Below are positions 1 through 64,000 of a DNA stretch of 64,000 bases, piece after piece. Below the pieces are notes generated by a model, which was not told the DNA's origin, made no database searches, and saw only the letters and a program-made list of their open reading frames with translations. Both the position numbers and the translations under genes were made by a program. This stretch comes from a virus. Each line of letters starts with the position of its first letter. Positions within the stretch are counted from its first letter, which is position 1. The stretch is taken from positions 62,001 to 126,000 of the IMG/VR virus record IMGVR_UViG_3300027793_000052; one strand, 5' to 3'.

Positions 1-99
1 TTAATTCAAAAAATATTAGGTCATTATTCAGTTAAAACTACAGAAATATATACACATGTCTCAAATCAATTATTGTCAAAGGTAAATCTTCCTATTTAA
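1..99 (+). CDS. Tyrosine recombinase/integrase, C-terminal end (cut by window edge)
   Basis: The first 32 codons are the tail of a gene that begins outside the window. They read LGHYSVKTTEIYTHVS, the classic end of tyrosine recombinases (Xer/phage integrase): the G-H pair of the last R-H-x-x-x-(H/W) box is followed by the nucleophile Tyr in EIYTHV. Such enzymes cut and join DNA at att or dif-like sites. Only the catalytic tail is visible, so it could be a phage integrase, a Xer-like resolvase or a remnant. Family identification is from the motif; the role is inference. Confidence 0.8.
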   Translation, partial: LIQKILGHYSVKTTEIYTHVSNQLLSKVNLPI

Positions 100-123
100 T
101 TTTGCCACCAAATAGATAATCAC

Positions 124-131
124 TATATTTG
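124..131 (+). promoter_or_regulatory. TATATTTG -7 box, near-leaderless
   Basis: TATATTTG ends 4 nt before the ATG at 136. It matches the Bacteroidota -7 consensus TAnnTTTG, and the same 4-nt gap recurs at 5999, 11320, 14359, 20756, 23570, 32077 (minus) and 34190 (minus). Confidence 0.65.
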
Positions 132-135
132 TTAT

Positions 136-384
136 ATGAAAAATACATTATTAGTTTTATTAGGTTTATTTCTGATGTCAACCACGGTTGTGACTGTAAA
201 TAAAATGTCAGACAGAAGTAAGGAACAAAAGGTTATTCTAGGAAGAAATCTTAACCAATTAAAGGTTGAAATACAAGATAACTTTAAATTAGGTTATCGT
301 GTTGTGGCTATGGTTAATCAAAACCAAGACACTTATAGCAATTCATCACCAAACGATGAGATAATGGTTGTAATGGAAAAATAA
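136..384 (+). CDS. Small exported or membrane-anchored protein, unknown
   Basis: An 82-residue protein with a hydrophobic N-terminus (residues 4-22, LLVLLGLFLMSTTVVTV), which is either a signal peptide or a single membrane anchor, followed by a short charged domain. No family recognised. It is preceded by a TATATTTG box 4 nt from the ATG and is the first gene of a tightly packed plus-strand run, so it probably heads an early or accessory operon. Confidence 0.7.
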   Translation: MKNTLLVLLGLFLMSTTVVTVNKMSDRSKEQKVILGRNLNQLKVEIQDNFKLGYRVVAMVNQNQDTYSNSSPNDEIMVVMEK

Positions 385-389
385 TTATC

Positions 390-701
390 ATGTCAACAAA
401 ATTCAAATTCAATAACGGTAATATGGCATTAGTATGTTCTTCTTGTGGGAGGATACTAAAAACAGGCGGTGAGTTTACAGAACAAGAATGGAGGTGTTTA
501 AACGGTGAGGTAGATTTAGGTGATAAGTATTGTTCTGATTGTGAAGATAATGTTAAACCTGAAGATAAAACTGGTGATAACATGATGTCAAATTTAGAAC
601 ATATAAAAAATATTTTACCACATATTAGGAATGATGAAAATTTTCAGTTAAATTTGTTAAATAGTTTAATGAAAAAAATCAAAAATGATAAACAATCGTA
701 A
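390..701 (+). CDS. Zinc-ribbon protein, unknown function
   Basis: 103 residues. Two Cys pairs, CSSC (near residue 16) and CSDC (near residue 48), are spaced as in a zinc ribbon, followed by a helical tail rich in Lys, Asn and Leu. Similar short zinc-ribbon proteins are common in the accessory regions of large phages. It starts 5 nt after the preceding stop and overlaps the next gene by 17 bp, so it is co-transcribed. The role is unknown. Confidence 0.75.
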   Translation: MSTKFKFNNGNMALVCSSCGRILKTGGEFTEQEWRCLNGEVDLGDKYCSDCEDNVKPEDKTGDNMMSNLEHIKNILPHIRNDENFQLNLLNSLMKKIKNDKQS

Positions 702-1098
702 ATTTAAAACAAACTTATTAATAACAATTTTTAATTTCTTATTTGGAATAAGTTTGTTTGGTCAAAATAGTTATGTTGTACTAAAATATAGTAATATTAA
801 AATAGTAACTCCTACCGATACAACAATACACAAGATACAAAATTATTTTTATTTTAACGAATGTTCTTTTGTTATATCTTCACAATCAACAAGGGTTTAT
901 GATATTCTAATACCTTCTGTAAATGAATTTGATGTTACAGGTGTTAGGGTATTACAAGATACTGGTGTGAAGTTGGAGGATGGTGGTGTGATTTATGAGG
1001 CACCAATGCATAAGAGACAAGTTGCAGTTTATTTTAGTGAAGGTTTAACCGAATTAAAAATAATGAGAAAAGATAAAACAGGTGTTATATTTTATTAA
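685..1098 (+). CDS. Exported protein with signal peptide, unknown
   Basis: 137 residues. A basic N-terminus (NNRKFKTN) precedes a hydrophobic stretch ending GISLFGQN, a typical Bacteroidota signal peptide with cleavage before Gln. The mature part is beta-rich, with a central GVRVLQDTGVKLEDGG segment, and has no recognised domain. It overlaps the upstream zinc-ribbon gene. Likely directed to the periplasm or host envelope during infection; the function is not known. Confidence 0.7.
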   Translation: MINNRKFKTNLLITIFNFLFGISLFGQNSYVVLKYSNIKIVTPTDTTIHKIQNYFYFNECSFVISSQSTRVYDILIPSVNEFDVTGVRVLQDTGVKLEDGGVIYEAPMHKRQVAVYFSEGLTELKIMRKDKTGVIFY

Positions 1099-1100
1099 TT

Positions 1101-1370
1101 ATGACGTTAGAGGCACAATACAAAGAATTTAAAACAAAAAACCCAGATTCTGCTTTGACATTTGAAGAATGGTATGAAAGTAAGTTTTACAGGATTAATG
1201 AATTAATTGTTGAAAAATTAAAAGAGAAAAAACATGGTTTTAACATAGAACATATGTATCATTTTTTTTGTGGTGATTGTAAAGAATTATGGTCATTAAG
1301 TGAGTATAAACCAAGTAAAGATAAAATGTTAACTTGTCCACATTGTGGGTTTAAATCAAATATTATTTAA
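1101..1370 (+). CDS. Small zinc-finger protein, unknown
   Basis: 89 residues. A helical N-terminal half is followed by a zinc-ribbon with CGDC near residue 57 and CPHC near residue 79. It lies 2 nt after the preceding stop. The Cys pairs are clear; no specific family or partner can be named. Confidence 0.7.
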   Translation: MTLEAQYKEFKTKNPDSALTFEEWYESKFYRINELIVEKLKEKKHGFNIEHMYHFFCGDCKELWSLSEYKPSKDKMLTCPHCGFKSNII

Positions 1371-1374
1371 ATTT

Positions 1375-1530
1375 ATGAAAGAAGTTATTGGAAAATCAAA
1401 GGTTAGTACTGCCTTAATATTAATGGGACCTATAGCTAAGGGATATAATCTTAGACTTAATCGTGTCAAAGAATTTAAAAAGGTACGTGAAATTGTGGAA
1501 AGTAAGTATAAAATCATAAAATGGAATTAA
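1375..1530 (+). CDS. Small basic protein, unknown
   Basis: A 51-residue Lys-rich protein. An upstream ATG at 1345 exists, but it lies inside the zinc-finger gene; the ATG at 1375, 4 nt after the previous stop in an A/T-rich context, fits the local start pattern better. It overlaps the next gene by 10 bp. Nothing identifies the function. Confidence 0.5.
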   Translation: MKEVIGKSKVSTALILMGPIAKGYNLRLNRVKEFKKVREIVESKYKIIKWN

Positions 1531-1808
1531 AAAAGAATATATTACCTATAATTTTTAAGACCAAAGTTGGTGAGTTATACAAACCAATAGATAATTCTTG
1601 GGCTTATTGTTTAGATGATGGTTATAATCACTTTTTGGCCGGTACAGGATTTCCTAATGATGAACCACCACAAACTGTTATTATAGTTAAAGGTCCTTAT
1701 TATTTAAAAAAGAAATGGATAGGCGATGTAATTTATGATTTAAAATTTGTTACAGTTAAATGTCAAAAAGGATTATTACACGAAGTATTATATCATGGAG
1801 AAGATTAG
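1521..1808 (+). CDS. Small soluble protein, unknown
   Basis: 95 residues with many aromatic and beta-forming segments (TVIIVKGPYYLKKKW, DLKFVTVKC). It resembles the SH3-like small barrels that are abundant in this window, but the similarity is only in general character. Overlaps the preceding gene by 10 bp and the next by 14 bp. Confidence 0.6.
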   Translation: MELKKNILPIIFKTKVGELYKPIDNSWAYCLDDGYNHFLAGTGFPNDEPPQTVIIVKGPYYLKKKWIGDVIYDLKFVTVKCQKGLLHEVLYHGED

Positions 1809-2073
1809 AAAAGGTGATTATGTTTTTATCACAGACGGACAAACTTGGATATCAAAAAACTTATTCGATAGAAAATTTTTATGTATGAAACCCAATAAGT
1901 TTTATAGGGTTCTAGGTTTGAATGATAAATCTGTTTTTTTAACTTGTGAACCAAATGCGGGTAAATTCACTAGAATTAAACTAGAAAGTCCAATACTTGA
2001 AAAATTAACGTTTATTGGAGAAGAAGATTTTAAAGAAATTGAGAATTTAGATTTTTTTGAGTATGCGTTATAA
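1795..2073 (+). CDS. SH3-like small barrel protein
   Basis: 92 residues from the ATG at 1795, preferred to the internal start at 1747 because it overlaps only the end of the previous gene. It begins with R-K-G-D-Y-V-F-I and contains KFYRVLGL and SVFLTC, the pattern of short beta-barrel (KOW/SH3-like) proteins repeated across this window (6011, 20768, 21267, 21526) and inside the modular proteins at 3063, 24039 and 25499. Ligand unknown. Confidence 0.6.
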   Translation: MEKIRKGDYVFITDGQTWISKNLFDRKFLCMKPNKFYRVLGLNDKSVFLTCEPNAGKFTRIKLESPILEKLTFIGEEDFKEIENLDFFEYAL

Positions 2074-2081
2074 GTCACAAA

Positions 2082-2636
2082 ATGAAATTTATATTAACCC
2101 TTATATTATCAGTAATAACCTTTATTGGTGTTTGTCAAACAAGGGTAACAGCCGTTATAATTAATGGTGATACCTTACCCTATGTTAAATTAAAACCTTT
2201 TATAATAAAGGAAAAGGGTAATTGGGGTGTATTTGTTTCTTGGGAACGTAGTCGTTTAGAAAAAAAAGTTAGAAAAGTTTTACCTTTGGTCAAGGTGCTA
2301 TCCCGAGAACTTAATAACAGAAAAGAAAACCTAAATTCTACAAATCCAATTATACGTAAAAAAGAACTTCATGAGATGGAAGTTTATTTAAAAAGTAATT
2401 ATGGTAAGACAATAAAAGATTTAACCATAAGTGAAGGTAAGGTATTATTAAAACTTATTCATAGAGAAAATGGTATGTCACCTTATGAAATTTTAAAAAT
2501 GTTAAAGGGTGAAAGAAAAGCAGAATTTTGGGATGGATTTGCAGGACTATTTGGCACAGATTTGGAATCCAAATGGGATCCTGAAGGTGAAGATAAAATG
2601 TTAAATCAAATTGTTATCAAAATAGAAAATGATTAA
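2082..2636 (+). CDS. DUF4294-like exported protein
   Basis: 184 residues with a signal peptide (KFILTLILSVITFIGVCQ). The mature part contains NGDTLPYV, RLEKKVRKVLPLVK, TISEGKVLLKLIHRENG, and a C-terminal FWDGFAGLFGTDLESK plus D-PEGED. This order matches the DUF4294 family, a chromosomal protein family of Bacteroidota of unknown function in the cell envelope. Its presence in a phage suggests acquisition from a host. The family call is from remembered consensus; function unknown. Confidence 0.75.
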   Translation: MKFILTLILSVITFIGVCQTRVTAVIINGDTLPYVKLKPFIIKEKGNWGVFVSWERSRLEKKVRKVLPLVKVLSRELNNRKENLNSTNPIIRKKELHEMEVYLKSNYGKTIKDLTISEGKVLLKLIHRENGMSPYEILKMLKGERKAEFWDGFAGLFGTDLESKWDPEGEDKMLNQIVIKIEND

Positions 2637-2859
2637 TTGGATAAAGCCCCAAGACAGATGGATAGAAGGTTATTATAACTCTATTAGACTTTATATACAT
2701 TTAACCAAAGAACAAAAAGTTGATGGTTTATATTTCATTGAAGGTAACCATAAAGAAAAGGTGGTACCTGAAGATGAACATGAGGCAGATATAGATTTTA
2801 TGAAATTGATGGCTGAATATATTATAAAAGAAAAATACATTAACAAATATGGAAATTAA
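2629..2859 (+). CDS. Small acidic protein, unknown
   Basis: 76 residues, overlapping the DUF4294 gene by 8 bp. A Trp/Tyr-rich first half (WIKPQDRWIEGYYNSIRLYI) is followed by an acidic-to-basic helical tail. No family recognised. Confidence 0.6.
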   Translation: MINWIKPQDRWIEGYYNSIRLYIHLTKEQKVDGLYFIEGNHKEKVVPEDEHEADIDFMKLMAEYIIKEKYINKYGN

Positions 2860-3028
2860 TTTAAGAGGTAATTTTAACAACAAGGTAGTTGAAATTATGG
2901 ACATGGAATTTGGTAGGTTGGAGACAATTAAGTTACCCGTTATAACCAAGTTTAAAATTAAGGATGGTGCTGATGAAAAATGGGTTGACGCAAGTCTGGT
3001 TGTGATGTTGGAAAGGACTTTCAAATAA
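2849..3028 (+). CDS. Small beta-rich protein, unknown
   Basis: A 59-residue open frame that starts with ATG at 2849, overlapping the previous gene by 11 bp, and stops TAA at 3026-3028. It reads MEINLRGNFNNKVVEIMDME, then ITKFKIKDGADEKWVDAS. The overlap with its neighbour, balanced codon use and even residue mix support it as real. Function unknown. Confidence 0.6.
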   Translation: MEINLRGNFNNKVVEIMDMEFGRLETIKLPVITKFKIKDGADEKWVDASLVVMLERTFK

Positions 3029-3048
3029 TTAAATCTTCACAATTCTGT

Positions 3049-3060
3049 GATATTTATATT
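3049..3060 (+). promoter_or_regulatory. Late-type promoter motif GATATTTAT
   Basis: GATATTTATATT begins 14 nt before the GTG start at 3063. The same (G/A)ATATTTAT core precedes almost every gene with the M(K/R)NLIKKILKEE N-terminus in this window, so I read it as a phage-specific late promoter element. Confidence 0.6.
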
Positions 3061-3062
3061 AT

Positions 3063-3728
3063 GTGAGAAATCTTATTAAATCTATTTTAAAAGAAGAATA
3101 CGAAAGGGAACCACAAGTTGGTGATAATTTGTTATGCCACACTGTTACACCTGCTTTTGAACCTTATTTAACAGTAAATAAAACATATAGAGTAATTGAT
3201 GTAACATATTTTGATAATAGATTAGAGGTTTTAGTTATAAAAGACGATACTGGTATAAATCGAATGTTTACAATAAAACCAGTAATGGGGCATTCTTATA
3301 AAACATGGTTCCATTTATTAGATGATATTGATGATGAATATTTTTTTGAAAATATGTCGGAATCTGAAGAGGGTGATTTTGATTGGGTGGGTGATATCAT
3401 TGAAAAATCCAACATGTGGGAAACATTACCAAGAAATGGAAATTATATATTGTTTTATTTTTATCCAAAAATATCTTCAGAACAATTTAAAAAATATGTA
3501 ATCCCAATTTTATTAGAACAAGACATTAGAATTGAAAGTTCTGCGTCACGTAGTGGTATGGATCATCTAGAAATACATCCTAGTACACGTATACAATATA
3601 ATAATAAACTTGTTGCCTTGTTTGGTGATGTTGAATATTTCGATAAAGATGAAGAGGGATTTATTAAACAGTTATCAGAAGACGGTTCAACACCTATAAA
3701 CGGTAGAGAATTTTTTAACATACCTTAA
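3063..3728 (+). CDS. Modular cargo protein with N-terminal capsid-targeting-like peptide
   Basis: 221 residues starting at GTG 3063; the ATG at 3061 is followed directly by TGA. The N-terminus RNLIKSILKEE is the shared leader with an (I/L)-x-E site. Residues about 16-95 form an SH3-like module (VGDNLLCH... to KTWFHLLDD) also found in the protein at 25499. After a linker FFENMSESEEG comes a second module starting FDWVGDII, shared with the C-terminus of the protein at 4530. Probably a virion-internal protein cut at the leader and linker; that is inference from the repeated architecture. Confidence 0.7.
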   Translation: MRNLIKSILKEEYEREPQVGDNLLCHTVTPAFEPYLTVNKTYRVIDVTYFDNRLEVLVIKDDTGINRMFTIKPVMGHSYKTWFHLLDDIDDEYFFENMSESEEGDFDWVGDIIEKSNMWETLPRNGNYILFYFYPKISSEQFKKYVIPILLEQDIRIESSASRSGMDHLEIHPSTRIQYNNKLVALFGDVEYFDKDEEGFIKQLSEDGSTPINGREFFNIP

Positions 3729-3746
3729 ACAAATCTTTTAAAAACT

Positions 3747-3788
3747 AAAAACCCCCAATCTAATATTACATAGATGTGGGGGTTTTGT
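3747..3788 (+). terminator. Rho-independent terminator, bidirectional
   Basis: AAAACCCCC pairs with GGGGGTTTT across a 21-nt loop, and the flanking A and T runs allow it to work on both strands. It ends the transcript of the 3063 gene. Confidence 0.8.
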
Positions 3789-4515
3789 TTGCCGATAGAT
3801 TTATTCACATGAAAGGGAACCTTTGTTGACACCGTAAGGTAGGTGTGACAAGAGGGTTTTATCGATGTTATAATCGAGATCGGTCTTGTTTGTGTTTATA
3901 ACACGTGTTAAGGGAATCGGTGGCTTTTGGGTTAAGGTGCCGTGATCGTTGATTCCCGTGTGGATGATCAGTCCACTGATTAAACCTTGTGAGAGTGTGA
4001 AAGTTCTCCAATTTTTTTATTTTAACTATTGTGAAGTTTAATAAAAATACTATGACCCGTTAAAAAAAGAACAACATCTTTGAACACCACGATTGCTTTT
4101 ACTTTCCCTGTTTTTAGAGAGGTTTCAGCCTGTGTCAGTCAATTATCGGTTTCACGATGGTTCAGGACTTAGCTTCCTCTGTGGTAAACATTTACAGTTT
4201 TTATGGTGTTACAGTTTTTATTTATGAGTGGTGTCATGTCGGATGGTCGTGTTACTCTTTACTCGGGAGATTTAGGACCTTTACTTTCCACTCATTCACT
4301 TCTTCAAAGTTAAACATTCTTTTTTAAACTATCAAGAGGTTTTTAAAAATTATTTTTTTTATTTTCCCCTTACCGTTATCAGGTTGTTTAACTTAACACA
4401 ACAAAGATATGTAATTTATTTCATACCGTCAACAAAATCTTTGTTTTTTTTTTATTGTTGTGTTTTTATGTCAAATAACTTGTACAAATATATAAACAAT
4501 TTTTAACATAGACAA
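3789..4515. other. Structured non-coding region, about 730 bp
   Basis: No convincing open frame on either strand. Composition is more GC-rich than the flanking genes, and several pairings are visible: GGGAATC (about 3912) with GATTCCC (about 3950), AATCAGT-like arms around 3965-3982, and CAAGA with TCTTG around 3850-3896. This looks like one or more structured RNAs or a cis-acting DNA region. No known RNA family or tRNA could be fitted. Confidence 0.5.
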
Positions 4516-4526
4516 GATATTTATTG
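4516..4526 (+). promoter_or_regulatory. Late-type promoter motif GATATTTAT
   Basis: GATATTTATTG begins 14 nt before the ATG at 4530, the same geometry as at 3049 and 61693. Confidence 0.6.
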
Positions 4527-4529
4527 TAA

Positions 4530-5948
4530 ATGGAAAAAGAAATTTTAGATTTTATCTTTCAAAGTGGTGGTATTGGTTTACAGTTCTACAATCCTGAAGA
4601 ATATAATAATGAAGGTATTGTTTATACTATTATAGATTCTGATGAAAAGTATATTGATTTACAGTGGGAAGACGATGAAGAAATTTACTATAATAGTGAA
4701 CCTTGGCACGTTTTTTTATCACATTTAGAGAGTGGTTTTTATGTTATTAAAAATATGGATTTCTTATGCCAAACTATGGGTGTTGATTTAGATATTGATG
4801 ACGTTTTTGGTTCCTTAAATGAAAATGAATCGTCACATATAGTCGGTAATATAGAAAGATTATTACAAGAATGGAATTGGGTTGTGATGCCTGTGTCAGA
4901 CATCACAGAAGAACAGTTCCAAGAATTACAATTATATCTATACTCAAAAGGTATATATTGGCAAAGTGGTGGTGATGATGTTAGAAGTATGCCACCTGAT
5001 TTGGGTTGGATATATATCGGAAGATACCCGTATTATAATGGTAGGCCACCACATGCACAAAGAGCAACCATAGGTTGGACATTTTACCAAGATGGTATAT
5101 GGAGACCAGAAGAGGATCCAAGTTACGCTGAAGACTATAGATTATGGAATCCTAAATATAAAATAGTTAGTTATTACGATATTATTTTAGACGATGATGA
5201 TTTAGATATGGATGATGTTTTTGGTTCCTTGAATGAAGGAACTTATCAACCTATTTTAAATTTGAGGTTTGACCCACCATTGAGAAATGAATGGGAGTTA
5301 CTTGAAGTAATGAAAGTAATTCAAAGAAATTACGACGATGTCACTTGGCGGTCAGGAGGTATACCAACTAATTTACCTTATTTGGATCAGATATGGGAAG
5401 ATCCTTCAGAGGGTATTTGGTATATAACAATTGGTTTTTTTAAATCAAATCCGAAGAATATAACTTACACATCCGGTGATATAGATGACCCGTCTATATC
5501 AGATGAGGAACATCATATGTATAAACATTTAAATGGAAGAGAATGGGTTAGAAGTCACGACTTTGATGCGGATGAAACTAGTGATATGTTTGGTCCTTTA
5601 ATTGAGACGAATGAATTTGATTGGGTTGGTGATATAATTGATGATGATGCTAATAGATTTTCAAAAATACCAAGTTATAATCATGAAAGATATATATTAC
5701 GTTTTTCACAACCTATGCTTGCTAGTGATGTTATGGATTTATTAAAGTTTTTAAAAGAAATTGGTTGGGATGTTGGTGACAATATTGTGCGTGATTATAA
5801 TTTTGATGATTTAGTTGAATACTCTTCAAATGGAACTGGTTATATACATTTGAGGCCTAATGGTAAAGTTACTTATGCCGATGATGTTAAATTATTTTCA
5901 GATTATACCGACATTAAACTTGATACTGTCAGACAAATATGGGTATAG
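4530..5948 (+). CDS. Modular virion polyprotein with repeated cleavage-like junctions
   Basis: 472 residues in four modules separated by near-identical junctions: DDVFGSLNE (about residue 90), DDVFGSLNE (about 228) and SDMFGPLIE (about 351). Each has an (L/I)-x-E site like those cut by T4-type prohead proteases. Module 1 is SH3-like. Modules 2-4 share a plan of beta strand, then helix with GW/YW (EEQFQELQLYLYSKGIYW, LLKFLKEIGWDV). Module 3 (YQPILNLRFDPP) is closely related to the start of the protein at 24039, and module 4 (FDWVGDII) to the protein at 3063. It lacks the LIKKILKEE leader. Function unknown; polyprotein processing is inferred. Confidence 0.7.
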   Translation: MEKEILDFIFQSGGIGLQFYNPEEYNNEGIVYTIIDSDEKYIDLQWEDDEEIYYNSEPWHVFLSHLESGFYVIKNMDFLCQTMGVDLDIDDVFGSLNENESSHIVGNIERLLQEWNWVVMPVSDITEEQFQELQLYLYSKGIYWQSGGDDVRSMPPDLGWIYIGRYPYYNGRPPHAQRATIGWTFYQDGIWRPEEDPSYAEDYRLWNPKYKIVSYYDIILDDDDLDMDDVFGSLNEGTYQPILNLRFDPPLRNEWELLEVMKVIQRNYDDVTWRSGGIPTNLPYLDQIWEDPSEGIWYITIGFFKSNPKNITYTSGDIDDPSISDEEHHMYKHLNGREWVRSHDFDADETSDMFGPLIETNEFDWVGDIIDDDANRFSKIPSYNHERYILRFSQPMLASDVMDLLKFLKEIGWDVGDNIVRDYNFDDLVEYSSNGTGYIHLRPNGKVTYADDVKLFSDYTDIKLDTVRQIWV

Positions 5949-5969
5949 ATAATTAAAATTTTTTTTATC

Positions 5970-5997
5970 AAAATCCCTCCAGTGTGAGGGATTTTTT
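5970..5997 (+). terminator. Rho-independent terminator
   Basis: AATCCCTC and GAGGGATT form an 8-bp stem with a 6-nt loop, followed by six T. It ends the polyprotein transcript just ahead of the next promoter. Confidence 0.85.
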
Positions 5998-5998
5998 G

Positions 5999-6006
5999 TA
6001 TATTTG
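5999..6006 (+). promoter_or_regulatory. TATATTTG -7 box, near-leaderless
   Basis: TATATTTG lies immediately after the terminator T-run and ends 4 nt before the ATG at 6011, so the mRNA would have almost no leader. This decides the start codon over an upstream one at 5984. Confidence 0.7.
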
Positions 6007-6010
6007 TTTT

Positions 6011-6292
6011 ATGGAAACTAAATCATATAAAGTTGGTGGTTATCTTTATTGTATCAAACCTGTTATAATGAAAAACGGTAAACTACAAGGTAAAGCTGTG
6101 ACCAAAGTTGGTAAACACTATAAGATATTAGATGTAACGAAAAAAAGGTTTTACATAAGGGATGATAATAAACAATGTCATTCATTTGATTTTGATGGTT
6201 ATAGGGAATGGTTTATACATACCGAAAAAATGATTAGAGGTGTTAATAAAATTGTTGATGAAATTATCGACAACGATGTTTTTTGGGAATAA
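6011..6292 (+). CDS. SH3-like small barrel protein
   Basis: 93 residues from ATG 6011, chosen because it sits 4 nt after the -7 box. The sequence KVGGYLYCIK, KVGKHYKILDV, KKRFYIRDD and YREWFIHTEK follows the barrel module seen in the proteins at 3063 and 25499 (VGDNLLCH... KTYRVIDV... KTWF). A free-standing version of the module carried by cargo proteins. Ligand unknown. Confidence 0.7.
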   Translation: METKSYKVGGYLYCIKPVIMKNGKLQGKAVTKVGKHYKILDVTKKRFYIRDDNKQCHSFDFDGYREWFIHTEKMIRGVNKIVDEIIDNDVFWE

Positions 6293-6315
6293 ATTTATTA
6301 TATTATATATAAAAA

Positions 6316-6510
6316 ATGGAAAATAACGAAAAAAATATAGGTTGGTCTAAAGATAAAGCTGAAAAATCTAAACAAGAATTACTAACTGAATTAAAAAAAG
6401 AATACGGTATCTCAGATGATAATTTAACTTGGGTGGATAAAATGTTGACTGAAATAATTCAAGAACAGGATGATAAGTTAAAACAAAATAAAAATGAGAA
6501 AAAGAGGTAG
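6316..6510 (+). CDS. Small helical protein, unknown
   Basis: 64 highly charged residues, predicted helical, with a Lys/Glu-rich middle (KDKAEKSKQELLTELKKEYG). It overlaps the next frame by 17 bp if that gene uses its first ATG. No family recognised. Confidence 0.55.
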   Translation: MENNEKNIGWSKDKAEKSKQELLTELKKEYGISDDNLTWVDKMLTEIIQEQDDKLKQNKNEKKR

Positions 6511-6766
6511 GACAATGTATGTATCACAAGATGTTGATGTGGAAATCTATTTTGATGATATCAGGAATTACGTAAATGACTACGCATCTGAGGATGAGTT
6601 AAAAATATTGGCCAAAGATTTGGAAAAAAATTATTTGGGACAACGTAATGTTGAGGTAAAAACCTTAGAAGATGAATTTAAATTAGAATTACTAATGTTA
6701 GCTTTTAACAAGTACTCATTATCAGAAATAGAAAATAAATTGGGTACAAAATTTGATTTAAGTTAA
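6494..6766 (+). CDS. Small acidic helical protein, unknown
   Basis: Up to 90 residues. The start could be ATG 6494 or ATG 6515; the second (MYVSQDVDVEIYF) avoids most of the overlap. The body reads DDIRNYVNDYASEDELKILA, helical and acidic. No known domain. Confidence 0.6.
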   Translation: MRKRGRTMYVSQDVDVEIYFDDIRNYVNDYASEDELKILAKDLEKNYLGQRNVEVKTLEDEFKLELLMLAFNKYSLSEIENKLGTKFDLS

Positions 6767-6770
6767 AATT

Positions 6771-7025
6771 ATGAAATTCGAAATAGGTGACAGAGTTAAG
6801 AAAAAGAACGGTGGCTTATTTTACTGCACACAAGAAGAATGTGGTACCATTGTAGGGTTTAGTGACCATGGTTCGGATCCTTGGGTCCACATAAAAGGTG
6901 AATATTATATGATAGATGGAATTAAGCAGATAAACCACCACAATCCTAGATTTTTGGTGAAAGTTGAAAAAATAAATTTTTGTGAAAAAAATATTAAAAA
7001 AATAAAAATTACCTCATGTGATTAG
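6771..7025 (+). CDS. KOW/SH3-like small protein
   Basis: 84 residues opening KFEIGDRVKKKNGGLFY, with a KOW-like GDRV then G-T-I-V-G core, typical of small nucleic-acid or protein binding barrels. The C-terminus is Lys-rich (EKNIKKIKITS). Located 4 nt after the previous stop. Confidence 0.65.
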   Translation: MKFEIGDRVKKKNGGLFYCTQEECGTIVGFSDHGSDPWVHIKGEYYMIDGIKQINHHNPRFLVKVEKINFCEKNIKKIKITSCD

Positions 7026-7052
7026 AGGATTATCGGAAATGGATATAAATAT

Positions 7053-7325
7053 ATGAAAAAACATTTAAAAGAATGGTTTGATTTATTTTGGATATGGGGA
7101 CCAATGTTATTAATAATATTGGTTCTATATGGTAACATGTATTATACATCACATTATTGTAAAGAATACACATATAAGTCAATTTGTAGAGAGTGTGCTG
7201 AATGGAAGACTACAGATAATGGTCACACAGGTAGGTATAGGAGAGAGTGGACGGAATGTGTTCGTTGGGTTGATTACGAATGTGAGTTAACAGATGATTC
7301 TTGTGGGTGTGTTAAATTAAAGTAA
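7053..7325 (+). CDS. Single-pass membrane protein with Cys-rich ectodomain
   Basis: 90 residues: a short cytoplasmic basic segment, one transmembrane helix (about residues 11-29, FWIWGPMLLIILVLYGN), then a domain with eight Cys including CRECAEW and DDSCGC. The Cys pattern suggests disulfides in the periplasm or a metal site. Unknown function. Confidence 0.65.
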   Translation: MKKHLKEWFDLFWIWGPMLLIILVLYGNMYYTSHYCKEYTYKSICRECAEWKTTDNGHTGRYRREWTECVRWVDYECELTDDSCGCVKLK

Positions 7326-7439
7326 TTATTTATTATTATTTTTGTGGTAATTTATAATATCTTGTTTTACCATAGGTAATATACTTTTTAGTTTATCTGA
7401 CCAACTTTTTTCTCGTTCCTCTTTTGACGGTATGTTCAA
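7326..7439 (-). pseudogene. Fragment duplicating the C-terminus of the neighbouring gene
   Basis: A short minus-strand frame (38 codons, TTG start only) reads IPSKEEREKSWSDKLKSILP, closely matching the end of the gene at 7488-8111 (IPPIEEINKKWEERLLSILP). It lies directly downstream of that gene on the same strand. I interpret it as a truncated tandem duplicate with the remainder lost. Confidence 0.5.
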
Positions 7440-7487
7440 ATATCTACATTTTCTTTATCTTTGGTGTTATCTTTATTTTTTAACATG

Positions 7488-8111
7488 TCATTTAAGTTTT
7501 GGTAATATTGATAATAATCTTTCTTCCCATTTTTTATTAATTTCCTCGATAGGTGGGATGTCTAAGTACTCAGTTTCCGTTGTTTCATTTTCTTGGATAT
7601 TATCAACCAATTCCATTACCCAAAAATCAGTACCATCGGTATTTTTACCTTTTTTTGTTAGTTTATACATAAATTCATTTATAAATATTTTTGTAATTTC
7701 ATCATATCTAACTAAAGAGTTATTATCTAAAACTTCATGGGTCGTTCTAATAACTTTGTTAGGCTTAATATTTGTTAATAGTCTTCTAGTTAACCCCAAA
7801 ATTATAGATATAACCATTCTTTTATTTTTAATACTATTAGGTATATATCTACTAACCTCATCTCTTTTTAACATAAAACCTGTTATAGGTTTATTGTTAG
7901 TATCAACAACCATAAAACAATATGAATATTTACTGATATCGTTATTTATTTTTTCAAAACCAACGAATAAGTATAATTTATCCCCATTATTATCATCTTT
8001 AGATATTAATGTAGTAAACACACCTTCTTCCGGTGAATAGACATTAGATTCCCACTCATCTATTTTAGAAACCATTTCCTCAATTAATATCTTCTTAATT
8101 AAGTCTCTCAT
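7488..8111 (-). CDS. Cargo protein with capsid-targeting-like leader
   Basis: 207 residues on the minus strand. The leader RDLIKKILIEEM is the shared N-terminus with an L-I-E site. The remainder is a globular alpha/beta domain (YLFVGFEKI, YCFMVVDTNNKPITGFML) without a recognised fold. A plus-strand frame over the same bases is Phe/Leu-rich and is a shadow. An AATATTTATA motif lies about 40 bp upstream on the minus strand. Likely packaged in the virion, by analogy with the other leader-bearing proteins. Confidence 0.7.
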   Translation of the reverse strand: MRDLIKKILIEEMVSKIDEWESNVYSPEEGVFTTLISKDDNNGDKLYLFVGFEKINNDISKYSYCFMVVDTNNKPITGFMLKRDEVSRYIPNSIKNKRMVISIILGLTRRLLTNIKPNKVIRTTHEVLDNNSLVRYDEITKIFINEFMYKLTKKGKNTDGTDFWVMELVDNIQENETTETEYLDIPPIEEINKKWEERLLSILPKLK

Positions 8112-8148
8112 GTTATTAAATATAAATTGATTTTATATTTTATAAATA

Positions 8149-8180
8149 TTATATTTGTATAATGAAAGGTACATTAAACT
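8149..8180 (+). repeat. 32-bp exact copy of the promoter and start region at 11319-11350
   Basis: The bases from the TATATTTG box through ATGAAAGGTACATTAAACT are identical at both places, including the start codon and first six codons of the 11332 gene. Here the frame stops after eight codons, so this copy now serves as a promoter upstream of the lipoprotein gene at 8192. Confidence 0.75.
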
Positions 8181-8191
8181 ATAATTAAAAT

Positions 8192-8674
8192 ATGAAAAAA
8201 ATAAAAATTTGGGCTTCGGCCTTAGCATCAATGTTGTTAATAACATCTTGTTCAGAAAATTATTCTAACGGTGAAAGAATTGGTTTGGTTACACAATTCT
8301 CCAAAAGTGGTATAATATGGAAATCATGGGAAGGTCATTTGAACATGACCCAAACTGGGATGAACTCTTCAACACCATTTGATTTTTCTATTGATAATGA
8401 CAATCAAGATGAAAATTTGGTAAAATCATTGGATAGTGCTGCTAATTACGGTTGGAAGGTTAAAATTGTTTATCATGAAACAGCTGGGTATAATTGGTTC
8501 AGAAATCGTGGTGAGACAAGTCATTTTGTGACCAAAATGGAAGTTTTAGATAGAAATCCTATCGCTACGGCATTTGGTAATAGCACGTCCCCTGAAAGTA
8601 AATCAGGTTGTAACTGTAAAACAACTGGTAAAGTAATTGACACAATTTATGTTGTGATTGATAAAACAAAATAA
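8192..8674 (+). CDS. Lipoprotein, conserved in Bacteroidota phages, unknown
   Basis: 160 residues with a lipobox LLITSC (Cys at residue 20). The mature part has GERIGLVTQFSKSGIIWKSW, EGHLNMTQTGM and NRGETSHFVT, a set of motifs I recall from a conserved lipoprotein family found in bacteria and phages. It should be anchored to the inner leaflet of the outer membrane or the inner membrane. It has the copied TATATTTG promoter about 35 bp upstream. Function unknown. Confidence 0.75.
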   Translation: MKKIKIWASALASMLLITSCSENYSNGERIGLVTQFSKSGIIWKSWEGHLNMTQTGMNSSTPFDFSIDNDNQDENLVKSLDSAANYGWKVKIVYHETAGYNWFRNRGETSHFVTKMEVLDRNPIATAFGNSTSPESKSGCNCKTTGKVIDTIYVVIDKTK

Positions 8675-8677
8675 AAC

Positions 8678-8791
8678 ATGAAAAAAATAACAATTTTGTC
8701 TTTATTAATTTGTCTATTGGCAAGTTCTTGTAAAAATTATTACTATCAACCATGTCCTGCATATGGAAAGGTTGAAACCAAAAAACCTTAA
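8678..8791 (+). CDS. Tiny lipoprotein
   Basis: A 37-residue frame beginning 3 nt after the previous stop: KKITILSLLICLLASSC followed by KNYYYQPCPAYGK. The lipobox LASSC and the short tail make a small anchored peptide. Many Bacteroidota phages and hosts encode such peptides; the function is unknown. Confidence 0.6.
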   Translation: MKKITILSLLICLLASSCKNYYYQPCPAYGKVETKKP

Positions 8792-8833
8792 TTTTTACTT
8801 TTTATATTTAATTATTTTTCATATCATTAAAAT

Positions 8834-9376
8834 ATGAATATATTTGTTTTGGATAAGGACGTTAAAAAATGTGCTGAATATCACTGTGACAAACATTTGG
8901 TAAAAATGATTACAGAACACAATCAAATATTAGGTACAATATCTTATATCCGACGAGGTATAAAAAATAAAAAAGAAATTACAGAAGATTTTATATATAA
9001 AAATTTTCAAGGGTTTCCAAGGCAAAAAGATGATAAACCTTTTCCATATGGAATTGGTTTTGTTAACCATCCATGTACAAAATGGGTTAATACATCATCA
9101 AGTAATTATAAATGGTTGACGGAATTAACTCATGAGATGTGTAAAGAATACACCAAAAGATACGGTAGGAAACATGCTGGTGAGGATATTAATTTTTGGT
9201 ACCGTGACAACATGCCAGAAATACCTGATATTGGTTTGACACAGTTTTCACAGGCAATGCCTGACGATTGTAAAATGTCAGACCCAATAGAAGGTTATAG
9301 AAATTATTATAAAAAATATAAAGTAAGATTTGCCAAATGGCAACATGGTCAAACACCAAAATGGTACCTAGTATGA
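8834..9376 (+). CDS. Conserved phage protein, unknown function
   Basis: 180 residues. Motifs CAEYHCDKHLVKMITEHNQIL, NHPCTKWVN, QAMPDDCK and YRNYYKKYK are typical of a protein family widespread in large phages, some members of which are annotated as DNA repair glycosylase-like without firm support. The conserved His, Cys, Asp and Tyr suggest a soluble enzyme. It is translationally coupled (ATGA) to the next gene. Confidence 0.7.
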   Translation: MNIFVLDKDVKKCAEYHCDKHLVKMITEHNQILGTISYIRRGIKNKKEITEDFIYKNFQGFPRQKDDKPFPYGIGFVNHPCTKWVNTSSSNYKWLTELTHEMCKEYTKRYGRKHAGEDINFWYRDNMPEIPDIGLTQFSQAMPDDCKMSDPIEGYRNYYKKYKVRFAKWQHGQTPKWYLV

Positions 9377-9711
9377 AAAAAATAAAATCAGAAGAATATA
9401 TTACATGTGCTGCCATATGGTATAAAGATTTACCTACACAAAGACTATTACCTAAAAACATTGATAAAGGAATTGTTGTTTGCGGTCACAGACATGGTAA
9501 TTGTATTGATATCGTGTCAACACTTTCTCAACTGAGGACAGTACAATTTGGTCCCGATAGTGTGGGTGAAACCGAACAGGGTTTTATGACATCCAAAAAT
9601 AGGTTTGTCGATAGAATAGAAGCTATGAGTATTGCAGTAGAAAATGAACAAGTGAATGAAAATGAATTACATAATCCAATGATAGGTTTATTTAGTGAAG
9701 ATTTATATTAA
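9373..9711 (+). CDS. Conserved phage protein, unknown function
   Basis: 112 residues from ATG 9373, which overlaps the upstream TGA stop as ATGA; an in-frame ATG at 9337 is inside the previous gene. Motifs CGHRHGNCI, and GFMTSKNRFVDRIEAMSIA, recur in phage proteins of unknown function. It is co-translated with the preceding gene, a pairing that suggests a joint role. Confidence 0.7.
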   Translation: MKKIKSEEYITCAAIWYKDLPTQRLLPKNIDKGIVVCGHRHGNCIDIVSTLSQLRTVQFGPDSVGETEQGFMTSKNRFVDRIEAMSIAVENEQVNENELHNPMIGLFSEDLY

Positions 9712-9720
9712 ATTTAAATT

Positions 9721-10098
9721 ATGACAAAAGAAACATTAAAACAATTAATTGAAATTGAATTCGATAGGGTTGAAACAATATCACAATTTAAATCAGAAGT
9801 CTTTAGACTTATTGATTTGTATGAACAAGATAAGCCATCTACAGTAGTACCTATCATAAGTAATGAACCTGATGAGGTTATGTATGCTGAAATTTGTGGA
9901 TGTAACCCTAAAAATGGTGGCAGTGGTATGTGCGGTTGTATAATGGGAAATAAAATGGTACCCAATCCTAAAAAATATGGACAACCTAAATCAAATTTTG
10001 GGACCACAACGGGGATAGATATAGATTTACAAAATCCTTATTCACCCACAGCTAAGTGGATAACATCAAATAATATAAGATCAAATAATATAAGATAA
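9721..10098 (+). CDS. Small Cys-rich protein with repeat tail
   Basis: 125 residues. A helical N-terminal half is followed by a Cys/Gly segment (ICGCNPKNGGSGMCGC) and a C-terminus SNNIRSNNIR made by a 15-bp tandem repeat in the DNA at about 10067-10096. The N-terminal MTKETLKQLIEIEFD is helical. Unknown function. Confidence 0.6.
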   Translation: MTKETLKQLIEIEFDRVETISQFKSEVFRLIDLYEQDKPSTVVPIISNEPDEVMYAEICGCNPKNGGSGMCGCIMGNKMVPNPKKYGQPKSNFGTTTGIDIDLQNPYSPTAKWITSNNIRSNNIR

Positions 10099-10101
10099 AA
10101 C

Positions 10102-10293
10102 ATGAAAACATTTATACAATTATCATTAATAGGAGTTTTACTGATGTACTTGGCCTTTTCATTTATTTCATGGAAATTAAACCCCTCATGTTGGGAACAA
10201 GGTACTAGAGCCATGTTGGTATTCATATCTTTTGGTTGGATACTTATATCGGGTATTATTGCCGCAGGAATAGAAGATATGAAAAACAAATAA
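10102..10293 (+). CDS. Small two-helix membrane protein
   Basis: 63 residues with two hydrophobic segments (IQLSLIGVLLMYLAFSFISW and AMLVFISFGWILISGIIAAG) separated by a short polar loop with a Cys. Small inner-membrane protein; no family recognised. Confidence 0.6.
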   Translation: MKTFIQLSLIGVLLMYLAFSFISWKLNPSCWEQGTRAMLVFISFGWILISGIIAAGIEDMKNK

Positions 10294-10294
10294 T

Positions 10295-10531
10295 ATGGAA
10301 AATAAAATAAAATATCCCATACTTGCTTACGCTCCAGGTTTCTATTTGAGTAAGTGTGTAAACTGTGAAGAAGAATTCATGGGTGATAAGTATGCAAGAC
10401 AATGTGAAACTTGTGCAATAAACCAATTAAATGATTTATACAAAGAAACATCACAAAAGTTGATGGAGGCAAATAAGACGATATTGAAATTAAAAGAAAT
10501 TAAAGAATTCCTAAATAAAACTGAACTATAA
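10295..10531 (+). CDS. Small zinc-finger protein
   Basis: 78 residues with CVNC and CETC pairs around GDKYARQ (KCVNCEEEFMGDKYARQCETC), then a coiled-coil-like helix. This zinc-knuckle pattern is common in small Bacteroidota-phage proteins. Starts 1 nt after the previous stop. Confidence 0.7.
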   Translation: MENKIKYPILAYAPGFYLSKCVNCEEEFMGDKYARQCETCAINQLNDLYKETSQKLMEANKTILKLKEIKEFLNKTEL

Positions 10532-10536
10532 ATAAC

Positions 10537-10734
10537 ATGGAAGAGATAACGATTTATAAATTTCAACTTGAAAGGATAGTTGAAGCACTTAGAATTACTT
10601 CAAACATACATAATTGTAACAAGTTAGAAACATCACATGATAGACAAGTTAGGTCTGCCTTACAATACGCTAAAAACGCTTTAGAAGGTAACAAAGAGGT
10701 GGAAGTAAATTATATGACAGGAAAAAATAAATAA
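10537..10734 (+). CDS. Small helical protein, unknown
   Basis: 65 residues, helical, containing TSHDRQVRSALQYAKNALEG. Several phages carry short proteins of this form. No function can be inferred. Confidence 0.6.
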   Translation: MEEITIYKFQLERIVEALRITSNIHNCNKLETSHDRQVRSALQYAKNALEGNKEVEVNYMTGKNK

Positions 10735-10735
10735 T

Positions 10736-11311
10736 ATGGGACTAATAGAACACGCAAAATTAGAATTAGAGATGGCTGGTTTATTTTCTGGTGAAGGTGA
10801 CTTTTATGATGGTATGACAGGTAAAGCAGTCATGGAATTAATAGAAGTATTTTCCAAACAAGGACATTCAGGGATGTCAGCACCCATTGTCACCGACTTA
10901 TTTCGTAAATTGGCTAATTATGAACCATTACAACCTATCACTGGTAAAGATGAAGAGTGGGGTGATGTGAGAGATTTAGGTGATGGGCGATCTTGGTATC
11001 AAAATAAGAGATGTTCGGCTTTATTCAAAGACGGTAAAGACGGAAGACCTTATTATATTGATGCTATTGTTAAAAGAGACCAAAGAGGTATAACATGGAG
11101 TGGAATGGCTTGGTTAAATGAAGAAGATTGGTTAAATGGAGATAGAACCAAAATGATAGATAAACGGGGTTATGTTAAATCATTTCCATTTACACCTAAA
11201 ACCTTTTATATTGATGTAAGGGATGTTGAAGTTGCAAAAGATGATTGGGAAAGTTTTATTGTTGACCCATCACAACTAGATGAAGTTAGAGAATATTATG
11301 ATTTAAAATAA
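10736..11311 (+). CDS. Conserved phage protein, unknown function
   Basis: 191 residues. It opens HAKLELEMAGLF, has FSKQGHSGMSAPIVTDLF, EPLQPITGKDEEW, and a C-terminal region YIDAIVKRDQRGITWSG. These motifs form a recognisable family present in many unrelated phages; no activity has been assigned that I know of. Soluble. Confidence 0.7.
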   Translation: MGLIEHAKLELEMAGLFSGEGDFYDGMTGKAVMELIEVFSKQGHSGMSAPIVTDLFRKLANYEPLQPITGKDEEWGDVRDLGDGRSWYQNKRCSALFKDGKDGRPYYIDAIVKRDQRGITWSGMAWLNEEDWLNGDRTKMIDKRGYVKSFPFTPKTFYIDVRDVEVAKDDWESFIVDPSQLDEVREYYDLK

Positions 11312-11319
11312 TTTTTCCT

Positions 11320-11327
11320 TATATTTG
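11320..11327 (+). promoter_or_regulatory. TATATTTG -7 box, near-leaderless
   Basis: TATATTTG ends 4 nt before the ATG at 11332. This and the following 23 bases are duplicated at 8149-8180. Confidence 0.7.
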
Positions 11328-11331
11328 TATA

Positions 11332-11706
11332 ATGAAAGGTACATTAAACTTAAAAGACACTGGGTGGTTTGTATTATATTGGGATAGAGATCCGCATTAT
11401 TTCGGACCACAAGGAATGTTGAAACAGAGGGTTAAAGAAATATCTGTTCATCGAGAAAGTCTATCCAATCCATTCCTATCAACATATTGGGTTGATGGTA
11501 GAGAAGTTGAATTTGAAATCATTTATGAAAGTGATACTGATGGTTGGTTTGATGGGAAATCGGCTAAGATAATTCACGATGATTATATTGGTGAAGATGG
11601 TTGGGATAGAATTGTAAGGGAATTATCTGAACAAGATATAAATGGTGTTTACGAAACTATGAAATGGTTAAAGGAAAATTATAACCCACCAAAAAGGAAA
11701 GAATAA
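11332..11706 (+). CDS. Small conserved phage protein, unknown
   Basis: 124 residues opening KGTLNLKDTGWFVLYWDRD, with a central GREVEFEIIYES and aromatic-rich C-terminus. It resembles the short 'MKGxLxxxxxGWxV' proteins seen in Bacteroidota phages. Begins a block of co-directional genes spaced by 1-5 nt. Confidence 0.65.
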   Translation: MKGTLNLKDTGWFVLYWDRDPHYFGPQGMLKQRVKEISVHRESLSNPFLSTYWVDGREVEFEIIYESDTDGWFDGKSAKIIHDDYIGEDGWDRIVRELSEQDINGVYETMKWLKENYNPPKRKE

Positions 11707-11710
11707 TATC

Positions 11711-12001
11711 ATGGTACATTATTTAAGAAATGAAAAAAACAATACAATAATTGAGTGTGAAACAATCAAAAAGTTGGGTGAGGATAACGACTTACATTCT
11801 AATATTGATGTGGCAGAATATTCAGACTTGTTATACTTTAACCAAAATAAGTTTTATGAAATCAAATGGGATTTTGATATTTTACATAATATAAGAAGAG
11901 AATGGTTTGAAGGGTTTCCAGAAAGTTCAATGGATGACTTTGTAAAATACCATTATAGTAGAATTGCTAATAAATATAATCTAAACTATATGACAGATTA
12001 A
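11711..12001 (+). CDS. Hypothetical protein
   Basis: 96 residues, mixed alpha/beta, with no recognised motif (EYSDLLYFNQNKFYEIKWDF, REWFEGFPESSMDDFVKYH). Start ATG 11711 is in an A/T-rich context after a 4-nt gap. Confidence 0.6.
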   Translation: MVHYLRNEKNNTIIECETIKKLGEDNDLHSNIDVAEYSDLLYFNQNKFYEIKWDFDILHNIRREWFEGFPESSMDDFVKYHYSRIANKYNLNYMTD

Positions 12002-12002
12002 A

Positions 12003-12281
12003 ATGAAATCACAAGAAGAAATAAGGAAAATAGCTACTAAGTTTTATAGAAATAATGGTAGTGGTGGAGGACAATATACTGAAGGTTACATAGATGGTAC
12101 GTTAAACGGCTTTGTTGATGGTTACACTAAATGTCAAGAAGATAAAAAATACACTGAAAGTGAGGTTATTGAGTTAATGAAAAAATCTATTGAATGGGGT
12201 GTTGAATTAGGGAATGGAACAGTTCAACCAAGCGATTATGGTAATACAGATAATTGGATTAAAAATAACTTAAAAAAATAA
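12003..12281 (+). CDS. Tandem paralogue with GYxxCQE motif, unknown
   Basis: 92 residues. The central GFVDGYTKCQED aligns with GYVLGYTQCQEN in the next gene and GFYSGYRTCEKED in the one at 12641, so these three neighbours are paralogues arisen by duplication. The fold appears helical. Function unknown. Confidence 0.6.
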   Translation: MKSQEEIRKIATKFYRNNGSGGGQYTEGYIDGTLNGFVDGYTKCQEDKKYTESEVIELMKKSIEWGVELGNGTVQPSDYGNTDNWIKNNLKK

Positions 12282-12282
12282 C

Positions 12283-12549
12283 ATGAAATCGAAAGAACAA
12301 ATAAATCAACTAGCTAAATCAGAAATAGAGAGACATAGAGCTTCTACTAGTTCTGTCGACCCTTCAAAAGATATGGAAAGGTTCAAAGGTTATGTGTTAG
12401 GTTATACTCAATGTCAAGAAAATATGAAAAAAGAAATGTATGAATTTGGTAAAAAAGTCTTAGATACGTTTCATTCTGAGGGTAAAACACATAGTGGTGA
12501 GGATAGATTGGCAAGGATAAAATATCATGAATGGTTTAATGGATTGTAA
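12283..12549 (+). CDS. Tandem paralogue with GYxxCQE motif, unknown
   Basis: 88 residues, helical; shares GYTQCQEN with the flanking paralogues. Its stop overlaps the start of a tiny membrane protein gene (TAATG). Confidence 0.6.
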   Translation: MKSKEQINQLAKSEIERHRASTSSVDPSKDMERFKGYVLGYTQCQENMKKEMYEFGKKVLDTFHSEGKTHSGEDRLARIKYHEWFNGL

Positions 12550-12644
12550 TGAAAAAACTAAGTGAAGACACTATTGTTGGTTTAATTTTTGGTATTATAG
12601 GTATAATTTATATTGTTTTATTAGTTGAATTTATATTAAAATGA
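12549..12644 (+). CDS. Tiny single-pass membrane protein
   Basis: A 31-residue frame starting ATG 12549 in a TAATG overlap and ending in an ATGA overlap with the next gene. Almost all of it is one hydrophobic helix (IVGLIFGIIGIIYIVLLVEF). Overlaps on both sides argue that it is translated. Confidence 0.6.
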   Translation: MKKLSEDTIVGLIFGIIGIIYIVLLVEFILK

Positions 12645-12997
12645 AAAAGTCAGATGATGAAATACAAACTCTATCAGAAAAAGAGTTAAAACTAATAGAC
12701 AATGTTGTTCATTTAACCTCAACAACTGAAGAAGAAAACATATTCCACCAAGGGTTTTATTCTGGTTATAGAACTTGTGAAAAAGAAGATTATAAAAAAG
12801 GTTCAGAAAACTTTATAATGGGTGCTGAATGGGTTGAGGAAAAAATTAACTCTATCACAGATAGGGATATAAAAATACAGGCAGAAATAGAAAGTGTTGG
12901 TGAATACTTAAGTGGAAGTCCGTATCAAAAAACATATGAAGATGGTTTTATTAAGGGTATTGAATGGTTTAAATCATTAATTAAAAATAAGTTATGA
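12641..12997 (+). CDS. Tandem paralogue with GYxxCE motif, unknown
   Basis: 118 residues with FYSGYRTCEKED and later YEDGFIKGIEWF, so it may contain two copies of the helical unit found once in the genes at 12003 and 12283. ATGA-type overlap with both neighbours. Confidence 0.6.
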   Translation: MKKSDDEIQTLSEKELKLIDNVVHLTSTTEEENIFHQGFYSGYRTCEKEDYKKGSENFIMGAEWVEEKINSITDRDIKIQAEIESVGEYLSGSPYQKTYEDGFIKGIEWFKSLIKNKL

Positions 12998-13383
12998 AAG
13001 CATCAGAATTAAGAATAGGAAATTTAGTAAATTTAATGCTAAACCATGAAGATTTTGAAACAATACGTGTTGATGTAACTGATTTGATAAACATACCTAA
13101 TGGAGGTGTATATGAACCTATACCTGTAACTGAAAAATGGTTTGAAAAGTTCGGGTTCTATAGAGATGGAGAATATTGGAGTAGGGGTATTAATGATTAT
13201 AAATATTGTTTTAAATATAGGGATTGGGCTGATAACTGGGCATTTTATCAAGAGTTTACTGACAGTCCTGATGATAGAGATGATGGCGTAAAATACCCAA
13301 TTTCATTTGATATTAAGTATGTACATCAATTACAAAACTTATGGTTTGCTTTATTATTTGAAGAATTAACAATAAAGGGATAA
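12994..13383 (+). CDS. Conserved Bacteroidota phage/prophage protein
   Basis: 129 residues. The N-terminus KASELRIGNLVN and the C-terminus KYVHQLQNLWFALLFEEL, with PIPVTEKWFEKFGF in between, match a small protein that is extremely common in Bacteroidota phages and prophages. It is a good marker of the host phylum. No function is assigned to the family as far as I know. Confidence 0.8.
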   Translation: MKASELRIGNLVNLMLNHEDFETIRVDVTDLINIPNGGVYEPIPVTEKWFEKFGFYRDGEYWSRGINDYKYCFKYRDWADNWAFYQEFTDSPDDRDDGVKYPISFDIKYVHQLQNLWFALLFEELTIKG

Positions 13384-13384
13384 A

Positions 13385-13810
13385 ATGAAACCAAAATTTA
13401 ATGTTGGGGATAAATTGGAAGCCAACCAATTTGAAAGAGAACAATATGGAATTGAATATGTTACCATCACATCCATCAATGAGGTTGGACAGGTTTATTA
13501 TTGCGAGGCAGATTGGAACAATAATAAAATATATTTGGGCCATTTTTTTGATGAGGCAAAGATTTATGAAGATGGTTATGATGTATACTGCCCCATTTGC
13601 ACGGGCTGTGGTGAAGAAGGTTGTTGTAGCCCATTAATGTGCAAACAATCACAAGACGGTCATTATTGTGAAAGTTATTTAAGGGATTTAAAATTTGGCT
13701 ATAAAATGTATAATGACATTTATGATTTAATCCCAAAAGATGAAGAAACAAAGAAAAAATTGGATGAGATATTCGATAAAAATTATGAACGATATTATAC
13801 CCCAAAATAA
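13385..13810 (+). CDS. Cys-rich conserved phage protein
   Basis: 141 residues. An SH3-like N-terminus (FNVGDKLEANQF) precedes a Cys cluster CPICTGCGEEGCC then C-K and H-Y-C, followed by YLRDLKFGYKM. The Cys cluster looks like a zinc or disulfide knot. The same CSGCGE-GCC arrangement is known to me from Bacteroidota phage small proteins; function unknown. Confidence 0.7.
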   Translation: MKPKFNVGDKLEANQFEREQYGIEYVTITSINEVGQVYYCEADWNNNKIYLGHFFDEAKIYEDGYDVYCPICTGCGEEGCCSPLMCKQSQDGHYCESYLRDLKFGYKMYNDIYDLIPKDEETKKKLDEIFDKNYERYYTPK

Positions 13811-13835
13811 AAACCAAAGCTTTTTATCTTATAAG

Positions 13836-13847
13836 AATATTTATAAG
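13836..13847 (+). promoter_or_regulatory. Late-type promoter motif AATATTTAT
   Basis: AATATTTATAAG begins 14 nt before the ATG at 13850, again in front of an LIKKI-leader protein. Confidence 0.55.
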
Positions 13848-13849
13848 AT

Positions 13850-14332
13850 ATGAGAAATCTCATCAAAAAAATCATAAAAGAAGAACTTAAAAAAGATAAA
13901 ACCATAACCTGCAACAATTGCGGATGGTCTTGGAAATTATCTGAAGCAGGAAATGATCCTTTTAATTGCCACAAATGCTTATCCAACAACAATCAAGTTA
14001 CAATAAAAGAAGAAACAAAAGAAAAATACCCAATTTCAATTGGTGATGTTTTTAGGGTTAATAAGGAAAACATATTGATTATGATAGAATCAATCAAATG
14101 CAACCCCAAAAAAGCTAGGGTAATGACAAAACATACAATATTTGGGAACCATGAAATTTTCCATGATGGTTGCGATGTTTATTATCTCAGAAGCATAGAC
14201 GGTGGTGAAACATGGTATGATGATGATGAATCTAAAACAGAACTTAATTGGATTCCGGTCATAATTTCAAACGGCCATTGGAAATTGTTACATGGTGGGT
14301 CAGAAGATATTGGAGATTTTTTCCCAGAATAG
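13850..14332 (+). CDS. Zinc-ribbon cargo protein with capsid-targeting-like leader
   Basis: 160 residues. Leader RNLIKKIIKEE (site I-K-E) is followed by a zinc ribbon CNNCGWSWKLSEAGNDPFNC to CHKC (residues about 21-44), a module I recall at many positions in Bacteroidota-phage structural proteins. The C-terminal part has an SH3-like start ISIGDVFRVNKEN and ends near W-I-P-V-I. Probably a packaged protein with a nucleic-acid-binding ribbon. Function inferred from context only. Confidence 0.7.
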   Translation: MRNLIKKIIKEELKKDKTITCNNCGWSWKLSEAGNDPFNCHKCLSNNNQVTIKEETKEKYPISIGDVFRVNKENILIMIESIKCNPKKARVMTKHTIFGNHEIFHDGCDVYYLRSIDGGETWYDDDESKTELNWIPVIISNGHWKLLHGGSEDIGDFFPE

Positions 14333-14336
14333 TTAA

Positions 14337-14366
14337 TTGCCAAATAAAATAAAATTCTTATATTTG
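14337..14366 (+). promoter_or_regulatory. Two-part host-type promoter (TTGCC / TATATTTG)
   Basis: TTGCC at 14337 and TATATTTG at 14359 are 22 nt apart start to start, and the -7 box ends 4 nt before the ATG at 14371. The same spacing occurs at 18840/18862, 23548/23570 and on the minus strand at 19156/19134. Confidence 0.75.
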
Positions 14367-14370
14367 TGGT

Positions 14371-14712
14371 ATGATAATAACAATAATCATATCATCCGTT
14401 ATATTAAACATTGTTTTAAGCACAATGGTTTATTCTTTAACCAAAGAAAAACCCAAAATAATTTATAAGGAAAAACCTGTGGAGAAAATAGTATATAAGG
14501 ATAAAATTATATACAAGGATAAGATTGTGGAAAAAATTGTCTACAAAGACAAACCCATACACCAATTTATTCCAAAGGTGGAACCAAAAGTTAGCAAAGA
14601 AAAACAAGAACTTTTGGATGCCCTTAATGAATTAAAGAAGAAAAAGAAAAAATCCAAGAAGGACCAAGAAAACATATACACAATAGAAAAAGTTTTACCA
14701 AACCTTAAATAA
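14371..14712 (+). CDS. Membrane-anchored protein with YKDK repeats and coiled coil
   Basis: 113 residues: an N-terminal membrane helix (IITIIISSVILNIVLSTMVY), then a proline/lysine repeat zone built from IIYKEKPVEKIVYKDK and copies of YKDK, then a Lys-rich coiled coil. The repeat zone resembles extended envelope-spanning linkers such as those of spanins or TonB-like proteins. A spanin-like role is possible but not shown. Preceded by the two-part promoter. Confidence 0.65.
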   Translation: MIITIIISSVILNIVLSTMVYSLTKEKPKIIYKEKPVEKIVYKDKIIYKDKIVEKIVYKDKPIHQFIPKVEPKVSKEKQELLDALNELKKKKKKSKKDQENIYTIEKVLPNLK

Positions 14713-14720
14713 TTTAAACC

Positions 14721-14789
14721 ATGACAGTAATATTATTATTATTTATTTTCATAACCTTGGCATCAATCAATAACAAAATTAAAAGATAA
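14721..14789 (+). CDS. Possible tiny membrane peptide
   Basis: A 22-codon frame, TVILLLFIFITLASINNKIK, starting 8 nt after the previous stop. One hydrophobic helix and a basic end. It is short enough to occur by chance, so it is listed with low confidence. Confidence 0.35.
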   Translation: MTVILLLFIFITLASINNKIKR

Positions 14790-14844
14790 AATGTAGAAAG
14801 TTTAAAATAATTTTATATCTTTGTAACATTAAGAAATAGAAATA

Positions 14845-15249
14845 ATGACAAACGAATTTATCCCATACGAAGAAGCATTAGCCCTAAAAGAATTAGGGTT
14901 TAATGATGAATGTTTTGGATTTTATGATGACCAATATAATAAAGATAATGGTTTATATTTAAACGATAGTATAAACTTAAAAGGGAGATTTATTTATACA
15001 AAAGCACCAACATTCTCACAAACATTTAGATGGTTTAGAGATGAAAAAAGTATATCTGGAGAAGTTTACTCTGGAGATTTTGGAGGATGTATAGAATATA
15101 GCTTCCATATAAGAGATTTATATACTGAAAAAGAAATATTTGATAACTTTTTTGGGGCTGGAGGTTCTTATAGTGGTACATTCAATACTTATGAAGAAGC
15201 AGAACTTGCTTGTCTTAAAAAATTAATTGAAATAGTTAAACCTAAATAA
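14845..15249 (+). CDS. Conserved Bacteroidota phage protein
   Basis: 134 residues. It has KELGFNDECFGFYDD near the start, APTFSQTFRWFRDE in the middle and YEEAELACLKKLIEI at the end, the pattern of a small protein very common in Bacteroidota phages. A TATCTTTG box is at 14816-14823, 21 nt upstream, so unlike many neighbours this mRNA has a short leader. Function unknown. Confidence 0.75.
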   Translation: MTNEFIPYEEALALKELGFNDECFGFYDDQYNKDNGLYLNDSINLKGRFIYTKAPTFSQTFRWFRDEKSISGEVYSGDFGGCIEYSFHIRDLYTEKEIFDNFFGAGGSYSGTFNTYEEAELACLKKLIEIVKPK

Positions 15250-15250
15250 T

Positions 15251-15322
15251 ATGAATAAAGAATTAAAGTTTGATGAACCTTGTTTTGGGTTTTATAATGA
15301 ATTATGTAAAACCCTGAGATAA
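15251..15322 (+). pseudogene. Truncated duplicate of the preceding gene's N-terminus
   Basis: A 23-codon frame reads KELKFDEPCFGFYNELC, matching KELGFNDECFGFYDDQY of the gene just upstream, then runs into a terminator. It is a truncated tandem copy. The stop lies in the terminator loop. Confidence 0.55.
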
Positions 15323-15338
15323 TCCTCGGGTTTTTTTA
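15312..15338 (+). terminator. Rho-independent terminator
   Basis: CCTGAG pairs with CTCGGG (one G-T pair), 6-nt loop, followed by a run of seven to eight T. Almost the same hairpin occurs at 17089. Confidence 0.75.
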
Positions 15339-15403
15339 TTTCTAGGGACGTAGTCCGGGTATATATTTACACTATCCACATAAATCATTAGATTTACAAT
15401 AAT

Positions 15404-15637
15404 ATGGAATTAAAAGTCGGCAAAACATATATAACAAATAACCATCCTGAAATAGATAGTGATTTGCATAATAAGAGATTTATGGTTATAAGTTCTGAGA
15501 AAATACAAGATACACAAATTTACCTATTAAAGTTTGACCATTGTGAAAAACAACGTATGATAAATGAAGTTAATGTTAGTAAATATATCACAGAATCTAT
15601 AGAACCATTAAGACATTTAAAACTACATAAGATATGA
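15404..15637 (+). CDS. SH3-like small barrel protein
   Basis: 77 residues: ELKVGKTYITNN, KRFMVISSE, QIYLLKFDHC and the C-terminus LRHLKLHKI. It belongs to the group of free-standing barrels ending in a basic-hydrophobic strand (LKFI, KLKLI, FKFI) found at 20768-23222. ATGA-type overlap with the next gene. Confidence 0.6.
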   Translation: MELKVGKTYITNNHPEIDSDLHNKRFMVISSEKIQDTQIYLLKFDHCEKQRMINEVNVSKYITESIEPLRHLKLHKI

Positions 15638-15807
15638 AAAAAGAAAATCATAAAAAAGATTTATCCCAACAAAAAGAAGAATTATATAAGAAGTGGGAAA
15701 ATACAGGAATATTCGATAATCTAAGAGGTGGTTTAAAAGAAAATATTTCAAAGTTATATGAATGTTGTGCTTCATCAATTATTTTATCTGGGGATACAAA
15801 GAAATAA
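15634..15807 (+). CDS. Small helical phage protein
   Basis: 57 residues from ATG 15634, overlapping the previous stop as ATGA. It reads LYKKWENTGIFDNLRGGLKE, then KLYECCASSII, the form of a short helical protein frequent in Bacteroidota phages (KWExSGLL...). Function unknown. Confidence 0.6.
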   Translation: MKKENHKKDLSQQKEELYKKWENTGIFDNLRGGLKENISKLYECCASSIILSGDTKK

Positions 15808-15810
15808 TAT

Positions 15811-15864
15811 ATGGATGAATTTAAATATGACACATTTGAAGAATGGTTTGATAAAGATAAGTAA
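15811..15864 (+). CDS. Possible 17-residue peptide
   Basis: ATG 15811, MDEFKYDTFEEWFDKDK, stop. It sits between two genes with 3-nt gaps and resembles the acidic W-F-D pieces of neighbouring proteins, so it could be a remnant. Low confidence. Confidence 0.3.
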   Translation: MDEFKYDTFEEWFDKDK

Positions 15865-15867
15865 ATT

Positions 15868-16146
15868 ATGAAGGTAATAAATGTAGAATATCCAACAAAC
15901 CCCAAACAATTATACGAAGGGGAGTTTGTCAAATACTCAACCCAAACAAGTAGATATCCACAATCACTTGGTGGTATATGGTATTTTATGGATGAGGTAA
16001 AAAAGAGTTGTGAAAAATTGGGTTACCCTGGCATATTCTTATACAATGTAGAAGAAATGGCAGATGTACCTATAAACGATAGACTAGAGAAATCGGTATA
16101 TATTAGATGGGATTTTATTAGAACACATAACAGAAGAAATGGTTGA
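15868..16146 (+). CDS. Hypothetical protein
   Basis: 92 residues with a beta-rich start (KVINVEYPTNPKQLYEGEFV) and a helix (FMDEVKKSCEKLGYPGIFLY). Its stop overlaps the next short gene by 8 bp; the two together might once have been a single protein. No family recognised. Confidence 0.6.
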   Translation: MKVINVEYPTNPKQLYEGEFVKYSTQTSRYPQSLGGIWYFMDEVKKSCEKLGYPGIFLYNVEEMADVPINDRLEKSVYIRWDFIRTHNRRNG

Positions 16147-16258
16147 TGCCTATGTTAAAGAAAAATCACAAGAGTTTGAATGGTCATTTAAAACCTTTCT
16201 TATGGTTAAATTGGGATATATTGGCATGGATGATAATGGTAAATGGATTAAGGAATGA
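16139..16258 (+). CDS. Small protein, possibly split from the upstream gene
   Basis: A 39-residue frame, MVDAYVKEKSQEFEWSFKTF then LGYIGMDDNGKWIKE, overlapping the gene before it by 8 bp and the one after it as ATGA. The coupling supports translation. It may be the displaced C-terminal domain of the 15868 gene after a frameshift. Confidence 0.5.
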   Translation: MVDAYVKEKSQEFEWSFKTFLMVKLGYIGMDDNGKWIKE

Positions 16259-16452
16259 AATACTTTAAGAACAGTGAAGTAAAAAAGGCACTAAGAGAAA
16301 GAAACATACATATCATAAATAATTGGTTACACTTAAATTTTAAATGTGGCCCACAGGCAACAGTTACATATGATAATGATTTCCCAATCACCTTACAAGG
16401 AAAATATGTTGGCGTTGAATGTAACTGTGGTAAAACATTTTATGAAGAATGA
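16255..16452 (+). CDS. Small Cys-containing protein
   Basis: 65 residues: a basic helix (VKKALRERNIHIINNWLHL) then FKCGPQ and VECNCGKTFYEE. The end is a half zinc-ribbon. ATGA coupling on both sides. Confidence 0.6.
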   Translation: MKYFKNSEVKKALRERNIHIINNWLHLNFKCGPQATVTYDNDFPITLQGKYVGVECNCGKTFYEE

Positions 16453-16691
16453 AAATCCGTAAACATCTAAAAACCTTATGGGATGATGAAATAAAAATCA
16501 TAACCAATCATGAAGAATTTATGCAGTATGGTAATGAAGTTTGTAGAAGGGGAAAGAATTTCTGGAATGACCCAAATCGAACAACAATAAGTTTCGATGA
16601 ATTTGATAATATTCCTTATGACTGGGATAAAGAATATCTAAAAATAGTAAAAAGAAGGAATCACGAAACCGTATATAGAATAAAGTATTAA
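16449..16691 (+). CDS. Hypothetical protein
   Basis: 80 residues, charged and aromatic-rich, ending RRNHETVYRIKY, a basic strand like the other small proteins nearby. No function can be inferred. Confidence 0.6.
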   Translation: MKIRKHLKTLWDDEIKIITNHEEFMQYGNEVCRRGKNFWNDPNRTTISFDEFDNIPYDWDKEYLKIVKRRNHETVYRIKY

Positions 16692-16696
16692 TAATA

Positions 16697-16707
16697 GATA
16701 TTTATTC
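16697..16707 (+). promoter_or_regulatory. Late-type promoter motif GATATTTAT
   Basis: GATATTTATTC begins 15 nt before the ATG at 16712, a leader-bearing cargo gene. Confidence 0.6.
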
Positions 16708-16711
16708 TTAT

Positions 16712-17098
16712 ATGAGAAACCTAATCAGGAAAATATTAAAGGAAGAAGTTATTAAAAGTTTTCTAATGGAACTTGATTCTTTAAATATACCCAAAGAAGA
16801 TTATATCATATTTGGTTCAGGCCCCATGGCAATTAAAGGATTACTTGAACCTTCAGACCTTGATGTTGTGGTAAGAGAAAATGTATATAAGGAAATGTTC
16901 GGTAATAAGGAACCAATAAGAATCGGTAATATAGAATTATGTTATACATGGCCTGATATGGATATAGAAGAATTATTTAATAATGTAGAATGGTATGATG
17001 GTTATCCATTTGCCTCCATTAGTATGGTAAGACAATATAAGAAACAAATGAATCGACAAAAAGACATAGAAGATTTAAAGTTATTAGACCCTGAGTAA
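16712..17098 (+). CDS. Nucleotidyltransferase-like cargo protein with leader
   Basis: 128 residues. Leader RNLIRKILKEE (site L-K-E) is followed by a minimal nucleotidyltransferase fold: FGSGPMAIKG (glycine-serine motif) and SDLDVVV (catalytic D-x-D), then a beta strand IELCYTW. The family transfers NMP groups to proteins, RNA or small molecules (MNT/HEPN antitoxin, kanamycin NTase-like). If the leader is a capsid-targeting sequence, this enzyme would enter the cell with the DNA. The substrate is unknown. Confidence 0.7.
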   Translation: MRNLIRKILKEEVIKSFLMELDSLNIPKEDYIIFGSGPMAIKGLLEPSDLDVVVRENVYKEMFGNKEPIRIGNIELCYTWPDMDIEELFNNVEWYDGYPFASISMVRQYKKQMNRQKDIEDLKLLDPE

Positions 17099-17115
17099 TC
17101 CTCGGGGTTTTTTTA
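17089..17115 (+). terminator. Rho-independent terminator overlapping the stop codon
   Basis: A 7-bp stem CCCTGAG/CTCGGGG with loop TAATC and a following T-run; the stop TAA of the nucleotidyltransferase gene is within the loop. Confidence 0.8.
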
Positions 17116-18008
17116 TGTTATAGATGTATCGTTAGACCTGAAGTCTACTCGGACTGATGTACTGAAAACTAACACTTATTAGTACCATAATTATATTCAT
17201 GTGTGGATACCCTCGATCCGGTCAATAGGCAACGCTATTTGCCAAATGGAGTAAAAATCTCGATCTTGGTGGGGGTATGTGGTAAAAAGTGGTAAATAAG
17301 GGTAATTTATGACACGAAATGTTTTTTATGCCACGGTAAGTACTATAAGAAATCCATTGAAAAAGTTTGCCAAACCAAAAGGGAACTGACCCCTCCGCGA
17401 ATTTCCTGACAAATTTTCAGGCTAGTCCTCCCCATTTTGTCATGTGACAATATGACATGTTGAGAAAAGCCAGTGTACCGTAATTGGGTTTTACAGTACA
17501 CCGACATTTTGTCATCCTACTTGTACTTGTATTACACCCTTCTCTGATCGGGATGTAGCGTATATTAGACTTGGCGTCCAATATTCAACACCTTTAACAA
17601 CATATTTGTAAAGGTAATAAGGTTCATTTATTGTTTCCATATATTAAAGATAATAAGAATTTTTCTAACTATCAAGATATTTATATTATATACGTTAGGT
17701 TTTTCTACATGTTTTATTACCTATCCCGAAAAAAATGTAGGACAAGAGGTTAATAGGATTTATCCCGTCCCAAAACTATTAAGACATATATAAACAATAA
17801 ATCACTTATGATTAAGGTTTATTTAAATTATTTCTCCTGGTAGAGATTAGATAACAGTTCTGAGGGACTTCTTTATGATGGTTTAAAAAAAATCGATAAA
17901 TTATAAGGTTTTAAAGTTTTTTTTGATACACCTAGAGATGGGTGTTTTGTTGTGCTCATCTGTACAGATTGTATGTATTCTTAATATTAAATTTTATTTT
18001 ATTATCTG
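17116..18008. other. Structured non-coding region, about 890 bp
   Basis: No credible frame on either strand. Clear hairpins: GTGTACCGTAA with TTTTACAGTACAC at about 17473-17501, CCTGA-TTCAGG near 17407-17422, TTGTCATGTGACAA near 17436-17451, and GGCAA-TTGCC near 17227-17244. A late-type motif GATATTTATATT at about 17685 has no gene behind it but is followed by TCTACAT...ATGTAGGA pairing, suggesting a late-transcribed RNA. Function unknown. Confidence 0.5.
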
Positions 18009-18024
18009 AATATTTATTATTGAT

Positions 18025-18831
18025 ATGAAAAATCTAATTAAAAAGATATTGAAGGAAAATGATTTTAATCCAGATGATTTTAGTTGGGTTAATTTGGAAT
18101 TGGAACCAATTAGAGATCGTAAACATAGATCGGAAATTATTGAAGATACAATAGCCAAAGTTAAAGAATATAAGGGTTGGAGAATATATAAGGATAAATT
18201 TAATGGTGTGGTTTATTGGGATGGTACTGAAGGTTACACTGGTATGGCGACACCTGAATGGGATGAGGCTTTTAAAATACCTGTTGATATAAGCTATCAT
18301 AATGATTATGATAATGTAACTGTTATACATACCCCTGAATTTAAATACGTTGTGGAGTTACAGGAATGGTATAGTAAAAATTATTTTGAGATTGTGTATA
18401 AAGTACTAACCGATTATATAAACCAAGATGAGGTACCTGGTATAATTGAAACAAAAAGTTTAATTAAAAAGATATTGAAGGAAAATGAATGGGAATGGGC
18501 AGAAGATTTGATTGGTGGTGATAGTTTATATGCCAAAGCCATGTCATTAATTCCTGAAAACCTTAATGAATATAATAGATGTCTTATTTTATTTGAGAGG
18601 GAATTAGATTGGGATGAAGCCCAAATTTTATTAAAAGTCCTTAGGGAGAAAGGTTGGAAGATAACTGAAGTTTCGGATGATAGTAGAATTAAATGTATTC
18701 TTAAATATAGTAAAACTCACGAAGGATATGTTAATTTAAAAAATCCTTTTATTTCATTTGGGGATTCTAGGTATACGTACAACAATGTTAATTCTGTTAA
18801 GTGGGAAGATGTTTTAAAAATTAAAATTTAA
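18025..18831 (+). CDS. Double-leader cargo polyprotein
   Basis: 268 residues with the leader KNLIKKILKEN at the start and a second copy, SLIKKILKENEWEWAED, at residues about 145-161. The second copy equals the N-terminus of the next gene (KNLIKKILRENEWEWAEE at 19175). Thus two leader-bearing cargo domains are fused. The second half (YNRCLILFERELDWDEAQIL then LREKGWKIT) is the repeated module of the proteins at 3063 and 4530. Cleavage at both L-K-E sites would release two proteins. Inference; function unknown. Confidence 0.75.
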   Translation: MKNLIKKILKENDFNPDDFSWVNLELEPIRDRKHRSEIIEDTIAKVKEYKGWRIYKDKFNGVVYWDGTEGYTGMATPEWDEAFKIPVDISYHNDYDNVTVIHTPEFKYVVELQEWYSKNYFEIVYKVLTDYINQDEVPGIIETKSLIKKILKENEWEWAEDLIGGDSLYAKAMSLIPENLNEYNRCLILFERELDWDEAQILLKVLREKGWKITEVSDDSRIKCILKYSKTHEGYVNLKNPFISFGDSRYTYNNVNSVKWEDVLKIKI

Positions 18832-18839
18832 ATTTTTTA

Positions 18840-18869
18840 TTGCCAATTAAATTATTTTCCTTATCTTTG
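18840..18869 (+). promoter_or_regulatory. Two-part host-type promoter with no downstream gene
   Basis: TTGCC (18840) and TATCTTTG (18862) keep the 22-nt spacing. Downstream is not a gene but a palindrome GATATGAT...ATCATATC (18879-18902), so the product may be a small RNA or the region is regulatory. Confidence 0.6.
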
Positions 18870-18952
18870 TGGTATATTGATATGATGTTATAATCATATC
18901 TTGCCACTAACAAATCTTCTTTAGGGGCCGTGTATACTCCAACACAATCAAT

Positions 18953-19009
18953 TTAAAAAATTTCATTATAAGGCAGGGTCTTAGCTGTTGGCCTCTCACC
19001 ATCTCTCAT
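18953..19009 (-). CDS. Leaderless 18-residue mini-gene
   Basis: On the minus strand a -7 box TACCTTTA (19021-19014) ends 4 nt before ATG 19009, with a TTGGCC element starting at 19044, the same geometry as the other promoters. The frame is MRDGERPTAKTLPYNEIF then stop. In the same frame after the stop the sequence stays open and protein-like (CVGVYTAPKEDLLVARYDYN) to about 18830. Could be a regulatory leader peptide, a tiny protein or a decayed gene. Confidence 0.45.
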   Translation of the reverse strand: MRDGERPTAKTLPYNEIF

Positions 19010-19074
19010 AGTATAAAGGTACGACTTTTATTTCAATTGGCCAAAAAAACAACATGACAATGTGTCACTTTTTT

Positions 19075-19122
19075 TTAAAAAAGGCAGGTGGCGTTCTGGT
19101 TGCCTCTCACATCCTCTGTCAC
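19075..19122 (-). CDS. Leaderless 15-residue mini-gene, paralogue of the one at 19009
   Basis: On the minus strand TTGCC starts at 19156, TACCTTTA at 19134 (22 nt apart), and GTG 19122 follows the -7 box by exactly 4 nt. The frame is MTEDVRGNQNATCLF, stop within a T-run. The DNA matches the neighbouring mini-gene over GAGAGGC-AAC. The 3' end AGGCA...TGCCTTTTTT is a terminator, so it may equally be a roughly 50-nt small RNA. Confidence 0.45.
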   Translation of the reverse strand: MTEDVRGNQNATCLF

Positions 19123-19126
19123 AATG

Positions 19127-19156
19127 TAAAGGTACTAATAATTTTTTAATTGGCAA
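19127..19156 (-). promoter_or_regulatory. Two-part host-type promoter on the minus strand
   Basis: TTGCCAATTAAA then TACCTTTA with 22-nt spacing. A slightly diverged copy lies at 19014-19044. The two direct repeats span about 100 bp each. Confidence 0.6.
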
Positions 19157-19174
19157 TGAATATTTATAAGATAT

Positions 19175-19861
19175 ATGAAAAATTTAATTAAAAAGATATT
19201 AAGGGAAAATGAATGGGAATGGGCGGAGGAAACATTGGACCGAGCAGTTGATCCTTATAGAATGGATGTAAATGAATTAGTTTATTTTCTTAATCAATTT
19301 TTTCAACAAAATAAATCCCCAAGATTTAATAGAACATATGTGGCAGAATATGATAGAGGTACCTTTACCATTGGTGATGAAACAGGATTATATGTTTCAA
19401 TGTTAGATACGGATGAAACTTTTTATTATGCCATAAAATCTTTAAAAAGAAGCATAATAAGTCTAACCAATAACAGAGAACTATTGGATGAATATCAGGA
19501 TTTATATGATACATTAATACCTTTGATAAAAGAAGATATAATGGAACAGGCAAACGATATGGACTGGTTTAATATCGATGATATGCCAGAACCAAAAGGA
19601 ATTGCCCTAGCAAATATAATTGAAGAATATTTCAAAGATAATAATTTACCTTATCATATTATGATAAGACAAGATAATGCCGTTATATACATCAAAGATA
19701 CCAATTTTATATATTTTAGCGGATGGACCGAATTATTCACCATGGATAATATTATTAATGATATAATGATTGATTTAGATTCCTTACAATCATCAAAAAG
19801 CATTAATAGATGGAATATCTTATACAACAATCTTAAATCTTTATTTGATAAATTAAAATAA
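19175..19861 (+). CDS. Cargo protein with capsid-targeting-like leader
   Basis: 228 residues with leader KNLIKKILRENEWEWAEE (site L-R-E), identical in design to the internal leader of the previous gene. The rest is helical, with two related halves: DVNELVYFLNQFFQQN and ALANIIEEYFKDNNLPYH, each followed by beta strands and a segment of YLDTDE or YFSG type. AATATTTAT begins 16 nt before the ATG. Function unknown. Confidence 0.7.
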   Translation: MKNLIKKILRENEWEWAEETLDRAVDPYRMDVNELVYFLNQFFQQNKSPRFNRTYVAEYDRGTFTIGDETGLYVSMLDTDETFYYAIKSLKRSIISLTNNRELLDEYQDLYDTLIPLIKEDIMEQANDMDWFNIDDMPEPKGIALANIIEEYFKDNNLPYHIMIRQDNAVIYIKDTNFIYFSGWTELFTMDNIINDIMIDLDSLQSSKSINRWNILYNNLKSLFDKLK

Positions 19862-19887
19862 TTTTCTTACATTTATTCCATATAAGA

Positions 19888-20187
19888 ATGGAAATAAAAG
19901 AAGGAGATAGATTTCTTAATTTAAACACAGGCACCATTATTAAAATAGATTATATTGTTAATAGACCTGAATTTTATTTTATTGGCAATGATGAAGCAGG
20001 AGAAGAATTTTCAACAATAATGAGGGATGAATGGATATGCAAGGTTAGCAATTTAACCGACCCAACCAAATCCAAAGAAATTCCTTTGGATAGTCTAAAG
20101 GGAATAATAGAAAATTCCAATCTTATACAAGCTTACAAGGAAGAACCCATTAAACCAATAAAACATATAAAACAATATAAACTATGA
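19888..20187 (+). CDS. SH3-like small barrel protein
   Basis: 99 residues: IKEGDRFLNLNTGTIIKIDY and a C-terminal IKHIKQYKL. It belongs with the group of small barrels. ATGA-type overlap with the following membrane protein. Confidence 0.6.
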   Translation: MEIKEGDRFLNLNTGTIIKIDYIVNRPEFYFIGNDEAGEEFSTIMRDEWICKVSNLTDPTKSKEIPLDSLKGIIENSNLIQAYKEEPIKPIKHIKQYKL

Positions 20188-20444
20188 TAATCTTAAAAAC
20201 ATTGGCCCCAATTCTAGGATTGATTGCCTTTATTATGGCAATTAGAGAATTCTTGGGCAAAGAAAGACCCAAGAAAAATTGGTATAGAGTTTATTTAAGC
20301 CTTGTAACTTTAATTATACTTACCACATTGGCAATACATGATTGGTTCTCGGTAACCATTTGGTTAATTGTATTTGTAATTTGTTTTTTTAGGCTAGAAA
20401 AGGATGGTATTCACATATTCAAGAATGACAAGATGACAGAATAA
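20184..20444 (+). CDS. Small membrane protein, 2-3 helices
   Basis: 86 residues with hydrophobic segments LAPILGLIAFIMAI, VYLSLVTLIILTTLAI and VTIWLIVFVICFF, ending in a polar tail. Coupled to the barrel protein gene upstream. No family recognised. Confidence 0.65.
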   Translation: MIILKTLAPILGLIAFIMAIREFLGKERPKKNWYRVYLSLVTLIILTTLAIHDWFSVTIWLIVFVICFFRLEKDGIHIFKNDKMTE

Positions 20445-20449
20445 AAATT

Positions 20450-20740
20450 TGGAACAAGATTTGTACTGGATGGCCGGCCTATGGGGACCCCCTGTATAGC
20501 CCCCCGGCGGGGGTGCCCGTATCCCCCCTCCCCCTCTGGGAGGGTCTGCGGGGTAGAAAGCGGGGTTCGGTTCCCCATTCATATCCGGGACCTGGTGGCA
20601 AAATTTTCCGGGAAAAATTTAAGCCAAAAAAGCGTTCCTAAAATTCCGGGAAAAATTGTCTAGAAAAAGGACCCCACCCCCTACATAGTTAAAAACCTAT
20701 TCCGGAATTTCCGGGAAAAAATTCACCCATATTTGTTTCT
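20450..20740. other. GC-rich non-coding island with CCGGGAAAAATT repeats
   Basis: About 290 bp with long C and G runs (GACCCCCTG, GCCCCCCGGCGGGGGTG, CCCCCCTCCCCCTCTGGGAGGG), in a genome otherwise below about 35% GC. The right half holds three copies of TTCCGGGAAAAATT (near 20606, 20644, 20709). No gene. Composition suggests a foreign insert or a cis-acting DNA site. Confidence 0.6.
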
Positions 20741-20755
20741 CTATATGGGAATTAT

Positions 20756-20763
20756 TATATTTG
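20756..20763 (+). promoter_or_regulatory. TATATTTG -7 box, near-leaderless
   Basis: TATATTTG ends 4 nt before the ATG at 20768 and follows the GC-rich island. Confidence 0.7.
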
Positions 20764-20767
20764 TGTT

Positions 20768-21019
20768 ATGGAATTTAAATCAGGAGATAAAGTTATAATA
20801 ACAAAACGGTATAAGGGTAATTATGCCGATGTGGGCATGGAGGGTGAGTTTATTAAATCGGAAGAAGATTGGGATGGTGACGAAAGTTCACCAACCTATG
20901 GTACAATGATTACATTCTATCAATTAAAAATTGGTACCCAAAAAACTTGGTGTGTTGGTATTAAACCAAAAGGTGTACATGATTGGAATGGTGAGGGAAT
21001 TAAATTTAGATTTGTATGA
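20768..21019 (+). CDS. SH3-like small barrel protein
   Basis: 83 residues: EFKSGDKVIITKRYKGNYAD, MEGEFIKSEEDW, ending GIKFRFV. First of five consecutive small barrel proteins (20768-22032), separated by 1-3 nt and sharing a C-terminal basic-hydrophobic strand. Confidence 0.65.
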   Translation: MEFKSGDKVIITKRYKGNYADVGMEGEFIKSEEDWDGDESSPTYGTMITFYQLKIGTQKTWCVGIKPKGVHDWNGEGIKFRFV

Positions 21020-21020
21020 T

Positions 21021-21263
21021 ATGGAATATAAGGTGGGAGATATTCTTATCCTTAGGGAAGTTATAGATGATATAAAGTTATATAAGACAGAACTAGGTAA
21101 GGAACAAGTTATTGTGGAGATAAGAAAGAATGGTTTTCTTCATACAAGATTCCGTAATAGTTTGTTATCCCATTATCTTCATCCTGATGGTACATATGTT
21201 AAATGTTGTGAGCATAGGAGAGATTTAATTAGTAAGTGGGTACCACAATTAAAAATTATATAA
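21021..21263 (+). CDS. SH3-like small barrel protein
   Basis: 80 residues from ATG 21021, 1 nt after the previous stop; a frame opening at 20931 is inside the upstream gene. EYKVGDILILREVID, HPDGTYVKCCEHR, ending VPQLKII. Confidence 0.65.
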   Translation: MEYKVGDILILREVIDDIKLYKTELGKEQVIVEIRKNGFLHTRFRNSLLSHYLHPDGTYVKCCEHRRDLISKWVPQLKII

Positions 21264-21266
21264 AAA

Positions 21267-21524
21267 ATGAATTTTACCAAATTAAGAAAAGGTGATATTG
21301 TAAGATGGGATCTAGACTCAATCCTATATAAAATATTGGATATTGATACCACCCAAGATAATCAAATACTTTGGGGTTGGATTGGTAGTGATTGGGATGG
21401 TGGTAGTATATATAAAACAAGGTGGCATAATTCTTATGATAATATAAATGATTTAATATCCAAAGGTCAAATTAGTATTATTGAAAGAGGTGGCTTTTAT
21501 TTAAAACCATTAAAGTTTATATAA
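21267..21524 (+). CDS. SH3-like small barrel protein
   Basis: 85 residues: LRKGDIVRWDLDSILYKILD, GWIGSDWDGGSIYKTRW, ending LKPLKFI. Clearly related to the next gene (FVWSDEGIIYTVMDI... WWSHDIYG), so the pair is a tandem duplication. Confidence 0.65.
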   Translation: MNFTKLRKGDIVRWDLDSILYKILDIDTTQDNQILWGWIGSDWDGGSIYKTRWHNSYDNINDLISKGQISIIERGGFYLKPLKFI

Positions 21525-21525
21525 T

Positions 21526-21792
21526 ATGAAATTAAACATTGGGGATAAATTTGTTTGGTCGGATGAAGGGATTATTTATACCGTCATGGATATTAATACC
21601 TCAAGGGACATAGGTCAGGTTTTGGTTGAATGGTGGTCACATGATATTTATGGCATATATGGAAAAAAGATTACGTGGGATTCCACCCTTCAAACCTTGG
21701 AAGGTTTTTTATCTGATGGCACAATATGCCTTATTTATCAGGGCAATCTTTTGGGACCAAAAGGATCCGTTAAAAAATTAAAATTAATTTAA
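21526..21792 (+). CDS. SH3-like small barrel protein
   Basis: 88 residues: LNIGDKFVWSDEGIIYTVMD, EWWSHDIYG, ending VKKLKLI. Tandem paralogue of the preceding gene. Confidence 0.65.
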   Translation: MKLNIGDKFVWSDEGIIYTVMDINTSRDIGQVLVEWWSHDIYGIYGKKITWDSTLQTLEGFLSDGTICLIYQGNLLGPKGSVKKLKLI

Positions 21793-21795
21793 TAT

Positions 21796-22032
21796 ATGAA
21801 TAAGGTTAAAATTGTTGGATATCATAAAAAAACTTATTGGTATTCTAATTATGTTGGCCAGATTTTTGATTTTATTCGTATTGAGGAAGATGGTTCTTAT
21901 ATTGTTCTTGGCACATCTGTTAATCCTTATCATACTCATGTTATTTATCATATATGGTCTGAGGATGGCAGGCTTGTATTTGATAATTCATTTGTTTTAT
22001 CGCCATCTAAAATTAAATTTAAATTTATTTGA
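21796..22032 (+). CDS. Small beta protein, paralogue of the gene at 22995
   Basis: 78 residues: KVKIVGYHKKTYWYSNYVGQ, ending KIKFKFI. The gene at 22995 has VIITKSSKDTYWYANKLGQ and ends KKFKFC, so these two are paralogues separated by a membrane protein gene and an RNA locus. Confidence 0.65.
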   Translation: MNKVKIVGYHKKTYWYSNYVGQIFDFIRIEEDGSYIVLGTSVNPYHTHVIYHIWSEDGRLVFDNSFVLSPSKIKFKFI

Positions 22033-22128
22033 ATAATTTAAAAATGTGTGGATGGGGAAAAATATCCGGATTACGTCCATTTATCCCCCCGCCCCCTTTT
22101 TTTTATTTGTTTTTTAAATTCTTTTTCT

Positions 22129-22136
22129 TATCTTTG
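22129..22136 (+). promoter_or_regulatory. TATCTTTG -7 box
   Basis: TATCTTTG, 20 nt upstream of the ATG at 22157, so this mRNA carries a short leader. Confidence 0.55.
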
Positions 22137-22156
22137 TTTTATCAAATTTATGATAT

Positions 22157-22393
22157 ATGAAAACATTTGTTAAATTATTAATGGTTATTTCTTTTATTCT
22201 ATCATTCATTTTTGTTGGTGATATGGTTGTGGATGCAATTATGGGTTTATTTCCCATTTCAGCAAATGAATGGTTTCCCATTCTTAGATTTTTGGTTTGG
22301 ATATTTACCTTCACCTTTAATTTGGCTTTAACAATTGTTTTATATTTTATTGTGGTTTATATTATTTCTTTGATAATAGGTTTATTGGATTAA
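22157..22393 (+). CDS. Small two-helix membrane protein
   Basis: 78 residues, mostly hydrophobic: LLMVISFILSFIFVGDMVV, then FLVWIFTFTFNLALTIVLYF and VYIISLIIGLLD. Probably two or three membrane passes. No family recognised. Confidence 0.65.
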   Translation: MKTFVKLLMVISFILSFIFVGDMVVDAIMGLFPISANEWFPILRFLVWIFTFTFNLALTIVLYFIVVYIISLIIGLLD

Positions 22394-22487
22394 AATTATT
22401 ATTTTTGAAGTTTTTTATGGCGGATAACCAGATGAAAGGTATATAGTGCATATCACATTTAGTGTATCAAAGAAATGGAACCGTCAC

Positions 22488-22515
22488 CCTCCCATGTAAA
22501 AGTGGGAGGTTTTTA
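22488..22515 (+). terminator. Rho-independent terminator
   Basis: CCTCCCA and TGGGAGG form a 7-bp stem with an 8-nt loop and a T5 tail, directly before the tRNA-like element. Confidence 0.8.
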
Positions 22516-22517
22516 AT

Positions 22518-22613
22518 AGTCAGGTGGCGGAATATGGTGTTAAAATAAGGAGGAGAGGTTACCGAGCCGCAAACCATGCGGGAGCTTCACAGGTTCGATT
22601 CCTGTCCTGACTA
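22518..22613 (+). tRNA. tRNA-like RNA with canonical ends and atypical core
   Basis: A perfect 7-bp acceptor stem AGTCAGG (22518-22524) / CCTGACT (22606-22612) and a perfect T arm ACAGG-TTCGATT-CCTGT (22589-22605) are followed by A and CA. The 5' side TGGCGGAATATGG resembles a Leu/Ser tRNA D arm. However no normal anticodon arm with U33 can be drawn; the core instead has CCGCA-AACCA-TGCGG (22567-22581). The core of about 64 nt is longer than in a class I tRNA. Either a degenerate tRNA or a genuine tRNA mimic. Confidence 0.45.
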
Positions 22614-22766
22614 CAACGGCAGGTGAGGTGTATTATCCTCTGAAATAGTTTAGACTGCACAAGTCCTTAAATGGGCAGACATATCGTGATTAGTCCACGA
22701 TGACTTTCTTACTTGGAAAGAAAAGTGACGTTTATGTTATAACTTGTACGAGAACAAGTTTTTACA
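22614..22766 (+). ncRNA. Structured RNA segment ending in a terminator
   Basis: After the tRNA-like element are several small hairpins: TCGTG-7 nt-CACGA (22685-22701) and CTTTC-7 nt-GAAAG (22704-22720), each with a 5-bp stem and 7-nt loop like an anticodon arm. The last is AACTTGT-6 nt-ACAAGTT followed by TTT (22741-22763), a probable terminator. The whole 22518-22766 stretch may be one RNA gene. Confidence 0.4.
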
Positions 22767-22782
22767 AAAAAAATTAAAAATC

Positions 22783-22995
22783 ATGGAAGAAAGATCGATT
22801 GAATTTAAAGATATTTTTGAGCAATTGTGTCAAACATTTAATGAAATCAAATATAACAATGGTGATATATCTGATGTTGGCAATGAAATTGGTTTTTCTT
22901 TGGGTAAGATATTGCCAAATTTATCAGAGGGTGAGATTAGAGATTTTATTTATGGTATTCAACATGGAATTAGTTTAAGTAATAATCAACATTAA
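22783..22995 (+). CDS. Small helical protein, unknown
   Basis: 70 residues from ATG 22783; a TTG at 22744 lies inside the terminator hairpin and is rejected. Acidic helical (RSIEFKDIFEQLCQTFNEIK) ending SLSNNQH. Its stop overlaps the next start by 1 nt. Confidence 0.6.
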   Translation: MEERSIEFKDIFEQLCQTFNEIKYNNGDISDVGNEIGFSLGKILPNLSEGEIRDFIYGIQHGISLSNNQH

Positions 22996-23222
22996 TGGAA
23001 AAAATTAAAGTTATTATTACAAAAAGTTCCAAGGACACTTATTGGTATGCTAATAAGTTGGGTCAAACTTTTGAATGTTATTTAAATCTTTATGGGAAAA
23101 GTTTTCAAGTTGTTAGTGATACAACACATGGTTATATCGAAACCAAATATATTAATATTGAAGATTGTATTTCTTTTGATACCATATCTCATCGGTATAT
23201 AAAAAAATTTAAATTTTGTTGA
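22995..23222 (+). CDS. Small beta protein, paralogue of the gene at 21796
   Basis: 75 residues: KIKVIITKSSKDTYWYANKL then GQTFECYLNLYGK, ending KKFKFC. See the paralogue at 21796 for the shared TYWY and C-terminal strand. Confidence 0.65.
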   Translation: MEKIKVIITKSSKDTYWYANKLGQTFECYLNLYGKSFQVVSDTTHGYIETKYINIEDCISFDTISHRYIKKFKFC

Positions 23223-23261
23223 TAACAATTATTGTGAATTTTATTTTGAAACGTTTATAAT

Positions 23262-23558
23262 ATGACAATAGAAGATAAATTGGCTTATGCCAAAAAAATA
23301 TATAAACAACATTCTAAGATTAGAGCTGTACTATATAGTGATGGTAGTTGGTGTAACCTTATACGTAGATCGTTAGGTGAACCACGAATTTATCAAGATA
23401 TTCAAGGTTATGAATGGATTATAAGTAATCATAATTTATACAATCCTATTACAGATACTTGGTCTTTGGTTTATGACAAGGATTTAGATATTTGGATAAA
23501 CCCAAAAGAACAGGTATTTATACCAAAAATATTAAAACGATTTATTTTTGCCAATTAA
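23262..23558 (+). CDS. Hypothetical protein
   Basis: 98 residues, Trp/Tyr-rich (YSDGSWCNLIRRSLGEP, WILISN-like WIISNHNLYNPITDTW), ending LKRFIFAN, another basic-hydrophobic C-terminus. The 3' end overlaps the TTGCC element of the following promoter. Confidence 0.6.
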   Translation: MTIEDKLAYAKKIYKQHSKIRAVLYSDGSWCNLIRRSLGEPRIYQDIQGYEWIISNHNLYNPITDTWSLVYDKDLDIWINPKEQVFIPKILKRFIFAN

Positions 23559-23577
23559 AATAATTTCCATATCTTTG
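23548..23577 (+). promoter_or_regulatory. Two-part host-type promoter (TTGCC / TATCTTTG)
   Basis: TTGCC at 23548 and TATCTTTG at 23570 are 22 nt apart; 4 nt then separate the -7 box from the ATG at 23582. Confidence 0.75.
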
Positions 23578-23581
23578 TTGT

Positions 23582-23980
23582 ATGGAAATTAAAGCTGGAA
23601 CCAAAATTAAGGATTTATCTAAAAAAGATTTTAAAAAAGTTTTTAAGCACGCCATTTTTTTCTGTGAACAAAATTTGGGTCTTAATAGACGTAAGTCCGA
23701 ACCTTTACAAGTTTTATGGTTAAACAAAGAAACCAAACAAACTTATGGTTGGTATGACCCTGTGGATAATTCCATTCAAATTAACGCTGATTGCAAAACC
23801 GTTTCTGATTTAACAAAAACTTTAATTCATGAATGGACCCATCATTTGCAACCAATCTTAAGTCAATATGGTAAATTATATAAAAAATATGGTTACGCCA
23901 ATCACCCAATGGAAATTGAGGCTTATGATGCGGAAAAAAAATGGAACCGTAAAATGTTGGCCTACCTAAGGTCCGTATAA
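23582..23980 (+). CDS. Zincin-like metallopeptidase (HExxH), SprT/WSS-like
   Basis: 132 residues. LIHEWTHHLQ gives the HExxH zinc site, and HPMEIEAYDAE downstream supplies a probable third ligand Glu. Upstream NSIQINADC and WYDPVDN form the strand before the active helix, the layout of small SprT-like or conserved phage zincins. It is soluble and lacks a signal peptide, so it acts in the cytoplasm. The promoter directly in front implies its own, probably early, expression. Substrate unknown. Confidence 0.75.
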   Translation: MEIKAGTKIKDLSKKDFKKVFKHAIFFCEQNLGLNRRKSEPLQVLWLNKETKQTYGWYDPVDNSIQINADCKTVSDLTKTLIHEWTHHLQPILSQYGKLYKKYGYANHPMEIEAYDAEKKWNRKMLAYLRSV

Positions 23981-24038
23981 TTGTATGCCCAAATCCGTTA
24001 TTTTCTTTTTTTAATTTTGGTTGATATTTATTTTGTAT

Positions 24039-25046
24039 ATGTATCAACCAAAGCTATATTTAAGATTCGATAAGCCAATTCAAAATGATAAAATCGGTAT
24101 TGAACAATTGAACAAAATTTTGCGTTTGATTGAAATTGTTTACCCTGAAGTTAGTTGGTGGGATGGTACATCACCATCTGGATGGAATCCATTTACTGGT
24201 GAAAATGATGATATACCAGATATAGTTAAATCTTTAACCATTGGCTATTGGCCTGATGGACCAAATAAATTAACTTACGGTATTTGGGATACAAATGACT
24301 ATAACTATTCAAATGCTATTGATGGTTGGGCATGGTTTAACAATTTTAATTTTGATGCGGATGAAACCAGTACAATGTTTGAACCCATTGATGAATCCAT
24401 TAAACGTGATTGGACGATTGATGATTTAAAATTTTTACACGATGATAAGGTTTTATTTTATGAAATTGGTTCCGATGGGAATGCAATAAAACACCCTGAT
24501 ATTATGGGTGATGACATGGGTGATATTTTATATATCGGAATTCAAGATGGTAGATATACTGTTTGTTATAAATTAGAAGGTGGTGAAGATATAAAAGGTA
24601 TTGAAGAATGTTTAATGTCGTCTGAAAATTCTATTCTTAAATGGTTAAATGACGGAACATTACAACCAACACATAAATTTATAAATTTTGATATAGACGA
24701 TATGCTTCAACCAATTAACGAGTCCAATCGTAAAAAAGACGATATTTTTAGAATTGGTGATTATGTCATTGTTAACGGTTATTATAACGGCGACATAGGT
24801 TCAAGTAATAATAAAATCGTTTATTTTGATGATGATTTTGCTCAAATAATTGATACCTATATGGGAAGTGATGGTTTATGGTATTTGTTAGAATTTGAAA
24901 CTAAAAGAATTAATTTCCCAAAATCAACACCAAGTAATCAAATTTATCTTATGAACGATAATTTTGATGGAAGTAGTTTTAAAATGGAAATTACCATCGA
25001 ATACCCCGAAGAGTTAGATTTGGACACAATTTTTGGGTATAATTAA
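24039..25046 (+). CDS. Modular virion polyprotein with cleavage-like junctions
   Basis: 335 residues from ATG 24039, which follows GATATTTAT by 16 nt; an in-frame ATG at 24021 is upstream of that motif. Junctions DADETSTMFEPIDES (about residue 113) and DIDDMLQPINES (about 227) contain I-x-E sites. The first module (YQPKLYLRFDKPIQN) matches module 3 of the 4530 protein including the DADETSxMFxPIxE end; the last (FRIGDYVIVNGYYNG) is SH3-like. A shuffled relative of the 4530 polyprotein. No LIKKILKEE leader. Confidence 0.75.
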   Translation: MYQPKLYLRFDKPIQNDKIGIEQLNKILRLIEIVYPEVSWWDGTSPSGWNPFTGENDDIPDIVKSLTIGYWPDGPNKLTYGIWDTNDYNYSNAIDGWAWFNNFNFDADETSTMFEPIDESIKRDWTIDDLKFLHDDKVLFYEIGSDGNAIKHPDIMGDDMGDILYIGIQDGRYTVCYKLEGGEDIKGIEECLMSSENSILKWLNDGTLQPTHKFINFDIDDMLQPINESNRKKDDIFRIGDYVIVNGYYNGDIGSSNNKIVYFDDDFAQIIDTYMGSDGLWYLLEFETKRINFPKSTPSNQIYLMNDNFDGSSFKMEITIEYPEELDLDTIFGYN

Positions 25047-25091
25047 ATAATCAATATTCACAGTTTTATTAATTTTTATTATTTTTAAAAT

Positions 25092-25313
25092 ATGATAAGA
25101 ACTGTTTACGTTACATACAAGAATTTAGATTTAATTGTTACTGGGTATTATTCCGAATATAAGAGTGGTGATAGAGAACAACCACCAGAACCGGAATCTT
25201 TTGAAATTAGTCAAATTTATCGTGGTGATGTTGATGTTACAAACATTTTTATTGAATTACTTCATGATTGGCAGGACTTGGAAATGGTTTGTCTTGAAGA
25301 ATTAAGAGATTAG
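25092..25313 (+). CDS. Small protein, unknown
   Basis: 73 residues: YVTYKNLDLIVTGYYSEYKS, then EQPPEPESFEISQIYRGDVD, a form seen in small phage proteins (a Y...L.V.G.Y...P opening). Function unknown. Confidence 0.6.
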   Translation: MIRTVYVTYKNLDLIVTGYYSEYKSGDREQPPEPESFEISQIYRGDVDVTNIFIELLHDWQDLEMVCLEELRD

Positions 25314-25318
25314 TACAA

Positions 25319-25483
25319 ATGGAAGATATTAGAGATTTAATCAAACACATCGAAGAAAAAATTGAAACTGAAAATCGTTTTGCTTTAATGGGTGATTTTT
25401 CTAGTAAAGTTTTGGTTGAAGAATTAACCAAAATACTTGTACGACTTAATAAAGTCATTGAAAGTAATTACGCCAAATCATGA
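25319..25483 (+). CDS. Small helical protein, unknown
   Basis: A 54-residue frame starting ATG 25319: EDIRDLIKHIEEKIETENRF, then LVEELTKILVRLNKVIE. Amphipathic helices suggest a coiled coil. Its TGA stop is the first part of the late-type motif TGATATTTAT of the next gene. Confidence 0.6.
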   Translation: MEDIRDLIKHIEEKIETENRFALMGDFSSKVLVEELTKILVRLNKVIESNYAKS

Positions 25484-25498
25484 TATTTATAGTATGTC

Positions 25499-26173
25499 AT
25501 GGGTTTAAGAAATAAAAATATAAACGAAAATCAAAACTTCTTAGATAAGAAATATATAATATTTGACGACGAGGCTACCAAACGAGATATTATAAAAATT
25601 TATAAGTTACTAATATCTATGGATGTTACACCTTTATCTGTTATTAGGAGTACTAGAAATACAACAGAAAGTTGGATTTATGCTTACGTGGATGAGATTG
25701 AAGATTTTATCGATACATATGGTGGCGCTTATTTTAGAATATGGGTTACAAGTTATGATAAACAATTAGCCTTAGATTACGGTGCTATACATAAAAATGA
25801 TTTAAATATTGATAGTGTTGAAGATAGTAGATTAATTTATTTTAAAGATTTGTTAGACACTTCTGATATAAATTTTTTTCCAGAAAATCTTAATGAAAAT
25901 TATAAAGATAATGACACACCTGAAGTTGGTGATAATTTAGTTTGCCACAAGTCTGTAGTTATGCAATACAGTGGTGAAGTTGAAGCAACTGAAGGTAAAT
26001 TGTATGAAATAGTACTTGTAACACATGATAGATTAGCTATAATAAATAATTCTAATCATGAACATTTTTTTTCTATAAAAAAAGGTGACGATAGTTTTTA
26101 TAAAAAATGGTTTAGCCCATCTATGTCTATTGAAATAGACACTTTTTTGAACCTTTGGATTAGTCATTTTTAA
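25499..26173 (+). CDS. Modular protein with cleavage-like junction and SH3-like module
   Basis: 224 residues from ATG 25499; the ATG at 25494 stops after four codons. A first domain (KKYIIFDDEATKRDIIKIYK to TSYDKQLALDYG) is joined by NFFPENLNEN (site L-N-E) to an SH3-like module VGDNLVCHKS... KKWFSPSM that matches residues 16-95 of the 3063 protein. Preceded by GATATTTAT, 17 nt from the start. Probably packaged. Confidence 0.7.
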   Translation: MGLRNKNINENQNFLDKKYIIFDDEATKRDIIKIYKLLISMDVTPLSVIRSTRNTTESWIYAYVDEIEDFIDTYGGAYFRIWVTSYDKQLALDYGAIHKNDLNIDSVEDSRLIYFKDLLDTSDINFFPENLNENYKDNDTPEVGDNLVCHKSVVMQYSGEVEATEGKLYEIVLVTHDRLAIINNSNHEHFFSIKKGDDSFYKKWFSPSMSIEIDTFLNLWISHF

Positions 26174-26228
26174 TATAAACATAACCATAATAACTACCTT
26201 TTTAAGATATTTATAATAACAAACCCGC

Positions 26229-26567
26229 ATGGTTATGGAAGAATATAGTACAAAAGCTCTTTATGATGTTATAAAACTTAACTTATTGTTAAAAGATAAG
26301 GATTTGTTACGTTTTATTAGAACTAGTAATGATGAAATATTGGCCGAATATAAAAAAATAAAAAATAAACCTAGTTTAACATTAAATGATATAACCAATA
26401 AATATGAAAGTTATACAATCGTTTACATGACAATTAGAGGTATTATGGCAAATGTTAATATTGTAAAACATCAGGAAGTAGCTAGAGAAATAACAAATTT
26501 ATTTTTAAATGATGTACTAGAAGAAAAATTTAATGATAAACCAGCATCAACATACGATAACGATTAG
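26229..26567 (+). CDS. Helical protein, unknown
   Basis: 112 residues, almost entirely helical (TKALYDVIKLNLLLKDKDLL, YESYTIVYMTIRGIMANVNI). GATATTTATAA lies 23 nt upstream, so it is late-expressed. No family recognised. Confidence 0.6.
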   Translation: MVMEEYSTKALYDVIKLNLLLKDKDLLRFIRTSNDEILAEYKKIKNKPSLTLNDITNKYESYTIVYMTIRGIMANVNIVKHQEVAREITNLFLNDVLEEKFNDKPASTYDND

Positions 26568-26592
26568 TAACATATTTATATAAAAAATATAA

Positions 26593-27474
26593 ATGAAAAA
26601 ATTATTAGTAACAGAATCTCAGTTAAAAAGTATTAAAAATTATCTGATAGAGGCTAAATTAAGGTCTTACGTTTTTGATTGGGACGACAATATATTAAGA
26701 ATGCCAACAAAAATATTCCTTAAAAGTGATAAGGGTGATGTTGTTGGTATGTCTACAGAAGATTTCGCCACCTATAGAAGTAAAGTGGGTAAAGAACCTT
26801 TTAAATATGAAGGATATGTGATTACAAATTTTGATGATGATCCTTTTAGAGATTTTAAAGATTATAAATCATTTATAAGAGACACAGAAAAGGCCATACA
26901 CAACCAAAGTTTTGCACCAAGTTACAAAAAATTTATTGAAGCTTTGATTTATGCCAACCCTTTCGCTATTAATACAGCTCGGGGACATAATCCTAAAGCA
27001 CTTAAAGAAGGTGTTAAAGTATTTATTAACATGGTGTTAGAACCAAAAGAAAAAGAAATAATGGTTAGTAACATCAAAAAAGAATTACCAGTTAACCTAA
27101 CAAAAGGTTTAAATAATGAACAATTAATTGATTTATATTTAGATGAAAGGGGTGAGTATTATCCCGTATCATCCGAAGAATTCGGTCAAAGATTTGGTTT
27201 GGAAACTTCTGGTGGGGCAGCCAATCCTGAACATGCAAAACAAGTAGCTATAGAACATTTTGTTAAAAAACTTTTAGATGGTGTTAAAACATATGTGGTT
27301 AAAGGTAAGTACAAAAAAATATCTTTAGGGTTTTCTGATGATGACATTAGAAATGTTAAAGGTGTTGAGGAATTTATCGAAACGGAACTAAAAAAATTAT
27401 ACCCTGAAGTAAATTTTGTTATCTATGATACTTCTGAGGGTGGTAAGAAAAAAATGGTGGTACAAAAAGATTAA
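26593..27474 (+). CDS. HAD-superfamily hydrolase, cargo-type
   Basis: 293 residues. The N-terminus KKLLVTESQLKSIKNYLIEA has an L-I-E site. The HAD core follows: FDWDDNILRMP (nucleophile Asp), NTARGH (motif II) and LGFSDDDIRNV (motif IV). The insertion between motifs I and II is large. HAD enzymes dephosphorylate nucleotides, sugars or nucleic acid ends; a similar phage family exists but the substrate is not known. The stop overlaps the next gene's ATG. Late-type motif CATATTTAT is 23 nt upstream. Confidence 0.75.
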   Translation: MKKLLVTESQLKSIKNYLIEAKLRSYVFDWDDNILRMPTKIFLKSDKGDVVGMSTEDFATYRSKVGKEPFKYEGYVITNFDDDPFRDFKDYKSFIRDTEKAIHNQSFAPSYKKFIEALIYANPFAINTARGHNPKALKEGVKVFINMVLEPKEKEIMVSNIKKELPVNLTKGLNNEQLIDLYLDERGEYYPVSSEEFGQRFGLETSGGAANPEHAKQVAIEHFVKKLLDGVKTYVVKGKYKKISLGFSDDDIRNVKGVEEFIETELKKLYPEVNFVIYDTSEGGKKKMVVQKD

Positions 27475-28433
27475 TGAACTTAAAAAGTTTAATAAAGGAA
27501 CAATTAATATTTGAAGGTAGAATAGAAGATGCCAAATCTTTTGTCGTTAAAGATTTCCAAGATTTATTAATACCACAATCTTACAAAGAAGGTGAAAGAA
27601 TGCCAGAATGGTTTCAAAAGTTAGTGGATAGTGATCCGTCTGGTAATCAAAAATATTTAATGTGGGCCTTAAAACAAATTAAAAAACACTCAGGTAAGTT
27701 CCATCCTTTTATATTAACCGATGTGGTCTTAGAAAAAATTATAGAAGGTTTTGTTAATTTTCATAAGTTACAAGACAAACTAAATAAAGAAAATATAGAT
27801 AAAGTGGTGTCTTGGAAAGCTGTATCGAACCCAACGGAATTTAACATAAACTACGGTATGGATTCACCTTACTTTAAGTTTAGATACCCAATAGAAGAAC
27901 TAAATAAAGTATTGAGTAATCCGAAAGACATAAATTCTTACTATGACTTTTATATGTTATGGGAGATGGTGAATGCTGTAAAACAATTACCTACTAGAGC
28001 TGACTTGAAAAAGGAGGCCGTAAAACTTACTGATGATAATTATTGGTTGGTGATAGTACCTATGTCACATAGGGCTTCATGTAGTTACGGTTCCAATACT
28101 AGATGGTGTACAACATCAAAAGAAGATACACAATACAATAAATATCAATCCAATACAAGTAGTTTGTTTTATTTCATACCTAAAACAAACCCTTTAAAAT
28201 CACACCAAGATTATTTTGTAGAATATATGGATGTTGAATATGATTTAAGTAAAATTGCATTACATATGAATTTTGAGGGTGATTTAATTTTTTATGACGC
28301 TTCTGACGGTGAAATAGAAAGCTATGACGTAACAAATCTTGTTGCTCAAGTATATGGATTAGAATCCGCACAATCTTTCGGTACAAGTGTGTTAAAAGCT
28401 GAAGACTATCATAAATCCAAAATAGAAAAATAA
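27474..28433 (+). CDS. SCxYGxxTxWCTT-family cargo protein
   Basis: 319 residues. Leader NLKSLIKEQLIFEGRIED (sites I-K-E and I-F-E), then DPSGNQKYLMW, then VIVPMSHRASCSYGSNTRWC followed by TTSKED. Two longer members of the family lie at 37389 and 61707. The invariant Ser-Cys-x-Tyr-Gly and Trp-Cys-Thr-Thr look like an active or metal site, but no activity is known to me. Overlaps the HAD gene by 1 nt, so the two are probably co-packaged. Confidence 0.7.
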   Translation: MNLKSLIKEQLIFEGRIEDAKSFVVKDFQDLLIPQSYKEGERMPEWFQKLVDSDPSGNQKYLMWALKQIKKHSGKFHPFILTDVVLEKIIEGFVNFHKLQDKLNKENIDKVVSWKAVSNPTEFNINYGMDSPYFKFRYPIEELNKVLSNPKDINSYYDFYMLWEMVNAVKQLPTRADLKKEAVKLTDDNYWLVIVPMSHRASCSYGSNTRWCTTSKEDTQYNKYQSNTSSLFYFIPKTNPLKSHQDYFVEYMDVEYDLSKIALHMNFEGDLIFYDASDGEIESYDVTNLVAQVYGLESAQSFGTSVLKAEDYHKSKIEK

Positions 28434-28618
28434 CCAAAATTTTTTAACGTCTTAACCATTTCGTCACTTACTTCAGAAAAAGTTTCTGCATTTAAAGTTA
28501 CTTTTTGATTTACATTGTAAACGGTTGTGTTACTATATATTACTCTACCTACTATTTTGCCGAATATTTTTACACCTTTAACCAAATAATTACCGTTAAA
28601 ATAATACTTAGACTTCAT
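28409..28618 (-). CDS. Small protein, unknown
   Basis: 69 residues on the minus strand, overlapping tail to tail with the gene at 27474. Reads LVKGVKIFGKIVGRVIYSN, a beta-rich start, then AETFSEVSDEMVKTL. Related to no known family. Overlaps the next minus-strand gene by 11 bp. Confidence 0.6.
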   Translation of the reverse strand: MKSKYYFNGNYLVKGVKIFGKIVGRVIYSNTTVYNVNQKVTLNAETFSEVSDEMVKTLKNFGYFSILDL

Positions 28619-29063
28619 TATTTCTAATATCTTTTAAAATTTTTTCTAGGGATTCTTTATCTCTGTTAACCAATTCAACTTCTACATTACTACGTCTTTT
28701 ATCAATACTTTTGGTAAACCTAGTTTTAATTCTATTGTAGTAATATTCATTGAACCAAACATCGTAATGGTAATTTGTTTTAGCAGATTTATCAACACCA
28801 GACACATTAATTATACAACCATTTGATGCTTTGTTTATGGAAAGAAAAACATTTCCTTTTTGTATTAATTGTTTTTCAGACAATGGGGCATATAATAAAT
28901 CAGCCTCTTCATCTCTAACCAATGTATTAAAAATGTTTAATGTGGTTTTTTGTATTTCATTTAAAGTTGTGTTTGATGAGTTAGCACTTTGTGATATACC
29001 AATAATGGTTCTGGCATATCTCATTTTAAAAAATAATTTAATTTTTCTAAAGATTTTTTTCAT
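28608..29063 (-). CDS. Hypothetical protein
   Basis: 151 residues. A basic amphipathic start (KIFRKIKLFFKMRYARTIIG) could bind membrane or nucleic acid; the rest is mixed (NYHYDVWFNEYYYNRIKTRF). No family recognised. Part of a minus-strand group reaching to the ligase genes. Confidence 0.6.
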   Translation of the reverse strand: MKKIFRKIKLFFKMRYARTIIGISQSANSSNTTLNEIQKTTLNIFNTLVRDEEADLLYAPLSEKQLIQKGNVFLSINKASNGCIINVSGVDKSAKTNYHYDVWFNEYYYNRIKTRFTKSIDKRRSNVEVELVNRDKESLEKILKDIRNNEV

Positions 29064-29064
29064 A

Positions 29065-29289
29065 TTAATAATTTAACATACTTTTATAAGGTAATTCACT
29101 AAAATCACAACCACTTAATTCTTTGTATTTAACTTTTAAACGACTTTTAAAGGTTTTATTATAAACCTGATAATCCATGTGTTTATCCAACCAAAACCCC
29201 AACATTCTTGCCGCACCTTTTAGTTGTTCGATAGTCTCACAACTATCTATAACATTCAATACTTTGTAGTAATCTTTCCAAATTTCCAT
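29065..29289 (-). CDS. Small conserved-type phage protein, unknown
   Basis: 74 residues: VIDSCETIEQLKGAARML and FKSRLKVKYKEL. Short helical proteins of this form, with an SC-x-T-x-x-Q-L start, are frequent in phages. Its ATG overlaps the stop of the HAD gene upstream. Confidence 0.6.
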   Translation of the reverse strand: MEIWKDYYKVLNVIDSCETIEQLKGAARMLGFWLDKHMDYQVYNKTFKSRLKVKYKELSGCDFSELPYKSMLNY

Positions 29290-29759
29290 TATGATAAGAA
29301 TTTAATAATTTTTTCTTTAATACCTGTTTGTTTAATACCTTCCATGTCTTTTGGACAATGAACAAAATTATCTAAAGAGAACATCTTTAAATCATCCACC
29401 GCCACCCAATGGGTAACACCTAACTTTTCTTTGTTTTGTTTCAACCACAGGTTGATTTCAACAACTCTTCCACCCTCCAAATCAGAACCATTTGGTGTTG
29501 GTAATTCGGGTGTCATATCAAACGGTGCTTTAATAACACCATTAAACTCCATGAATATTTCTTTGATTTGGCCCAAACTGTAGTGGTATTTCCAATCGGA
29601 AGATAAAACCATTTCAGCCCCAGTTTCTTCTAGGATTTTATTTAAAACTTTTACAGCCTTTTTATCAAATGGGTATGCATTCCATTTGTTATCCTGTGAC
29701 ATATCCCAACAAGGGGCTGTCGCTAATACACCATCGATATCGATAAAAATTAATTTCAT
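29289..29759 (-). CDS. HAD_SAK-type phosphatase domain protein
   Basis: 156 residues. FIDIDGVLATAP is the nucleophile motif (DxDGVL), VLNKILEETGAEMVLSSDW carries motif II, and HWVAVDDLKMF motif III/IV. The layout matches the HAD domain found in 'Swiss Army Knife' RNA repair proteins and free-standing in phages. It probably removes phosphates from nucleic-acid ends or nucleotides, which fits its position next to the DNA ligase. A TATATTTG box is 5 nt before its ATG. Confidence 0.8.
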   Translation of the reverse strand: MKLIFIDIDGVLATAPCWDMSQDNKWNAYPFDKKAVKVLNKILEETGAEMVLSSDWKYHYSLGQIKEIFMEFNGVIKAPFDMTPELPTPNGSDLEGGRVVEINLWLKQNKEKLGVTHWVAVDDLKMFSLDNFVHCPKDMEGIKQTGIKEKIIKFLS

Positions 29760-29764
29760 GATTA

Positions 29765-29772
29765 CAAATATA
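29765..29772 (-). promoter_or_regulatory. TATATTTG -7 box on the minus strand
   Basis: TATATTTG read on the minus strand, ending 5 nt before the ATG at 29759. It lies between this gene and the ligase C-part. Confidence 0.65.
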
Positions 29773-29782
29773 AGAATTTTTC

Positions 29783-30484
29783 TTACATATCTCTACCACT
29801 TTCAAAAATATGTTTTAAAACTGGGAACCTTAGACTTACACCACCTTCTTGATTTTGTGTTTCTTCAAAAAATTGTATAGTAGCCAATTTACCAACAATC
29901 TTTGACGGGTCCCTGAAAAATTCTTTACGTTGTTCAAGCGTAAAACCACTACCAACACCAACTTCATAACCTTTATGTTCGATAACAATTTGTGATGTCA
30001 TGGTTTCAGTAACTTCTTTACCATCCACCACGATACGAATTGGACCGTAATTAATTCCTTTAACAACGTATTCAGCATCATGAAAGTTTTTAGCTTTTAA
30101 TAAATCCTTACTACGTTTACCTTTATACCCAACATCTTTACGAACCATAACACCCTCCCAACCGTTGTTCTCAGCCTCATCTAACCATTTTTGAAAGTGT
30201 TGGATGTTTTCTACCTTTTCTTGGGGTAAAATTTCACAAGTACCCAAGAGGTGTGGGGCTTTATTTAATAAAACTTGTTCAAAAGCCACAAAATTACTGG
30301 ATAAAACTTCTAATCTTTTAGATAAATTACGTACACTAGTTTTGTTACTAAATTCTTCTAATGATAACATATCAAAAATTTTGTACTTTACATTATCAAT
30401 ACGGTGGTTTTTACGACGAATTTCTTTCATTATGTTAGTGAAATTCTCTGAATAATAACGTGTAATTTTTTTAATTTTTTTCAT
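29783..30484 (-). CDS. ATP-dependent DNA ligase, C-terminal part
   Basis: 233 residues from ATG 30484, which overlaps the HNH gene by 14 bp; a longer reading to 30583 is inside the HNH gene. After a short MKKIKKITRYY the ligase resumes at SENFTNIMKEIRRKNH, continuing directly from where the N-terminal part leaves off. Motif IV (GWEGVMVRK) and motif V (LLKAKNFHDAEYVVKG) are present, followed by an OB-fold-like end. It cannot ligate without the N-part carrying the adenylated lysine. Confidence 0.8.
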   Translation of the reverse strand: MKKIKKITRYYSENFTNIMKEIRRKNHRIDNVKYKIFDMLSLEEFSNKTSVRNLSKRLEVLSSNFVAFEQVLLNKAPHLLGTCEILPQEKVENIQHFQKWLDEAENNGWEGVMVRKDVGYKGKRSKDLLKAKNFHDAEYVVKGINYGPIRIVVDGKEVTETMTSQIVIEHKGYEVGVGSGFTLEQRKEFFRDPSKIVGKLATIQFFEETQNQEGGVSLRFPVLKHIFESGRDM

Positions 30485-31241
30485 ATTTCCAAATGTAATT
30501 TTTAAACTTATCTCGTCTACCCTTACAACAATCAATAACACCGTCCCTGGATATACCCAAGTCTTTTGTGATATCCCCACCACAGTCCCAAATTTTTACT
30601 AATTCACCGTTTAATGTGTATTGGCCTATCTTTTTCTTTTTTTTGGCTTGTGATAATAGTAATATTTTTTTATGTTCATCTGTTAGTTTAGACCCATATC
30701 TGGGGTTACCTTCACCTTTACGATTTTGAGAGTGTACGTTTTTGGATGACTCACTCCAAGAAGAACCCAAATTAAAACCCCTACCTTGGTTATTTTTAAT
30801 AGATTCCATTAAACTTTCTCTCATTTTATTAACCCTGTCCGGGTTATGTTTAACACCTAATAAAGATTTCCTTATTTTATCACCAAAACCAATTGGTTTT
30901 GGTTTTCGTAATTTATCTTTAGTTTCTTCAGTATGTTTTATATTATTTTTTAATTTTTCATATATTCTACTACTTATGTTATAATCTCTTTTTTGATTTT
31001 TATTGTTTAATTGGTTACTCATAGCCCAAAAGGCGAAAAACAATTTTTTTTCTTTTGGGTATATCTCACATAGTAATTGGTGGCACAAGTAATGTTCTCT
31101 TGCTGTTAAATAAACTAAATTTTCCTTTTCATCAGTACCACCCATACATTTAGGTATTATGTGGTGAAGTTCTTTATAAGATGTTAATTCTCTATTTTTA
31201 GCTCTATCTATTATTTGATAGTAAATTTTTTGATAATTCAT
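30471..31241 (-). CDS. HNH homing endonuclease inserted in the DNA ligase gene
   Basis: 256 residues. ELHHIIPKCMGGTDEKENLV followed by YLTAREHYLCHQLL is an HNH motif of the phage homing type. The middle is rich in basic NUMOD-like segments (RKPKPIGFGDKIRKSL, NPRYGSKLTDEHKKIL), and the C-terminus (QYTLNGELVKIWDCGGDI, then LGISRDGVIDCCKGRR) is a NUMOD1/HTH-like DNA-binding unit. It separates the two halves of the ligase gene without room for an intron. A minus-strand TGATATTTAT motif precedes it. Confidence 0.8.
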   Translation of the reverse strand: MNYQKIYYQIIDRAKNRELTSYKELHHIIPKCMGGTDEKENLVYLTAREHYLCHQLLCEIYPKEKKLFFAFWAMSNQLNNKNQKRDYNISSRIYEKLKNNIKHTEETKDKLRKPKPIGFGDKIRKSLLGVKHNPDRVNKMRESLMESIKNNQGRGFNLGSSWSESSKNVHSQNRKGEGNPRYGSKLTDEHKKILLLSQAKKKKKIGQYTLNGELVKIWDCGGDITKDLGISRDGVIDCCKGRRDKFKNYIWKYEKN

Positions 31242-31273
31242 AATTATAATGTATTATTATAAATATCATAAAA

Positions 31274-32065
31274 CTAATAACTTTCATTATAGTTTGAAAT
31301 TATATCGTCATCGTCAGTTAAATCACTAACTAATTTTATACCATTAGTTGTTTCTACCAAATCAGTGTTTTTATACCTCTCAACGGAACCGTCCTCAAAT
31401 TCTATTTCAACATATTCGTCAACCATACAGATTTCACCATCAAAAACTATGTTACTAAAGTTTAATTGTGATATCGCATCTTCCACTTTACCTAACGTGT
31501 CAAAAATCTTACCTTGTCTAGAAAAAGAAGTTACTTTACCGTTTTCATCTATCACAACAATACAACGTACACCATCCAATTTACGTGAAACAAACCAATC
31601 TTCTTTTTCAAAATCAACCATCTCAGGTTCAAACTTTTCTGCCAAAGCCACATCAAATGTTGGAATGGTTCCAGGAACCGCCTTATTAATTATGGATTCA
31701 CCAATACGACATTTAAGGTCTTTGTCTATTATATCATAAATAACTTCTTTATGTTCAATATTGGCAGCAATAAAAGAGTTAACAAGACCTATTGCGTTAT
31801 GTCCTGTAACTTCACGAGTACGCAATTCATCCAATAATTCAAATATGGTATAGTTTTTTTCTGTTAATGCCAAAATGGTTTCATTCTTTTTACAGTTATC
31901 TGATGTTATATGAAACTGATAGAATGGGTTATAAACATACATGAATAGTTTTTTTAATTCACTATCATGAAAATATTCTTTAATTAAACTGATTTTGTTG
32001 TTAGAAGATGAGTTAGATTGTAACCTATCAATCAACTCTTTTGTACGACCTAAAATATTTTTCAT
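31274..32065 (-). CDS. ATP-dependent DNA ligase, N-terminal part
   Basis: 263 residues. The adenylation motif is RKLDGVR with Lys162, and motif III FDGE (residues 208-211) follows; ligase sequence ends at about residue 217 (ICMVDE). The last 46 residues (VEIEFEDGSVERYKNTDLV, then TTNGIKLVSDLTDDDD) are not ligase and resemble a Hint/intein beta pattern. The gene was therefore fractured, with the HNH gene between the halves. A TATATTTG box ends 4 nt before the ATG. Confidence 0.85.
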   Translation of the reverse strand: MKNILGRTKELIDRLQSNSSSNNKISLIKEYFHDSELKKLFMYVYNPFYQFHITSDNCKKNETILALTEKNYTIFELLDELRTREVTGHNAIGLVNSFIAANIEHKEVIYDIIDKDLKCRIGESIINKAVPGTIPTFDVALAEKFEPEMVDFEKEDWFVSRKLDGVRCIVVIDENGKVTSFSRQGKIFDTLGKVEDAISQLNFSNIVFDGEICMVDEYVEIEFEDGSVERYKNTDLVETTNGIKLVSDLTDDDDIISNYNESY

Positions 32066-32069
32066 ATCA

Positions 32070-32077
32070 CAAATATA
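32070..32077 (-). promoter_or_regulatory. TATATTTG -7 box, near-leaderless
   Basis: Minus-strand TATATTTG ending 4 nt before the ligase ATG at 32065. Confidence 0.7.
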
Positions 32078-32119
32078 GTTATTATTTATTTAATACACAA
32101 AATATAGTAAAATTATTAT

Positions 32120-32533
32120 ATGAATGAAGAGTTAGAAAGTAAAATTAGGGGTATTGTTGGTTTATATAACTTTTACAAATACCATATGAACACACCACAA
32201 CGAGTTGGTTTACTAACTCTATGGATTGAAGTTAGTGTCAGCAAAGAGGAGTATGAGGTGGCAGATGTCCTACAAAAAGAATTAAATAAAATATTAAATG
32301 GTGAGGAAGAATATTTTTTAACCCCACCATCTAATATAACTTTTATACCCACAGATACCGATAATTTAAAAGATAAAATTTGGGATATAATGGGAAAACC
32401 CAAAAACAAACCTATTTTTAAACCTGAAAAAAAATTAAAATGGGTAAACTTATGGGGTACTGGTAAGTTTAAGTTGATAGATATATCTCTTAATACTTTT
32501 ATTATTTTTAATTTCGGTGTTGAATTTAGTTAA
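32120..32533 (+). CDS. Hypothetical protein
   Basis: 137 residues. A helical N-terminal half with SVSKEEYEVADVLQKELNKI, reminiscent of a UVR-type helical hairpin (ExYExAxxLxxEL), then a C-terminal hydrophobic segment ISLNTFIIFNFG. Tail-to-tail overlap with the lipoprotein gene downstream. Function unknown. Confidence 0.6.
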   Translation: MNEELESKIRGIVGLYNFYKYHMNTPQRVGLLTLWIEVSVSKEEYEVADVLQKELNKILNGEEEYFLTPPSNITFIPTDTDNLKDKIWDIMGKPKNKPIFKPEKKLKWVNLWGTGKFKLIDISLNTFIIFNFGVEFS

Positions 32534-32954
32534 AGGTAAATTCAATTAAAGACCAACTACCTTTATAATCGTTAATACCTGTTTGTTTAAACCACTCAAC
32601 AGACATGTAGTTAGTATCACTTATTTTAACTTCTCTCTTACTAACTAAAACATCATCAATTAAAATACGCATTTCAAACCAATAATTTTGTTTTGCGGCA
32701 ATATTAAACATAACCTTATCACCCCTTTTTAAACCCCAATAATTAATAGTTTGTATTTTAGTATTATCAATCACTCTTAAATCAAAATCCTCATGAGATG
32801 GTTCAGTTCTTACATTAAAATCGTTGGCGGGCATTATAATAGTGGGGAAAAATTCTAACTCATAAGTTATTTTATGGAACTCAACATTTTCTTTTTTACA
32901 AGAAGAAAATAAAAAAACACTTAGTAGAACAATCGGTAAAATAAATCTTTTCAT
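32526..32954 (-). CDS. Lipoprotein, unknown
   Basis: 142 residues with lipobox LFSSC (Cys at residue 19) followed by KKEN. The mature part is beta-rich (YELEFFPTIIMPAN, VMFNIAAKQNYWFEMRIL). This type of small lipoprotein with an Ig-like beta sandwich is common in Bacteroidota. A minus-strand TATATTTG is at 32970-32977, 15 nt upstream. Confidence 0.7.
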   Translation of the reverse strand: MKRFILPIVLLSVFLFSSCKKENVEFHKITYELEFFPTIIMPANDFNVRTEPSHEDFDLRVIDNTKIQTINYWGLKRGDKVMFNIAAKQNYWFEMRILIDDVLVSKREVKISDTNYMSVEWFKQTGINDYKGSWSLIEFTFN

Positions 32955-32997
32955 AATTAATTATTTTTACAAATATAAAAAATAAAAATATATAGGC

Positions 32998-33031
32998 ATA
33001 AAAAATGGGGATAAAAATTACCCCCATTTTA
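32998..33031 (-). terminator. Rho-independent terminator
   Basis: On the minus strand AAAATGGGGG and CCCCATTTTT pair across a short AT loop, just after the small lipoprotein gene. Confidence 0.75.
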
Positions 33032-33033
33032 AA

Positions 33034-33210
33034 TTACTTAACAACAGTGGTGTCTACAACAGTAACATCAACTTGGACACTATCTTTTACAACAGTAGAA
33101 CTATCTACTTTTGGTAATGAATCCGTTTTAACTGCTTCACCTTCAGTGGCGGTAGAACCACAAGAAGCTACTAAAGTAACAATACTTAAAATAAAGAATA
33201 ATTTTTTCAT
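33034..33210 (-). CDS. Small lipoprotein with Val/Asp/Thr-rich tail
   Basis: A 58-residue frame: KKLFFILSIVTLVASCGSTA (lipobox VASC) then EGEAVKTDSLPKVDSSTVV and VDVTVVDTTVVK. The tail is simple-sequence-like, as in host lipoproteins. The plus-strand frame over the same bases is a shadow. Confidence 0.65.
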   Translation of the reverse strand: MKKLFFILSIVTLVASCGSTATEGEAVKTDSLPKVDSSTVVKDSVQVDVTVVDTTVVK

Positions 33211-33278
33211 TTTTTTAATTTAATTTTTTTTTATTAATTGTTTTTTAATTATAGGAAATATATCCCATACAGTAAATA

Positions 33279-34178
33279 TCAAGAAACAATCAAAGTGTTA
33301 AAATTTTTACGATATTCTAATACTGATAATTCTTTGGCTTTGGACTCAAACATTAAATCTAAATTATGACCATATGTATTAACTTCATTACGTACATAAT
33401 CATGATGTGCTCTAACATTTTTATTATCACGTGGTTCCGATACATGAACAACAGGTGTAATACCTTCAGGCCATGTAGATATGGCCAATTCTAAAGCTTC
33501 TTTAGTAGACATACCATCATTATGACAATTGTGGTGATGATAATCAAATACAATAGGAACACCTGTATGTTCGTGTACATACATAAGGTCAGCTACTGTA
33601 AACATATTGGGTTTATCATCGTTTTCGATTGTAAGACGGGATTTGGCGGTGTCACCGAGTAAATGAAAATTATCCACCCAACGTTTAAGTGCATCGGACT
33701 TATTACCATAAGCACCACCAACATGAATATTAATTTTAGAAAAAGGTGTTTTAGGTAAACCAATCATATCCATTATTTCAGAATGACGATTAAGTTCTGC
33801 AACAGTTTTAGTAATAACGTCTTGATTTGGTGAGGCTAGAACATTAAAAGGTCCGGGGTGAAAACCAACTCGATGGTTATATTGTTCGATAAGATTACCT
33901 AAACCTGTCATTATATTTTTAATTTTAACAATATCGGGTAAATTATCAAAACTATATTCACTTGACCATGGAAACATATCCGAACTCATACGATAAAGTG
34001 TGATATTGTGTTTTTCATTCCATTTAATAACCTCAACAAGGTCACGAACATTTTGTAAAGAAAGTTCAGAGGCATAAGGTAAACCTTTATTCTGAAAAGT
34101 TTTTTTAATCATACCACGATTAGTAGTAATACCTTGTTCCCCCAAGGTCATATTAATACAAGCATATCCAATTCTCAT
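33279..34178 (-). CDS. uvsE: UV damage endonuclease (UvsE/UVDE)
   Basis: 299 residues in the TIM-barrel UVDE family, which nicks 5' to UV photoproducts. Family motifs: RIGYACINMTLG at the start, YRMSSDMFPW, RVGFHPGPFNVLASPN, NIHVGGAYGNK, TIENDD, VFDYHHHNCH and HVSEPRD. The His, Asp and Glu metal ligands in HPGPF, IHVGG, ENDD and HHHNCH are in place. Together with the ligase and HAD phosphatase it forms a minus-strand DNA repair group. TATCTTTG ends 4 nt before its ATG. Confidence 0.92.
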   Translation of the reverse strand: MRIGYACINMTLGEQGITTNRGMIKKTFQNKGLPYASELSLQNVRDLVEVIKWNEKHNITLYRMSSDMFPWSSEYSFDNLPDIVKIKNIMTGLGNLIEQYNHRVGFHPGPFNVLASPNQDVITKTVAELNRHSEIMDMIGLPKTPFSKINIHVGGAYGNKSDALKRWVDNFHLLGDTAKSRLTIENDDKPNMFTVADLMYVHEHTGVPIVFDYHHHNCHNDGMSTKEALELAISTWPEGITPVVHVSEPRDNKNVRAHHDYVRNEVNTYGHNLDLMFESKAKELSVLEYRKNFNTLIVS

Positions 34179-34182
34179 AAAA

Positions 34183-34190
34183 CAAAGATA
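34183..34190 (-). promoter_or_regulatory. TATCTTTG -7 box, near-leaderless
   Basis: Minus-strand TATCTTTG, 4 nt before the UvsE ATG at 34178. Confidence 0.7.
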
Positions 34191-34228
34191 ACTTTAATTT
34201 TTTAATTAACAAAATATATTTATTGTAT

Positions 34229-34477
34229 ATGAGTAACAACGAACATACCAGCAAAGTTTTTGTTTTATTAGAGGCAATCAAACAATCAAAAGCACGTTAT
34301 ATTGAAATAAAATCAAAAGAAGGTTTATCAATATATAAAATGAAATTATTGTTAGAAGATAAAGATTTAGTCGAACTTTTAGACGGGTTTTTCGATGAAG
34401 GTTTTATCGTAAAAGAAATTAGTAAAAAAGAATTTGATGATTTTGAAGGTGTGGAAACTTTAAATTTTAATCTCTAA
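34229..34477 (+). CDS. Small acidic protein, unknown
   Basis: 82 residues from ATG 34229; a TTG at 34223 is in the promoter-like ATATTTATTG. Helical, with EGFIVKEISKKEFDDFEG near the end. Tail-to-tail overlap with the next minus-strand gene. Confidence 0.55.
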   Translation: MSNNEHTSKVFVLLEAIKQSKARYIEIKSKEGLSIYKMKLLLEDKDLVELLDGFFDEGFIVKEISKKEFDDFEGVETLNFNL

Positions 34478-34667
34478 TATACTCTTCTTTAATTTTTTCA
34501 ATTAAAAAATGTTTTTGTGAACCAAGAGAGGGTGGTAATTCATTTTCTGTAAAATCTACTATTTCGTTTATTAAATTATTAATAAATTTTTTAATAACCA
34601 CTTCTTTATTATCAACATCACTATTTGATAATACTAACATTAAATCTTTTTCCCACTTTTTCATCAT
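34467..34667 (-). CDS. Small helical protein, unknown
   Basis: 66 residues: WEKDLMLVLSNSDVDNKEVV then FINNLINEIVDFTENELPP. Amphipathic helix. No family recognised. Confidence 0.55.
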   Translation of the reverse strand: MMKKWEKDLMLVLSNSDVDNKEVVIKKFINNLINEIVDFTENELPPSLGSQKHFLIEKIKEEYIRD

Positions 34668-34721
34668 AAAACTGTTTATAGTTATAAATTTAGTTATATT
34701 TATTTAATAAATAAAGGTATT

Positions 34722-35114
34722 ATGAAAAAAAGATTAGTGATGGATAATCACAAAATAAGAAAAATTGTTAGTGAAAAACTAAAACAAGACGGTACCTTCA
34801 TTAAAGAAGATAAGATAGATAAAGCTATCAAAGATTATTTAAACGAAAGAAAAGATAATCAATCAGATTTTGAAGGTGAAGAAAATTCATTTAGTCCAAA
34901 AGCCAAAAAAGCTTTTGGTGATATGATACGTGGTTTAAATGATATAATAGAAGATTTACGTATTATACAAGTGAAAGAACCAGATATTTTGGTTGATGAA
35001 ATGCCAGGAGCCGGTGAATTTTACTCGGAAAATGCGATAGAAGAAATTATAAACACGATTGAATCCGTTTTAGACAATTTAGAGTATTTAAAAAATTTAA
35101 ATTCTGATGTTTAG
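34722..35114 (+). CDS. Helical structural-type protein, unknown
   Basis: 130 residues, strongly helical and acidic, with a Lys-rich start that includes GTFIKED (an I-K-E site). A TTATATTTATTTA motif lies about 25 bp upstream (34697-34709), so it looks late-expressed. Possible internal or scaffold-type protein; unproven. Confidence 0.6.
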   Translation: MKKRLVMDNHKIRKIVSEKLKQDGTFIKEDKIDKAIKDYLNERKDNQSDFEGEENSFSPKAKKAFGDMIRGLNDIIEDLRIIQVKEPDILVDEMPGAGEFYSENAIEEIINTIESVLDNLEYLKNLNSDV

Positions 35115-35156
35115 TATTGTTTTAAAAATATTTAAATTTTAACAAATATTTTAAAT

Positions 35157-35396
35157 ATGATAGATGAGTTATACGACAATGTTGTAAGTTTATGTAATGA
35201 AATTGGTTATTTGGATTTAGTTAATGGTTTTAAAACAGAAGATTACTTAAGATGGTCTTCAAACAAAATATTTCAATTTGACAATATACACATTAAAAGG
35301 GAATATCCTTTATGTGCTTTATCTTATGATAATTTTTTTCGTTCACCATTTTCTATCGTTTTTAGTGAAGATGGTACAATTACGAATATTTATTAA
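35157..35396 (+). CDS. Hypothetical protein
   Basis: 79 residues: LYDNVVSLCNEIGYLDLVNG, YPLCALSYDNFFRSPFS, ending DGTITNIY. Located 2 nt before the PD-(D/E)XK-like gene, so co-expressed. Function unknown. Confidence 0.55.
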   Translation: MIDELYDNVVSLCNEIGYLDLVNGFKTEDYLRWSSNKIFQFDNIHIKREYPLCALSYDNFFRSPFSIVFSEDGTITNIY

Positions 35397-35398
35397 GT

Positions 35399-36535
35399 AT
35401 GGGAATTATAGGACACAAAGAAAGAGCTTTAATACGTAGAGGTTTATATGTAGAAAACGCTTTAAAAAGAAGAGATTTAATTGTTGAGGACGATCAATTA
35501 GATATTTTTGGTAATAATGAAACAAATAAGTCTAAAAACATTAAAATATTTAAAATAGTAGACGATTCTGGCAAATTCAATTCTAAAAATTTTAGAAATT
35601 TCATATTATTTGATAGTGGTATTTACCCTAAATGTTCACCGGAGGTTTTAAATACAACTGAAAATATCGTATCACCTTGTGTTGGTAAAATTGATACTGA
35701 AAACTGTAAAACAGGTGATGGTATTATAGGTGGTAGATATACTAGTGAGTCTCGTGGGGGTGTTGGTTTGTGGTCTGTAATAAATTTTTTTGACACAAAT
35801 AGTGATGTTGAAAAAGTGATAAAAGAAGTACATCAAAAAAGTAGTACAGATTTAAATTTAAATGAGTGGATAAATATTAATATTAAAGATTTAGTTGGTG
35901 ATAACGGTAAATATACTAGTATTTTAGCTGATAAGGTTTTAACAAAAACATCTGGTACCAGATTTAAAGGTAATAAAAATGAAGAGGTCGTAATTAAAGT
36001 CTTAGAAAAAAATTACCCTGGTATTGTAATTAATAGATTTTGTGATGGTGATGTTAGAGATAGAATAGAAGGTCAAGATTTAATGATTACATTTGACGGT
36101 ATCACTAAATACGTTCAAGTAAAACCTTTATATGGTAATGTGGTTTTACATACTAAAATGGATGGTGATGTTTATTTTGAAGTACCGTCTTATACTGACA
36201 TTTTAGGTAAATACTCACCAAATAAAGTACAAAAATTGGCATTTGTAAGTGGTGAAGATTATATTATTTTTGATTATAAACATGATTTGGTACAACAAAA
36301 ACTAAATCCTGTTACTTACTCTAAAGCACCTAAATACTTATTAAATTTCAAAAACGAACCATCATTAAAATCTGCCTCTCTAAAAATAAAAGAGGTTGAT
36401 GAGTTAAAAAATACACCTAAAGACGAAAAAGTTAAAATTTTAAAAAATAAATTAAATGATTATAAATCTTTAATTTATGATTATAATCAAAAAATTAAAT
36501 TTATACAACAGGCTATTAAAAATTTAGGTGATTAA
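35399..36535 (+). CDS. PD-(D/E)XK nuclease-like protein
   Basis: 378 residues. The core has GNKNEEVVIKVLEKNYPG (helix with Glu), GQDLMITF (acidic strand) and KYVQVKPLYG (x-Q-x-K), the order of PD-(D/E)XK nucleases, then a strand LAFVSGEDYIIFDY. The opening has LIVED. Its convergent neighbour at 36532 has the same core order. These could be packaged or freshly expressed nucleases against host DNA; catalysis is not shown because the motif is degenerate. Confidence 0.6.
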   Translation: MGIIGHKERALIRRGLYVENALKRRDLIVEDDQLDIFGNNETNKSKNIKIFKIVDDSGKFNSKNFRNFILFDSGIYPKCSPEVLNTTENIVSPCVGKIDTENCKTGDGIIGGRYTSESRGGVGLWSVINFFDTNSDVEKVIKEVHQKSSTDLNLNEWININIKDLVGDNGKYTSILADKVLTKTSGTRFKGNKNEEVVIKVLEKNYPGIVINRFCDGDVRDRIEGQDLMITFDGITKYVQVKPLYGNVVLHTKMDGDVYFEVPSYTDILGKYSPNKVQKLAFVSGEDYIIFDYKHDLVQQKLNPVTYSKAPKYLLNFKNEPSLKSASLKIKEVDELKNTPKDEKVKILKNKLNDYKSLIYDYNQKIKFIQQAIKNLGD

Positions 36536-37338
36536 ACTTTGTAAACACTTTTACCAGTTGTTGTATTAAAGTTTATTAAAACTAACATTAATTTTTTTGG
36601 TATTATCACAGTGTTTTCTGTAAAACTGAAAAAATCTGGTTGATTTCTAAACACAGCCACATGATATTCTGTACCCGTATCTTTACCAAATACGATTAAA
36701 TCTGTATCATATTCTCTTCTTAAAGAGTTTGTTTTTACAATATAATAATCACCTTCTTTTTCAAGACCAGTAAAAGGTTTAACTTGGGTTGTAAGTCCAG
36801 AACTTTTTGGTGGTAAAATTTTACCGTTTGAAAATATTTTCATGTCTATTCCCATAAAATCTAAAGTACCTCCAGCTTCAGCCAACATATCAACTTTAAT
36901 TACCCCTGGTAAAGTTTCTATTGTACTTTTAACATAATTTTCTCTTTTAGTCCCACTACTTCTTGTTTTATTTATAGCATCAACAATAGAATTTTTTAAT
37001 GCTGAATTAGGACCAAATATTTCAAACATATCTTCTATTATTTTTTGTAAAAATAATTTATTTTCTTCACTATTTTTTTGTGAAAAATTTTTATTATAAG
37101 TAATATGATTGCCGTATTTATTTTTTAAGTAAGGTAGTACAACTTTATCTCTAACAGTCCAATGTGTGTTTATAAAATTGTAATTAGACCAATTTGGGTC
37201 GTCGTTAGGTGTTATTGGTCTTATAATACCATAATTACCTGAAGGTCCACGACCCCAATATTCGGTATTACCATAAATTTCTTTTAATATATTATTTATA
37301 ACAACTTTATATTCGTTTTCAAAAGGAGAATAAGCCAT
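36532..37338 (-). CDS. PD-(D/E)XK nuclease-like protein, paralogue
   Basis: 268 residues on the minus strand. The leader-like start has VVINNILKEIYG (L-K-E). GTKRENYVKSTIETLPG, FMGIDMKIFSNG and TTQVKPFTGL give the same helix-Glu, acidic strand and Q-x-K core as in the convergent gene at 35399, with which it overlaps by 4 bp. Expressed from the shared palindromic motif at 37356-37371. Confidence 0.6.
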   Translation of the reverse strand: MAYSPFENEYKVVINNILKEIYGNTEYWGRGPSGNYGIIRPITPNDDPNWSNYNFINTHWTVRDKVVLPYLKNKYGNHITYNKNFSQKNSEENKLFLQKIIEDMFEIFGPNSALKNSIVDAINKTRSSGTKRENYVKSTIETLPGVIKVDMLAEAGGTLDFMGIDMKIFSNGKILPPKSSGLTTQVKPFTGLEKEGDYYIVKTNSLRREYDTDLIVFGKDTGTEYHVAVFRNQPDFFSFTENTVIIPKKLMLVLINFNTTTGKSVYKV

Positions 37339-37355
37339 AATTATTGATTATTTTA

Positions 37356-37371
37356 GATATTTATAAATATA
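37356..37371. promoter_or_regulatory. Palindromic late-type promoter motif, bidirectional
   Basis: GATATTTATAAATATA contains the perfect palindrome ATATTTATAAATAT, so it presents the (G/A)ATATTTAT core on both strands, between divergent genes at 37338 (minus) and 37389 (plus). Confidence 0.6.
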
Positions 37372-37388
37372 GTAAAAATTTTTAAACA

Positions 37389-39071
37389 ATGAAAATTATT
37401 TTAGATAAAATAAGAGAAGTATTAACGGAAAGTAGGGTTGAAGATGTAAAAAAGAGATTCCCCAACGTTGATTCACAAATTATAGATTATTTCGTAAATA
37501 ATGACCCATCCGGCAATCAAAAATATTTGGATTGGATGGTTAAAGCTATAACACACAAGCCAACATTACAAACTATTGGTAATATAATGGGTAATAATGA
37601 ATACCTTGATGGTGGTTATTGGGGTGGGACAGCCGCTTTTATTTCTGTTTTAATTAATAGATTCCATAACCTATTACCGTATTTAGTACATGAAGAAAAC
37701 GGTAAAAAGGTGGGTACTACTGATTTATATCAATATAAGTTTAGTGATAGTGAAATGATAAATTATTTGATTTTTGATTTAGATAGAGCTGAAGAACGTA
37801 AAAAAAAGAAAGAATTATCTAAAAAATTAAAATCTGAAGCTGATAAAATTTATGAAGATAAAAATTGGTTGGTTGTAAGAGCTAGGACTTGGGAGGCTTC
37901 CTGTCATTATGGTGCTGGTACAAAATGGTGTACAACTTCAAAAGAAAGTGATACCCATTTTAAACGTGAAACAGACCGTCAATTTTTGATTTATGTAATT
38001 AATAAAAATGAAACTTCTGAAAATCCATTATATAAGGTGGCTTGGCAAATACCTTATGATAAAAAAATTAATAAATACATGAAATTTGGTTTAGAAGGTG
38101 ATTGGGAGATTGATTGGTCAAAGATTAAATTGTGGAATGCCGAAGATACAAATATTGCAAATCGTTTAGGTAGTGAATACTTACTTTCTGTACCTAAAAA
38201 AATTAAGGCAGAGATTTTAAAATACATGCAAAATAAAATGGATGAGATGTATGAAAATATGGGTTATGTTGATGATCCAAATATTCAGGCATTGGTTACA
38301 TATTTGGGTTTAACACAAGAAGAGGCTGACGAGGTAATAGAAGAAAGGTATACACATTATGGTTTAAAAATTTATACAAATGATGATCATGGTTCATACG
38401 CTGTGGGAATATTTGAAGAGGCACAAAACGCTTTAAGAGAATGGGCTGAAGGTTATTATGATGACATTGGTCCTTTTGAAATAATGGGTGATAGAATTAA
38501 ATATTATGTCACAATACCTGATGCTGATAATATAGCCTCGGAAGATGCTACTTTTTATGTTGATGATATTAGTGATGATGATTTAATTGATTACGCCAAA
38601 GGTTATAGTGATGATATTGATAATCTTATTGAGGAGTATAATATTAATAGTGGTATATTGGAAGGTTTTGACGATGAAATATCTGAATTGATGACCAAAT
38701 TAGAACAACAAGAAATATCGGAAGAAGAATATAAAAAAGAAATGGAAGAATATGAGGCCGAAAAAGAAGAAATGGAAGAATATCAACCAAAATTATTAGA
38801 AAGAATACGTGAAAAATATAGGGATGAAATTTATAAAGATAAATTACGTCAGATGGAAGATGACCCATGGGATTGGTTGCGGGAAATGGGTTGGGCAGAT
38901 AGAAATGGTTTAAGTAAAAACGCAATAAATAGTGGTCTTGTTGAAATTAATCGAGAATCTTTAATTGATGACCTTGTAGATGGTTGGGATTTTGAGGTAC
39001 TTAGTGATGATGGTCGGTGGGATGAGGTCAATGTTGATAGTAGAACTTATTATATATTTAATGTTTCATAA
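37389..39071 (+). CDS. SCxYGxxTxWCTT-family cargo protein, long form
   Basis: 560 residues. Leader KIILDKIREVLTES (L-T-E), then RVEDVKKRFPNV and DPSGNQKYLDWM shared with the protein at 61707. The core is VVRARTWEASCHYGAGTKWC followed by TTSKES. The C-terminal half is very acidic, with coiled-coil repeats (KEEMEEYQPKLLERIREKYR) and a Trp-rich end (DPWDWLREMGW). Probably a large packaged protein. Confidence 0.7.
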   Translation: MKIILDKIREVLTESRVEDVKKRFPNVDSQIIDYFVNNDPSGNQKYLDWMVKAITHKPTLQTIGNIMGNNEYLDGGYWGGTAAFISVLINRFHNLLPYLVHEENGKKVGTTDLYQYKFSDSEMINYLIFDLDRAEERKKKKELSKKLKSEADKIYEDKNWLVVRARTWEASCHYGAGTKWCTTSKESDTHFKRETDRQFLIYVINKNETSENPLYKVAWQIPYDKKINKYMKFGLEGDWEIDWSKIKLWNAEDTNIANRLGSEYLLSVPKKIKAEILKYMQNKMDEMYENMGYVDDPNIQALVTYLGLTQEEADEVIEERYTHYGLKIYTNDDHGSYAVGIFEEAQNALREWAEGYYDDIGPFEIMGDRIKYYVTIPDADNIASEDATFYVDDISDDDLIDYAKGYSDDIDNLIEEYNINSGILEGFDDEISELMTKLEQQEISEEEYKKEMEEYEAEKEEMEEYQPKLLERIREKYRDEIYKDKLRQMEDDPWDWLREMGWADRNGLSKNAINSGLVEINRESLIDDLVDGWDFEVLSDDGRWDEVNVDSRTYYIFNVS

Positions 39072-39108
39072 TCTTGAATAACAAGATATTTATAAAATAA
39101 AATAATAA

Positions 39109-40398
39109 ATGACATTTTTTACTAATTTAACACTTAGAGGTATTAAAAAATCAGCATTAACACATGCTGAATTAGATAATAATTTTGTTGCTCTCGACAG
39201 TGGGTTATCTAATTTACAAAACCAAGTAAGTTTTATAAGTGGCGGTAGTCAAACTCTTGCTCAAACATTGTCTAATGGCAATACATCAGGAGCGTATGAT
39301 ATTTTAATAAACACTGGTCAAAAAATAGGATTTAAGGATGGTAATAATACTTACACAACATATATTTCCAACAACCAAACTCAGGCCGGAAATAGAACGG
39401 TTTATTTACCTTTATTTGATGGACAAATTGCATATCACGCCACCGGATCACCGTTAACAACAAATTATATCTTAAAAGGCACTACAAATGGGGCTATTAC
39501 TTCGAGTAGTTTAATATACGACAATGGGACTAATGTAGGTATAGGAACGGCAAGTCCTTCTTATAAATTACAAATAAATACAGCATTAGCCGATTTTGAT
39601 GGTTTACAAATAAAAAACACAAGTACAAATGCAGCGGCAGGTGCTTATTTGTTATTTACTAATGGAAGTGGTGCTAATGCTGAAATTGTTTTAAAACAAG
39701 GTTCGTCTTTTGCTGGATATGGAGCTGCAAATGACATGACTTTTAGAGCTGGTGTAGGAGCAGCTTATATGAATTTTGTTTCTGAAAGTACTAACGGTTT
39801 TAGATTTTATCCAAGTGCAGCTGGTGGAGCATCTTTAGCAACATTAACTCCTACATTAGCTATCGCAGGAACCGAGAGAGTTGGTTTTGGTATATCGTCG
39901 CCAAACGCTAAAGCGCATATTGTGGGTGCAACCTCCGCCGCCGGCGCATACGCATTAAGGGTAGATGATAGTTCAAATAGTCCATTATTTTGTGTTCAAA
40001 ATGATGGAACGGTAGGAATTGGAACAATTAGTCCGGTTGTAAAATTACATGTAGAGGGGTTATCTTATTTAAACGGTGGTGCAAGGATTACAAGTGTCGG
40101 TATTGGTGGATATTGGGGTGGATTAGCAAATGAAATTTTAACTTTACAAGCAACAACAGGAAATCCATTAATCTTACAATATACAGAAGTTGGGCAAGTA
40201 GCTATTGGAACAAATGCACCAAACACATCATCGATATTAGATATTGTTAGTACAAATAAGGGTGTTTTATTGCCCCGAATGACTACCGCACAAAGAACTT
40301 CTATTCCTTCCCCAGCTATAGGGTTAATAGTTTATCAAACAGATGCAACAGAAGGTCTTTACATATATAAATCTAGTGGTTGGACATTCATAGCATAA
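39109..40398 (+). CDS. Tail fibre protein
   Basis: 429 residues. Low-complexity Gly/Ser/Thr/Ala sequence with repeats GTNVGIGTASPSYKLQI, TVGIGTISPVVKLHV and SILDIVSTNKGVLLPRMT, typical of Bacteroidota phage fibres and of secreted beta-repeat proteins. The first 90 residues share a block (GGSQTLAQTL... GAYDILINTGQKIGFKDGNN) with the fibre at 40723, at the DNA level too. Likely trimeric receptor-binding fibre shaft plus tip. Confidence 0.85.
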   Translation: MTFFTNLTLRGIKKSALTHAELDNNFVALDSGLSNLQNQVSFISGGSQTLAQTLSNGNTSGAYDILINTGQKIGFKDGNNTYTTYISNNQTQAGNRTVYLPLFDGQIAYHATGSPLTTNYILKGTTNGAITSSSLIYDNGTNVGIGTASPSYKLQINTALADFDGLQIKNTSTNAAAGAYLLFTNGSGANAEIVLKQGSSFAGYGAANDMTFRAGVGAAYMNFVSESTNGFRFYPSAAGGASLATLTPTLAIAGTERVGFGISSPNAKAHIVGATSAAGAYALRVDDSSNSPLFCVQNDGTVGIGTISPVVKLHVEGLSYLNGGARITSVGIGGYWGGLANEILTLQATTGNPLILQYTEVGQVAIGTNAPNTSSILDIVSTNKGVLLPRMTTAQRTSIPSPAIGLIVYQTDATEGLYIYKSSGWTFIA

Positions 40399-40440
40399 AA
40401 ATTATTAATATATAATAAAAAAATAAAAAAATAAAACAAC

Positions 40441-40710
40441 ATGAAGTACAAACATTTAAAAACAACAATTTTAGCAGGAAGTGCTAACGTAGATGTTCCA
40501 GCTAATACATCTACTTTTCAGGCGAATATCAAATTTGAAATCTTACCTGAAATAGAAGGTCATGAAATACCTGAACAATACAAAACACCTGAGTTAACTT
40601 TCTTTGGATTAGTATTTAATACATTAAATATGGAAGAAGTACTAAATCAGGCGGACAGTAAGGGTGTTGAAAGATTGAAAGAGGTTTATGGGGTGACTAA
40701 TATAGAGTAA
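40441..40710 (+). CDS. Small protein between tail fibres, unknown
   Basis: 89 residues. Starts KYKHLKTTILAGSANVDVPA, a possible fibre-associated or chaperone-like protein, with a helical end (VLNQADSKGVERLKEVYG). Position between two fibre genes suggests a role in fibre assembly, not shown. Confidence 0.6.
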   Translation: MKYKHLKTTILAGSANVDVPANTSTFQANIKFEILPEIEGHEIPEQYKTPELTFFGLVFNTLNMEEVLNQADSKGVERLKEVYGVTNIE

Positions 40711-40722
40711 ATAACTTAAAAA

Positions 40723-42453
40723 ATGGGAAATTTAATATTAAAAGAACAATCGGTATCAGGTTTTACTGCTGCTCCATTAAACAAAATAAAAATTGCTTAT
40801 GGAAATGATGATAACCTATACAGAATTGATGATGCTAATAACGCGGTTGTAATTGGTGGCGGTGGTGGTAGTCAAACTCTTGCTCAAACTTTAGCTCTGG
40901 GCAATACATCAGGAGCGTATGACATCTTAATGAATACAACCCAACGTATAGGGTTCAAAGATGGGGATAACACTTACACAACTTATTTAAGTAACAACAT
41001 TACAACTGCGGCCAATAGAACGGTTTATTTACCATTGTTTGATGGACAGTTAGCTTATCATGCTACTGGAACACCACCAACAACAAATTATGTTTTAAAA
41101 GGAACAACTAATGGGGCTATTACTTCGGGGATAATCTACGACAATGGAACAAATGTTGGTATTGGGACATCATCACCAACAACTAAATTATCTGTTTATG
41201 CAGGAACAGTAACTAATACAGATTTATTTTCAGTAAAGATAGCTTCAAATCAAGCAGCATTAAATGTTAATGATGCGAATTGGGTTTCCATTAATTCAAA
41301 CACAAGAGTTGGTACTGAAAGTTTATATATTAATGGTACGCAAGTAACAAGTGAAATATCTATATTAGGAACTAATATGCTTAGATTTGCTGATAGTGGT
41401 TTTTCGACTATAACAAGTCCGAATTTGGATTTTGTTGGAACAATGAATGGTGGTTATCAATTTAATGGTTATGGAACATTACCGCACGGTAATTCTAACT
41501 TTTTATCGTTAATACCAAATACTAATAACGGTTCATTAGCTACTTTCTTTAATAATTTAGTTAGAATAAAGGCAAACGGTAACACTGATACACAAAAATA
41601 TTTTGCAGTAACCAGTTTCACAGCGGATACTATACCAACAGATACTTTAACTTATTTTAAAGGTTCCACCTCCGCAGCAGGTGCATATGCTTTAAAGGTA
41701 GATAACTCAAGTAGTAATCCTTTATTACATATAGCCAACACTATTAACGGACAAGCAAATGGGTTAAATCAAGGAAATGGCAATTTGGCGATGTATTACG
41801 ACACATCGGGGGCCGGATATGCTGTTTTACGTTCATTAAATTATAATTCCGTTTCTTTTGGCACACATTCATCACCTTATAGAATTATATTAGGTAGGGA
41901 TGGAAATGTTTATACAAATGACAGGTTGTTTGTGATGTTAAATGATCCCATTGCCGCAGTTACCGAAACGGTAAGTGTTGGTAGAACTACTCATGGAGTT
42001 AATGGCTCTACATCATCAATGGTCGTATTAAATATAACGATGGGTTCAACTAATTCAGGTTTAGGGTTATTTGCTATTGGTGCCACTGGTCAAGGTGGAA
42101 CAACCGGAAACGCAACGATGAATTTTAAATATGATCCAATAAGTTACAGTGGGACAGTAAATTCAGCTAATAACAATTATTATCGTGTTGCAATTGGTAA
42201 ATCCCCATCAACGGATTATAGATTAGAAATTTCAGGTGGAACAAGAATTGAATCGGATAGTTATACCACGTCGGCTGCTGTTTTAGAGTTATCGTCTACT
42301 ACACAAGGTCTATTATTACCTAGAATGACATCTACACAAGCTAGTGCTATAACGGCCGTAAATGGTTTAATTTTATATGTAACCGATACTAACTTAACAT
42401 TCACTTCTGTAGGTTTTTGGGGTTATGAGAATGGGTCATGGGTAAAACTTTAA
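40723..42453 (+). CDS. Tail fibre protein
   Basis: 576 residues. Same modular plan as the preceding fibre: shared GGSQTLAQTL block, GTNVGIGTSSPTTKLSV, and an ending AVLELSSTTQGLLLPRMTST. The middle is longer and variable, which suggests domain exchange. Probably a second adhesin from one host-range locus. Confidence 0.85.
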   Translation: MGNLILKEQSVSGFTAAPLNKIKIAYGNDDNLYRIDDANNAVVIGGGGGSQTLAQTLALGNTSGAYDILMNTTQRIGFKDGDNTYTTYLSNNITTAANRTVYLPLFDGQLAYHATGTPPTTNYVLKGTTNGAITSGIIYDNGTNVGIGTSSPTTKLSVYAGTVTNTDLFSVKIASNQAALNVNDANWVSINSNTRVGTESLYINGTQVTSEISILGTNMLRFADSGFSTITSPNLDFVGTMNGGYQFNGYGTLPHGNSNFLSLIPNTNNGSLATFFNNLVRIKANGNTDTQKYFAVTSFTADTIPTDTLTYFKGSTSAAGAYALKVDNSSSNPLLHIANTINGQANGLNQGNGNLAMYYDTSGAGYAVLRSLNYNSVSFGTHSSPYRIILGRDGNVYTNDRLFVMLNDPIAAVTETVSVGRTTHGVNGSTSSMVVLNITMGSTNSGLGLFAIGATGQGGTTGNATMNFKYDPISYSGTVNSANNNYYRVAIGKSPSTDYRLEISGGTRIESDSYTTSAAVLELSSTTQGLLLPRMTSTQASAITAVNGLILYVTDTNLTFTSVGFWGYENGSWVKL

Positions 42454-42549
42454 TGGTAAAAATATTACAAAATAATTTTATAAAATTATATTTTACTTTT
42501 TATAAAATTATTTTATTTTTTAAATATAAAATAAAAATTTAAAATAAAA

Positions 42550-42732
42550 ATGAAAATGAAAGATAAAGAAATAACATTAAAATTTAACTTAGATGAAGTT
42601 AATGTAATTTTGACCGGTTTAAGTGAGTTACCTAGTAAAATAAGTTATGGTTTAATAACTAAAATCAAAAATGACGCTCAAAATCAAATAGAAGATGAGG
42701 ATGCAAATAAGTTAGATTTAAAAAATGATTAA
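42550..42732 (+). CDS. Small conserved phage protein
   Basis: 60 residues: KDKEITLKFNLDEVNVILTG then LSELPSKISYGLITKIKND, a pattern of short helical proteins located next to tail genes in many phages. Followed by a bidirectional terminator. Function unknown. Confidence 0.65.
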   Translation: MKMKDKEITLKFNLDEVNVILTGLSELPSKISYGLITKIKNDAQNQIEDEDANKLDLKND

Positions 42733-42734
42733 AC

Positions 42735-42766
42735 AAAAAACCCCACAATTTGTGGGGTTTTGTTTT
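42735..42766. terminator. Bidirectional Rho-independent terminator
   Basis: AAAAACCCCACA-AT-TGTGGGGTTTT stem with A and T runs on both sides, between the convergent 42550 and 42766 genes. Confidence 0.85.
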
Positions 42767-43872
42767 TAAAGTACAAACTCTGTATCAAACTCTTTTTTAA
42801 ACATATAAAGACCAGCATGTTTTCTTAAATCATTTTTAGAGTGTTCACCAATACCCATACCATAATCGTGTGAACCAACATCAGTTAAAGAATTTAATAA
42901 ATCCCAAGTCGTCATATCGGTTTTGGCGTTTTTCCAATGACGGTTTGTCAGTGTTTCCAAATTAATACCTCTTTCTTTATAAGAAGATTGAATTTCACCT
43001 ATTGGAAAAAATTTATCCAAAACCGCTTCAACACGAGCATCATTTTTATCTGTAACCTTACTACTAACCAAATCACGGAATTTTAAAACTTCATTATATG
43101 AAGCTGAAATTGTACTCATTTTTTGAACTTGATTGGTAAATATACCTTGAAATTTCTTATTGGTTTCACTTAAAGACTTAACTTCTCTCATAAATTTGTT
43201 GATGTTATCAACCGAGTTACTTTCCAAACGTGGACCCATTTCAAGACGACGAGGACCAATTAAACCATTTTCACAAACTAAACGAATTACATACGGGTCA
43301 ATAGCAATATCTTCAGTGGGACCGGCTGTTACAATAACACCTGTGTGAAAACTTTCATCTTTTAAATCAGGTACGTCAAAAGCCCATCCACTTTTAACTG
43401 TTGATATTTGAATGTTACCCTCACCAGAAATAGACATACTACCAATGTCTAAATTATTATCATTAATCACATTTTCAACCATATCAAAATAAAAATCAGG
43501 TGAAATGTAAGGTTTAGACGCGTCAGTGATAGCCACAACCATTTTAGTTGATGGTGAAATGTAAATTGACACCAACATATCTTTTGATGTGGCAATTTTA
43601 TTCTTAATAACTTTAACTAATTGATTACGAGAATTCATACCAAAAATATCGGTAAATTTACCCATAAAAGCGTCAGTTATTTTGAGAGTTTTAAGTAAAG
43701 ATTTGAAAGCGTTTGAAGATAGTTTTAAACTAACGCCTTCAATATTAATACCACCGTTACGATTTTCAGGATTTTCAAAGTCAATATTTAACTCGGAGAT
43801 TGTTAAGTTTTTACGAATTGGGTAATTGGATTTTACCTCTTTTTTAAATGTTTCAAATTTTGTGTTTTCCAT
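42766..43872 (-). CDS. DUF932-like protein
   Basis: 368 residues. The C-terminal half has TWDLLNSLTDVGSHDYG with AVLDKFFPIGE before it, matching the DUF932/LGT phage-plasmid family whose role is unknown. The middle VICENGLIG-type segment (RLVCENGLIGPRRLEMGPRL) is characteristic. A minus-strand TATATTTG is at 43892-43899. It lies next to the RecA/DnaB-like ATPase and may be involved in replication. Confidence 0.75.
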   Translation of the reverse strand: MENTKFETFKKEVKSNYPIRKNLTISELNIDFENPENRNGGINIEGVSLKLSSNAFKSLLKTLKITDAFMGKFTDIFGMNSRNQLVKVIKNKIATSKDMLVSIYISPSTKMVVAITDASKPYISPDFYFDMVENVINDNNLDIGSMSISGEGNIQISTVKSGWAFDVPDLKDESFHTGVIVTAGPTEDIAIDPYVIRLVCENGLIGPRRLEMGPRLESNSVDNINKFMREVKSLSETNKKFQGIFTNQVQKMSTISASYNEVLKFRDLVSSKVTDKNDARVEAVLDKFFPIGEIQSSYKERGINLETLTNRHWKNAKTDMTTWDLLNSLTDVGSHDYGMGIGEHSKNDLRKHAGLYMFKKEFDTEFVL

Positions 43873-43937
43873 GTAATAATATTTTAGACTACAAATATAA
43901 GTTATACTTTCAATAAATACAAATTTTTTGTTTAAAA

Positions 43938-44870
43938 TTAATCTTCCACGTCGATTAGTTCGTCATTATCAACAGGATTAGTTTCAACCAAGGTTTCTTT
44001 AATTTTGGTTTCCTCATTTTCTTGATTTTCTTGAGCTTGTTTCAATAAATTTTCCAAAAGTTTATCATTTTCGGTTTGAAAACTATCCATTTCTTTTTGG
44101 ATTTGAATGGCTCTTTCAAGTTCGTTAAATTTTTTGGAATCGTAATTAAGTTCACCAGTTTCTTTGTCTAAAACCATGTATAATTTTTTACGAATATCAC
44201 CTCTACGATTTTTAACATAAACTAAATAACGTTGACCTGTAATTTCGTCAATACGAACATACATCATTGCGGTTGTGTTATGTTTTAACTTGGTAGAACC
44301 CGCATATTCACCACCTTTTGTAATATGCTGGATAACGTCAAATGCTGTATATTTTTTTGATTGATTTTCACCCTTAGTGTGTTTAACCAATAAATTAATT
44401 AACCAAGTTTCAACAGAAGACGCTGTTAATTTGTTTTGACTATCTTTAATTTTGTCTTTTACATCCATAAAGGAGTCAATTAAAACATAATCCCAACCCA
44501 TATCTAAAGCTTCTTCAACAGCTTTTTTTGGATTTTCATAGTCAGCCAAATAAAGTGTATTTAAATTCATTAATTGAGGTAAATCTTCAGCCAATTCACG
44601 GTTATCAATTGGGTTCATTTCAGAAGAAATATATAAACAAGTCCTACCTGGATTATATTTTTCAATTCCTGACATTTTATCAACTAATAATGTGGTTTTA
44701 CCCGAACCAGGTTCACCTACAACTACTGTAATAGTGGCAGGCATTGTACCACCCTTCTTAGATATAATATTATCCACAAATTTACCACATTTTAAAGGTA
44801 TAAACACTTCAGGCGGAAAATTAAAATCCGTTAATTTTACAATTTGTACTTTTTGTTCAGACTTTGCCAT
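43938..44870 (-). CDS. RecA/DnaB-superfamily ATPase
   Basis: 310 residues. Walker A is VVGEPGSGKTTLLVDKM near residue 50, Walker B DYVLIDSFMDV near 130, with YAGSTKLKHNTTAMMYVRID and KNRRGDIRKKLY afterwards, as in RadA/KaiC/DnaB-type ATPases. The C-terminus is a Gln/Glu-rich coiled coil (LLKQAQENQENEETKIKETL). It is probably a replication or recombination helicase/recombinase of the phage; exact type cannot be fixed. TATATTTG at 44901-44908. Confidence 0.8.
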   Translation of the reverse strand: MAKSEQKVQIVKLTDFNFPPEVFIPLKCGKFVDNIISKKGGTMPATITVVVGEPGSGKTTLLVDKMSGIEKYNPGRTCLYISSEMNPIDNRELAEDLPQLMNLNTLYLADYENPKKAVEEALDMGWDYVLIDSFMDVKDKIKDSQNKLTASSVETWLINLLVKHTKGENQSKKYTAFDVIQHITKGGEYAGSTKLKHNTTAMMYVRIDEITGQRYLVYVKNRRGDIRKKLYMVLDKETGELNYDSKKFNELERAIQIQKEMDSFQTENDKLLENLLKQAQENQENEETKIKETLVETNPVDNDELIDVED

Positions 44871-44939
44871 ACAATTTTGTTTAGTTTTTAATTATGATTA
44901 CAAATATATAACATTTAGATTAATTACACAAATTTATTT

Positions 44940-45179
44940 ATGGAAAATAAAGAAATGGTAAATCACCCGCAACATTATGGTGGTAAAGATAATAAATATG
45001 AGGCAATTAAAGTAATAGACGCGTGGGGTTTGGGGTTTTCTTTAGGAAATACCGTAAAATACATATCTAGAGCAGGTAAAAAGAACCAAGAAAAGGAGTT
45101 AGAAGACCTTAAAAAGGCATTATGGTACTTAAATCACCATATCCAAACATTAGAGAGTAAACTGAAAGAAAATTCGTGA
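44940..45179 (+). CDS. DUF3310 protein
   Basis: 79 residues: VNHPQHYGG, YEAIKVIDAWGLGFSLGNTVKYISRAGKK in pieces, then EDLKKALWYLNHHI. This is the DUF3310 family, common in phages and suspected of a nucleotide-metabolism role. Soluble and short. Confidence 0.9.
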   Translation: MENKEMVNHPQHYGGKDNKYEAIKVIDAWGLGFSLGNTVKYISRAGKKNQEKELEDLKKALWYLNHHIQTLESKLKENS

Positions 45180-45182
45180 TAT

Positions 45183-46868
45183 TTAATCACCCCACACCCA
45201 TTTTTTATTACCACAATCCCAAATAATGTTGTAACCACGTTCATACATTATTTGTTTTTCAGTCTTATTCGGATCATAACCATCTTTAATTAATTTATCT
45301 TTCCTAAAATTATATCTGTGCATTCTAACCAAGTCTTTGAAATACCAATAATTTAATTCGGTATTTTTTAAAAATTTAAAGCCCAATTTTTCATATAAAC
45401 CACCATCAAAATACCTGTTATCGGAATAAGATACGACATTTTTTGGTTTATAATTTTGTATGAAATGTCCGAACAATTTTGAAGCCCCACCAACTATTTT
45501 TGTGTTTAATTTATTACAAAATCTTAACATCTCATATTCATAATTGTTGTTACCCACACCTGAACGATTACCGAATGTCATAACAGAAACCAATTCGTCT
45601 TTATAATATAAACCCAAATTTATAGACGCGTTAACAGACCCTTGAATGTGGTTATTACCCAAAAATTTCGATGATTCTTTATTGGTTATTGTTTTTATAA
45701 CACACTTTCTTGCGAATATATTGGTATCGAATATGTTTAAATTAGCTTTTATAATAGATAATACAATATCTTTTTTAAATAACCACTCATCTTCAAAAAT
45801 ATGTAATAGTTTAATATTTTTATCTTTACATAATAACGTCTTATTTATGTGATATGTTTTACTTTTATTTATTTCACTATGCCAATACAATCCATCATAT
45901 TCTATGGCTAAATTTTTCTGCGGTATGAAAATATCCAATTCACAACCACCGAGTATCTTTTTATTATTAATCTCAACTAACATCCCAGTCAAATTCTCTA
46001 TATAACTAACAATATCTCTATGTGGTTTGGTGTAGTTTGATCCGTTAAGTGGGAAACAATTGATGCATATTTCATACCCCAACCTATTTCTTTGATTAAA
46101 TAAATAATTGTCTATTTTAAAAATTTTGTCACATTTATCACATTTTAATGTTAATACTTTATTTTCGTAATCAATAAAAGTATACCCACTGAAATTATTT
46201 AATTTATCTATTATTTTGTTTTTAAAAATCACATTTTTAAACTCTTCACTTTGTGAGTAGTTCTCTACATTAAATTTTGTTAAATTAGTTTTTTTAGATT
46301 TTTCTTTAACTTCTTCTAACTGAAAAGGGTTTGATACGCCGTATTTTTTAATAAGATTCTCTTTTCTTAAATTCTTTATATCGTCAGAATACCAATGGTG
46401 GGTAAAACCGTATCTTTCTAAATTAGTTTTTTTTACTTTATTTTTTATTTCATCATTATGTAAACTACATGTTACACCATACTTTTCTAAATTAGTTTTT
46501 TTTACTTTATTTTTTATTTCATCATTTCTTAAAGGACTTGTTACACCATATTTTTTTACATTAGTTTCCTTTATTTTATTTTTAGTATTTTGGTTATTTA
46601 CACCACATTTTATAGAACAGTTTTTATTATAACCCTTTTTTAGTGAGATAAATTTCACATCATTTACCCCACAAACCTCACATTTAGGTGGTTTGTTAGT
46701 ATTATTTATATATAAATAAATTTTCTCTTTAAAAGTTAAGCTGTCTTCTTTATTGAAGTTTATTATTTTTGAGTATAAATCGTAGTTATTGTCCCGTAAC
46801 CAACTTTCTCTAACCCTAAGACCGTTATTATTTTCAGTAAAATAATCCAGTAAATTTATATTATCCAT
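45183..46868 (-). CDS. Large homing endonuclease (Vsr/EDxHD-like with repeats)
   Basis: 561 residues from ATG 46868. N-terminus has CEVCG...C-S-I-K-C zinc-like pairs, then tandem repeats TNLEKYGVTCSLHNDEIKN (four to five copies, a NUMOD-like DNA-binding array). A central nuclease core reads CELDIFIPQKNLAIEYDGLYW then LLHIFEDEWLFKK, as in Vsr-type homing endonucleases of phages. The C-terminus has HIQGSVNASINLGL. It lies head-to-head with the disrupted DHH gene, about 190 bp from the insertion there. Confidence 0.85.
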   Translation of the reverse strand: MDNINLLDYFTENNNGLRVRESWLRDNNYDLYSKIINFNKEDSLTFKEKIYLYINNTNKPPKCEVCGVNDVKFISLKKGYNKNCSIKCGVNNQNTKNKIKETNVKKYGVTSPLRNDEIKNKVKKTNLEKYGVTCSLHNDEIKNKVKKTNLERYGFTHHWYSDDIKNLRKENLIKKYGVSNPFQLEEVKEKSKKTNLTKFNVENYSQSEEFKNVIFKNKIIDKLNNFSGYTFIDYENKVLTLKCDKCDKIFKIDNYLFNQRNRLGYEICINCFPLNGSNYTKPHRDIVSYIENLTGMLVEINNKKILGGCELDIFIPQKNLAIEYDGLYWHSEINKSKTYHINKTLLCKDKNIKLLHIFEDEWLFKKDIVLSIIKANLNIFDTNIFARKCVIKTITNKESSKFLGNNHIQGSVNASINLGLYYKDELVSVMTFGNRSGVGNNNYEYEMLRFCNKLNTKIVGGASKLFGHFIQNYKPKNVVSYSDNRYFDGGLYEKLGFKFLKNTELNYWYFKDLVRMHRYNFRKDKLIKDGYDPNKTEKQIMYERGYNIIWDCGNKKWVWGD

Positions 46869-46943
46869 ATTGTATGACTTATTTATCAATAAATATATTC
46901 ATTTTTAGCCAAAGTCAAATATTTATTTAAAAAAGTGTAAATA

Positions 46944-48379
46944 ATGATAATATCAGAAAAAATATTTGAAAAGATCCTGATAGAAAGTGGAATACGTAAT
47001 ATACGTAATTTGTCTTATAGATACGATAAGGCAAAAATCTACTTTCATCAGGATCTTTGAGGGAACTTGATGGTGTTACAACGGCTATAGCTATGAAAAA
47101 ATACCTAGAAGATAACGGTATTAAGGTTGTAGAGTGTGAAGTGATACAATACGGTGACCAAGAATTTTCCATTAAAAAACCAATGGCAAGAGGTGATATC
47201 ATGCCAGTTTTAGTTGACTTCGCTCACGGTAAACCGATGTTTGTTATACATACAGATCATCACGATAAGCAAGTAGGTGCTGAAGCTGGAGCTTCCAAAT
47301 CATTTAGACACTCTAGGTCCAACGTCGAGACAATTTCTCAAATAATATCAACTAAAGAATTATTCCCTAGTTTTGATATTAATATGATTTCCACTATAGA
47401 TAGTGCTAATTACGCTAAAATGGGTATATCTCCTGAACAGGTGATGAATTATGTATTTGGGTTAGATAAAGAGAAAAGTTTAGAGGATAACAAAAAGGCT
47501 ATGGCTCTTGTTTGTAATAAACTTTTGTTGGCTTATAAAAACAAACCAAGATTTTTAGAAAGATTGGTTATGGAATCTAGTCCATCATTGTTAAACATAT
47601 ACCAAAACATAGTTAGAATGGCTAAAGAAGAGGGTTATTCCTCACCAGAGGTTATGTCACAATATTCTAAAGAATATGGTGAAACTATGAAGAATAGTGA
47701 AAATGTGAAATATGATGAAAAAACAGGTATTATTTCACAATATGGTGGTGGTTCTATGATTAAACCCGGATCTTATGACAGATACGTACCTTTTAAAAAC
47801 TTTCCTGACGCTAACTTCTTAATTATAGCTTGGCCTTTAGGTTTACTACAGGCATCATGTAACCCATTTAAACCTGAAAGGTCTATAAAGGGTATAAATT
47901 TGGGTGAAATAGCACAGGAAGTATTAAAAAAACACGAACAGGAGTTAAAAAACACAATAATAAGTGTAGACACTTTAAAATACTTCGCCGAAAAACACAA
48001 ATCTTTTTCAGAGGAGAGTGTTGGTTTTACATTTAAAGATTTAATGTCACTATATGGTGATATTGGTGAAGGTGTTAGGGGTTTAAACACAATTCCAGAA
48101 GGTGCCGCACCTGATTATACGGTTGAAAGATGGCAAAACGCTATAAAAAATGTGATGGACAAACATTACTCAACTTTGGGTGAAAGAGAAATTAAGGCAT
48201 TAAAAATGTTGTCTATAACTGGTTGGGATATTATCCAAGCAAACAGTGGGGGACACAAATGTATAACTAACATATCGGGGTTAATGTATTTCGGCAAGGA
48301 TGGTGTTCTTTGGCTTAAAAAATTACAATCCGAATTTATTGAAGAATTAAAAAACTTAATATTACAAAATGAAAACTAA
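46944..48379 (+). CDS. DHH-family phosphoesterase interrupted by an 11-nt insertion (bypass candidate)
   Basis: The frame from ATG 46944 encodes 38 residues (EKIFEKILIESGIRNIRN then KIYFHQDL) and stops TGA at 47058. A second frame resumes as DGVTTAIAMKKYL from 47069. Joined, HQDLDGVTT makes DHH motif I (HxDxDG); VDFAHG and HTDHHD follow as motifs II and III. The whole protein would be about 474 residues. The leader I-L-I-E-S is cargo-like. Take-off CTT 47055-47057 and landing CTT 47066-47068 suggest translational bypass. DHH enzymes hydrolyse short RNA or DNA. Confidence 0.75.
46970..47068 (+). other. Putative ribosomal bypass element
   Basis: A near-perfect stem pairs 46970-46988 (AAAGATCCTGATAGAAAGT) with 47041-47058 (ACTTTCATCAGGATCTTT), one bulged base. 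It ends on the take-off codon CTT, which is followed by stop TGA and, 8 nt on, by landing codon CTT. Between the arms CTTAT-AGATACG-ATAAG forms an inner hairpin. Confidence 0.5.
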
Positions 48380-48617
48380 ATTAAAACAAATTTTACTACA
48401 AATATTCACAACCAAAGTTGGTTGGTTAGGATTTTCTATGTTTTGTGCCATATTATTTGGTACAATAGCGGAAGATTATGAATGGGCACAAATACCTTTT
48501 ATTTTATCTTGGATTTGGCCGGTTCTTTATACTTTAATTGGTATCACATATGCTTGGATTATAAACCCAATTAGACAATACAAAGAAACTAAAAAATTAA
48601 AACAAAATAAAAAATGA
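48369..48617 (+). CDS. Small membrane protein
   Basis: 82 residues with two hydrophobic segments (WLGFSMFCAILFGTIA and IPFILSWIWPVLYTLIGITY) and a Lys-rich C-terminus. Overlaps the DHH frame by 11 bp. No family recognised. Confidence 0.65.
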   Translation: MKTKLKQILLQIFTTKVGWLGFSMFCAILFGTIAEDYEWAQIPFILSWIWPVLYTLIGITYAWIINPIRQYKETKKLKQNKK

Positions 48618-49027
48618 TTTATTTTTCATTGGTTTTTATAATATTAGCATCTATTTGTAATGCGGTTATGGATAAATCTACCCACCATTACCATACTTCA
48701 ATTTTTAAAAAATTTAATAATGAGATGTGGTGGAATGGTGAAATATCTTGGAAAAATAAATATGTTGATGGTGACTATTCTAAAGGTAGGGTTAAATGGT
48801 TTTTTGGTTTAAACAAACCTGTACAATTAACAGACGCTTTTCATTTTTTCAAAATGTGGATGGTTATATTTATCTGTTTAAGTATTATAACATTCGATAA
48901 ATGTTTGGTTTTTGTGGACTGTAGTTATCGTTGGTACAGTTTTTTAATAGTATTGGGTGTGTACGGTACTTTATGGAATACAACATTTTCTTTATTTTAC
49001 AATAAAATATTGGATCAATCCAAATAA
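48614..49027 (+). CDS. Membrane protein, unknown
   Basis: 137 residues: N-terminal helix (FSLVFIILASICNAVMD), an extracytoplasmic or cytoplasmic HHYHTSIFKKFNNEMWWN segment, and two C-terminal helices (MWMVIFICLSIITFD and FLIVLGVYGTLWNTTF). Found in similar forms in phages; function unknown. Tail-to-tail with the lysin gene. Confidence 0.65.
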   Translation: MIYFSLVFIILASICNAVMDKSTHHYHTSIFKKFNNEMWWNGEISWKNKYVDGDYSKGRVKWFFGLNKPVQLTDAFHFFKMWMVIFICLSIITFDKCLVFVDCSYRWYSFLIVLGVYGTLWNTTFSLFYNKILDQSK

Positions 49028-49608
49028 TTATCGATATTATCTCTAATTTTCTTTAAATCCTTTAAGTAATCAACATTAGCTGGGTGATCCACATCATAGT
49101 AGTTCATCTCCTTCAAGAAGTTTAGATACTCTTGTTCAGTTTTTAACTTACTCAGACCAACAAAGGATTGGTACATAGCGTAATCTATCACAGCATCCTT
49201 CCATGTATTATAATAAGCATGATTAAACTGTGAACCGTTTTGTTTGTTAGGTCTTTTGGACGCCTCTTTCATACCAAAAGGGTTATGGTTAAGTTTAAAA
49301 ATATGTGATTTTAAACCACTTTCTTTTATCGCTTGAGCGAATACCAATTCAGGAAATCTAATATTAACTTCTTTTAAGTAATCATAAAATTTTCTTTTTG
49401 TAAAAGAAGAATTTTCGGTTTCATTATAAATCATAATAATATCTTTTTCCATTATTTCTGATTTAATGCCTTTATTAAAACCGTAATTATACACTAAAAT
49501 GGTAAAAGTTGTAATTAAAATTGTTAGAAAAAATATAATTTTAATACTTAAATTCCTACTCAAAACTGAATAAGAAAGAGATTTTTTATCCCAAAAATAA
49601 ACTTTCAT
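49015..49608 (-). CDS. Glucosaminidase-type endolysin with N-terminal anchor
   Basis: 197 residues. A transmembrane helix (SIKIIFFLTILITTFTILVY) at residues about 22-41 precedes an LYZ2/glucosaminidase domain: FPELVFAQAIKESGLKSHIF (catalytic Glu in KESG), KLNHNPFGMK, and YNTWKDAVIDYAMYQSF. Peptidoglycan is cut between GlcNAc and MurNAc. The anchor suggests a signal-anchor release endolysin or export by Sec. Adjacent membrane proteins may be lysis partners. Confidence 0.8.
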   Translation of the reverse strand: MKVYFWDKKSLSYSVLSRNLSIKIIFFLTILITTFTILVYNYGFNKGIKSEIMEKDIIMIYNETENSSFTKRKFYDYLKEVNIRFPELVFAQAIKESGLKSHIFKLNHNPFGMKEASKRPNKQNGSQFNHAYYNTWKDAVIDYAMYQSFVGLSKLKTEQEYLNFLKEMNYYDVDHPANVDYLKDLKKIRDNIDNYLD

Positions 49609-49650
49609 ATTATTAATAATTTATATAAAAATAAACATTTTATTTTAAAT

Positions 49651-49678
49651 AAAAAACCCCTCGATAAGAGGGGTTTTA
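49651..49678. terminator. Bidirectional Rho-independent terminator
   Basis: AAAAAACCCCTC-gataa-GAGGGGTTTT, stem of 6 GC-rich pairs plus A/T extension, directly after the Clp-like gene on the minus strand. Confidence 0.85.
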
Positions 49679-49680
49679 AA

Positions 49681-52200
49681 TTACTCACTTTTATCTTCTT
49701 TCTTTTTAGAAGATTTAGGTTTTTTAATTGTAACCTTAATGTCTTCGATTTTGGTATCGTAAGATATTGTTACAATATCACCTAATGAGATGTCACCGTC
49801 TAAGACTTTTTCCGCGACAGGATCTTCAACGTATTTTTGAATGGCTCTGTTAAGTGGACGTGCTCCATATTTTTCGTCATAACCTTTTTCAATCAAATAC
49901 TCTTTTAAAGTATCATCTAATTTAAGAGTATAACCCATTTCTTTCACACGTTCAATTACATCATTAAGTGGGATATCGACAATTTTACCAATTTCTTCCT
50001 TACCTAAAGATTTGAAAACAATAACGTCATCAAGACGATTTAAAAATTCAGGTGAAAATGCCTTTTTAAGGGAGTCCTGAATAACATTTTCAGAATCATC
50101 ATCAATTCTATCAAGTTTAGCTTTGGTACCATACCCTACACCAGTACCAAATTCTTGTAGTTTACGAGCTCCTACGTTTGATGTCATAATGATTAAACAG
50201 TTTTTAAAATCAACCTTACGACCTAAACCATCACTTAAATGACCATCATCAAAAACTTGTAAAAGAATGTTGAAAACGTCTGGGTGTGCTTTTTCTACCT
50301 CATCCAATAAGATAACAGAAAAAGGTTTTCTTCTGATTTTTTCGGTTAATTGACCACCTTCTTCGTACCCAACATATCCTGGAGGAGCTCCAATCAGTTT
50401 AGATACTGAATGTTTTTCCATGTATTCCGACATATCAACACGAATTAAAGCGTCAGTTGAACCAAAAATACTTTGAGCCAACATTTTAGCCAAATAAGTT
50501 TTACCAACACCAGTAGGACCTAAAAACATAAAAGAACCAATTGGTTTGTTTTTGTTTTTAATACCTATTCTATTACGTTTAATAGCTTTGGTAATCTTAT
50601 CGATAGCGGAATCCTGACCAATAACTTTTTCTTTAATCTCTTTATCCATGGTACGGAGTTTTTCGGTTTCTGTTTGACCTACTTTGGTTACAGGTATACC
50701 AGTTACCATAGATACGACTTTTGCTACGTCATCTTCTGACACAACAGGTCTTGATTTATCCAAAGATTTTGACCACTCGTTAGTTGCGTTTTCTAACTCA
50801 TCTTGTAATTTCTTTTCTTCATCACGAAGTTTTGCTGCGTCTTCATAACGTTGAGCCTTCACTACATCGATTTTTTGTTGACCTATTTCGGAAATTTTTT
50901 CTTCCAAATCCATAATATTTTTTGGTGGTTTGATGTGAACTTGTAGTCTTGCACCAACCTCATCCATAATATCAATAGCTTTGTCAGGTTGTTCACGGTC
51001 ATTAATATAACGGTCAGCTAAATTAACGCAGGCTTCAATAGCTTCGGTTGTATAATTAACCTTGTGATGGTCTTCGTATTTATTCTTAATATTGTTAAGA
51101 ATAATCAAAGTTTCATCTTTTGACGGCGGTTCAACAAGTACCATTTGAAAACGTCTAGCTAAAGCTCCGTCTTTTTCTATGTTTTCACGATACTCATCAA
51201 GAGTTGTAGCCCCAATACATTGTATTTCACCCCTCGCTAAAGCTGGTTTAAGAATGTTAGAAGCGTCCAATGAACCTGAAGCGTTACCGGCTCCAACCAT
51301 AGTATGAATTTCATCTATGAATAAGATAACATCGTCAGCTTTTTCTAATTCCTGCATGATACCTTTCATTCTTTCTTCAAATTGTCCACGGTATTTAGTT
51401 CCAGCAACTAAAGACGCTAAGTCCAAACTAACCACACGTTTATCAAAAAGAATACGAGGACATTTTCTTTCAACAATCTTAAGAGCAAGTCCTTCGACTA
51501 TTGCTGTTTTACCTACACCTGGTTCCCCAATCAAAATCGGATTGTTCTTTTTACGTCTTGAAAGAATTTGTGAAACCCTTTCAATTTCATCTGCTCTACC
51601 AATAATTGGGTCTATTTGACCGTCAGAGGCTAGTTTAGTAATATCCCTACCAAAGTTATCTAAGATAGGTGTTGTTGACTTACCCTGTGAAGCTTTTTTA
51701 GCTTTCTTACCGTAGTCTTCAATTTCTTCAAAATCTCCTGTCATATTAATTATTTTTTGTTCTTTTAAATTTAATAAAGTTTCTTTAAAAGTTCTATAGG
51801 TTATACCCTGATTTCCTAAAACTTTTGTTCCATCTAATGTACGATTTTTAAGTATTGATAAAACAATGTGTTCAACATTTATTGTATCATCCTTTAATTT
51901 ATCTGATTCCAATTCAGCCGAACTTAAGGCGTGTTTGGAGGATTCACTTAAGGGAACTATTTTTACTTCTACAATATTAGGGTTTTTTATTTTAAGTCTC
52001 AAGTAGCCTTCCAATTTTTCCATTAAATCTGTTACATCTGAACCCATTTCTTTAAAAACATCAACCGCACCATTTTCTTTATCATTAAAAACTGCTAATA
52101 ATATGTGTTCAGGTTTAATTTTGTTGTCATTAAGTCTAATTGATTCCTTAAAAGCACTTTTAAGAATACCTTTTAATTTAGGTGTCATTTTTTTCATCAT
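49681..52200 (-). CDS. ClpC/ClpB-like AAA+ unfoldase
   Basis: 839 residues from ATG 52200. An N-domain pair ([20 protein letters not shown]) is followed by D1 with Walker [16 protein letters not shown], a short M-region with a UVR-like [17 protein letters not shown], and D2 with Walker [32 protein letters not shown] closes the D2 core. The short M-region and GVGYG loop point to ClpC (partner of ClpP) rather than ClpB. No clpP gene is visible nearby. A phage-encoded unfoldase could remodel host or capsid proteins. Confidence 0.88.
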
Positions 52201-52323
52201 CAACCAATTTTATTTCTTGATTAATATATTTAAAAATAAATAAAAGGAAAGTTTTAGATATAAGGTCTATAAATACTGTTCTTTTTGAAAAAAATTAATT
52301 AAGTTTTATAAAAAATTAATATT

Positions 52324-52530
52324 ATGGTCTACAAAAAGGTTACTATTTGGTTTAAAACAGACCCTACGGCTAGGGAGTTTGATACATCTGTTATTGCAAA
52401 CGATTATGACAAAGTTTCTGTCACAATTTCTGGTGATTATTTAATTTTATCATTACACGGTGAAGAAAGTGTTACGACAGAGGTGCATCATTTAAGTACC
52501 ATAAAAAATTGGATTACATACATGAATTAA
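52324..52530 (+). CDS. Small beta protein, unknown
   Basis: 68 residues: KKVTIWFKTDPTAREFDTSV, TISGDYLILSLHGEESVT. Beta-strand-rich, 1 nt before the KTSC gene. No family recognised. Confidence 0.65.
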   Translation: MVYKKVTIWFKTDPTAREFDTSVIANDYDKVSVTISGDYLILSLHGEESVTTEVHHLSTIKNWITYMN

Positions 52531-52531
52531 T

Positions 52532-52834
52532 ATGTTTATAGATAGAAAAGAAAACGAAAACGGTGTAGTTTCATGCCTATTTAAATCATCAAACATTTTG
52601 GCATCTGATTATGATAAAGATAAAAAACAGTTAGTTATTACATTTAATGCAGGACGTAGATATACGTACTCAAATGTAGACCCAAAAGATTATCATAGGT
52701 TTGAAATGGCTGAAAGTCAGGGTGAAATGTTTAGTAAACATATTAAAAAATACCCCACAGTTAAAAACCCAGATGTGGACCCATCAGAATTGTTGAACAG
52801 AGTAAATCAAATTTTAAATGAAATTAAAAAATAA
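52532..52834 (+). CDS. KTSC-domain protein
   Basis: 100 residues. SSNILASDYDKDKKQLVITF, GRRYTYSNVDPKDYHRFEMA then SQGEMFSKHI match the KTSC domain (short beta-sheet domain found in phage and bacterial proteins, role unknown, sometimes linked to RNA metabolism). Overlaps the next gene by 17 bp. Confidence 0.85.
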   Translation: MFIDRKENENGVVSCLFKSSNILASDYDKDKKQLVITFNAGRRYTYSNVDPKDYHRFEMAESQGEMFSKHIKKYPTVKNPDVDPSELLNRVNQILNEIKK

Positions 52835-53006
52835 ATATAAAGAAATTAAAACGGGTTTTATCTTTAAAGTTACGAATTTCACCACCACTTTGGATGGTAT
52901 TGTGGATACTGTACATTTGAAAAGAATAGATACTGATGATACTTTAGAGGTGGGCGAAGATAGATTTCAGAAAAACTTTATAAATGTTTATGATGAACAA
53001 AAATGA
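52818..53006 (+). CDS. Small beta protein, unknown
   Basis: 62 residues: YKEIKTGFIFKVTNFTTTLD then TLEVGEDRFQKNFI. Directly upstream of and overlapping the thymidylate synthase gene (ATGA). No family recognised. Confidence 0.6.
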   Translation: MKLKNKYKEIKTGFIFKVTNFTTTLDGIVDTVHLKRIDTDDTLEVGEDRFQKNFINVYDEQK

Positions 53007-54163
53007 ACGTAATGGATAAACAATACACAGACCTTTTAAAGGATATATTGGAGAATGGTGTCGAGAAAGATACTAGAAACGGTAAGGTTTTAAGTGTGTT
53101 CGGGAGAACAATACGATACAAATTTAAGGATGGAAAATTCCCACTTCTTACGACCAAAAAAATGTATTTCAAAGGAATTGTAACAGAATTGTTATGGTTC
53201 TTACGTGGTGATACAAACATCAAATACCTTGTTGATAATGATTGTCATATTTGGGATGGTGATGCGTATAAGAACTATGAGAAAGAAATTTTAAGACAAC
53301 GTGAATTACAAAAGAAAGAAGTAGAAAGATTGCGTAATTCTGGTAAGAGAGTTAAAGTATCTCTAATTGAACTACTATCAAAAGAAGAATTCATAAACAA
53401 AATAAAAACAGATGATGAGTTTGCTAAGAAGTGGGGTGAATTAGGTCCAATTTATGGTAAACAATGGAGAAGTTGGAATGGGAATGGAAGTCCATTAACA
53501 AAAGATTACGAAGGTAATATAAGTTCATATTTAGTTAAACCAATAGACCAAATCGCAAACCTAATCCGAGACCTTAAAACAAATCCAGACTCAAGACGAT
53601 TAATGGTTAATGCTTGGAATGTTGGTGAATTGGATACGATGGTTCTCCCACCATGTCATTATGGATTTCAAGTTTATACAAGAGAGTTGAGTTTAGAAGA
53701 GAGAGAATCTCTAATGGATAAAATCTACGGGTTAAATAAAGAAACAAGACAAGTACCTTGGCATATAGTTGATATTGATAAAGCTAACATTCCAACCAGA
53801 GCAATCTCTTTACTTTGGAATCAACGCAGCATCGATACTCCATTGGGTTTGCCGTTTAACATAGCATCATATGGTTTATTATTAGAAATAATTGCTAAAG
53901 AGGTTAATATGGTTCCTGATGAGTTAATTGGTAATTTAGGTGATACTCATATCTACTTAAATCAAATTGATGGTGTTAAAGAACAAATTACACGAGAAGG
54001 TTTTGAATTACCTAGATTAAAAATAAAAGGTATAAATGATAATCATATGATATATCCTAAACTAATACCAACAACTGGTGAGGAGGAATTTTATGAAATA
54101 TCTGATTTTATATTAGAAGGATATCAATCTCACCCAACAATTAAATTCCCATTATCAAATTAA
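53003..54163 (+). CDS. thyA: Thymidylate synthase (ThyA-type)
   Basis: 386 residues; the typical length is about 264. dUMP is methylated with methylene-tetrahydrofolate. The catalytic Cys is in VLPPCHYGFQVY (about residue 218). The N-terminal RYKFKDGKFPLLTTKKMYFK and ELLWFLRGDTN are standard, as is DSRRLMVNAWN. Extra segments KNYEKEILRQRELQKKEVERL and ELSLEERESLMDKIYGLN account for the length, a form common in Bacteroidota and their phages. It starts in the previous stop (ATGA). Supplies dTMP for phage replication. Confidence 0.95.
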   Translation: MNVMDKQYTDLLKDILENGVEKDTRNGKVLSVFGRTIRYKFKDGKFPLLTTKKMYFKGIVTELLWFLRGDTNIKYLVDNDCHIWDGDAYKNYEKEILRQRELQKKEVERLRNSGKRVKVSLIELLSKEEFINKIKTDDEFAKKWGELGPIYGKQWRSWNGNGSPLTKDYEGNISSYLVKPIDQIANLIRDLKTNPDSRRLMVNAWNVGELDTMVLPPCHYGFQVYTRELSLEERESLMDKIYGLNKETRQVPWHIVDIDKANIPTRAISLLWNQRSIDTPLGLPFNIASYGLLLEIIAKEVNMVPDELIGNLGDTHIYLNQIDGVKEQITREGFELPRLKIKGINDNHMIYPKLIPTTGEEEFYEISDFILEGYQSHPTIKFPLSN

Positions 54164-54167
54164 AATT

Positions 54168-54470
54168 ATGTTTTCATCAGGTCATCTTTGGGTAATGATA
54201 TTAGGAATATTTACTTCCTTAACTTTCATAGTGGGCAGTGCGTATTTTGTATATCAAATGTTCGCCAAAAACACAAAAGAAATATTAGTACGTTTTATAC
54301 TTGTCGTGTTTACATCTCTTGTTGCACTTTTTATTGTGGATAAAACAATTGCGTGGAAAGTTTCACTACTGACAGTAGAACAGAGTAATCAATTATTTGA
54401 TTTAATAAGGACTTTGGTTTTAATGATATTTTCTTATTATTTTGGGACTAAGGAAGCAAAACAAGAATAG
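54168..54470 (+). CDS. Three-helix membrane protein, possible holin
   Basis: 100 residues with hydrophobic segments WVMILGIFTSLTFIVGSAYF, ILVRFILVVFTSLVALFIV and LIRTLVLMIFSYYFG, then a short charged tail TKEAKQE. The size, three helices and YYFGTK end resemble holin-type proteins, but the lysin is 5 kb away, so the assignment is tentative. Confidence 0.55.
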   Translation: MFSSGHLWVMILGIFTSLTFIVGSAYFVYQMFAKNTKEILVRFILVVFTSLVALFIVDKTIAWKVSLLTVEQSNQLFDLIRTLVLMIFSYYFGTKEAKQE

Positions 54471-54473
54471 TGT

Positions 54474-54626
54474 ATGAGTAATAAAAAGAAAGTTATGGTA
54501 AGATTTCCAAATGAAATAACCCATATACAAATAGAAATAGATATGGATAAATTTATACCCGTTAATGAATTTACAGATGAAATTTTTGGTTGGTATGGTG
54601 ATGTTTATATTTCAATAAAAAAATAA
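54474..54626 (+). CDS. Small protein, unknown
   Basis: A 50-residue frame: SNKKKVMVRFPNEITHIQIE, then DEIFGWYGDVYISIKK, beta-rich. Starts 3 nt after the previous stop; plausible translated ORF. Confidence 0.55.
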   Translation: MSNKKKVMVRFPNEITHIQIEIDMDKFIPVNEFTDEIFGWYGDVYISIKK

Positions 54627-54631
54627 AAGTT

Positions 54632-54934
54632 ATGAAAGAAGACGTAGTAGGTAGTAATTTTGTGTTAGTTAATGATACAACATTTCTTACATATTCTGCA
54701 CAAAGTGATATGTATAAAGTAAATGGTTTTCAAGCGAAATTATTAAATAAAAAATATGGTGTGGACATATATTGGCACTCACTAAAAAGAGATGGTGCTG
54801 AGTTTAATTCGTACCTAGCGTATTTTGGGTATCCACATGATAAAAACTTTTGGATGGAAGTAAAACTCAAAAAGTTTGAACTGGAATTTTTTAAAGAACT
54901 AGACTCTAATTACGGGACTGGTACGGATTATTAA
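54632..54934 (+). CDS. Hypothetical protein
   Basis: 100 residues, soluble, with WHSLKRDGAEFNSYLAYFGY and NFWMEVKLKKFELEFF. Located 5 nt after the previous gene. No family recognised. Confidence 0.6.
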   Translation: MKEDVVGSNFVLVNDTTFLTYSAQSDMYKVNGFQAKLLNKKYGVDIYWHSLKRDGAEFNSYLAYFGYPHDKNFWMEVKLKKFELEFFKELDSNYGTGTDY

Positions 54935-54951
54935 AGTTAAAAATAAAAGTT

Positions 54952-55254
54952 ATGAAAAAATTATTAATTATTACAAGTGTGTTATTAACTGGATGTGTAA
55001 CACTTAAAAAGTATAATACTTCTGGATTCTCCAGTAATGGTCATTATATACTATATAATTCAGATACAGTGGCGAAGTTAAGTAATATTGAATATTCTTT
55101 GGATGGTGGTAAATTTGTTAAGGAAATGACATTTAAATTACTTGATATGAGGCATGGTCAGAATGTCGAAAACATGATTTATTACATACACCAAAAGAAA
55201 TCTGATTGGGAAATTGAAATTGATTATCCTGTTGAAAATTATAAATTTGATTAA
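54952..55254 (+). CDS. Lipoprotein, unknown
   Basis: 100 residues with lipobox LLTGC (Cys at residue 15) then VTLKKYNTSG. The mature part has NMIYYIHQKKSDWEIEIDY. It directly abuts the thioesterase gene. Function unknown. Confidence 0.65.
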   Translation: MKKLLIITSVLLTGCVTLKKYNTSGFSSNGHYILYNSDTVAKLSNIEYSLDGGKFVKEMTFKLLDMRHGQNVENMIYYIHQKKSDWEIEIDYPVENYKFD

Positions 55255-55701
55255 ATGGAATTAATATCAACGCATATTTGTAAAGGTAAAGAAGAAGGTG
55301 TTCATGGTAACATTTTTGGTGGCGTTCTATTATCAATGATAGATGAAGGATCTGGTGCTTACGCTTCCCAAATCTGTGACACACCGAGAATGGTCACAGT
55401 AAAAATAGATGAGTTAATTTTTAAAAGAGCGGTAAAGGTTGGTAATATTATTAAATTGTACGCTAAAGTAACTGAATTTGGTAATACTTCAGTTACTTTA
55501 TATGTTGAACTTAGAAAACATAATGTATATACAGGTGAACAGGAAATTGTTTTACACACCAATATAAAGTTTGTTAGAATAGACGATGAAGGTAATCCAA
55601 TACCTATATCTGAACGTGTTAAAAAAAGATATTACGAAAGATTAAAAAAATTCGGTAAGGGATTGTTAACTACAGAAGAAAAATTGGTTGAAAATAACTA
55701 A
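55255..55701 (+). CDS. Acyl-CoA thioesterase, hotdog fold
   Basis: 148 residues in the YciA/BACH-like hotdog family. NIFGGVLLSMIDEGSGAYAS carries the catalytic Asp/Asn (IDE), RMVTVKIDELIFKRAVKVGN is the beta strand, and ITEFGNTSVTLYVELRKHN follows. Cleaves acyl-CoA thioesters. An auxiliary metabolic gene in a phage, perhaps redirecting fatty-acid or CoA pools; substrate not deducible. Convergent with the gene at 55698, 4-bp overlap. Confidence 0.8.
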   Translation: MELISTHICKGKEEGVHGNIFGGVLLSMIDEGSGAYASQICDTPRMVTVKIDELIFKRAVKVGNIIKLYAKVTEFGNTSVTLYVELRKHNVYTGEQEIVLHTNIKFVRIDDEGNPIPISERVKKRYYERLKKFGKGLLTTEEKLVENN

Positions 55702-56030
55702 ACTTCTCTATATACGTGAACATCGTAAACAGATAAACAAGGTTTGTCTTCAGCTGTCACTTCAGATTTTGTTTTATAAACAAAAATAGGTCCTTCTGTA
55801 TATGTAATATAACGAAGATTTTTAGTTTCTTCATCATGACCTAAAAACATAACCCTAACATCATCATAACCATATTCACCTAATATTTTTTTAACCAAAT
55901 ATTTTAAATCTTCACCAGTACAAGTTATCGAATCTAATCTAGATGCAATATCCTCAACGTTAAAGTCGTTAATACGAGCTTCTATTAACTTTTTTATCTG
56001 ACTTTCTTTTAAAATTATCTTTTTTGCCAT
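55698..56030 (-). CDS. Small cargo-type protein with leader
   Basis: 110 residues from ATG 56030, preferred to a start at 56126 because GATATTTAT lies between them on the minus strand. Leader KKIILKESQIKKLIEARIND contains both L-K-E and L-I-E. The rest is soluble (TCTGEDLKYLVKKILGEYGY). Shares a divergent motif pair with the nucleotidyltransferase gene. Confidence 0.65.
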   Translation of the reverse strand: MAKKIILKESQIKKLIEARINDFNVEDIASRLDSITCTGEDLKYLVKKILGEYGYDDVRVMFLGHDEETKNLRYITYTEGPIFVYKTKSEVTAEDKPCLSVYDVHVYREV

Positions 56031-56037
56031 ATATTTT

Positions 56038-56061
56038 AATAAATATCCGGAATATTTATAA
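56038..56061. promoter_or_regulatory. Back-to-back late-type motifs with a CCGG centre
   Basis: AATAAATATCC followed by GGAATATTTATAA presents (G/A)ATATTTAT on both strands, upstream of divergent cargo-type genes at 56030 (minus) and 56068 (plus). Confidence 0.6.
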
Positions 56062-56067
56062 TGTAGT

Positions 56068-56868
56068 ATGAAATCAAAGGTAAAAATAAAAGAAGTAAAG
56101 AAAATAACTAAAAGTGATAGAACCATCGACCTAACTGGTTTTAAGATGCAAGACCATCTTAATCCTAAAATATGGGATGATAATCAAAAATTACGTCCTG
56201 AAATTAGAAAAACTTTACTTAAAATAGCTGATGATTATTTTGAAGGTTTGGAACTTGAGGGTGTTGATATAGAAGATGTGACATTTACTGGTAGTTTAGC
56301 TAATTATAATTGGTCACAATATTCAGATGTAGATTTACATATATTAATAGATTATAAAGAAGTACCTGTAGACGAAAATTTGGTACAAGATTTTTTAAAA
56401 ACTAAAAGTACTGCTTGGAATAATAATCATGATATAAAAATATATGGTTATGACGTTGAATTATATGTTCAAGATATCACCGAAGAACATGTCTCAACAG
56501 GTGTTTATTCTATATTATACGATAAATGGTTAACACAACCAAGTAGAAAAAAAATTACTGTTGATGATATAAATGTAAAGTTAAAGGCCAATCGTATAAT
56601 GGATTCTATTGATGATTTATATGATGAAATGAAAGATGAAAAAAATTACGATACTATAGTAAAAAAAGCAGATAAAATTAAAGATAAAATAAAAAAAATG
56701 CGTCAAGCAGGATTAGATGAGGTTGGCGAGTTTTCGGTTGAGAATATGGTTTTTAAAGTTTTAAGACGTAACGGTATGTTAGAGAGATTATCTGATATTA
56801 AAACTGTTTCCTATGATAAATCTGTAACATTAGAAAATAACAGATATTTATATAAAAATAAAATTTAA
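56068..56868 (+). CDS. Nucleotidyltransferase-fold protein
   Basis: 266 residues. VTFTGSLANYNWSQYSDVDL is the G-S helix with catalytic D-x-D, and YDVELYVQDI the third acidic strand of nucleotidyltransferases. A helical C-terminal half (DSIDDLYDEMKDEKNYDTIV) follows. An I-K-E site is at residues 7-9. Second nucleotidyltransferase of the window besides 16712. Substrate unknown; similar phage proteins exist. Confidence 0.7.
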   Translation: MKSKVKIKEVKKITKSDRTIDLTGFKMQDHLNPKIWDDNQKLRPEIRKTLLKIADDYFEGLELEGVDIEDVTFTGSLANYNWSQYSDVDLHILIDYKEVPVDENLVQDFLKTKSTAWNNNHDIKIYGYDVELYVQDITEEHVSTGVYSILYDKWLTQPSRKKITVDDINVKLKANRIMDSIDDLYDEMKDEKNYDTIVKKADKIKDKIKKMRQAGLDEVGEFSVENMVFKVLRRNGMLERLSDIKTVSYDKSVTLENNRYLYKNKI

Positions 56869-56870
56869 TA

Positions 56871-57140
56871 ATGACAGGAGATATTATACACTCATTGGCT
56901 AATAGTGATTTTGATGATTACTATTATTTTGCCGTATTAATACCTAATGGTGTTGCTTGCACTATTTACGGACAATCTTTACCATCTATGGCTGCACCAA
57001 TAACAGTTAACGTTGGTATTTCACAAAAATCTAATGTAACTGGTAGTGTGTTTTTAATTGGTAGGAAAAAACCAGAAGCTATGGCAGATTTCTTGTCTAA
57101 CGATCCAGGTAATGCTGACGGAACTTATTCGATAAAATAA
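56871..57140 (+). CDS. Small structural-type protein, unknown
   Basis: 89 residues, beta-rich, without Lys-rich patches: YFAVLIPNGVACTIYGQSLP, SMAAPITVNVGISQKSNV. The composition suggests a capsid decoration or tail component. Followed 3 nt later by the acidic structural gene. Confidence 0.6.
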   Translation: MTGDIIHSLANSDFDDYYYFAVLIPNGVACTIYGQSLPSMAAPITVNVGISQKSNVTGSVFLIGRKKPEAMADFLSNDPGNADGTYSIK

Positions 57141-57143
57141 ACT

Positions 57144-59360
57144 ATGGGAAATATAACAAATAAACAATTAGAAAGAATGAAAGCTTTAATGGGCGGTGTT
57201 AAACCTGTTAATGAAGGTGTTAATCTTTCTTCTATCACTTTAACAAAAAAAGCACCTAACGATAAGTATTATGGTATTGTTAAAGAAATTAATAAATATT
57301 TCATTAAGGAATCAATAGACGGTGTTAACTATGACTATATCGGTGGTTTAGGTAATAAAAATAAAAACCAATTCAATTCATATGAAGAGGCCACTAGACG
57401 TTTAAATTTAATGTTTGAGGATTTTAATAGAACTTATGGTGTTGAAAAAGGTACTAATATTTTAACACCTGATTTAATCCAAGAAAAAAAGTTTGTAATT
57501 AAAACAAAAAAGAAAAAAAAATCTAAAGGTTCGGAAGAAGCGACAGGTTTTGACTTTGGCGGTGAAGAAGAAACAACTGATACAGAAACAGAAGGCGGTG
57601 AAGAATTTGACTTTGGTGGCGGAGAAGAAACAACTGATACCGATACTGAAACAGAAGGTGGTGAAGAATTTGATTTTGGTGGTGATACTGAAGGTGAAGA
57701 AGAAACAACTGACACAGAAACAGAAGGTGGTGAAGAATTTGATTTCGGGGGTGAAGAAGAAACTACTGACACTGAAACAGAAATTACTGATGATGAAACT
57801 GATGAAGATTTAGATTTAGAAAGTGATAGTGAAGATAACATTAAAGATATACAAAAATTAACTGGTAAGTTAGGTCAAAAACTTAGAGACACTGAAGATG
57901 TTTCTTCAGATTTAAGTAAATGGGTGGCTAAAAGTGTTATATCCGCATTAGATTTAGACCTTATGGATAGTGAGGATAAAAAAGATATTATTCGTGCAAT
58001 TAAGAAAAAAGGTAAAGAAGATTCCGACGCTGAATTTGATTTTATGAGTAATGATCCTGAAGATGATGAAGATGATTACGATATTTGGTATCCGGATCAA
58101 GATTTTAAAACAAGATTTTTATCGGCACATGATGAAGGTGATTATATAGAAGATGATGATGTTGAATTTGATTGGAGTAAATTAAGTGATGCAGAAAAAT
58201 CTAGATTAATGACTACTGAGGATGAAGAAATTGATTACGGTCCGGGTGGTGAAGAGGTTGAAGGTTCTGAAATTATTTTAGATGATTATATGGAAGATAG
58301 TGATGACGACTTAGTTGATTGGAATAGTTTATCCGATGAAGAAAAAACAATGGTTTTAAATCCAAAAGAAGATTATATGAGTGGTTGTACCGATTATATG
58401 AGTGGTTGTAAAGATTACATGGATGACCCTTATATGATGCCAAAAACAGCACCAACAAAACCAACAACAAAACCTGACGTTAAACCTGGTACGGACAGAC
58501 CAAGTCCTAGTAAAAAACCTTTTACTCGTCCACCACATATTCCACCAGATGAAGAATCAGCCCCTAAAGCTTTAGAAGATGAAGATTTTTACGGTATAAA
58601 CTATGACAATGATGAAACCATAGATTATATGGGAGATAATCCAAATATTATTAAACGTTCTGAAATAGATTACATGAATGATTATGTAATGAAAGAAGAT
58701 CATTTAAATACTAAAATGGCTACTATAGAACAAGAAATGGCTTATGAAGATGTTGAATCTATGGCTAGACAAAATGGTTTAGAAATATCGTGGGATAAAA
58801 AAGATAAGTCCTCAGATCCTGAAGAAGAAACTATTTATTTAAACCTTAAACGTGGTAATAAAATTGTGGGTAGTGTTAGAATTAACGCTGTTGGTGATGT
58901 TGAAGTTGGTGGGCCTATGAAAAAATCTTTTAAAGGACAACCTCTTGACAATCTTAATGATTTTTACGAATATTTGGGTGAAAAAAATATAGAAATGAGT
59001 CCAAAAACAGCACCAACAAAACCAACAACAAAACCCGATGTTAAACCTGGTACTGACAAGCCAACACCGTCAAAACGTCCTTTTACTCGTCCACCACATA
59101 TTCCACCAGATGAAGAATCAGCCCCTAAAGCAAAAACAGAAGGTTATATAGCGACTAATAAAAAAAAGATTAGTGAGGCAGTAAAAGTGACTAAAACACA
59201 ACTTTTTAAATCATTAGACAAAAAAAATCTTAGTAATGAGAAACTAAATGATTTAGATTATTTAAAAAAATTAATAGACAACGTATTAGATACAGAATTT
59301 GACTTTGTGGCTGACAATACTGAAACTTTAGCTAAGGAATACATTTCTAAAAATCAATAA
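57144..59360 (+). CDS. Acidic repeat-rich virion/scaffold-type protein
   Basis: 738 residues. The start GNITNKQLERMKALMGGVKP is helical. Residues about 133-220 contain four near-copies of EETTDTETEGGEEFDFGG; further acidic parts include DYMSGC repeats. Two proline-rich linkers (PKTAPTKPTTKPDVKPGTD then FTRPPHIPPDEE) are encoded by near-identical 131-bp DNA repeats. Low-complexity acidic proteins of this size occur as prohead core or scaffold proteins; that is a suggestion from composition only. Confidence 0.7.
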   Translation: MGNITNKQLERMKALMGGVKPVNEGVNLSSITLTKKAPNDKYYGIVKEINKYFIKESIDGVNYDYIGGLGNKNKNQFNSYEEATRRLNLMFEDFNRTYGVEKGTNILTPDLIQEKKFVIKTKKKKKSKGSEEATGFDFGGEEETTDTETEGGEEFDFGGGEETTDTDTETEGGEEFDFGGDTEGEEETTDTETEGGEEFDFGGEEETTDTETEITDDETDEDLDLESDSEDNIKDIQKLTGKLGQKLRDTEDVSSDLSKWVAKSVISALDLDLMDSEDKKDIIRAIKKKGKEDSDAEFDFMSNDPEDDEDDYDIWYPDQDFKTRFLSAHDEGDYIEDDDVEFDWSKLSDAEKSRLMTTEDEEIDYGPGGEEVEGSEIILDDYMEDSDDDLVDWNSLSDEEKTMVLNPKEDYMSGCTDYMSGCKDYMDDPYMMPKTAPTKPTTKPDVKPGTDRPSPSKKPFTRPPHIPPDEESAPKALEDEDFYGINYDNDETIDYMGDNPNIIKRSEIDYMNDYVMKEDHLNTKMATIEQEMAYEDVESMARQNGLEISWDKKDKSSDPEEETIYLNLKRGNKIVGSVRINAVGDVEVGGPMKKSFKGQPLDNLNDFYEYLGEKNIEMSPKTAPTKPTTKPDVKPGTDKPTPSKRPFTRPPHIPPDEESAPKAKTEGYIATNKKKISEAVKVTKTQLFKSLDKKNLSNEKLNDLDYLKKLIDNVLDTEFDFVADNTETLAKEYISKNQ
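58440..58570 (+). repeat. 131-bp direct repeat, copy 1
   Basis: Nearly identical to 59001-59131 within the same gene. Encodes the PKTAPTKPTTKPDVKPGTD linker. Could delete the 560 bp between copies by recombination. Confidence 0.75.
59001..59131 (+). repeat. 131-bp direct repeat, copy 2
   Basis: Partner of 58440-58570, with a few substitutions. Confidence 0.75.
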
Positions 59361-59773
59361 TGAAAGAATTGTATTTAATATATATAAATAAAGTAGGTAC
59401 TAATCATAAAGGGGAACACATTTTTGAGTTCCTCTTTTCAAATTCCGTAAATTATGATTGGGATGAAAGTTGGTACGAATCCTCGGTTGTTACAGATAAG
59501 AACGATTTAACACCAGACCCAAGTTTTATTAAATTTGTTGGAAATATTAAAACATCCGACTTTGATTTAGAATTAATACAAAATTCAGGTGTATTTCAAA
59601 TATACAATGCTGTAGAAGGTATCGTGGCTTTAGGTTGGGAAAAATTAGAAGATAATGGTGATTATCCTGAAGAACGTTTAGTATTTAAATTTGGTGATAC
59701 TTTAAAATCAGTTGAAGAAAAACTATATTCATTAGATTTGGTATTCGACAAAGATAAAAAAATTAAAACATAA
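59360..59773 (+). CDS. Conserved structural-region phage protein
   Basis: 137 residues: KELYLIYINKVGTNHKGEHI, FEFLFSNSVNYDWDESWYES, and QNSGVFQIYNAVEGIVALGW. This small protein occurs next to head/structural genes in many large phages. ATGA-type overlaps with both neighbours show strong coupling. Function unknown. Confidence 0.7.
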   Translation: MKELYLIYINKVGTNHKGEHIFEFLFSNSVNYDWDESWYESSVVTDKNDLTPDPSFIKFVGNIKTSDFDLELIQNSGVFQIYNAVEGIVALGWEKLEDNGDYPEERLVFKFGDTLKSVEEKLYSLDLVFDKDKKIKT

Positions 59774-61584
59774 TGTCTAAAAAATTAAGAGAAATAGAAG
59801 AAACTAGTTTCGAAGATAAAGTTAAATCTTTAGATGATAAGATTTTAAATCTTAAAAACAAATCAAAAGAAGTAAATAATCAAATTATTAATAGTAAAGC
59901 ACAATCTACAGCCGCATCCACACAAGCTAGTAGAGCTGTCGGTGTAACACCAGAAGTTGAGGCTCAAGACAGACAAATGAAAACAGCACTAGCAAAAAAA
60001 TCTAGAGAAGAGGCCAAATACTTTCAAGGTGAATTAGACAAGGTTAAAGATGAAATTAAATCAGTTGAAGTGGAAAAGGCTAATTTATTAAAAAATAAAA
60101 ATATACAACAAGAAAATACTATGGCTAACTTAACTAAACAAGATATTTTACGTATATTGGAGTCTTCACAGTCAGCTATAATGACTAAAAGTGAACTAGT
60201 AGAAACAATATCAAAAAAAATATTAACAGAAGACATGAATGACGATGTAAGAAGAAAATTTGAAAGTGGTGAAAATGACTTTTCAGAAATTTTAGGTAGG
60301 GATTTAACCAATCAATTAGCTAGGGAATCCTTCGAAGAAATAGCTAGAAATATCAGAGAAAAAACTGGTAAACAAAATGTAACATTTAATGATGTTCAAA
60401 GAATTATGAGTAATTCCTTGGTTAGTGCGGCAAAACAAGAATATCGTATGGGTATTCAAAATTTAGAGGCTAAAGCAGTTGAAATGGTTAAAAAAAGTTT
60501 TAAAATCCCTGAAGGTTCTATCGAGTTTGAGGCCACAATATCAGGTTTACCACCAGCTATGTTAGGTTTACCTGAAGATATTTCTGAAGAAGAAATGAGA
60601 CAGGCTTCTGAACAAAATGGTTTTAAAATTGGTAAAATTAATCGTGGTAATCTTAGAATAAATACCCCAGAACCTCAAAAACCAAGAGGTAAAAATGAAG
60701 ACCAATTAAAATCGGCGGTTAAAAGACGTAGATACACTAACGCTATGACACATGGTGCGGCAAGGAAATCACAAAATTTACATATGCTAGATGATGAATT
60801 CCGTAGACAAAATCAACGTTTGGCTAAAGATTATAGTGATTTAATGGCGGCCAACGACGCTAGTTATTTTTTATTGGATGATGAAACTATAAAAGACCAA
60901 GGAAGTAGTGGTGTTCATGCGGGAAATGTTAAGATAACCACAACAAGTGAAGGTAAATATAAAATTATAGCACAAGGTATGACATTCCCAATACTTTTAC
61001 ATGAATTAGGTAAAGGTGTTATAGATCTAATGTCGGATTGGGGTAAGTCTAAGGATCCTGAAATTAGAAAATATGTGGCCGAAAAAGTGGACACATTAGA
61101 AAATGAAACCAATGATATTCGTTTAGGTACTAAAATTTGGGAAAAATTCGTTCAACAAATACCAGTAGACAATCAAGAAGCTATATCATTAACTTGGCAT
61201 AAATTACAAGAATTAGAAGACGATGAGTATAATAAAATAGTTGAGGGTTTAATAGCCAACAAAACCGAAGCTCAAACAAAAGTTAGAAGGTTGGCTGATG
61301 AGGCTATAAGAGAACTAAGAGAAGAAGAAATGCAATCTTCTTTTGGTGGAGATGACGATGAACCAATCGATGATAAAGGTGAAACACCTACAGCTGATGA
61401 CGAGGAAGAAGAGGAGGATGATATATTAAAACGTATAATGGGTAAACAAGAACCAGAAGATGTTGTGGATAGTCCTGAAACTTGGTCTAAAAAAGAATTA
61501 GAATCGGCTATTGATCAGGCTTTAGATGACGAAGACTATGGGTTGGTTAAAAAATTAACCGATATACTGAATAGAAAATATTAA
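59773..61584 (+). CDS. Large helical structural protein
   Basis: 603 residues. A coiled-coil N-terminal (residues about 1-120, SLDDKILNLKNKSKEVNN), an ILTED segment (L-T-E) near 150, and a central FPILLHELGKGVIDLMSDW which is conserved in large-phage structural proteins I recall. The C-terminus is acidic (ADDEEEEEDDILKRIMGKQ). Likely a head or neck component; the role is inferred from neighbourhood. Confidence 0.65.
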   Translation: MSKKLREIEETSFEDKVKSLDDKILNLKNKSKEVNNQIINSKAQSTAASTQASRAVGVTPEVEAQDRQMKTALAKKSREEAKYFQGELDKVKDEIKSVEVEKANLLKNKNIQQENTMANLTKQDILRILESSQSAIMTKSELVETISKKILTEDMNDDVRRKFESGENDFSEILGRDLTNQLARESFEEIARNIREKTGKQNVTFNDVQRIMSNSLVSAAKQEYRMGIQNLEAKAVEMVKKSFKIPEGSIEFEATISGLPPAMLGLPEDISEEEMRQASEQNGFKIGKINRGNLRINTPEPQKPRGKNEDQLKSAVKRRRYTNAMTHGAARKSQNLHMLDDEFRRQNQRLAKDYSDLMAANDASYFLLDDETIKDQGSSGVHAGNVKITTTSEGKYKIIAQGMTFPILLHELGKGVIDLMSDWGKSKDPEIRKYVAEKVDTLENETNDIRLGTKIWEKFVQQIPVDNQEAISLTWHKLQELEDDEYNKIVEGLIANKTEAQTKVRRLADEAIRELREEEMQSSFGGDDDEPIDDKGETPTADDEEEEEDDILKRIMGKQEPEDVVDSPETWSKKELESAIDQALDDEDYGLVKKLTDILNRKY

Positions 61585-61588
61585 AAAT

Positions 61589-61666
61589 CTTAACGTTTAG
61601 GACCGTTAAGTTATGTGGGGTGAAAGCCCCCGACTAACCCGTGTGTTCGCTCCATACGGGTTTTTT
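61589..61666 (+). ncRNA. Three-hairpin RNA element ending in a terminator
   Basis: CTTAACG-8 nt-CGTTAAG (61589-61610), GGGG-tgaaag-CCCC (61617-61630), then ACCCGT-13 nt-ACGGGT (61637-61661) with a T6 tail. Only the last is a standard terminator. The first two conserved-looking stems may be a small regulatory RNA or 3' UTR structure of the preceding mRNA. Confidence 0.55.
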
Positions 61667-61692
61667 AATGTTTATTTTATATTATAAATGAT

Positions 61693-61703
61693 GATATTTA
61701 TTA
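61693..61703 (+). promoter_or_regulatory. Late-type promoter motif GATATTTAT
   Basis: GATATTTATTA begins 14 nt before the ATG at 61707. Confidence 0.6.
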
Positions 61704-61706
61704 CAT

Positions 61707-64000
61707 ATGAGGACTAAATTTTTGTTAGAAGAATTAATATTTGAAGGTAGGTTGGAGGATGTTAAAAAAAAATATCCTGAAGTACCTGAAGAGTTTGTAG
61801 AAGAATTATCAAGGAAAGACCCTTCAGGTAATAACAAGTATTTGGATTGGATGGTTAAACGGAAATCGTCTGATGTAACAATACCTATGATTGTTAAATA
61901 CACAAATTTATTCCATAAAAATTTAAATAAACTAACTAAAGAAAATTTAGATGAGTTTGTTAAAAGTAGTAGTAGATTTGATTGGTTGTTAACAGACGAC
62001 AGTCCAATCGCTAAGGAATTTCAAAAAATATATAAATCACCAAAAGATATAAATCAATATACGGATTGGGTTTTATTTGTTGAGGTAGTAAAATTCATTG
62101 ATGAATTACTAACTAAATCTGACGTTAAAAAATTAGAAACTAAAACATTATATAATGATGATAATTTATTAATATTAATACCTTTATCACATAAAGCGTC
62201 TTGTTTTTATGGTTCTGGCACTAAATGGTGTACAACAAATAAGGAATCTGACAATTATTTTAAAAGTTACAGTTCAAAAGGCACCCTATTCTATATAATA
62301 AACAAAAAAGAACCTCAATCAAACCCTTGGTATAAAGCGGCCATTTTTTTCAACAATGACGGCAATGCTGAAGCTTATGATGCTCCAGATAAACCAACAT
62401 CTATTAAAGTAGCTAAAGATAGTATACCTAATTGGGATACTGTTCGTGATGTTATTGTGGATTACTTATCATCTAACAACAAAAAAGGTATTGATAAGTT
62501 ATATTTCGGTGATGAACTAATAACTTGGGTTGATTCATTAGGTTTGGATCCATTAAAAACTTTATCTTATGATAGATTTATTAAAGAATTAGGGGTTGAT
62601 AAGGCATATGAATATATGGTTAAAAAACAAGTTGATCCTATAGATTACATTGAAGGTGCTGATAATATATTTTATTTTTACTCACAATTAATTAAGGATG
62701 AACTTAAAACTGTTAAAACCTTATGGGAATTAGCCAAAAAAAGAAATTACAACCCTTTTGATTTTTTAGATTTTTCTTCTTCTAGTGTTAAATCATTATT
62801 AAATGCAATAATAGAAAATATTATAAGTTTAGATGATTTTTTAAACGAAATCATGAAACATAAATACAGTATAAATAACCTTTTCGGTCATCTTAGTAAT
62901 GCTACCACCGCTGAATATATTATTAAACTTTTTAAAACAAATAATACTGATAGTAATAAAGAGGCTGTTAATTTATTTTTTAATTTTTGTTTTGAGGCTG
63001 ATATAAACCCTTTTAATAATTTAAACCAAAGAGTTATAAAAATTATTTTAGATGTTTATAGTATTGAGGAAAAAATAGATTTTATTTTAAAAAATATTAA
63101 TTTAGTACCAAATGACGTTGAATTATACAAATACGGTATAGATGATGGACAAATATTTGCTTATTGTGATGAAGAAGAAATTAAACTAATATTATCAAAG
63201 AATTTACTTAGTGATATTAATTTAGATTTGTACATAAAAGTTTTTGGTAATTCACCAGAAACTTATTGGAGGTATATTTCACATATAACAGGGTTACATA
63301 TTGATATTATAAAATATAGATTAATTAATACTAGAGATTTTGTTGAAACTTATTTATTTGTAACAGGGGTTAGAAAAATATTCCCAACACTTGATGATTT
63401 ACAAAAATCTATAAACGACTTAGTTGGTTTGGACGAAGATGGTGATAATATAGTTGATGTGTTGTACAACGTCTCAACTCAAGTTGTTGTGGATGATTTT
63501 TTTAACAAAAATTATTATGAAGCTTATTTAAATTATAAAAAATTAGATATCTTGGATGATTTTGATGATTTATTTAAAATTTGTGCTTACAATTCCGCAC
63601 CACCAGAAGATAAAGAAATTAAAGAAGAAGTTCTATCTATTATTGAACATAGTTTTGGGGGTTACCGTAACGGTCAAATTAGGGAAGAGGGTGGAAGTTT
63701 TTATTTAACAATCGATGATTTATGTTATTTAGAAGATTTGTATACTGAAGTTTCTGGTAAAATTGTCTGTGGTGAAGATATTATAGATTGGTATGGTTAT
63801 GATGCTGATGAAGCTGTCCCAAGTGTTTTAGAAGTAAAGGGTGTTTCCGAATTAATTAGAGACTATTTGATGGAAGAAATGCGTAATAAAAAAATAACTT
63901 TAAAAGACTATTATATTGACGATTTTGAAAGTTGGGTGGAGGATTACGATGAAGATAACGGTAAATTTTCAATTACGTTATATGATGAAAGAATTGTGGG
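61707..64000 (+). CDS. SCxYGxxTxWCTT-family cargo protein, very long, partial
   Basis: At least 764 residues, open to the window edge. Leader RTKFLLEELIFEGR has L-L-E and I-F-E sites; LEDVKKKYPEVP and DPSGNNKYLDWM follow. The core LIPLSHKASCFYGSGTKWC then TTNKES is the family site. After it come long helical repeats (LKTVKTLWELAKKRNYNPFD, EEKIDFILKNINLVPNDVEL) and an acidic Trp-rich region (DDFESWVEDYDE). The largest and presumably packaged member of the family. Confidence 0.75.
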   Translation, partial: MRTKFLLEELIFEGRLEDVKKKYPEVPEEFVEELSRKDPSGNNKYLDWMVKRKSSDVTIPMIVKYTNLFHKNLNKLTKENLDEFVKSSSRFDWLLTDDSPIAKEFQKIYKSPKDINQYTDWVLFVEVVKFIDELLTKSDVKKLETKTLYNDDNLLILIPLSHKASCFYGSGTKWCTTNKESDNYFKSYSSKGTLFYIINKKEPQSNPWYKAAIFFNNDGNAEAYDAPDKPTSIKVAKDSIPNWDTVRDVIVDYLSSNNKKGIDKLYFGDELITWVDSLGLDPLKTLSYDRFIKELGVDKAYEYMVKKQVDPIDYIEGADNIFYFYSQLIKDELKTVKTLWELAKKRNYNPFDFLDFSSSSVKSLLNAIIENIISLDDFLNEIMKHKYSINNLFGHLSNATTAEYIIKLFKTNNTDSNKEAVNLFFNFCFEADINPFNNLNQRVIKIILDVYSIEEKIDFILKNINLVPNDVELYKYGIDDGQIFAYCDEEEIKLILSKNLLSDINLDLYIKVFGNSPETYWRYISHITGLHIDIIKYRLINTRDFVETYLFVTGVRKIFPTLDDLQKSINDLVGLDEDGDNIVDVLYNVSTQVVVDDFFNKNYYEAYLNYKKLDILDDFDDLFKICAYNSAPPEDKEIKEEVLSIIEHSFGGYRNGQIREEGGSFYLTIDDLCYLEDLYTEVSGKIVCGEDIIDWYGYDADEAVPSVLEVKGVSELIRDYLMEEMRNKKITLKDYYIDDFESWVEDYDEDNGKFSITLYDERIV

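What the first reader, a model, noticed from the sequence alone, without database searches (positions are those of the whole stretch)
3063..64000. A shared N-terminal capsid-targeting-like leader on many unrelated enzymes
Seen: M(K/R)NLIKKILKEE or a variant with an (I/L)-x-E site opens at least 12 genes: 3063, 8111 (minus), 13850, 16712, 18025, 19175, 26593, 27474, 37338 (minus), 37389, 46944, 56030 (minus) and 61707. Downstream domains differ completely: nucleotidyltransferase, HAD, PD-(D/E)XK-like, DHH, zinc ribbon, SH3. Known: T4 internal proteins carry a short leader cut by the prohead protease after (I/L)-x-E. Inference: this phage packages a large set of enzymes with its DNA. The most likely undescribed system here.
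Basis: partly seen in the sequence, partly recalled or inferred. Interest (0 to 1): 0.92.

Follow-up and report, generated by a model that had tools for sequence, protein, structure and literature searches.

The report
Phage cargo-packaging tags and cleavable polyproteins
A giant T4-like phage puts the same short, apparently cut-off address tag on at least 17 otherwise unrelated proteins, and strings some of them together with the same cut site between them, which suggests it ships a large set of proteins into its host inside the virus head.

Summary
The window is part of a 318-kb T4-like phage contig. The leader is real: M(K/R)xLI(K/R)KI(L/I)xE opens 17 genes genome-wide (6 in the window), with Glu11 in 17/17 and conservation collapsing right after it. 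The genome encodes a gp21-type (S77) prohead protease and a gp23-type capsid protein whose propeptide carries conserved (I/L)xE sites (12/12 relatives; 37 versus 5.6 sites per 1000 residues in the mature part). Homologues place a domain boundary exactly at (I/L)xE: a CCA-adding enzyme has the leader directly in relatives but two extra domains ending in INE here; a HAD-like protein has 8 diverged leaders, all ending (I/L)xE, and leaderless homologues start at the same place; all 37 distinct DHH-family N-termini fit. The exact leader occurs in 84 viral stretches, and once in 257 Gb of cellular genomes, on an apparent phage contig. Unexpectedly, several long ORFs join cargo domains at (I/L)xE|(S/N)E..DFxW(A/V) junctions, so they look like polyproteins diced by the prohead protease. 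Best explanation: T4-like capsid targeting, greatly expanded and extended to polyproteins. Packaging, cleavage and injection are inferred; no virion data exist. Most cargo identities are unproven. New variant of a known kind.

The parts
3063..3095 (+). canonical leader MRNLIKSILKE (GTG start) of gene 3063-3728; an internal MSE|SEEGDFDWVGD junction at aa 100
   Evidence: 24.1 bits; ATATTTAT upstream; internal junction
8079..8111 (-). canonical leader MRDLIKKILIE of gene 7488-8111
   Evidence: 24.1 bits
13850..13882 (+). canonical leader MRNLIKKIIKE of gene 13850-14332; CxxC..CxxC zinc-ribbon-like start of mature part
   Evidence: 24.5 bits
16712..16744 (+). canonical leader MRNLIRKILKE of gene 16712-17098; nucleotidyltransferase-like by motif only
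   Evidence: 26.5 bits; no family hit over cut-off
18025..18057 (+). canonical leader MKNLIKKILKE of gene 18025-18831
   Evidence: 26.8 bits
18451..18483 (+). second, internal leader copy TKSLIKKILKE followed by NEWEWAEDLIG inside gene 18025-18831: predicted polyprotein junction
   Evidence: the unit after it is homologous to aa 350-470 of the 4530-5948 gene
19175..19207 (+). canonical leader MKNLIKKILRE of gene 19175-19861, followed by NEWEWAEE
   Evidence: 25.7 bits
4530..5948 (+). predicted polyprotein with (I/L)xE junctions (LNE|GTYQP near aa 236, LIE|TNEFDWVGD at aa 359)
   Evidence: the LNE| unit matches stand-alone gene 24039-25046; the LIE| unit matches the second half of gene 18025
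26593..26652 (+). type-B leader MKKLLVTESQLKSIKNYLIE of HAD-like gene 26593-27474
   Evidence: 8 homologues all end the leader in (I/L)xE; leaderless homologues L137 and L138 start M(K)KNKRIYVFDWDDN
27474..27515 (+). leader MNLKSLIKEQLIFE| of the 'YGxxTxWC' family gene 27474-28433
   Evidence: (I/L)xE|(G/S)R boundary conserved in relatives
37389..37430 (+). leader MKIILDKIREVLTE| of a second 'YGxxTxWC' gene, 37389-39071
61707..61745 (+). leader MRTKFLLEELIFE| of a third 'YGxxTxWC' gene, 61707 to beyond the window end
46944..46985 (+). leader MIISEKIFEKILIE| of a DHH-family gene whose frame is interrupted at 47058
   Evidence: 37/37 distinct DHH N-termini have (I/L)xE|(S/T)GI(R/K); interruption
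37279..37338 (-). possible leader MAYSPFENEYKVVINNILKE of gene 36532-37338 (unproven)
   Evidence: site only
55980..56030 (-). possible type-B leader MAKKIILKESQIKKLIE of gene 55698-56030 (unproven)
   Evidence: sequence only

Best explanation
The leaders are capsid-targeting propeptides that work like those of T4 internal proteins. The short basic amphipathic N-terminus attaches a late-made protein to the prohead core, the gp21-type S77 protease cuts after (I/L)-x-E, and the mature protein stays in the head, is packaged with the DNA and is delivered to the next host. This phage uses at least 17 canonical leaders (probably 30-60 including diverged ones) and also builds polyproteins, in which several cargo domains sit behind one leader or N-terminus and are separated by (I/L)xE|(S/N)E..DFxW(A/V) junctions that the same protease would cut. 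Shown by sequence: leader, protease gene, site conservation, domain boundaries at the site, candidate late-promoter motif. Inferred: core binding, cleavage, presence in virions, injection and function in the host.
For: 17 canonical leaders with E11 in 17/17 (E was not required in selecting them) and information falling from 3.5 bits at E11 to 1.3 and then below 0.8. Codons for the same residues vary, so selection is on the peptide. S77 protease (PF03420, E 7e-31) between portal and gp23-type MCP genes. MCP sites LYE51| and (I/L)(S/N)E60| conserved in 12/12 relatives; site density 37.4/1000 in the propeptide versus 5.6/1000 in the mature part. CCA-adding enzyme: NINE|NVVRKK here, MKNLIRKILKE|EVVRKK in relatives. 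HAD-like: 8 diverged leaders ending (I/L)xE, leaderless homologues start at the same point. DHH: 37/37 distinct N-termini. Polyprotein units equal stand-alone leader genes (g045 aa 211-326 is 75% identical to g059; g007 aa 252-599 matches L067); junctions also in other phages (L076 1154 aa, L077 865 aa). ATATTTAT upstream of 10/17 core and 23/43 leader genes versus 51/333 others (p 1e-7), also before terminase, portal, protease and many other genes. Leader pattern: 84 viral stretches versus 1 hit in the cellular collection.
Against: No virion proteomics or cleavage data. (I/L)xE is short and common (about 12 per 1000 residues), and mature parts of leader proteins are not depleted of it (17.6 versus 12.4 per 1000), so cargo would have to resist by folding. 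The S77 gene was found in only 8 of 20 leader-bearing records and 5 of 10 others; most misses may be fragments, but a 214-kb record also lacks it. The canonical leader is absent from the roughly 150 kb searched of the 160-kb relative immuto. In some junctions the P3 residue is M or V. AlphaFold of the CCA polyprotein failed (pLDDT 33), so junction accessibility is untested. The ATATTTAT motif is a promoter only by inference.
Confidence: 0.82

Rival explanations
1. The leader proteins are prohead core/assembly factors: targeted and cut as proposed, but acting in head assembly and then leaving or being degraded, rather than being cargo delivered to the host.
For: Type-B leaders cluster beside protease and MCP genes in relatives; T4 core proteins gp22, gp67 and gp68 are also cut at L/I-x-E and mostly removed (PMC9026906); (I/L)xE sites are frequent in the mature parts.
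Against: Cargo includes a CCA-adding enzyme, DHH-like and HAD-like proteins, which have no obvious scaffold role, and the set varies between phages as T-even internal proteins do.
Confidence: 0.1
2. The leader directs proteins to some other site (membrane, replication compartment or another complex) and (I/L)xE is just a conserved helix end, or is cut by another protease.
For: A basic amphipathic N-terminal helix could bind membranes or proteins; no direct proof of cleavage exists.
Against: Glu and the hydrophobic P3 are the constant boundary while leader length and sequence vary; the same site dominates the capsid propeptide; polyprotein junctions repeat the site without the leader.
Confidence: 0.06
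3. The shared N-terminus comes from gene duplication, recombination at shared 5' ends, or a translation/promoter signal, with no protein-level role.
For: Some leader genes are paralogues (g012/g281, g045/g059) and many share an upstream ATATTTAT.
Against: Codons vary while residues stay; most downstream domains are unrelated (alignment A1 conserves residues 1-11 only); diverged leaders of different length keep (I/L)xE at the same domain boundary.
Confidence: 0.02

Closest known systems
T4/T-even internal proteins (IPI-III) and Alt with the capsid-targeting sequence, cut by gp21
   Same: Short N-terminal leader shared by otherwise unrelated proteins; cleavage motif L/I-x-E; S77 protease; gp23-type capsid. 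In IPIII the first 10 residues suffice, residues 4 and 7 target and 8 and 10 direct processing (PMC9026906), which resembles L4/I5 and L9/E11 here.
   Different: At least 17 leader genes against 3 IPs plus Alt in T4 and about 10 IPs reported in relatives (PMC12373910); leader sequence differs; cargo includes a CCA-adding enzyme; polyproteins with internal sites, for which I found no T4 counterpart.
phiKZ/SPN3US ejection proteins
   Same: Giant phages with many head proteins cut after a Glu motif and ejected (PMC5694885).
   Different: Their propeptides are mostly longer than 100 residues (SPN3US gp45: 20) and the phiKZ protease is MEROPS S80; here leaders are 7-20 residues and the protease is S77.
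Polyvalent proteins of phages and conjugative elements (Iyer et al. 2017)
   Same: Multi-domain proteins carrying unrelated activities, proposed to be packaged and delivered; their authors compare them with RNA-virus polyproteins (PMC5512222).
   Different: Processing there is attributed to embedded peptidase domains; here no peptidase domain was found in the polyproteins and the cut sites match the phage's separate prohead protease.

Membership tests
T4-type capsid-targeted internal proteins | short N-terminal leader shared by otherwise unrelated proteins | tested here: met
T4-type capsid-targeted internal proteins | leader ends in L/I-x-E | tested here: met
   17/17 own leaders; 37/37 DHH; 8/8 HAD-like
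T4-type capsid-targeted internal proteins | gp21-type S77 prohead protease encoded | tested here: met
   PF03420, E 7e-31
T4-type capsid-targeted internal proteins | gp23-type capsid protein with propeptide sites of the same motif | tested here: met
   (sites conserved; cutting itself not shown)
T4-type capsid-targeted internal proteins | late expression | tested here: inconclusive
   shared ATATTTAT motif with head genes; promoter activity not shown
T4-type capsid-targeted internal proteins | protein present in virion without leader | not testable with these tools
   needs virion proteomics
T4-type capsid-targeted internal proteins | injected into host with DNA | not testable with these tools
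   needs infection assay
phiKZ-type ejection proteins | long propeptides (mostly >100 aa) and S80-type protease | tested here: not met
   leaders of 7-20 aa, S77 protease
Polyvalent proteins | several unrelated domains in one polypeptide | tested here: met
   g195: two SH3-like repeats plus CCA enzyme; g050: 5 junctions
Polyvalent proteins | embedded peptidase domain for processing (a common, not universal, feature) | tested here: not met
   no peptidase Pfam hit in g007 or g195; g050 was scanned within alignment A1 and no peptidase was among the matches

The most novel reading that the evidence does not exclude
A family of giant T4-like phages encodes polyproteins of head cargo: unrelated domains strung together behind one targeting leader and diced inside the prohead by the prohead protease, each released piece keeping a common DFxW(A/V) N-terminal tag, so that one targeting event loads several effectors in fixed ratio. 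The retained tag may itself bind a common partner in the head or the new host.
Probability: 0.6. Interest if true: 0.85.

Novelty: new variant of a known kind. Interest (0 to 1): 0.74.

Why it matters
A searchable leader plus an exact cut site makes the delivered proteome of uncultivated giant phages predictable from sequence, including many unknown proteins that may act at the moment of infection, as T4 IPI-III act against host restriction enzymes. Polyprotein cargo cut by a capsid protease would, if true, be a packaging strategy I did not find described for tailed phages. The leaders could also serve as tags to load foreign proteins into large heads.

Tried and rejected
AlphaFold2 of the CCA polyprotein g195 (pLDDT 33): uninformative. 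AlphaFold2 of the HAD-like protein (pLDDT 76) gave an N-terminal helix 8-21 before the first strand, but Foldseek found no significant PDB match (best HAD-domain hit E 0.3), so HAD rests on motif only. Pfam, PHROGs, NCBIfam and PADLOC on window leader proteins: no informative hit over cut-off. PDB sequence searches for HAD, DHH and nucleotidyltransferase: nothing useful. Depletion of (I/L)xE from mature cargo: expected by one version of the model, not found. Flavobacterium phage immuto as a cultured model: no canonical leader in the stretch searched. tblastn of the 37389 protein in named phages: no match. A relative search for polyprotein g050 found only the same phage. A translation-signal or simple gene-duplication explanation was rejected on codon variation and boundary conservation.
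Full report
WHAT THE WINDOW IS. The window is positions 62001-126000 of a 317,983-bp virus record. I fetched the rest in stretches and called 376 genes with a simple hexamer-based script. Record coordinates minus 62000 give window coordinates. The record encodes a terminase, a gp20-type portal, an S77 head-maturation protease (g196, record 138056-138868) and a gp23-type capsid protein (g202, record 142300-144069) in T4-like order. The closest capsid proteins in named phages are those of Rhodothermus phage RM378, Microcystis phage Mel-JY01, Flavobacterium phage immuto and a huge uncultured phage.

THE OBSERVATION. Six in the window belong to one tight leader, M(K/R)xLI(K/R)KI(L/I)xE, and the genome has 17 such genes; the next scores drop from 23.5 to 14 bits. 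Against internal segments of the same proteome, 25 N-termini reach 12 bits where 0.7 are expected (the scoring model was trained on the 17). Glu at position 11 was not required when the 17 were collected, yet all have it. Information content is 3.5 bits at E11, 1.3 at residue 12 and below 0.8 afterwards, and synonymous codons vary. The other seven sites share only (I/L)xE. That is weak alone: (I/L)xE at residues 5-23 occurs in 140 genes where 76 are expected, which suggests some 60 genuine cases but does not say which.

PROTEASE AND ITS SPECIFICITY. The prohead protease belongs to Peptidase_S77 (E 7e-31), the gp21 family. T4 gp21 cuts after L/I-x-E (PMC9026906). As an independent test I took the capsid protein of this phage and of 11 relatives: the propeptide region has 37.4 (I/L)xE sites per 1000 residues against 5.6 in the mature part, and LYE51 and (I/L)(S/N)E60 are present in 12 of 12. 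They lie close to where T4 gp23 is cut, judged from the alignment. So the specificity predicted for this protease is the one at the end of the leaders.

DOMAIN BOUNDARIES FALL EXACTLY ON THE SITE. (a) CCA-adding enzyme g195 (PF01743, E 2e-35): here leader, two SH3-like repeats (32% identical; SH3-like is my reading of the sequence, not a profile hit), then ...KPNINE|NVVRKKINMDLP; in relatives L109-L114 MKNLIRKI(L/M)KE|E(V/M)VRKKIHMDLP. (b) HAD-like protein (window 26593): eight diverged type-B leaders such as MKKFLITETQYKKLRKSLLE|NKLRSYVFDWDDN all end in (I/L)xE, while leaderless homologues begin MKKNKRIYVFDWDDN. (c) DHH-family protein (window 46944): 37 of 37 distinct N-termini have (I/L)xE directly before (S/T)GI(R/K), behind leaders as different as MKRLIKE, MKIIITETQYKRLINE and MKNLIRKILKEHTLILE. 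(d) The family with the YGxxTxWC motif (27474, 37389, 61707 and others) has (I/L)xE|(G/S)R at the same place in most members. Together these show a detachable, exchangeable N-terminal element with a constant last tripeptide.

POLYPROTEINS. Seven of the 17 leader proteins, and none of 359 others, carry a second motif just after the site, (D/E/N)(F/W/L)xW(A/V/F). The same motif, usually preceded by (I/L)xE, recurs inside long ORFs: g050 (871 aa, five copies), g007 (three units), g045, g095, g124 (with a full internal leader), g195 and g204. Some units correspond to stand-alone genes: g045 aa 211-326 is 75% identical to leader gene g059 and related to a dozen leader genes of other phages; g007 aa 252-599 matches leader gene L067; aa 239-359 of g095 match gene g133, which begins at that point; the C-terminal part of g050 matches g024, with LKE|GRYD against MSNLLNE|GRYD. 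Other phages have 1154-aa and 865-aa ORFs with such junctions. I read these as polyproteins of cargo domains to be separated by the prohead protease. That they are cut is inference.

EXPRESSION AND DISTRIBUTION. ATATTTAT occurs within 40 nt upstream of 10/17 canonical and 23/43 canonical-plus-variant leader genes against 51/333 others (p 1e-7), and also before terminase, portal, protease and many other genes; the TAnnTTTG motif (known to me as Bacteroidetes-type) precedes 37 other genes and no leader gene. It is a candidate late promoter. The exact leader DNA pattern occurs in 84 stretches of viral contigs and once in 257 Gb of bacterial and archaeal genomes, on a 63,985-bp contig of a Prochlorococcus single-cell assembly that has the same length as one of the viral records. 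An S77 gene was found in 8 of 20 leader records, including four of the five above 200 kb.

HOW IT MOST LIKELY WORKS. By analogy with T4, where ten leader residues suffice to target a protein to the prohead core and gp21 then removes them (PMC9026906, PMC5694885), the leader binds the core, the protease frees the mature protein, and it is packaged with DNA and delivered. T4 IPI-III block host type IV restriction enzymes and share only this kind of leader (PMC12373910); the variable cargo here could play a similar arms-race role. I found no defence-system hit among ten cargo proteins, so this is conjecture.

LIMITS. No virion data. Cargo identity is secure for one enzyme only; HAD, DHH and nucleotidyltransferase labels rest on motifs or sub-threshold hits. 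Mature cargo is not depleted of (I/L)xE. The leader proteins could be core components rather than delivered cargo. The total number of leader genes (17 sure, perhaps 30-60) is an estimate.

VERDICT. The kind of mechanism is known; the leader family, the number of cargoes and the polyprotein arrangement make this a new variant of considerable interest, testable with one virion proteome.

Noticed in passing
window 47046-47080: The DHH gene is interrupted: after HQDL (codon CTT) comes TGA at once, then 8 nt further a second CTT after which the frame continues as DGVTT, exactly as in relatives. The 11-nt insertion is present in two other assemblies of the same phage. A matched codon pair with a stop right after the first recalls translational bypassing in T4 gene 60 (from memory), but a simple inactivating insertion is equally possible.
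   Followed up: partly
window 20470-20600: A GC-rich, hairpin-rich patch (runs of C and G) in a 29% GC genome; single copy in the record, no Rfam match.
   Followed up: partly
genome-wide; e.g. upstream of window 3063 (ATATTTAT) and of window 20768 (TATTATATTTGTG): Two alternative upstream motifs, ATATTTAT and TAnnTTTG, seem to split genes into late-like and early-like sets.
   Followed up: partly
window 27474-28433, 37389-39071, 61707-64000; also g057, g071, g204, g208 outside the window: An uncharacterised family with an ASCxYGxxTxWCTT motif and a DPSGNxKYLxW stretch, seven copies in the record, most behind (I/L)xE leaders.
   Followed up: partly
L114 5061-7677: The CCA-adding enzyme gene of this relative is split by an insertion whose product (MENWEQIAKELLPKEY...) looks unrelated to the enzyme, possibly an intron or homing element.
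   Followed up: no
L234, L235, L237, L240: Type-B leader genes (MKKIIKLNENDIENLVKKIIKE|) are clustered next to protease and capsid genes, five in L237.
   Followed up: partly

Follow-up and report, generated by a model that had tools for sequence, protein, structure and literature searches.

How can a conserved enzyme be made from a gene that is broken by a stop codon between two of its catalytic residues? This question is raised by a DHH phosphoesterase gene on the plus strand of a 64,000-nucleotide stretch of DNA (the window) taken from the 318-kb virus record of a huge bacterial virus. The first open reading frame, ORF1 (46944-47057; MIISEKIFEKILIESGIRNIRNLSYRYDKAKIYFHQDL), comprises the N-terminal 38 codons of the gene, from the ATG at 46944 to HQD and the leucine codon CTT (Leu37; 47055-47057), with a TGA stop (47058-47060) directly 3′ of it; its last 29 residues align without gaps with intact relatives. 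A second CTT is located at 47066-47068, and GAT GGT GTT ACA from 47069 starts the frame of ORF2 (GATGGTGTTACA), which resumes the protein as DGVTT and encodes the rest of the phosphoesterase, beginning with D38 of motif I and ending at the stop (48379). The first CTT, the 8 nt that begin with the TGA (47058-47065; TGAGGGAA), and the second CTT—identical to the take-off codon and the first CTN codon downstream of it—all lie between the codons for both catalytic aspartates of DHH motif I, and omitting the 8 nt together with the landing codon (11 nt in total) gives a continuous HQDLDGVTT. A first-pass annotation had placed the end of ORF1, the TGA, both CTT codons, and the resumption at DGVTT correctly to the base, and its claim that an 8-nt skip onto the matching CTT restores HQDLDGVTT holds on the recomputed frames. 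Reading of the TGA as a sense codon can be ruled out, because that frame reaches a TAG ten codons later. Furthermore, misassembly does not account for the break, which is carried by three IMG/VR records whose assemblies agree: a 132-kb record overlaps both ends of the 318-kb record, the two disagreeing at a single base over 116 kb, and a 50-kb record shows no differences. The three records are near-clonal and are therefore counted as one phage.

Comparison with relatives lacking the element, in which the motif reads uninterrupted as KIYFHQDLDGVTT and the skipped nucleotides are missing, confirmed that the interruption is an insert. The motif was uninterrupted in all of the first 80 relatives except two copies of the source phage, and was intact in 235 of 238 loci, with the remaining three being the same two copies and a further locus, L332. 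The codon CTT is itself rare at this place in intact genes (10 of 138 sites). Three loci that had seemed to be broken N-terminally (L065, L068, and L070) merely have non-ATG (GTG) starts, and a two-piece match in LR745206 reflects an in-frame insertion with no break.

No Pfam match was obtained for the gene at E 0.001. By its motifs and by comparison of the predicted fold, the gene is assigned to the DHH phosphoesterase family: in an alignment of 23 sequences, D36 and D38, which flank the interrupted leucine, are invariant, as are D87, D100-H-H, D148, and GGH, and Foldseek matched a model of moderate quality to DhhP and RecJ (E 1e-5 to 1e-3, probability 0.93-1.0), with low TM-scores. The dN/dS ratio after the insert is 0.075 relative to the closest relative, L004, and the changes polarised to the window branch comprise 4 nonsynonymous and 26 synonymous ones; as judged from these substitution patterns, ORF2 is under strong purifying selection.

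The RNA immediately 5′ of the break is predicted to form a long stem, in which a 5′ arm (46971-46991, plus strand, with base 46982 bulged) pairs with a 3′ arm (47038-47057) that ends on the take-off codon, the two arms enclosing two inner hairpins (46993-47035) that fold at −9 to −15.5 kcal/mol while the outer stem is still unable to form. A real, bulged stem closing on the take-off codon had been recognized in the first-pass annotation, where its length of 17-18 bp was too short; the stem comprises 20 bp, with 46970-47058 as a possible 21st pair. The RNA from 46944 to 47080 folds at −44.7 kcal/mol compared with a mean of −20.2 for dinucleotide shuffles (z −8.05), none of 200 shuffles being as stable, and among 3000 recodings that preserved the protein and followed phage codon usage, none was as stable as the observed RNA (z −8.3). 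The stem is missing from intact relatives: the same region is ordinary in 12 of them (recoding z between −2.0 and +1.5), and intact genes fulfil 7-13 of its 20 pairs. The consensus residues remain encoded in both arms, by means of rare codons such as CTG, which accounts for 3 of 207 leucine codons in sampled genes. The site ranked first among 371 sites in the 318-kb phage genome with a codon, a stop, and the same codon again. Chance is thereby excluded for the predicted stem, the computed stability of which exceeds what protein sequence and base composition explain. T4 gene 60, used as a control, was not flagged by the recoding test (z −0.5); a strong coding stem is therefore not needed for bypassing, and the test establishes only that this stem is unusual. 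No Rfam match was found at the element region or anywhere in the window.

Other structured regions were observed in the same phage. A GC-rich island (window 20445-20767; about 49% compared with about 30% around it) contains no ORF of at least 80 aa and includes the phage genome's most stable 114-nt fold (20465-20578, −57.8 kcal/mol, with no Rfam match); this island is possibly a new structured non-coding RNA. In addition, a long near-perfect stem (−48.7 kcal/mol) lies outside ORFs of more than 80 aa at G000:C1:60793-60906, about 1.2 kb before the window.

Two further viruses were found to carry the element. L332, in which the break falls at the same residue, was found by searching with a related clade. 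A scan for the pattern of Asp-Leu-stop, an 8-nt gap, and Leu-Asp-Gly-Val-Thr returned 12 viral stretches, among which the only DHH stretches were the source phage (twice), L332, and the deeply diverged L476, whose relatives covering the site, as far as found, are all intact. The junctions read GATCTT, TGACGGGT, CTT GATGGT in L332 and GACCTT, TGACGATG, CTT GATGGC in L476; common to all three carriers are the CTT take-off codon, the TGA, the 8-nt spacing, and the second CTT, with the gap letters differing. Residues of ORF1 are conserved in the carriers as far as HQDL or HIDL. The predicted stem is also present in all three, with energies of −38.6 (window), −39.2 (L332), and −38.5 kcal/mol (L476) and recoding z values of −8.3, −7.5, and −7.3, respectively. 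When the carriers are aligned without gaps, 95% of the outer-stem cells are paired, compared with 30-50% when the partner is slid by 1-3 columns, and L476 shows four compensatory pair changes (A-U to G-C twice, C-G to A-U, and G-C to U-A). In a blind scan of 3.47 Mb, the three DHH elements ranked 1, 2, and 4 among 4998 candidates. The first-pass reading would have been refuted by homologues carrying the same 11 nt as random decay; what was found is the opposite, namely a layout that is kept, gap letters that differ, and compensatory changes in the stem. Since two other, distantly related viruses share the device at the same codon, the element looks, in these comparisons of sequence, like a genuine skipping device that is mobile, and not like a broken gene. 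No further convincing element emerged from scans of endonuclease loci, the whole phage genome, and all collected loci (3.47 Mb). A loose pattern scan yielded no DHH relatives among the matches listed, and bacterial matches of the bypass pattern seem to be due to chance.

The distribution of the element suggests that it has moved. In a tree of the part of the gene after the gap, the three carriers occupy three different places, each with intact sisters; well-supported branches force three changes, with the exact place of L476 being unsure because of long branches. Across the 87-nt element, the window and L332 are 91% identical, falling to 77% in the next 150 nt. On the basis of this difference in identity, the element is inferred to have moved horizontally, at least between the window and L332 lineages. 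These two carriers share one ancestor of the element, and there are therefore at most two independent element lineages. Compared with its sister L004, the window shows the reverse pattern, with 69% identity in the element and 84% in the next 150 nt. Between the ATG and the gap, the window resembles L004 less than it does 3′ of the gap and is closer to genes of the L030 type; as read from the alignments, this pattern is the trace of a transferred segment whose end lies near the gap.

A candidate vehicle for such movement adjoins the gene. In relatives without an endonuclease at this place, the direct upstream neighbor of the DHH gene is a DUF3310 gene (44940-45179, plus strand, in the window), and the spacing between the two is about 30 nt in L003/L004. 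The window has there, between the DUF3310 and DHH genes, a 1.7-kb homing endonuclease gene on the minus strand (45183-46889; PHROG 3339, E 1.9e-135), delimited by insertion junctions. Within it, an offset self-match of 115 nt (46407-46590; 85% identical) corresponds to repeated KKYGVT...NDEIKNK protein units. In L476, a probable endonuclease ORF overlaps the start of the DHH gene (PHROG 681, E 3.4e-8) and a homing-endonuclease-like ORF lies downstream (PHROG 559, E 4.5e-26); no endonuclease gene directly adjoins the DHH gene in L332. Relatives of the window endonuclease also occur directly after intact DHH genes, at L003 2213-3664 (L003/L004) and L017 5315-6493; thus, the surroundings of the DHH gene are a place of repeated insertion. 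By analogy, the element is inferred to be a mobile cassette that may spread with, or because of, homing endonucleases and that would disrupt their target motif. Neither the endonuclease gene nor the mobility of the element had figured in the first-pass annotation. The same phage contains three further genes of the same endonuclease family (G000:C1:144927-145775, 223023-224606, and 232321-233871), and a genome-wide scan detected no second bypass-like site of comparable strength.

Taken together, we consider it very probable that ribosomes get across the 11-nt interruption through programmed translational bypassing. Ribosome hopping at the catalytic motif, as originally proposed, is supported by the layout conserved in three phages and by selection on ORF2; the joined protein is an inference, there being no expression, proteomic, or ribosome-profiling data. 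In the proposed mechanism, the ribosome would stall at the weakly read UGA with CTT in the P site, and the peptidyl-tRNA-Leu would unpair; ORF1 mRNA outside the ribosome would then zip into the long stem, pulling the mRNA 5′-ward, and the peptidyl-tRNA would re-pair at the first cognate CTT, 11 nt on, from which translation would resume at GAT and give an uninterrupted HQDLDGVTT protein. The landing codon is indeed the first CTN codon that would be encountered after take-off. If CTT occupies the P site and the ribosome covers about 15 nt of the mRNA upstream of it, the window RNA that has already emerged is predicted to fold at −15.5 kcal/mol at take-off and −28.0 kcal/mol after 11 nt, a gain of 12.5 kcal/mol that fits the motor role published for the 5′ stem-loop in T4 bypassing (PMC5009743; PMC11194080). 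The predicted gain is 10.2 kcal/mol in L332, 5.6 in L476, and 0 to 5.6 in intact relatives, one of which is not exceeded by L476.

Other potential signals found less support. No common local hairpin (A-site hairpin) was detected at the 8-nt gap across the three carriers, and a Shine-Dalgarno-like GAGGG before the landing codon occurs in the window only and was dropped as a signal because it is not conserved in the other carriers. Gene starts in the phage show A-rich leaders and no Shine-Dalgarno signal, which we take to suggest, not prove, a Bacteroidota-like host. The phage encodes 22 tRNA genes (G000:C1:2410-21688), including Leu(UAG) and Leu(UAA) and no Leu(GAG); by inference, its own Leu(UAG) tRNA could be the reader of the take-off CUU.

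Two other ways of translating the locus and one non-functional explanation were weighed against bypassing. Termination at the TGA might be followed by restart at the in-frame TTG that overlaps it (47057, in a TTGA overlap), giving a shorter protein beginning MRELDGVTT and perhaps coupled to ORF1 through the stem, which would mask the start until ORF1 had been translated. All three carriers have such a TTG overlapping the stop. However, the restarted proteins would have E, G, or M in place of the invariant catalytic Asp36; the residues of ORF1 remain conserved to HQDL or HIDL; and initiation would have to occur within a 20-bp stem in a phage without Shine-Dalgarno use. Restart also leaves the match of the second CTT to the first unexplained in every carrier, and we regard it as unlikely.

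A frameshift at CUU UGA is very unlikely. The take-off site, CUU UGA (with C as the next base in L332 and L476), matches the conserved +1 shift site of RF2 (prfB), CUU UGA C, including its weak termination (PMC5009743), and a shift of −1 or +2 would enter the ORF2 frame, adding three or four residues (LREL or REL) in motif I. The +1 shift favored by such a site, however, runs into a stop within three codons in every carrier, and no stimulatory Shine-Dalgarno sequence is conserved before the codon. For a −1 shift, the codon would be UCU or CCU, which is not slippery for the CUU-decoding tRNA, and a +2 shift leads to UUG; in both cases, motif I would gain non-conserved residues separating its two catalytic aspartates. 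Plain gene decay—in which repair of an endonuclease break left a recent insertion beside a functionless palindrome made by mutation—draws on the near-clonality of the window phage copies and on the capacity of mutation to perfect imperfect coding palindromes, L030 already having a shorter inner stem, but is scarcely credible against a layout shared with L332 and L476 despite diverged gap letters and compensated stem pairs, arms that encode consensus residues via rare codons, and the excess of synonymous changes on the window branch.

Bypassing thus invites comparison with T4 gene 60, the one established phage case, for which no natural variants are known among relatives (2010 review, PMC3014915). 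Both systems have take-off and landing codons that match, a stop adjoining the take-off codon, a 5′ stem-loop, and an insert within a catalytic acidic motif (TDADHDG in T4); the endonuclease gene upstream of gene 60 (mobA) has a counterpart beside the window copy and a probable one beside that of L476, with none next to that of L332. The present system differs in its gap of 11 nt rather than 50 nt, in using CTT rather than GGA, in interrupting a DHH phosphoesterase rather than a topoisomerase, in lacking a conserved A-site hairpin, in having a much stronger 5′ stem (recoding z −8.3 versus −0.5), and in the existence of natural variants. In T4, a nascent-peptide signal is essential and a Shine-Dalgarno-like sequence 5′ of the landing codon is of minor importance. 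Since the core T4-type sequence features are met, apart from the A-site hairpin, the element would work like T4-type bypassing, with the product and a role of the nascent peptide being inferred at most. The byps of Magnusiomyces capitatus mitochondria are likewise short inserts skipped in translation and regarded as mobile (Nosek 2015, as relayed in PMC5009743 and PMC8211752); to the extent that these secondary accounts describe them, they differ in being mitochondrial, numbering 81 copies in one genome, and seeming not to depend on the surrounding mRNA or on strict matching of codons (PMC5009743), unlike the long stem and exact match seen here. Another phage gene with a short coding gap is also known, but is tied to UUA decoding and is not an insert beside an endonuclease gene (PMC5009743).

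Judged against the open-access literature, the element is a new variant of T4-type bypassing, with a short gap, a new gene, and natural variants. A broader proposal, for and against which we consider the case evenly balanced, is that it represents a family of short, mobile bypass cassettes that owe their selection or spread to homing endonucleases directed against DNA coding for catalytic DxDG motifs. Re-zipping of the stem would be the main motor of the 11-nt slide, and the cassettes would have arisen or moved on two or more occasions among huge phages, of which one or more apparently translate their genes without Shine-Dalgarno signals. That the insert protects against endonuclease is inferred by the reasoning put forward for the insert in T4 gene 60, in the absence of cleavage data. 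The three natural variants of this second, shorter system—with compensatory evolution, one catalytic codon, and many intact counterparts—allow tests of which signals bypassing requires, of whether the 5′ stem acts as the motor, and of whether bypass inserts serve as shields against homing endonucleases. Overall, apparently broken genes of metagenomic phages can be recoded genes.
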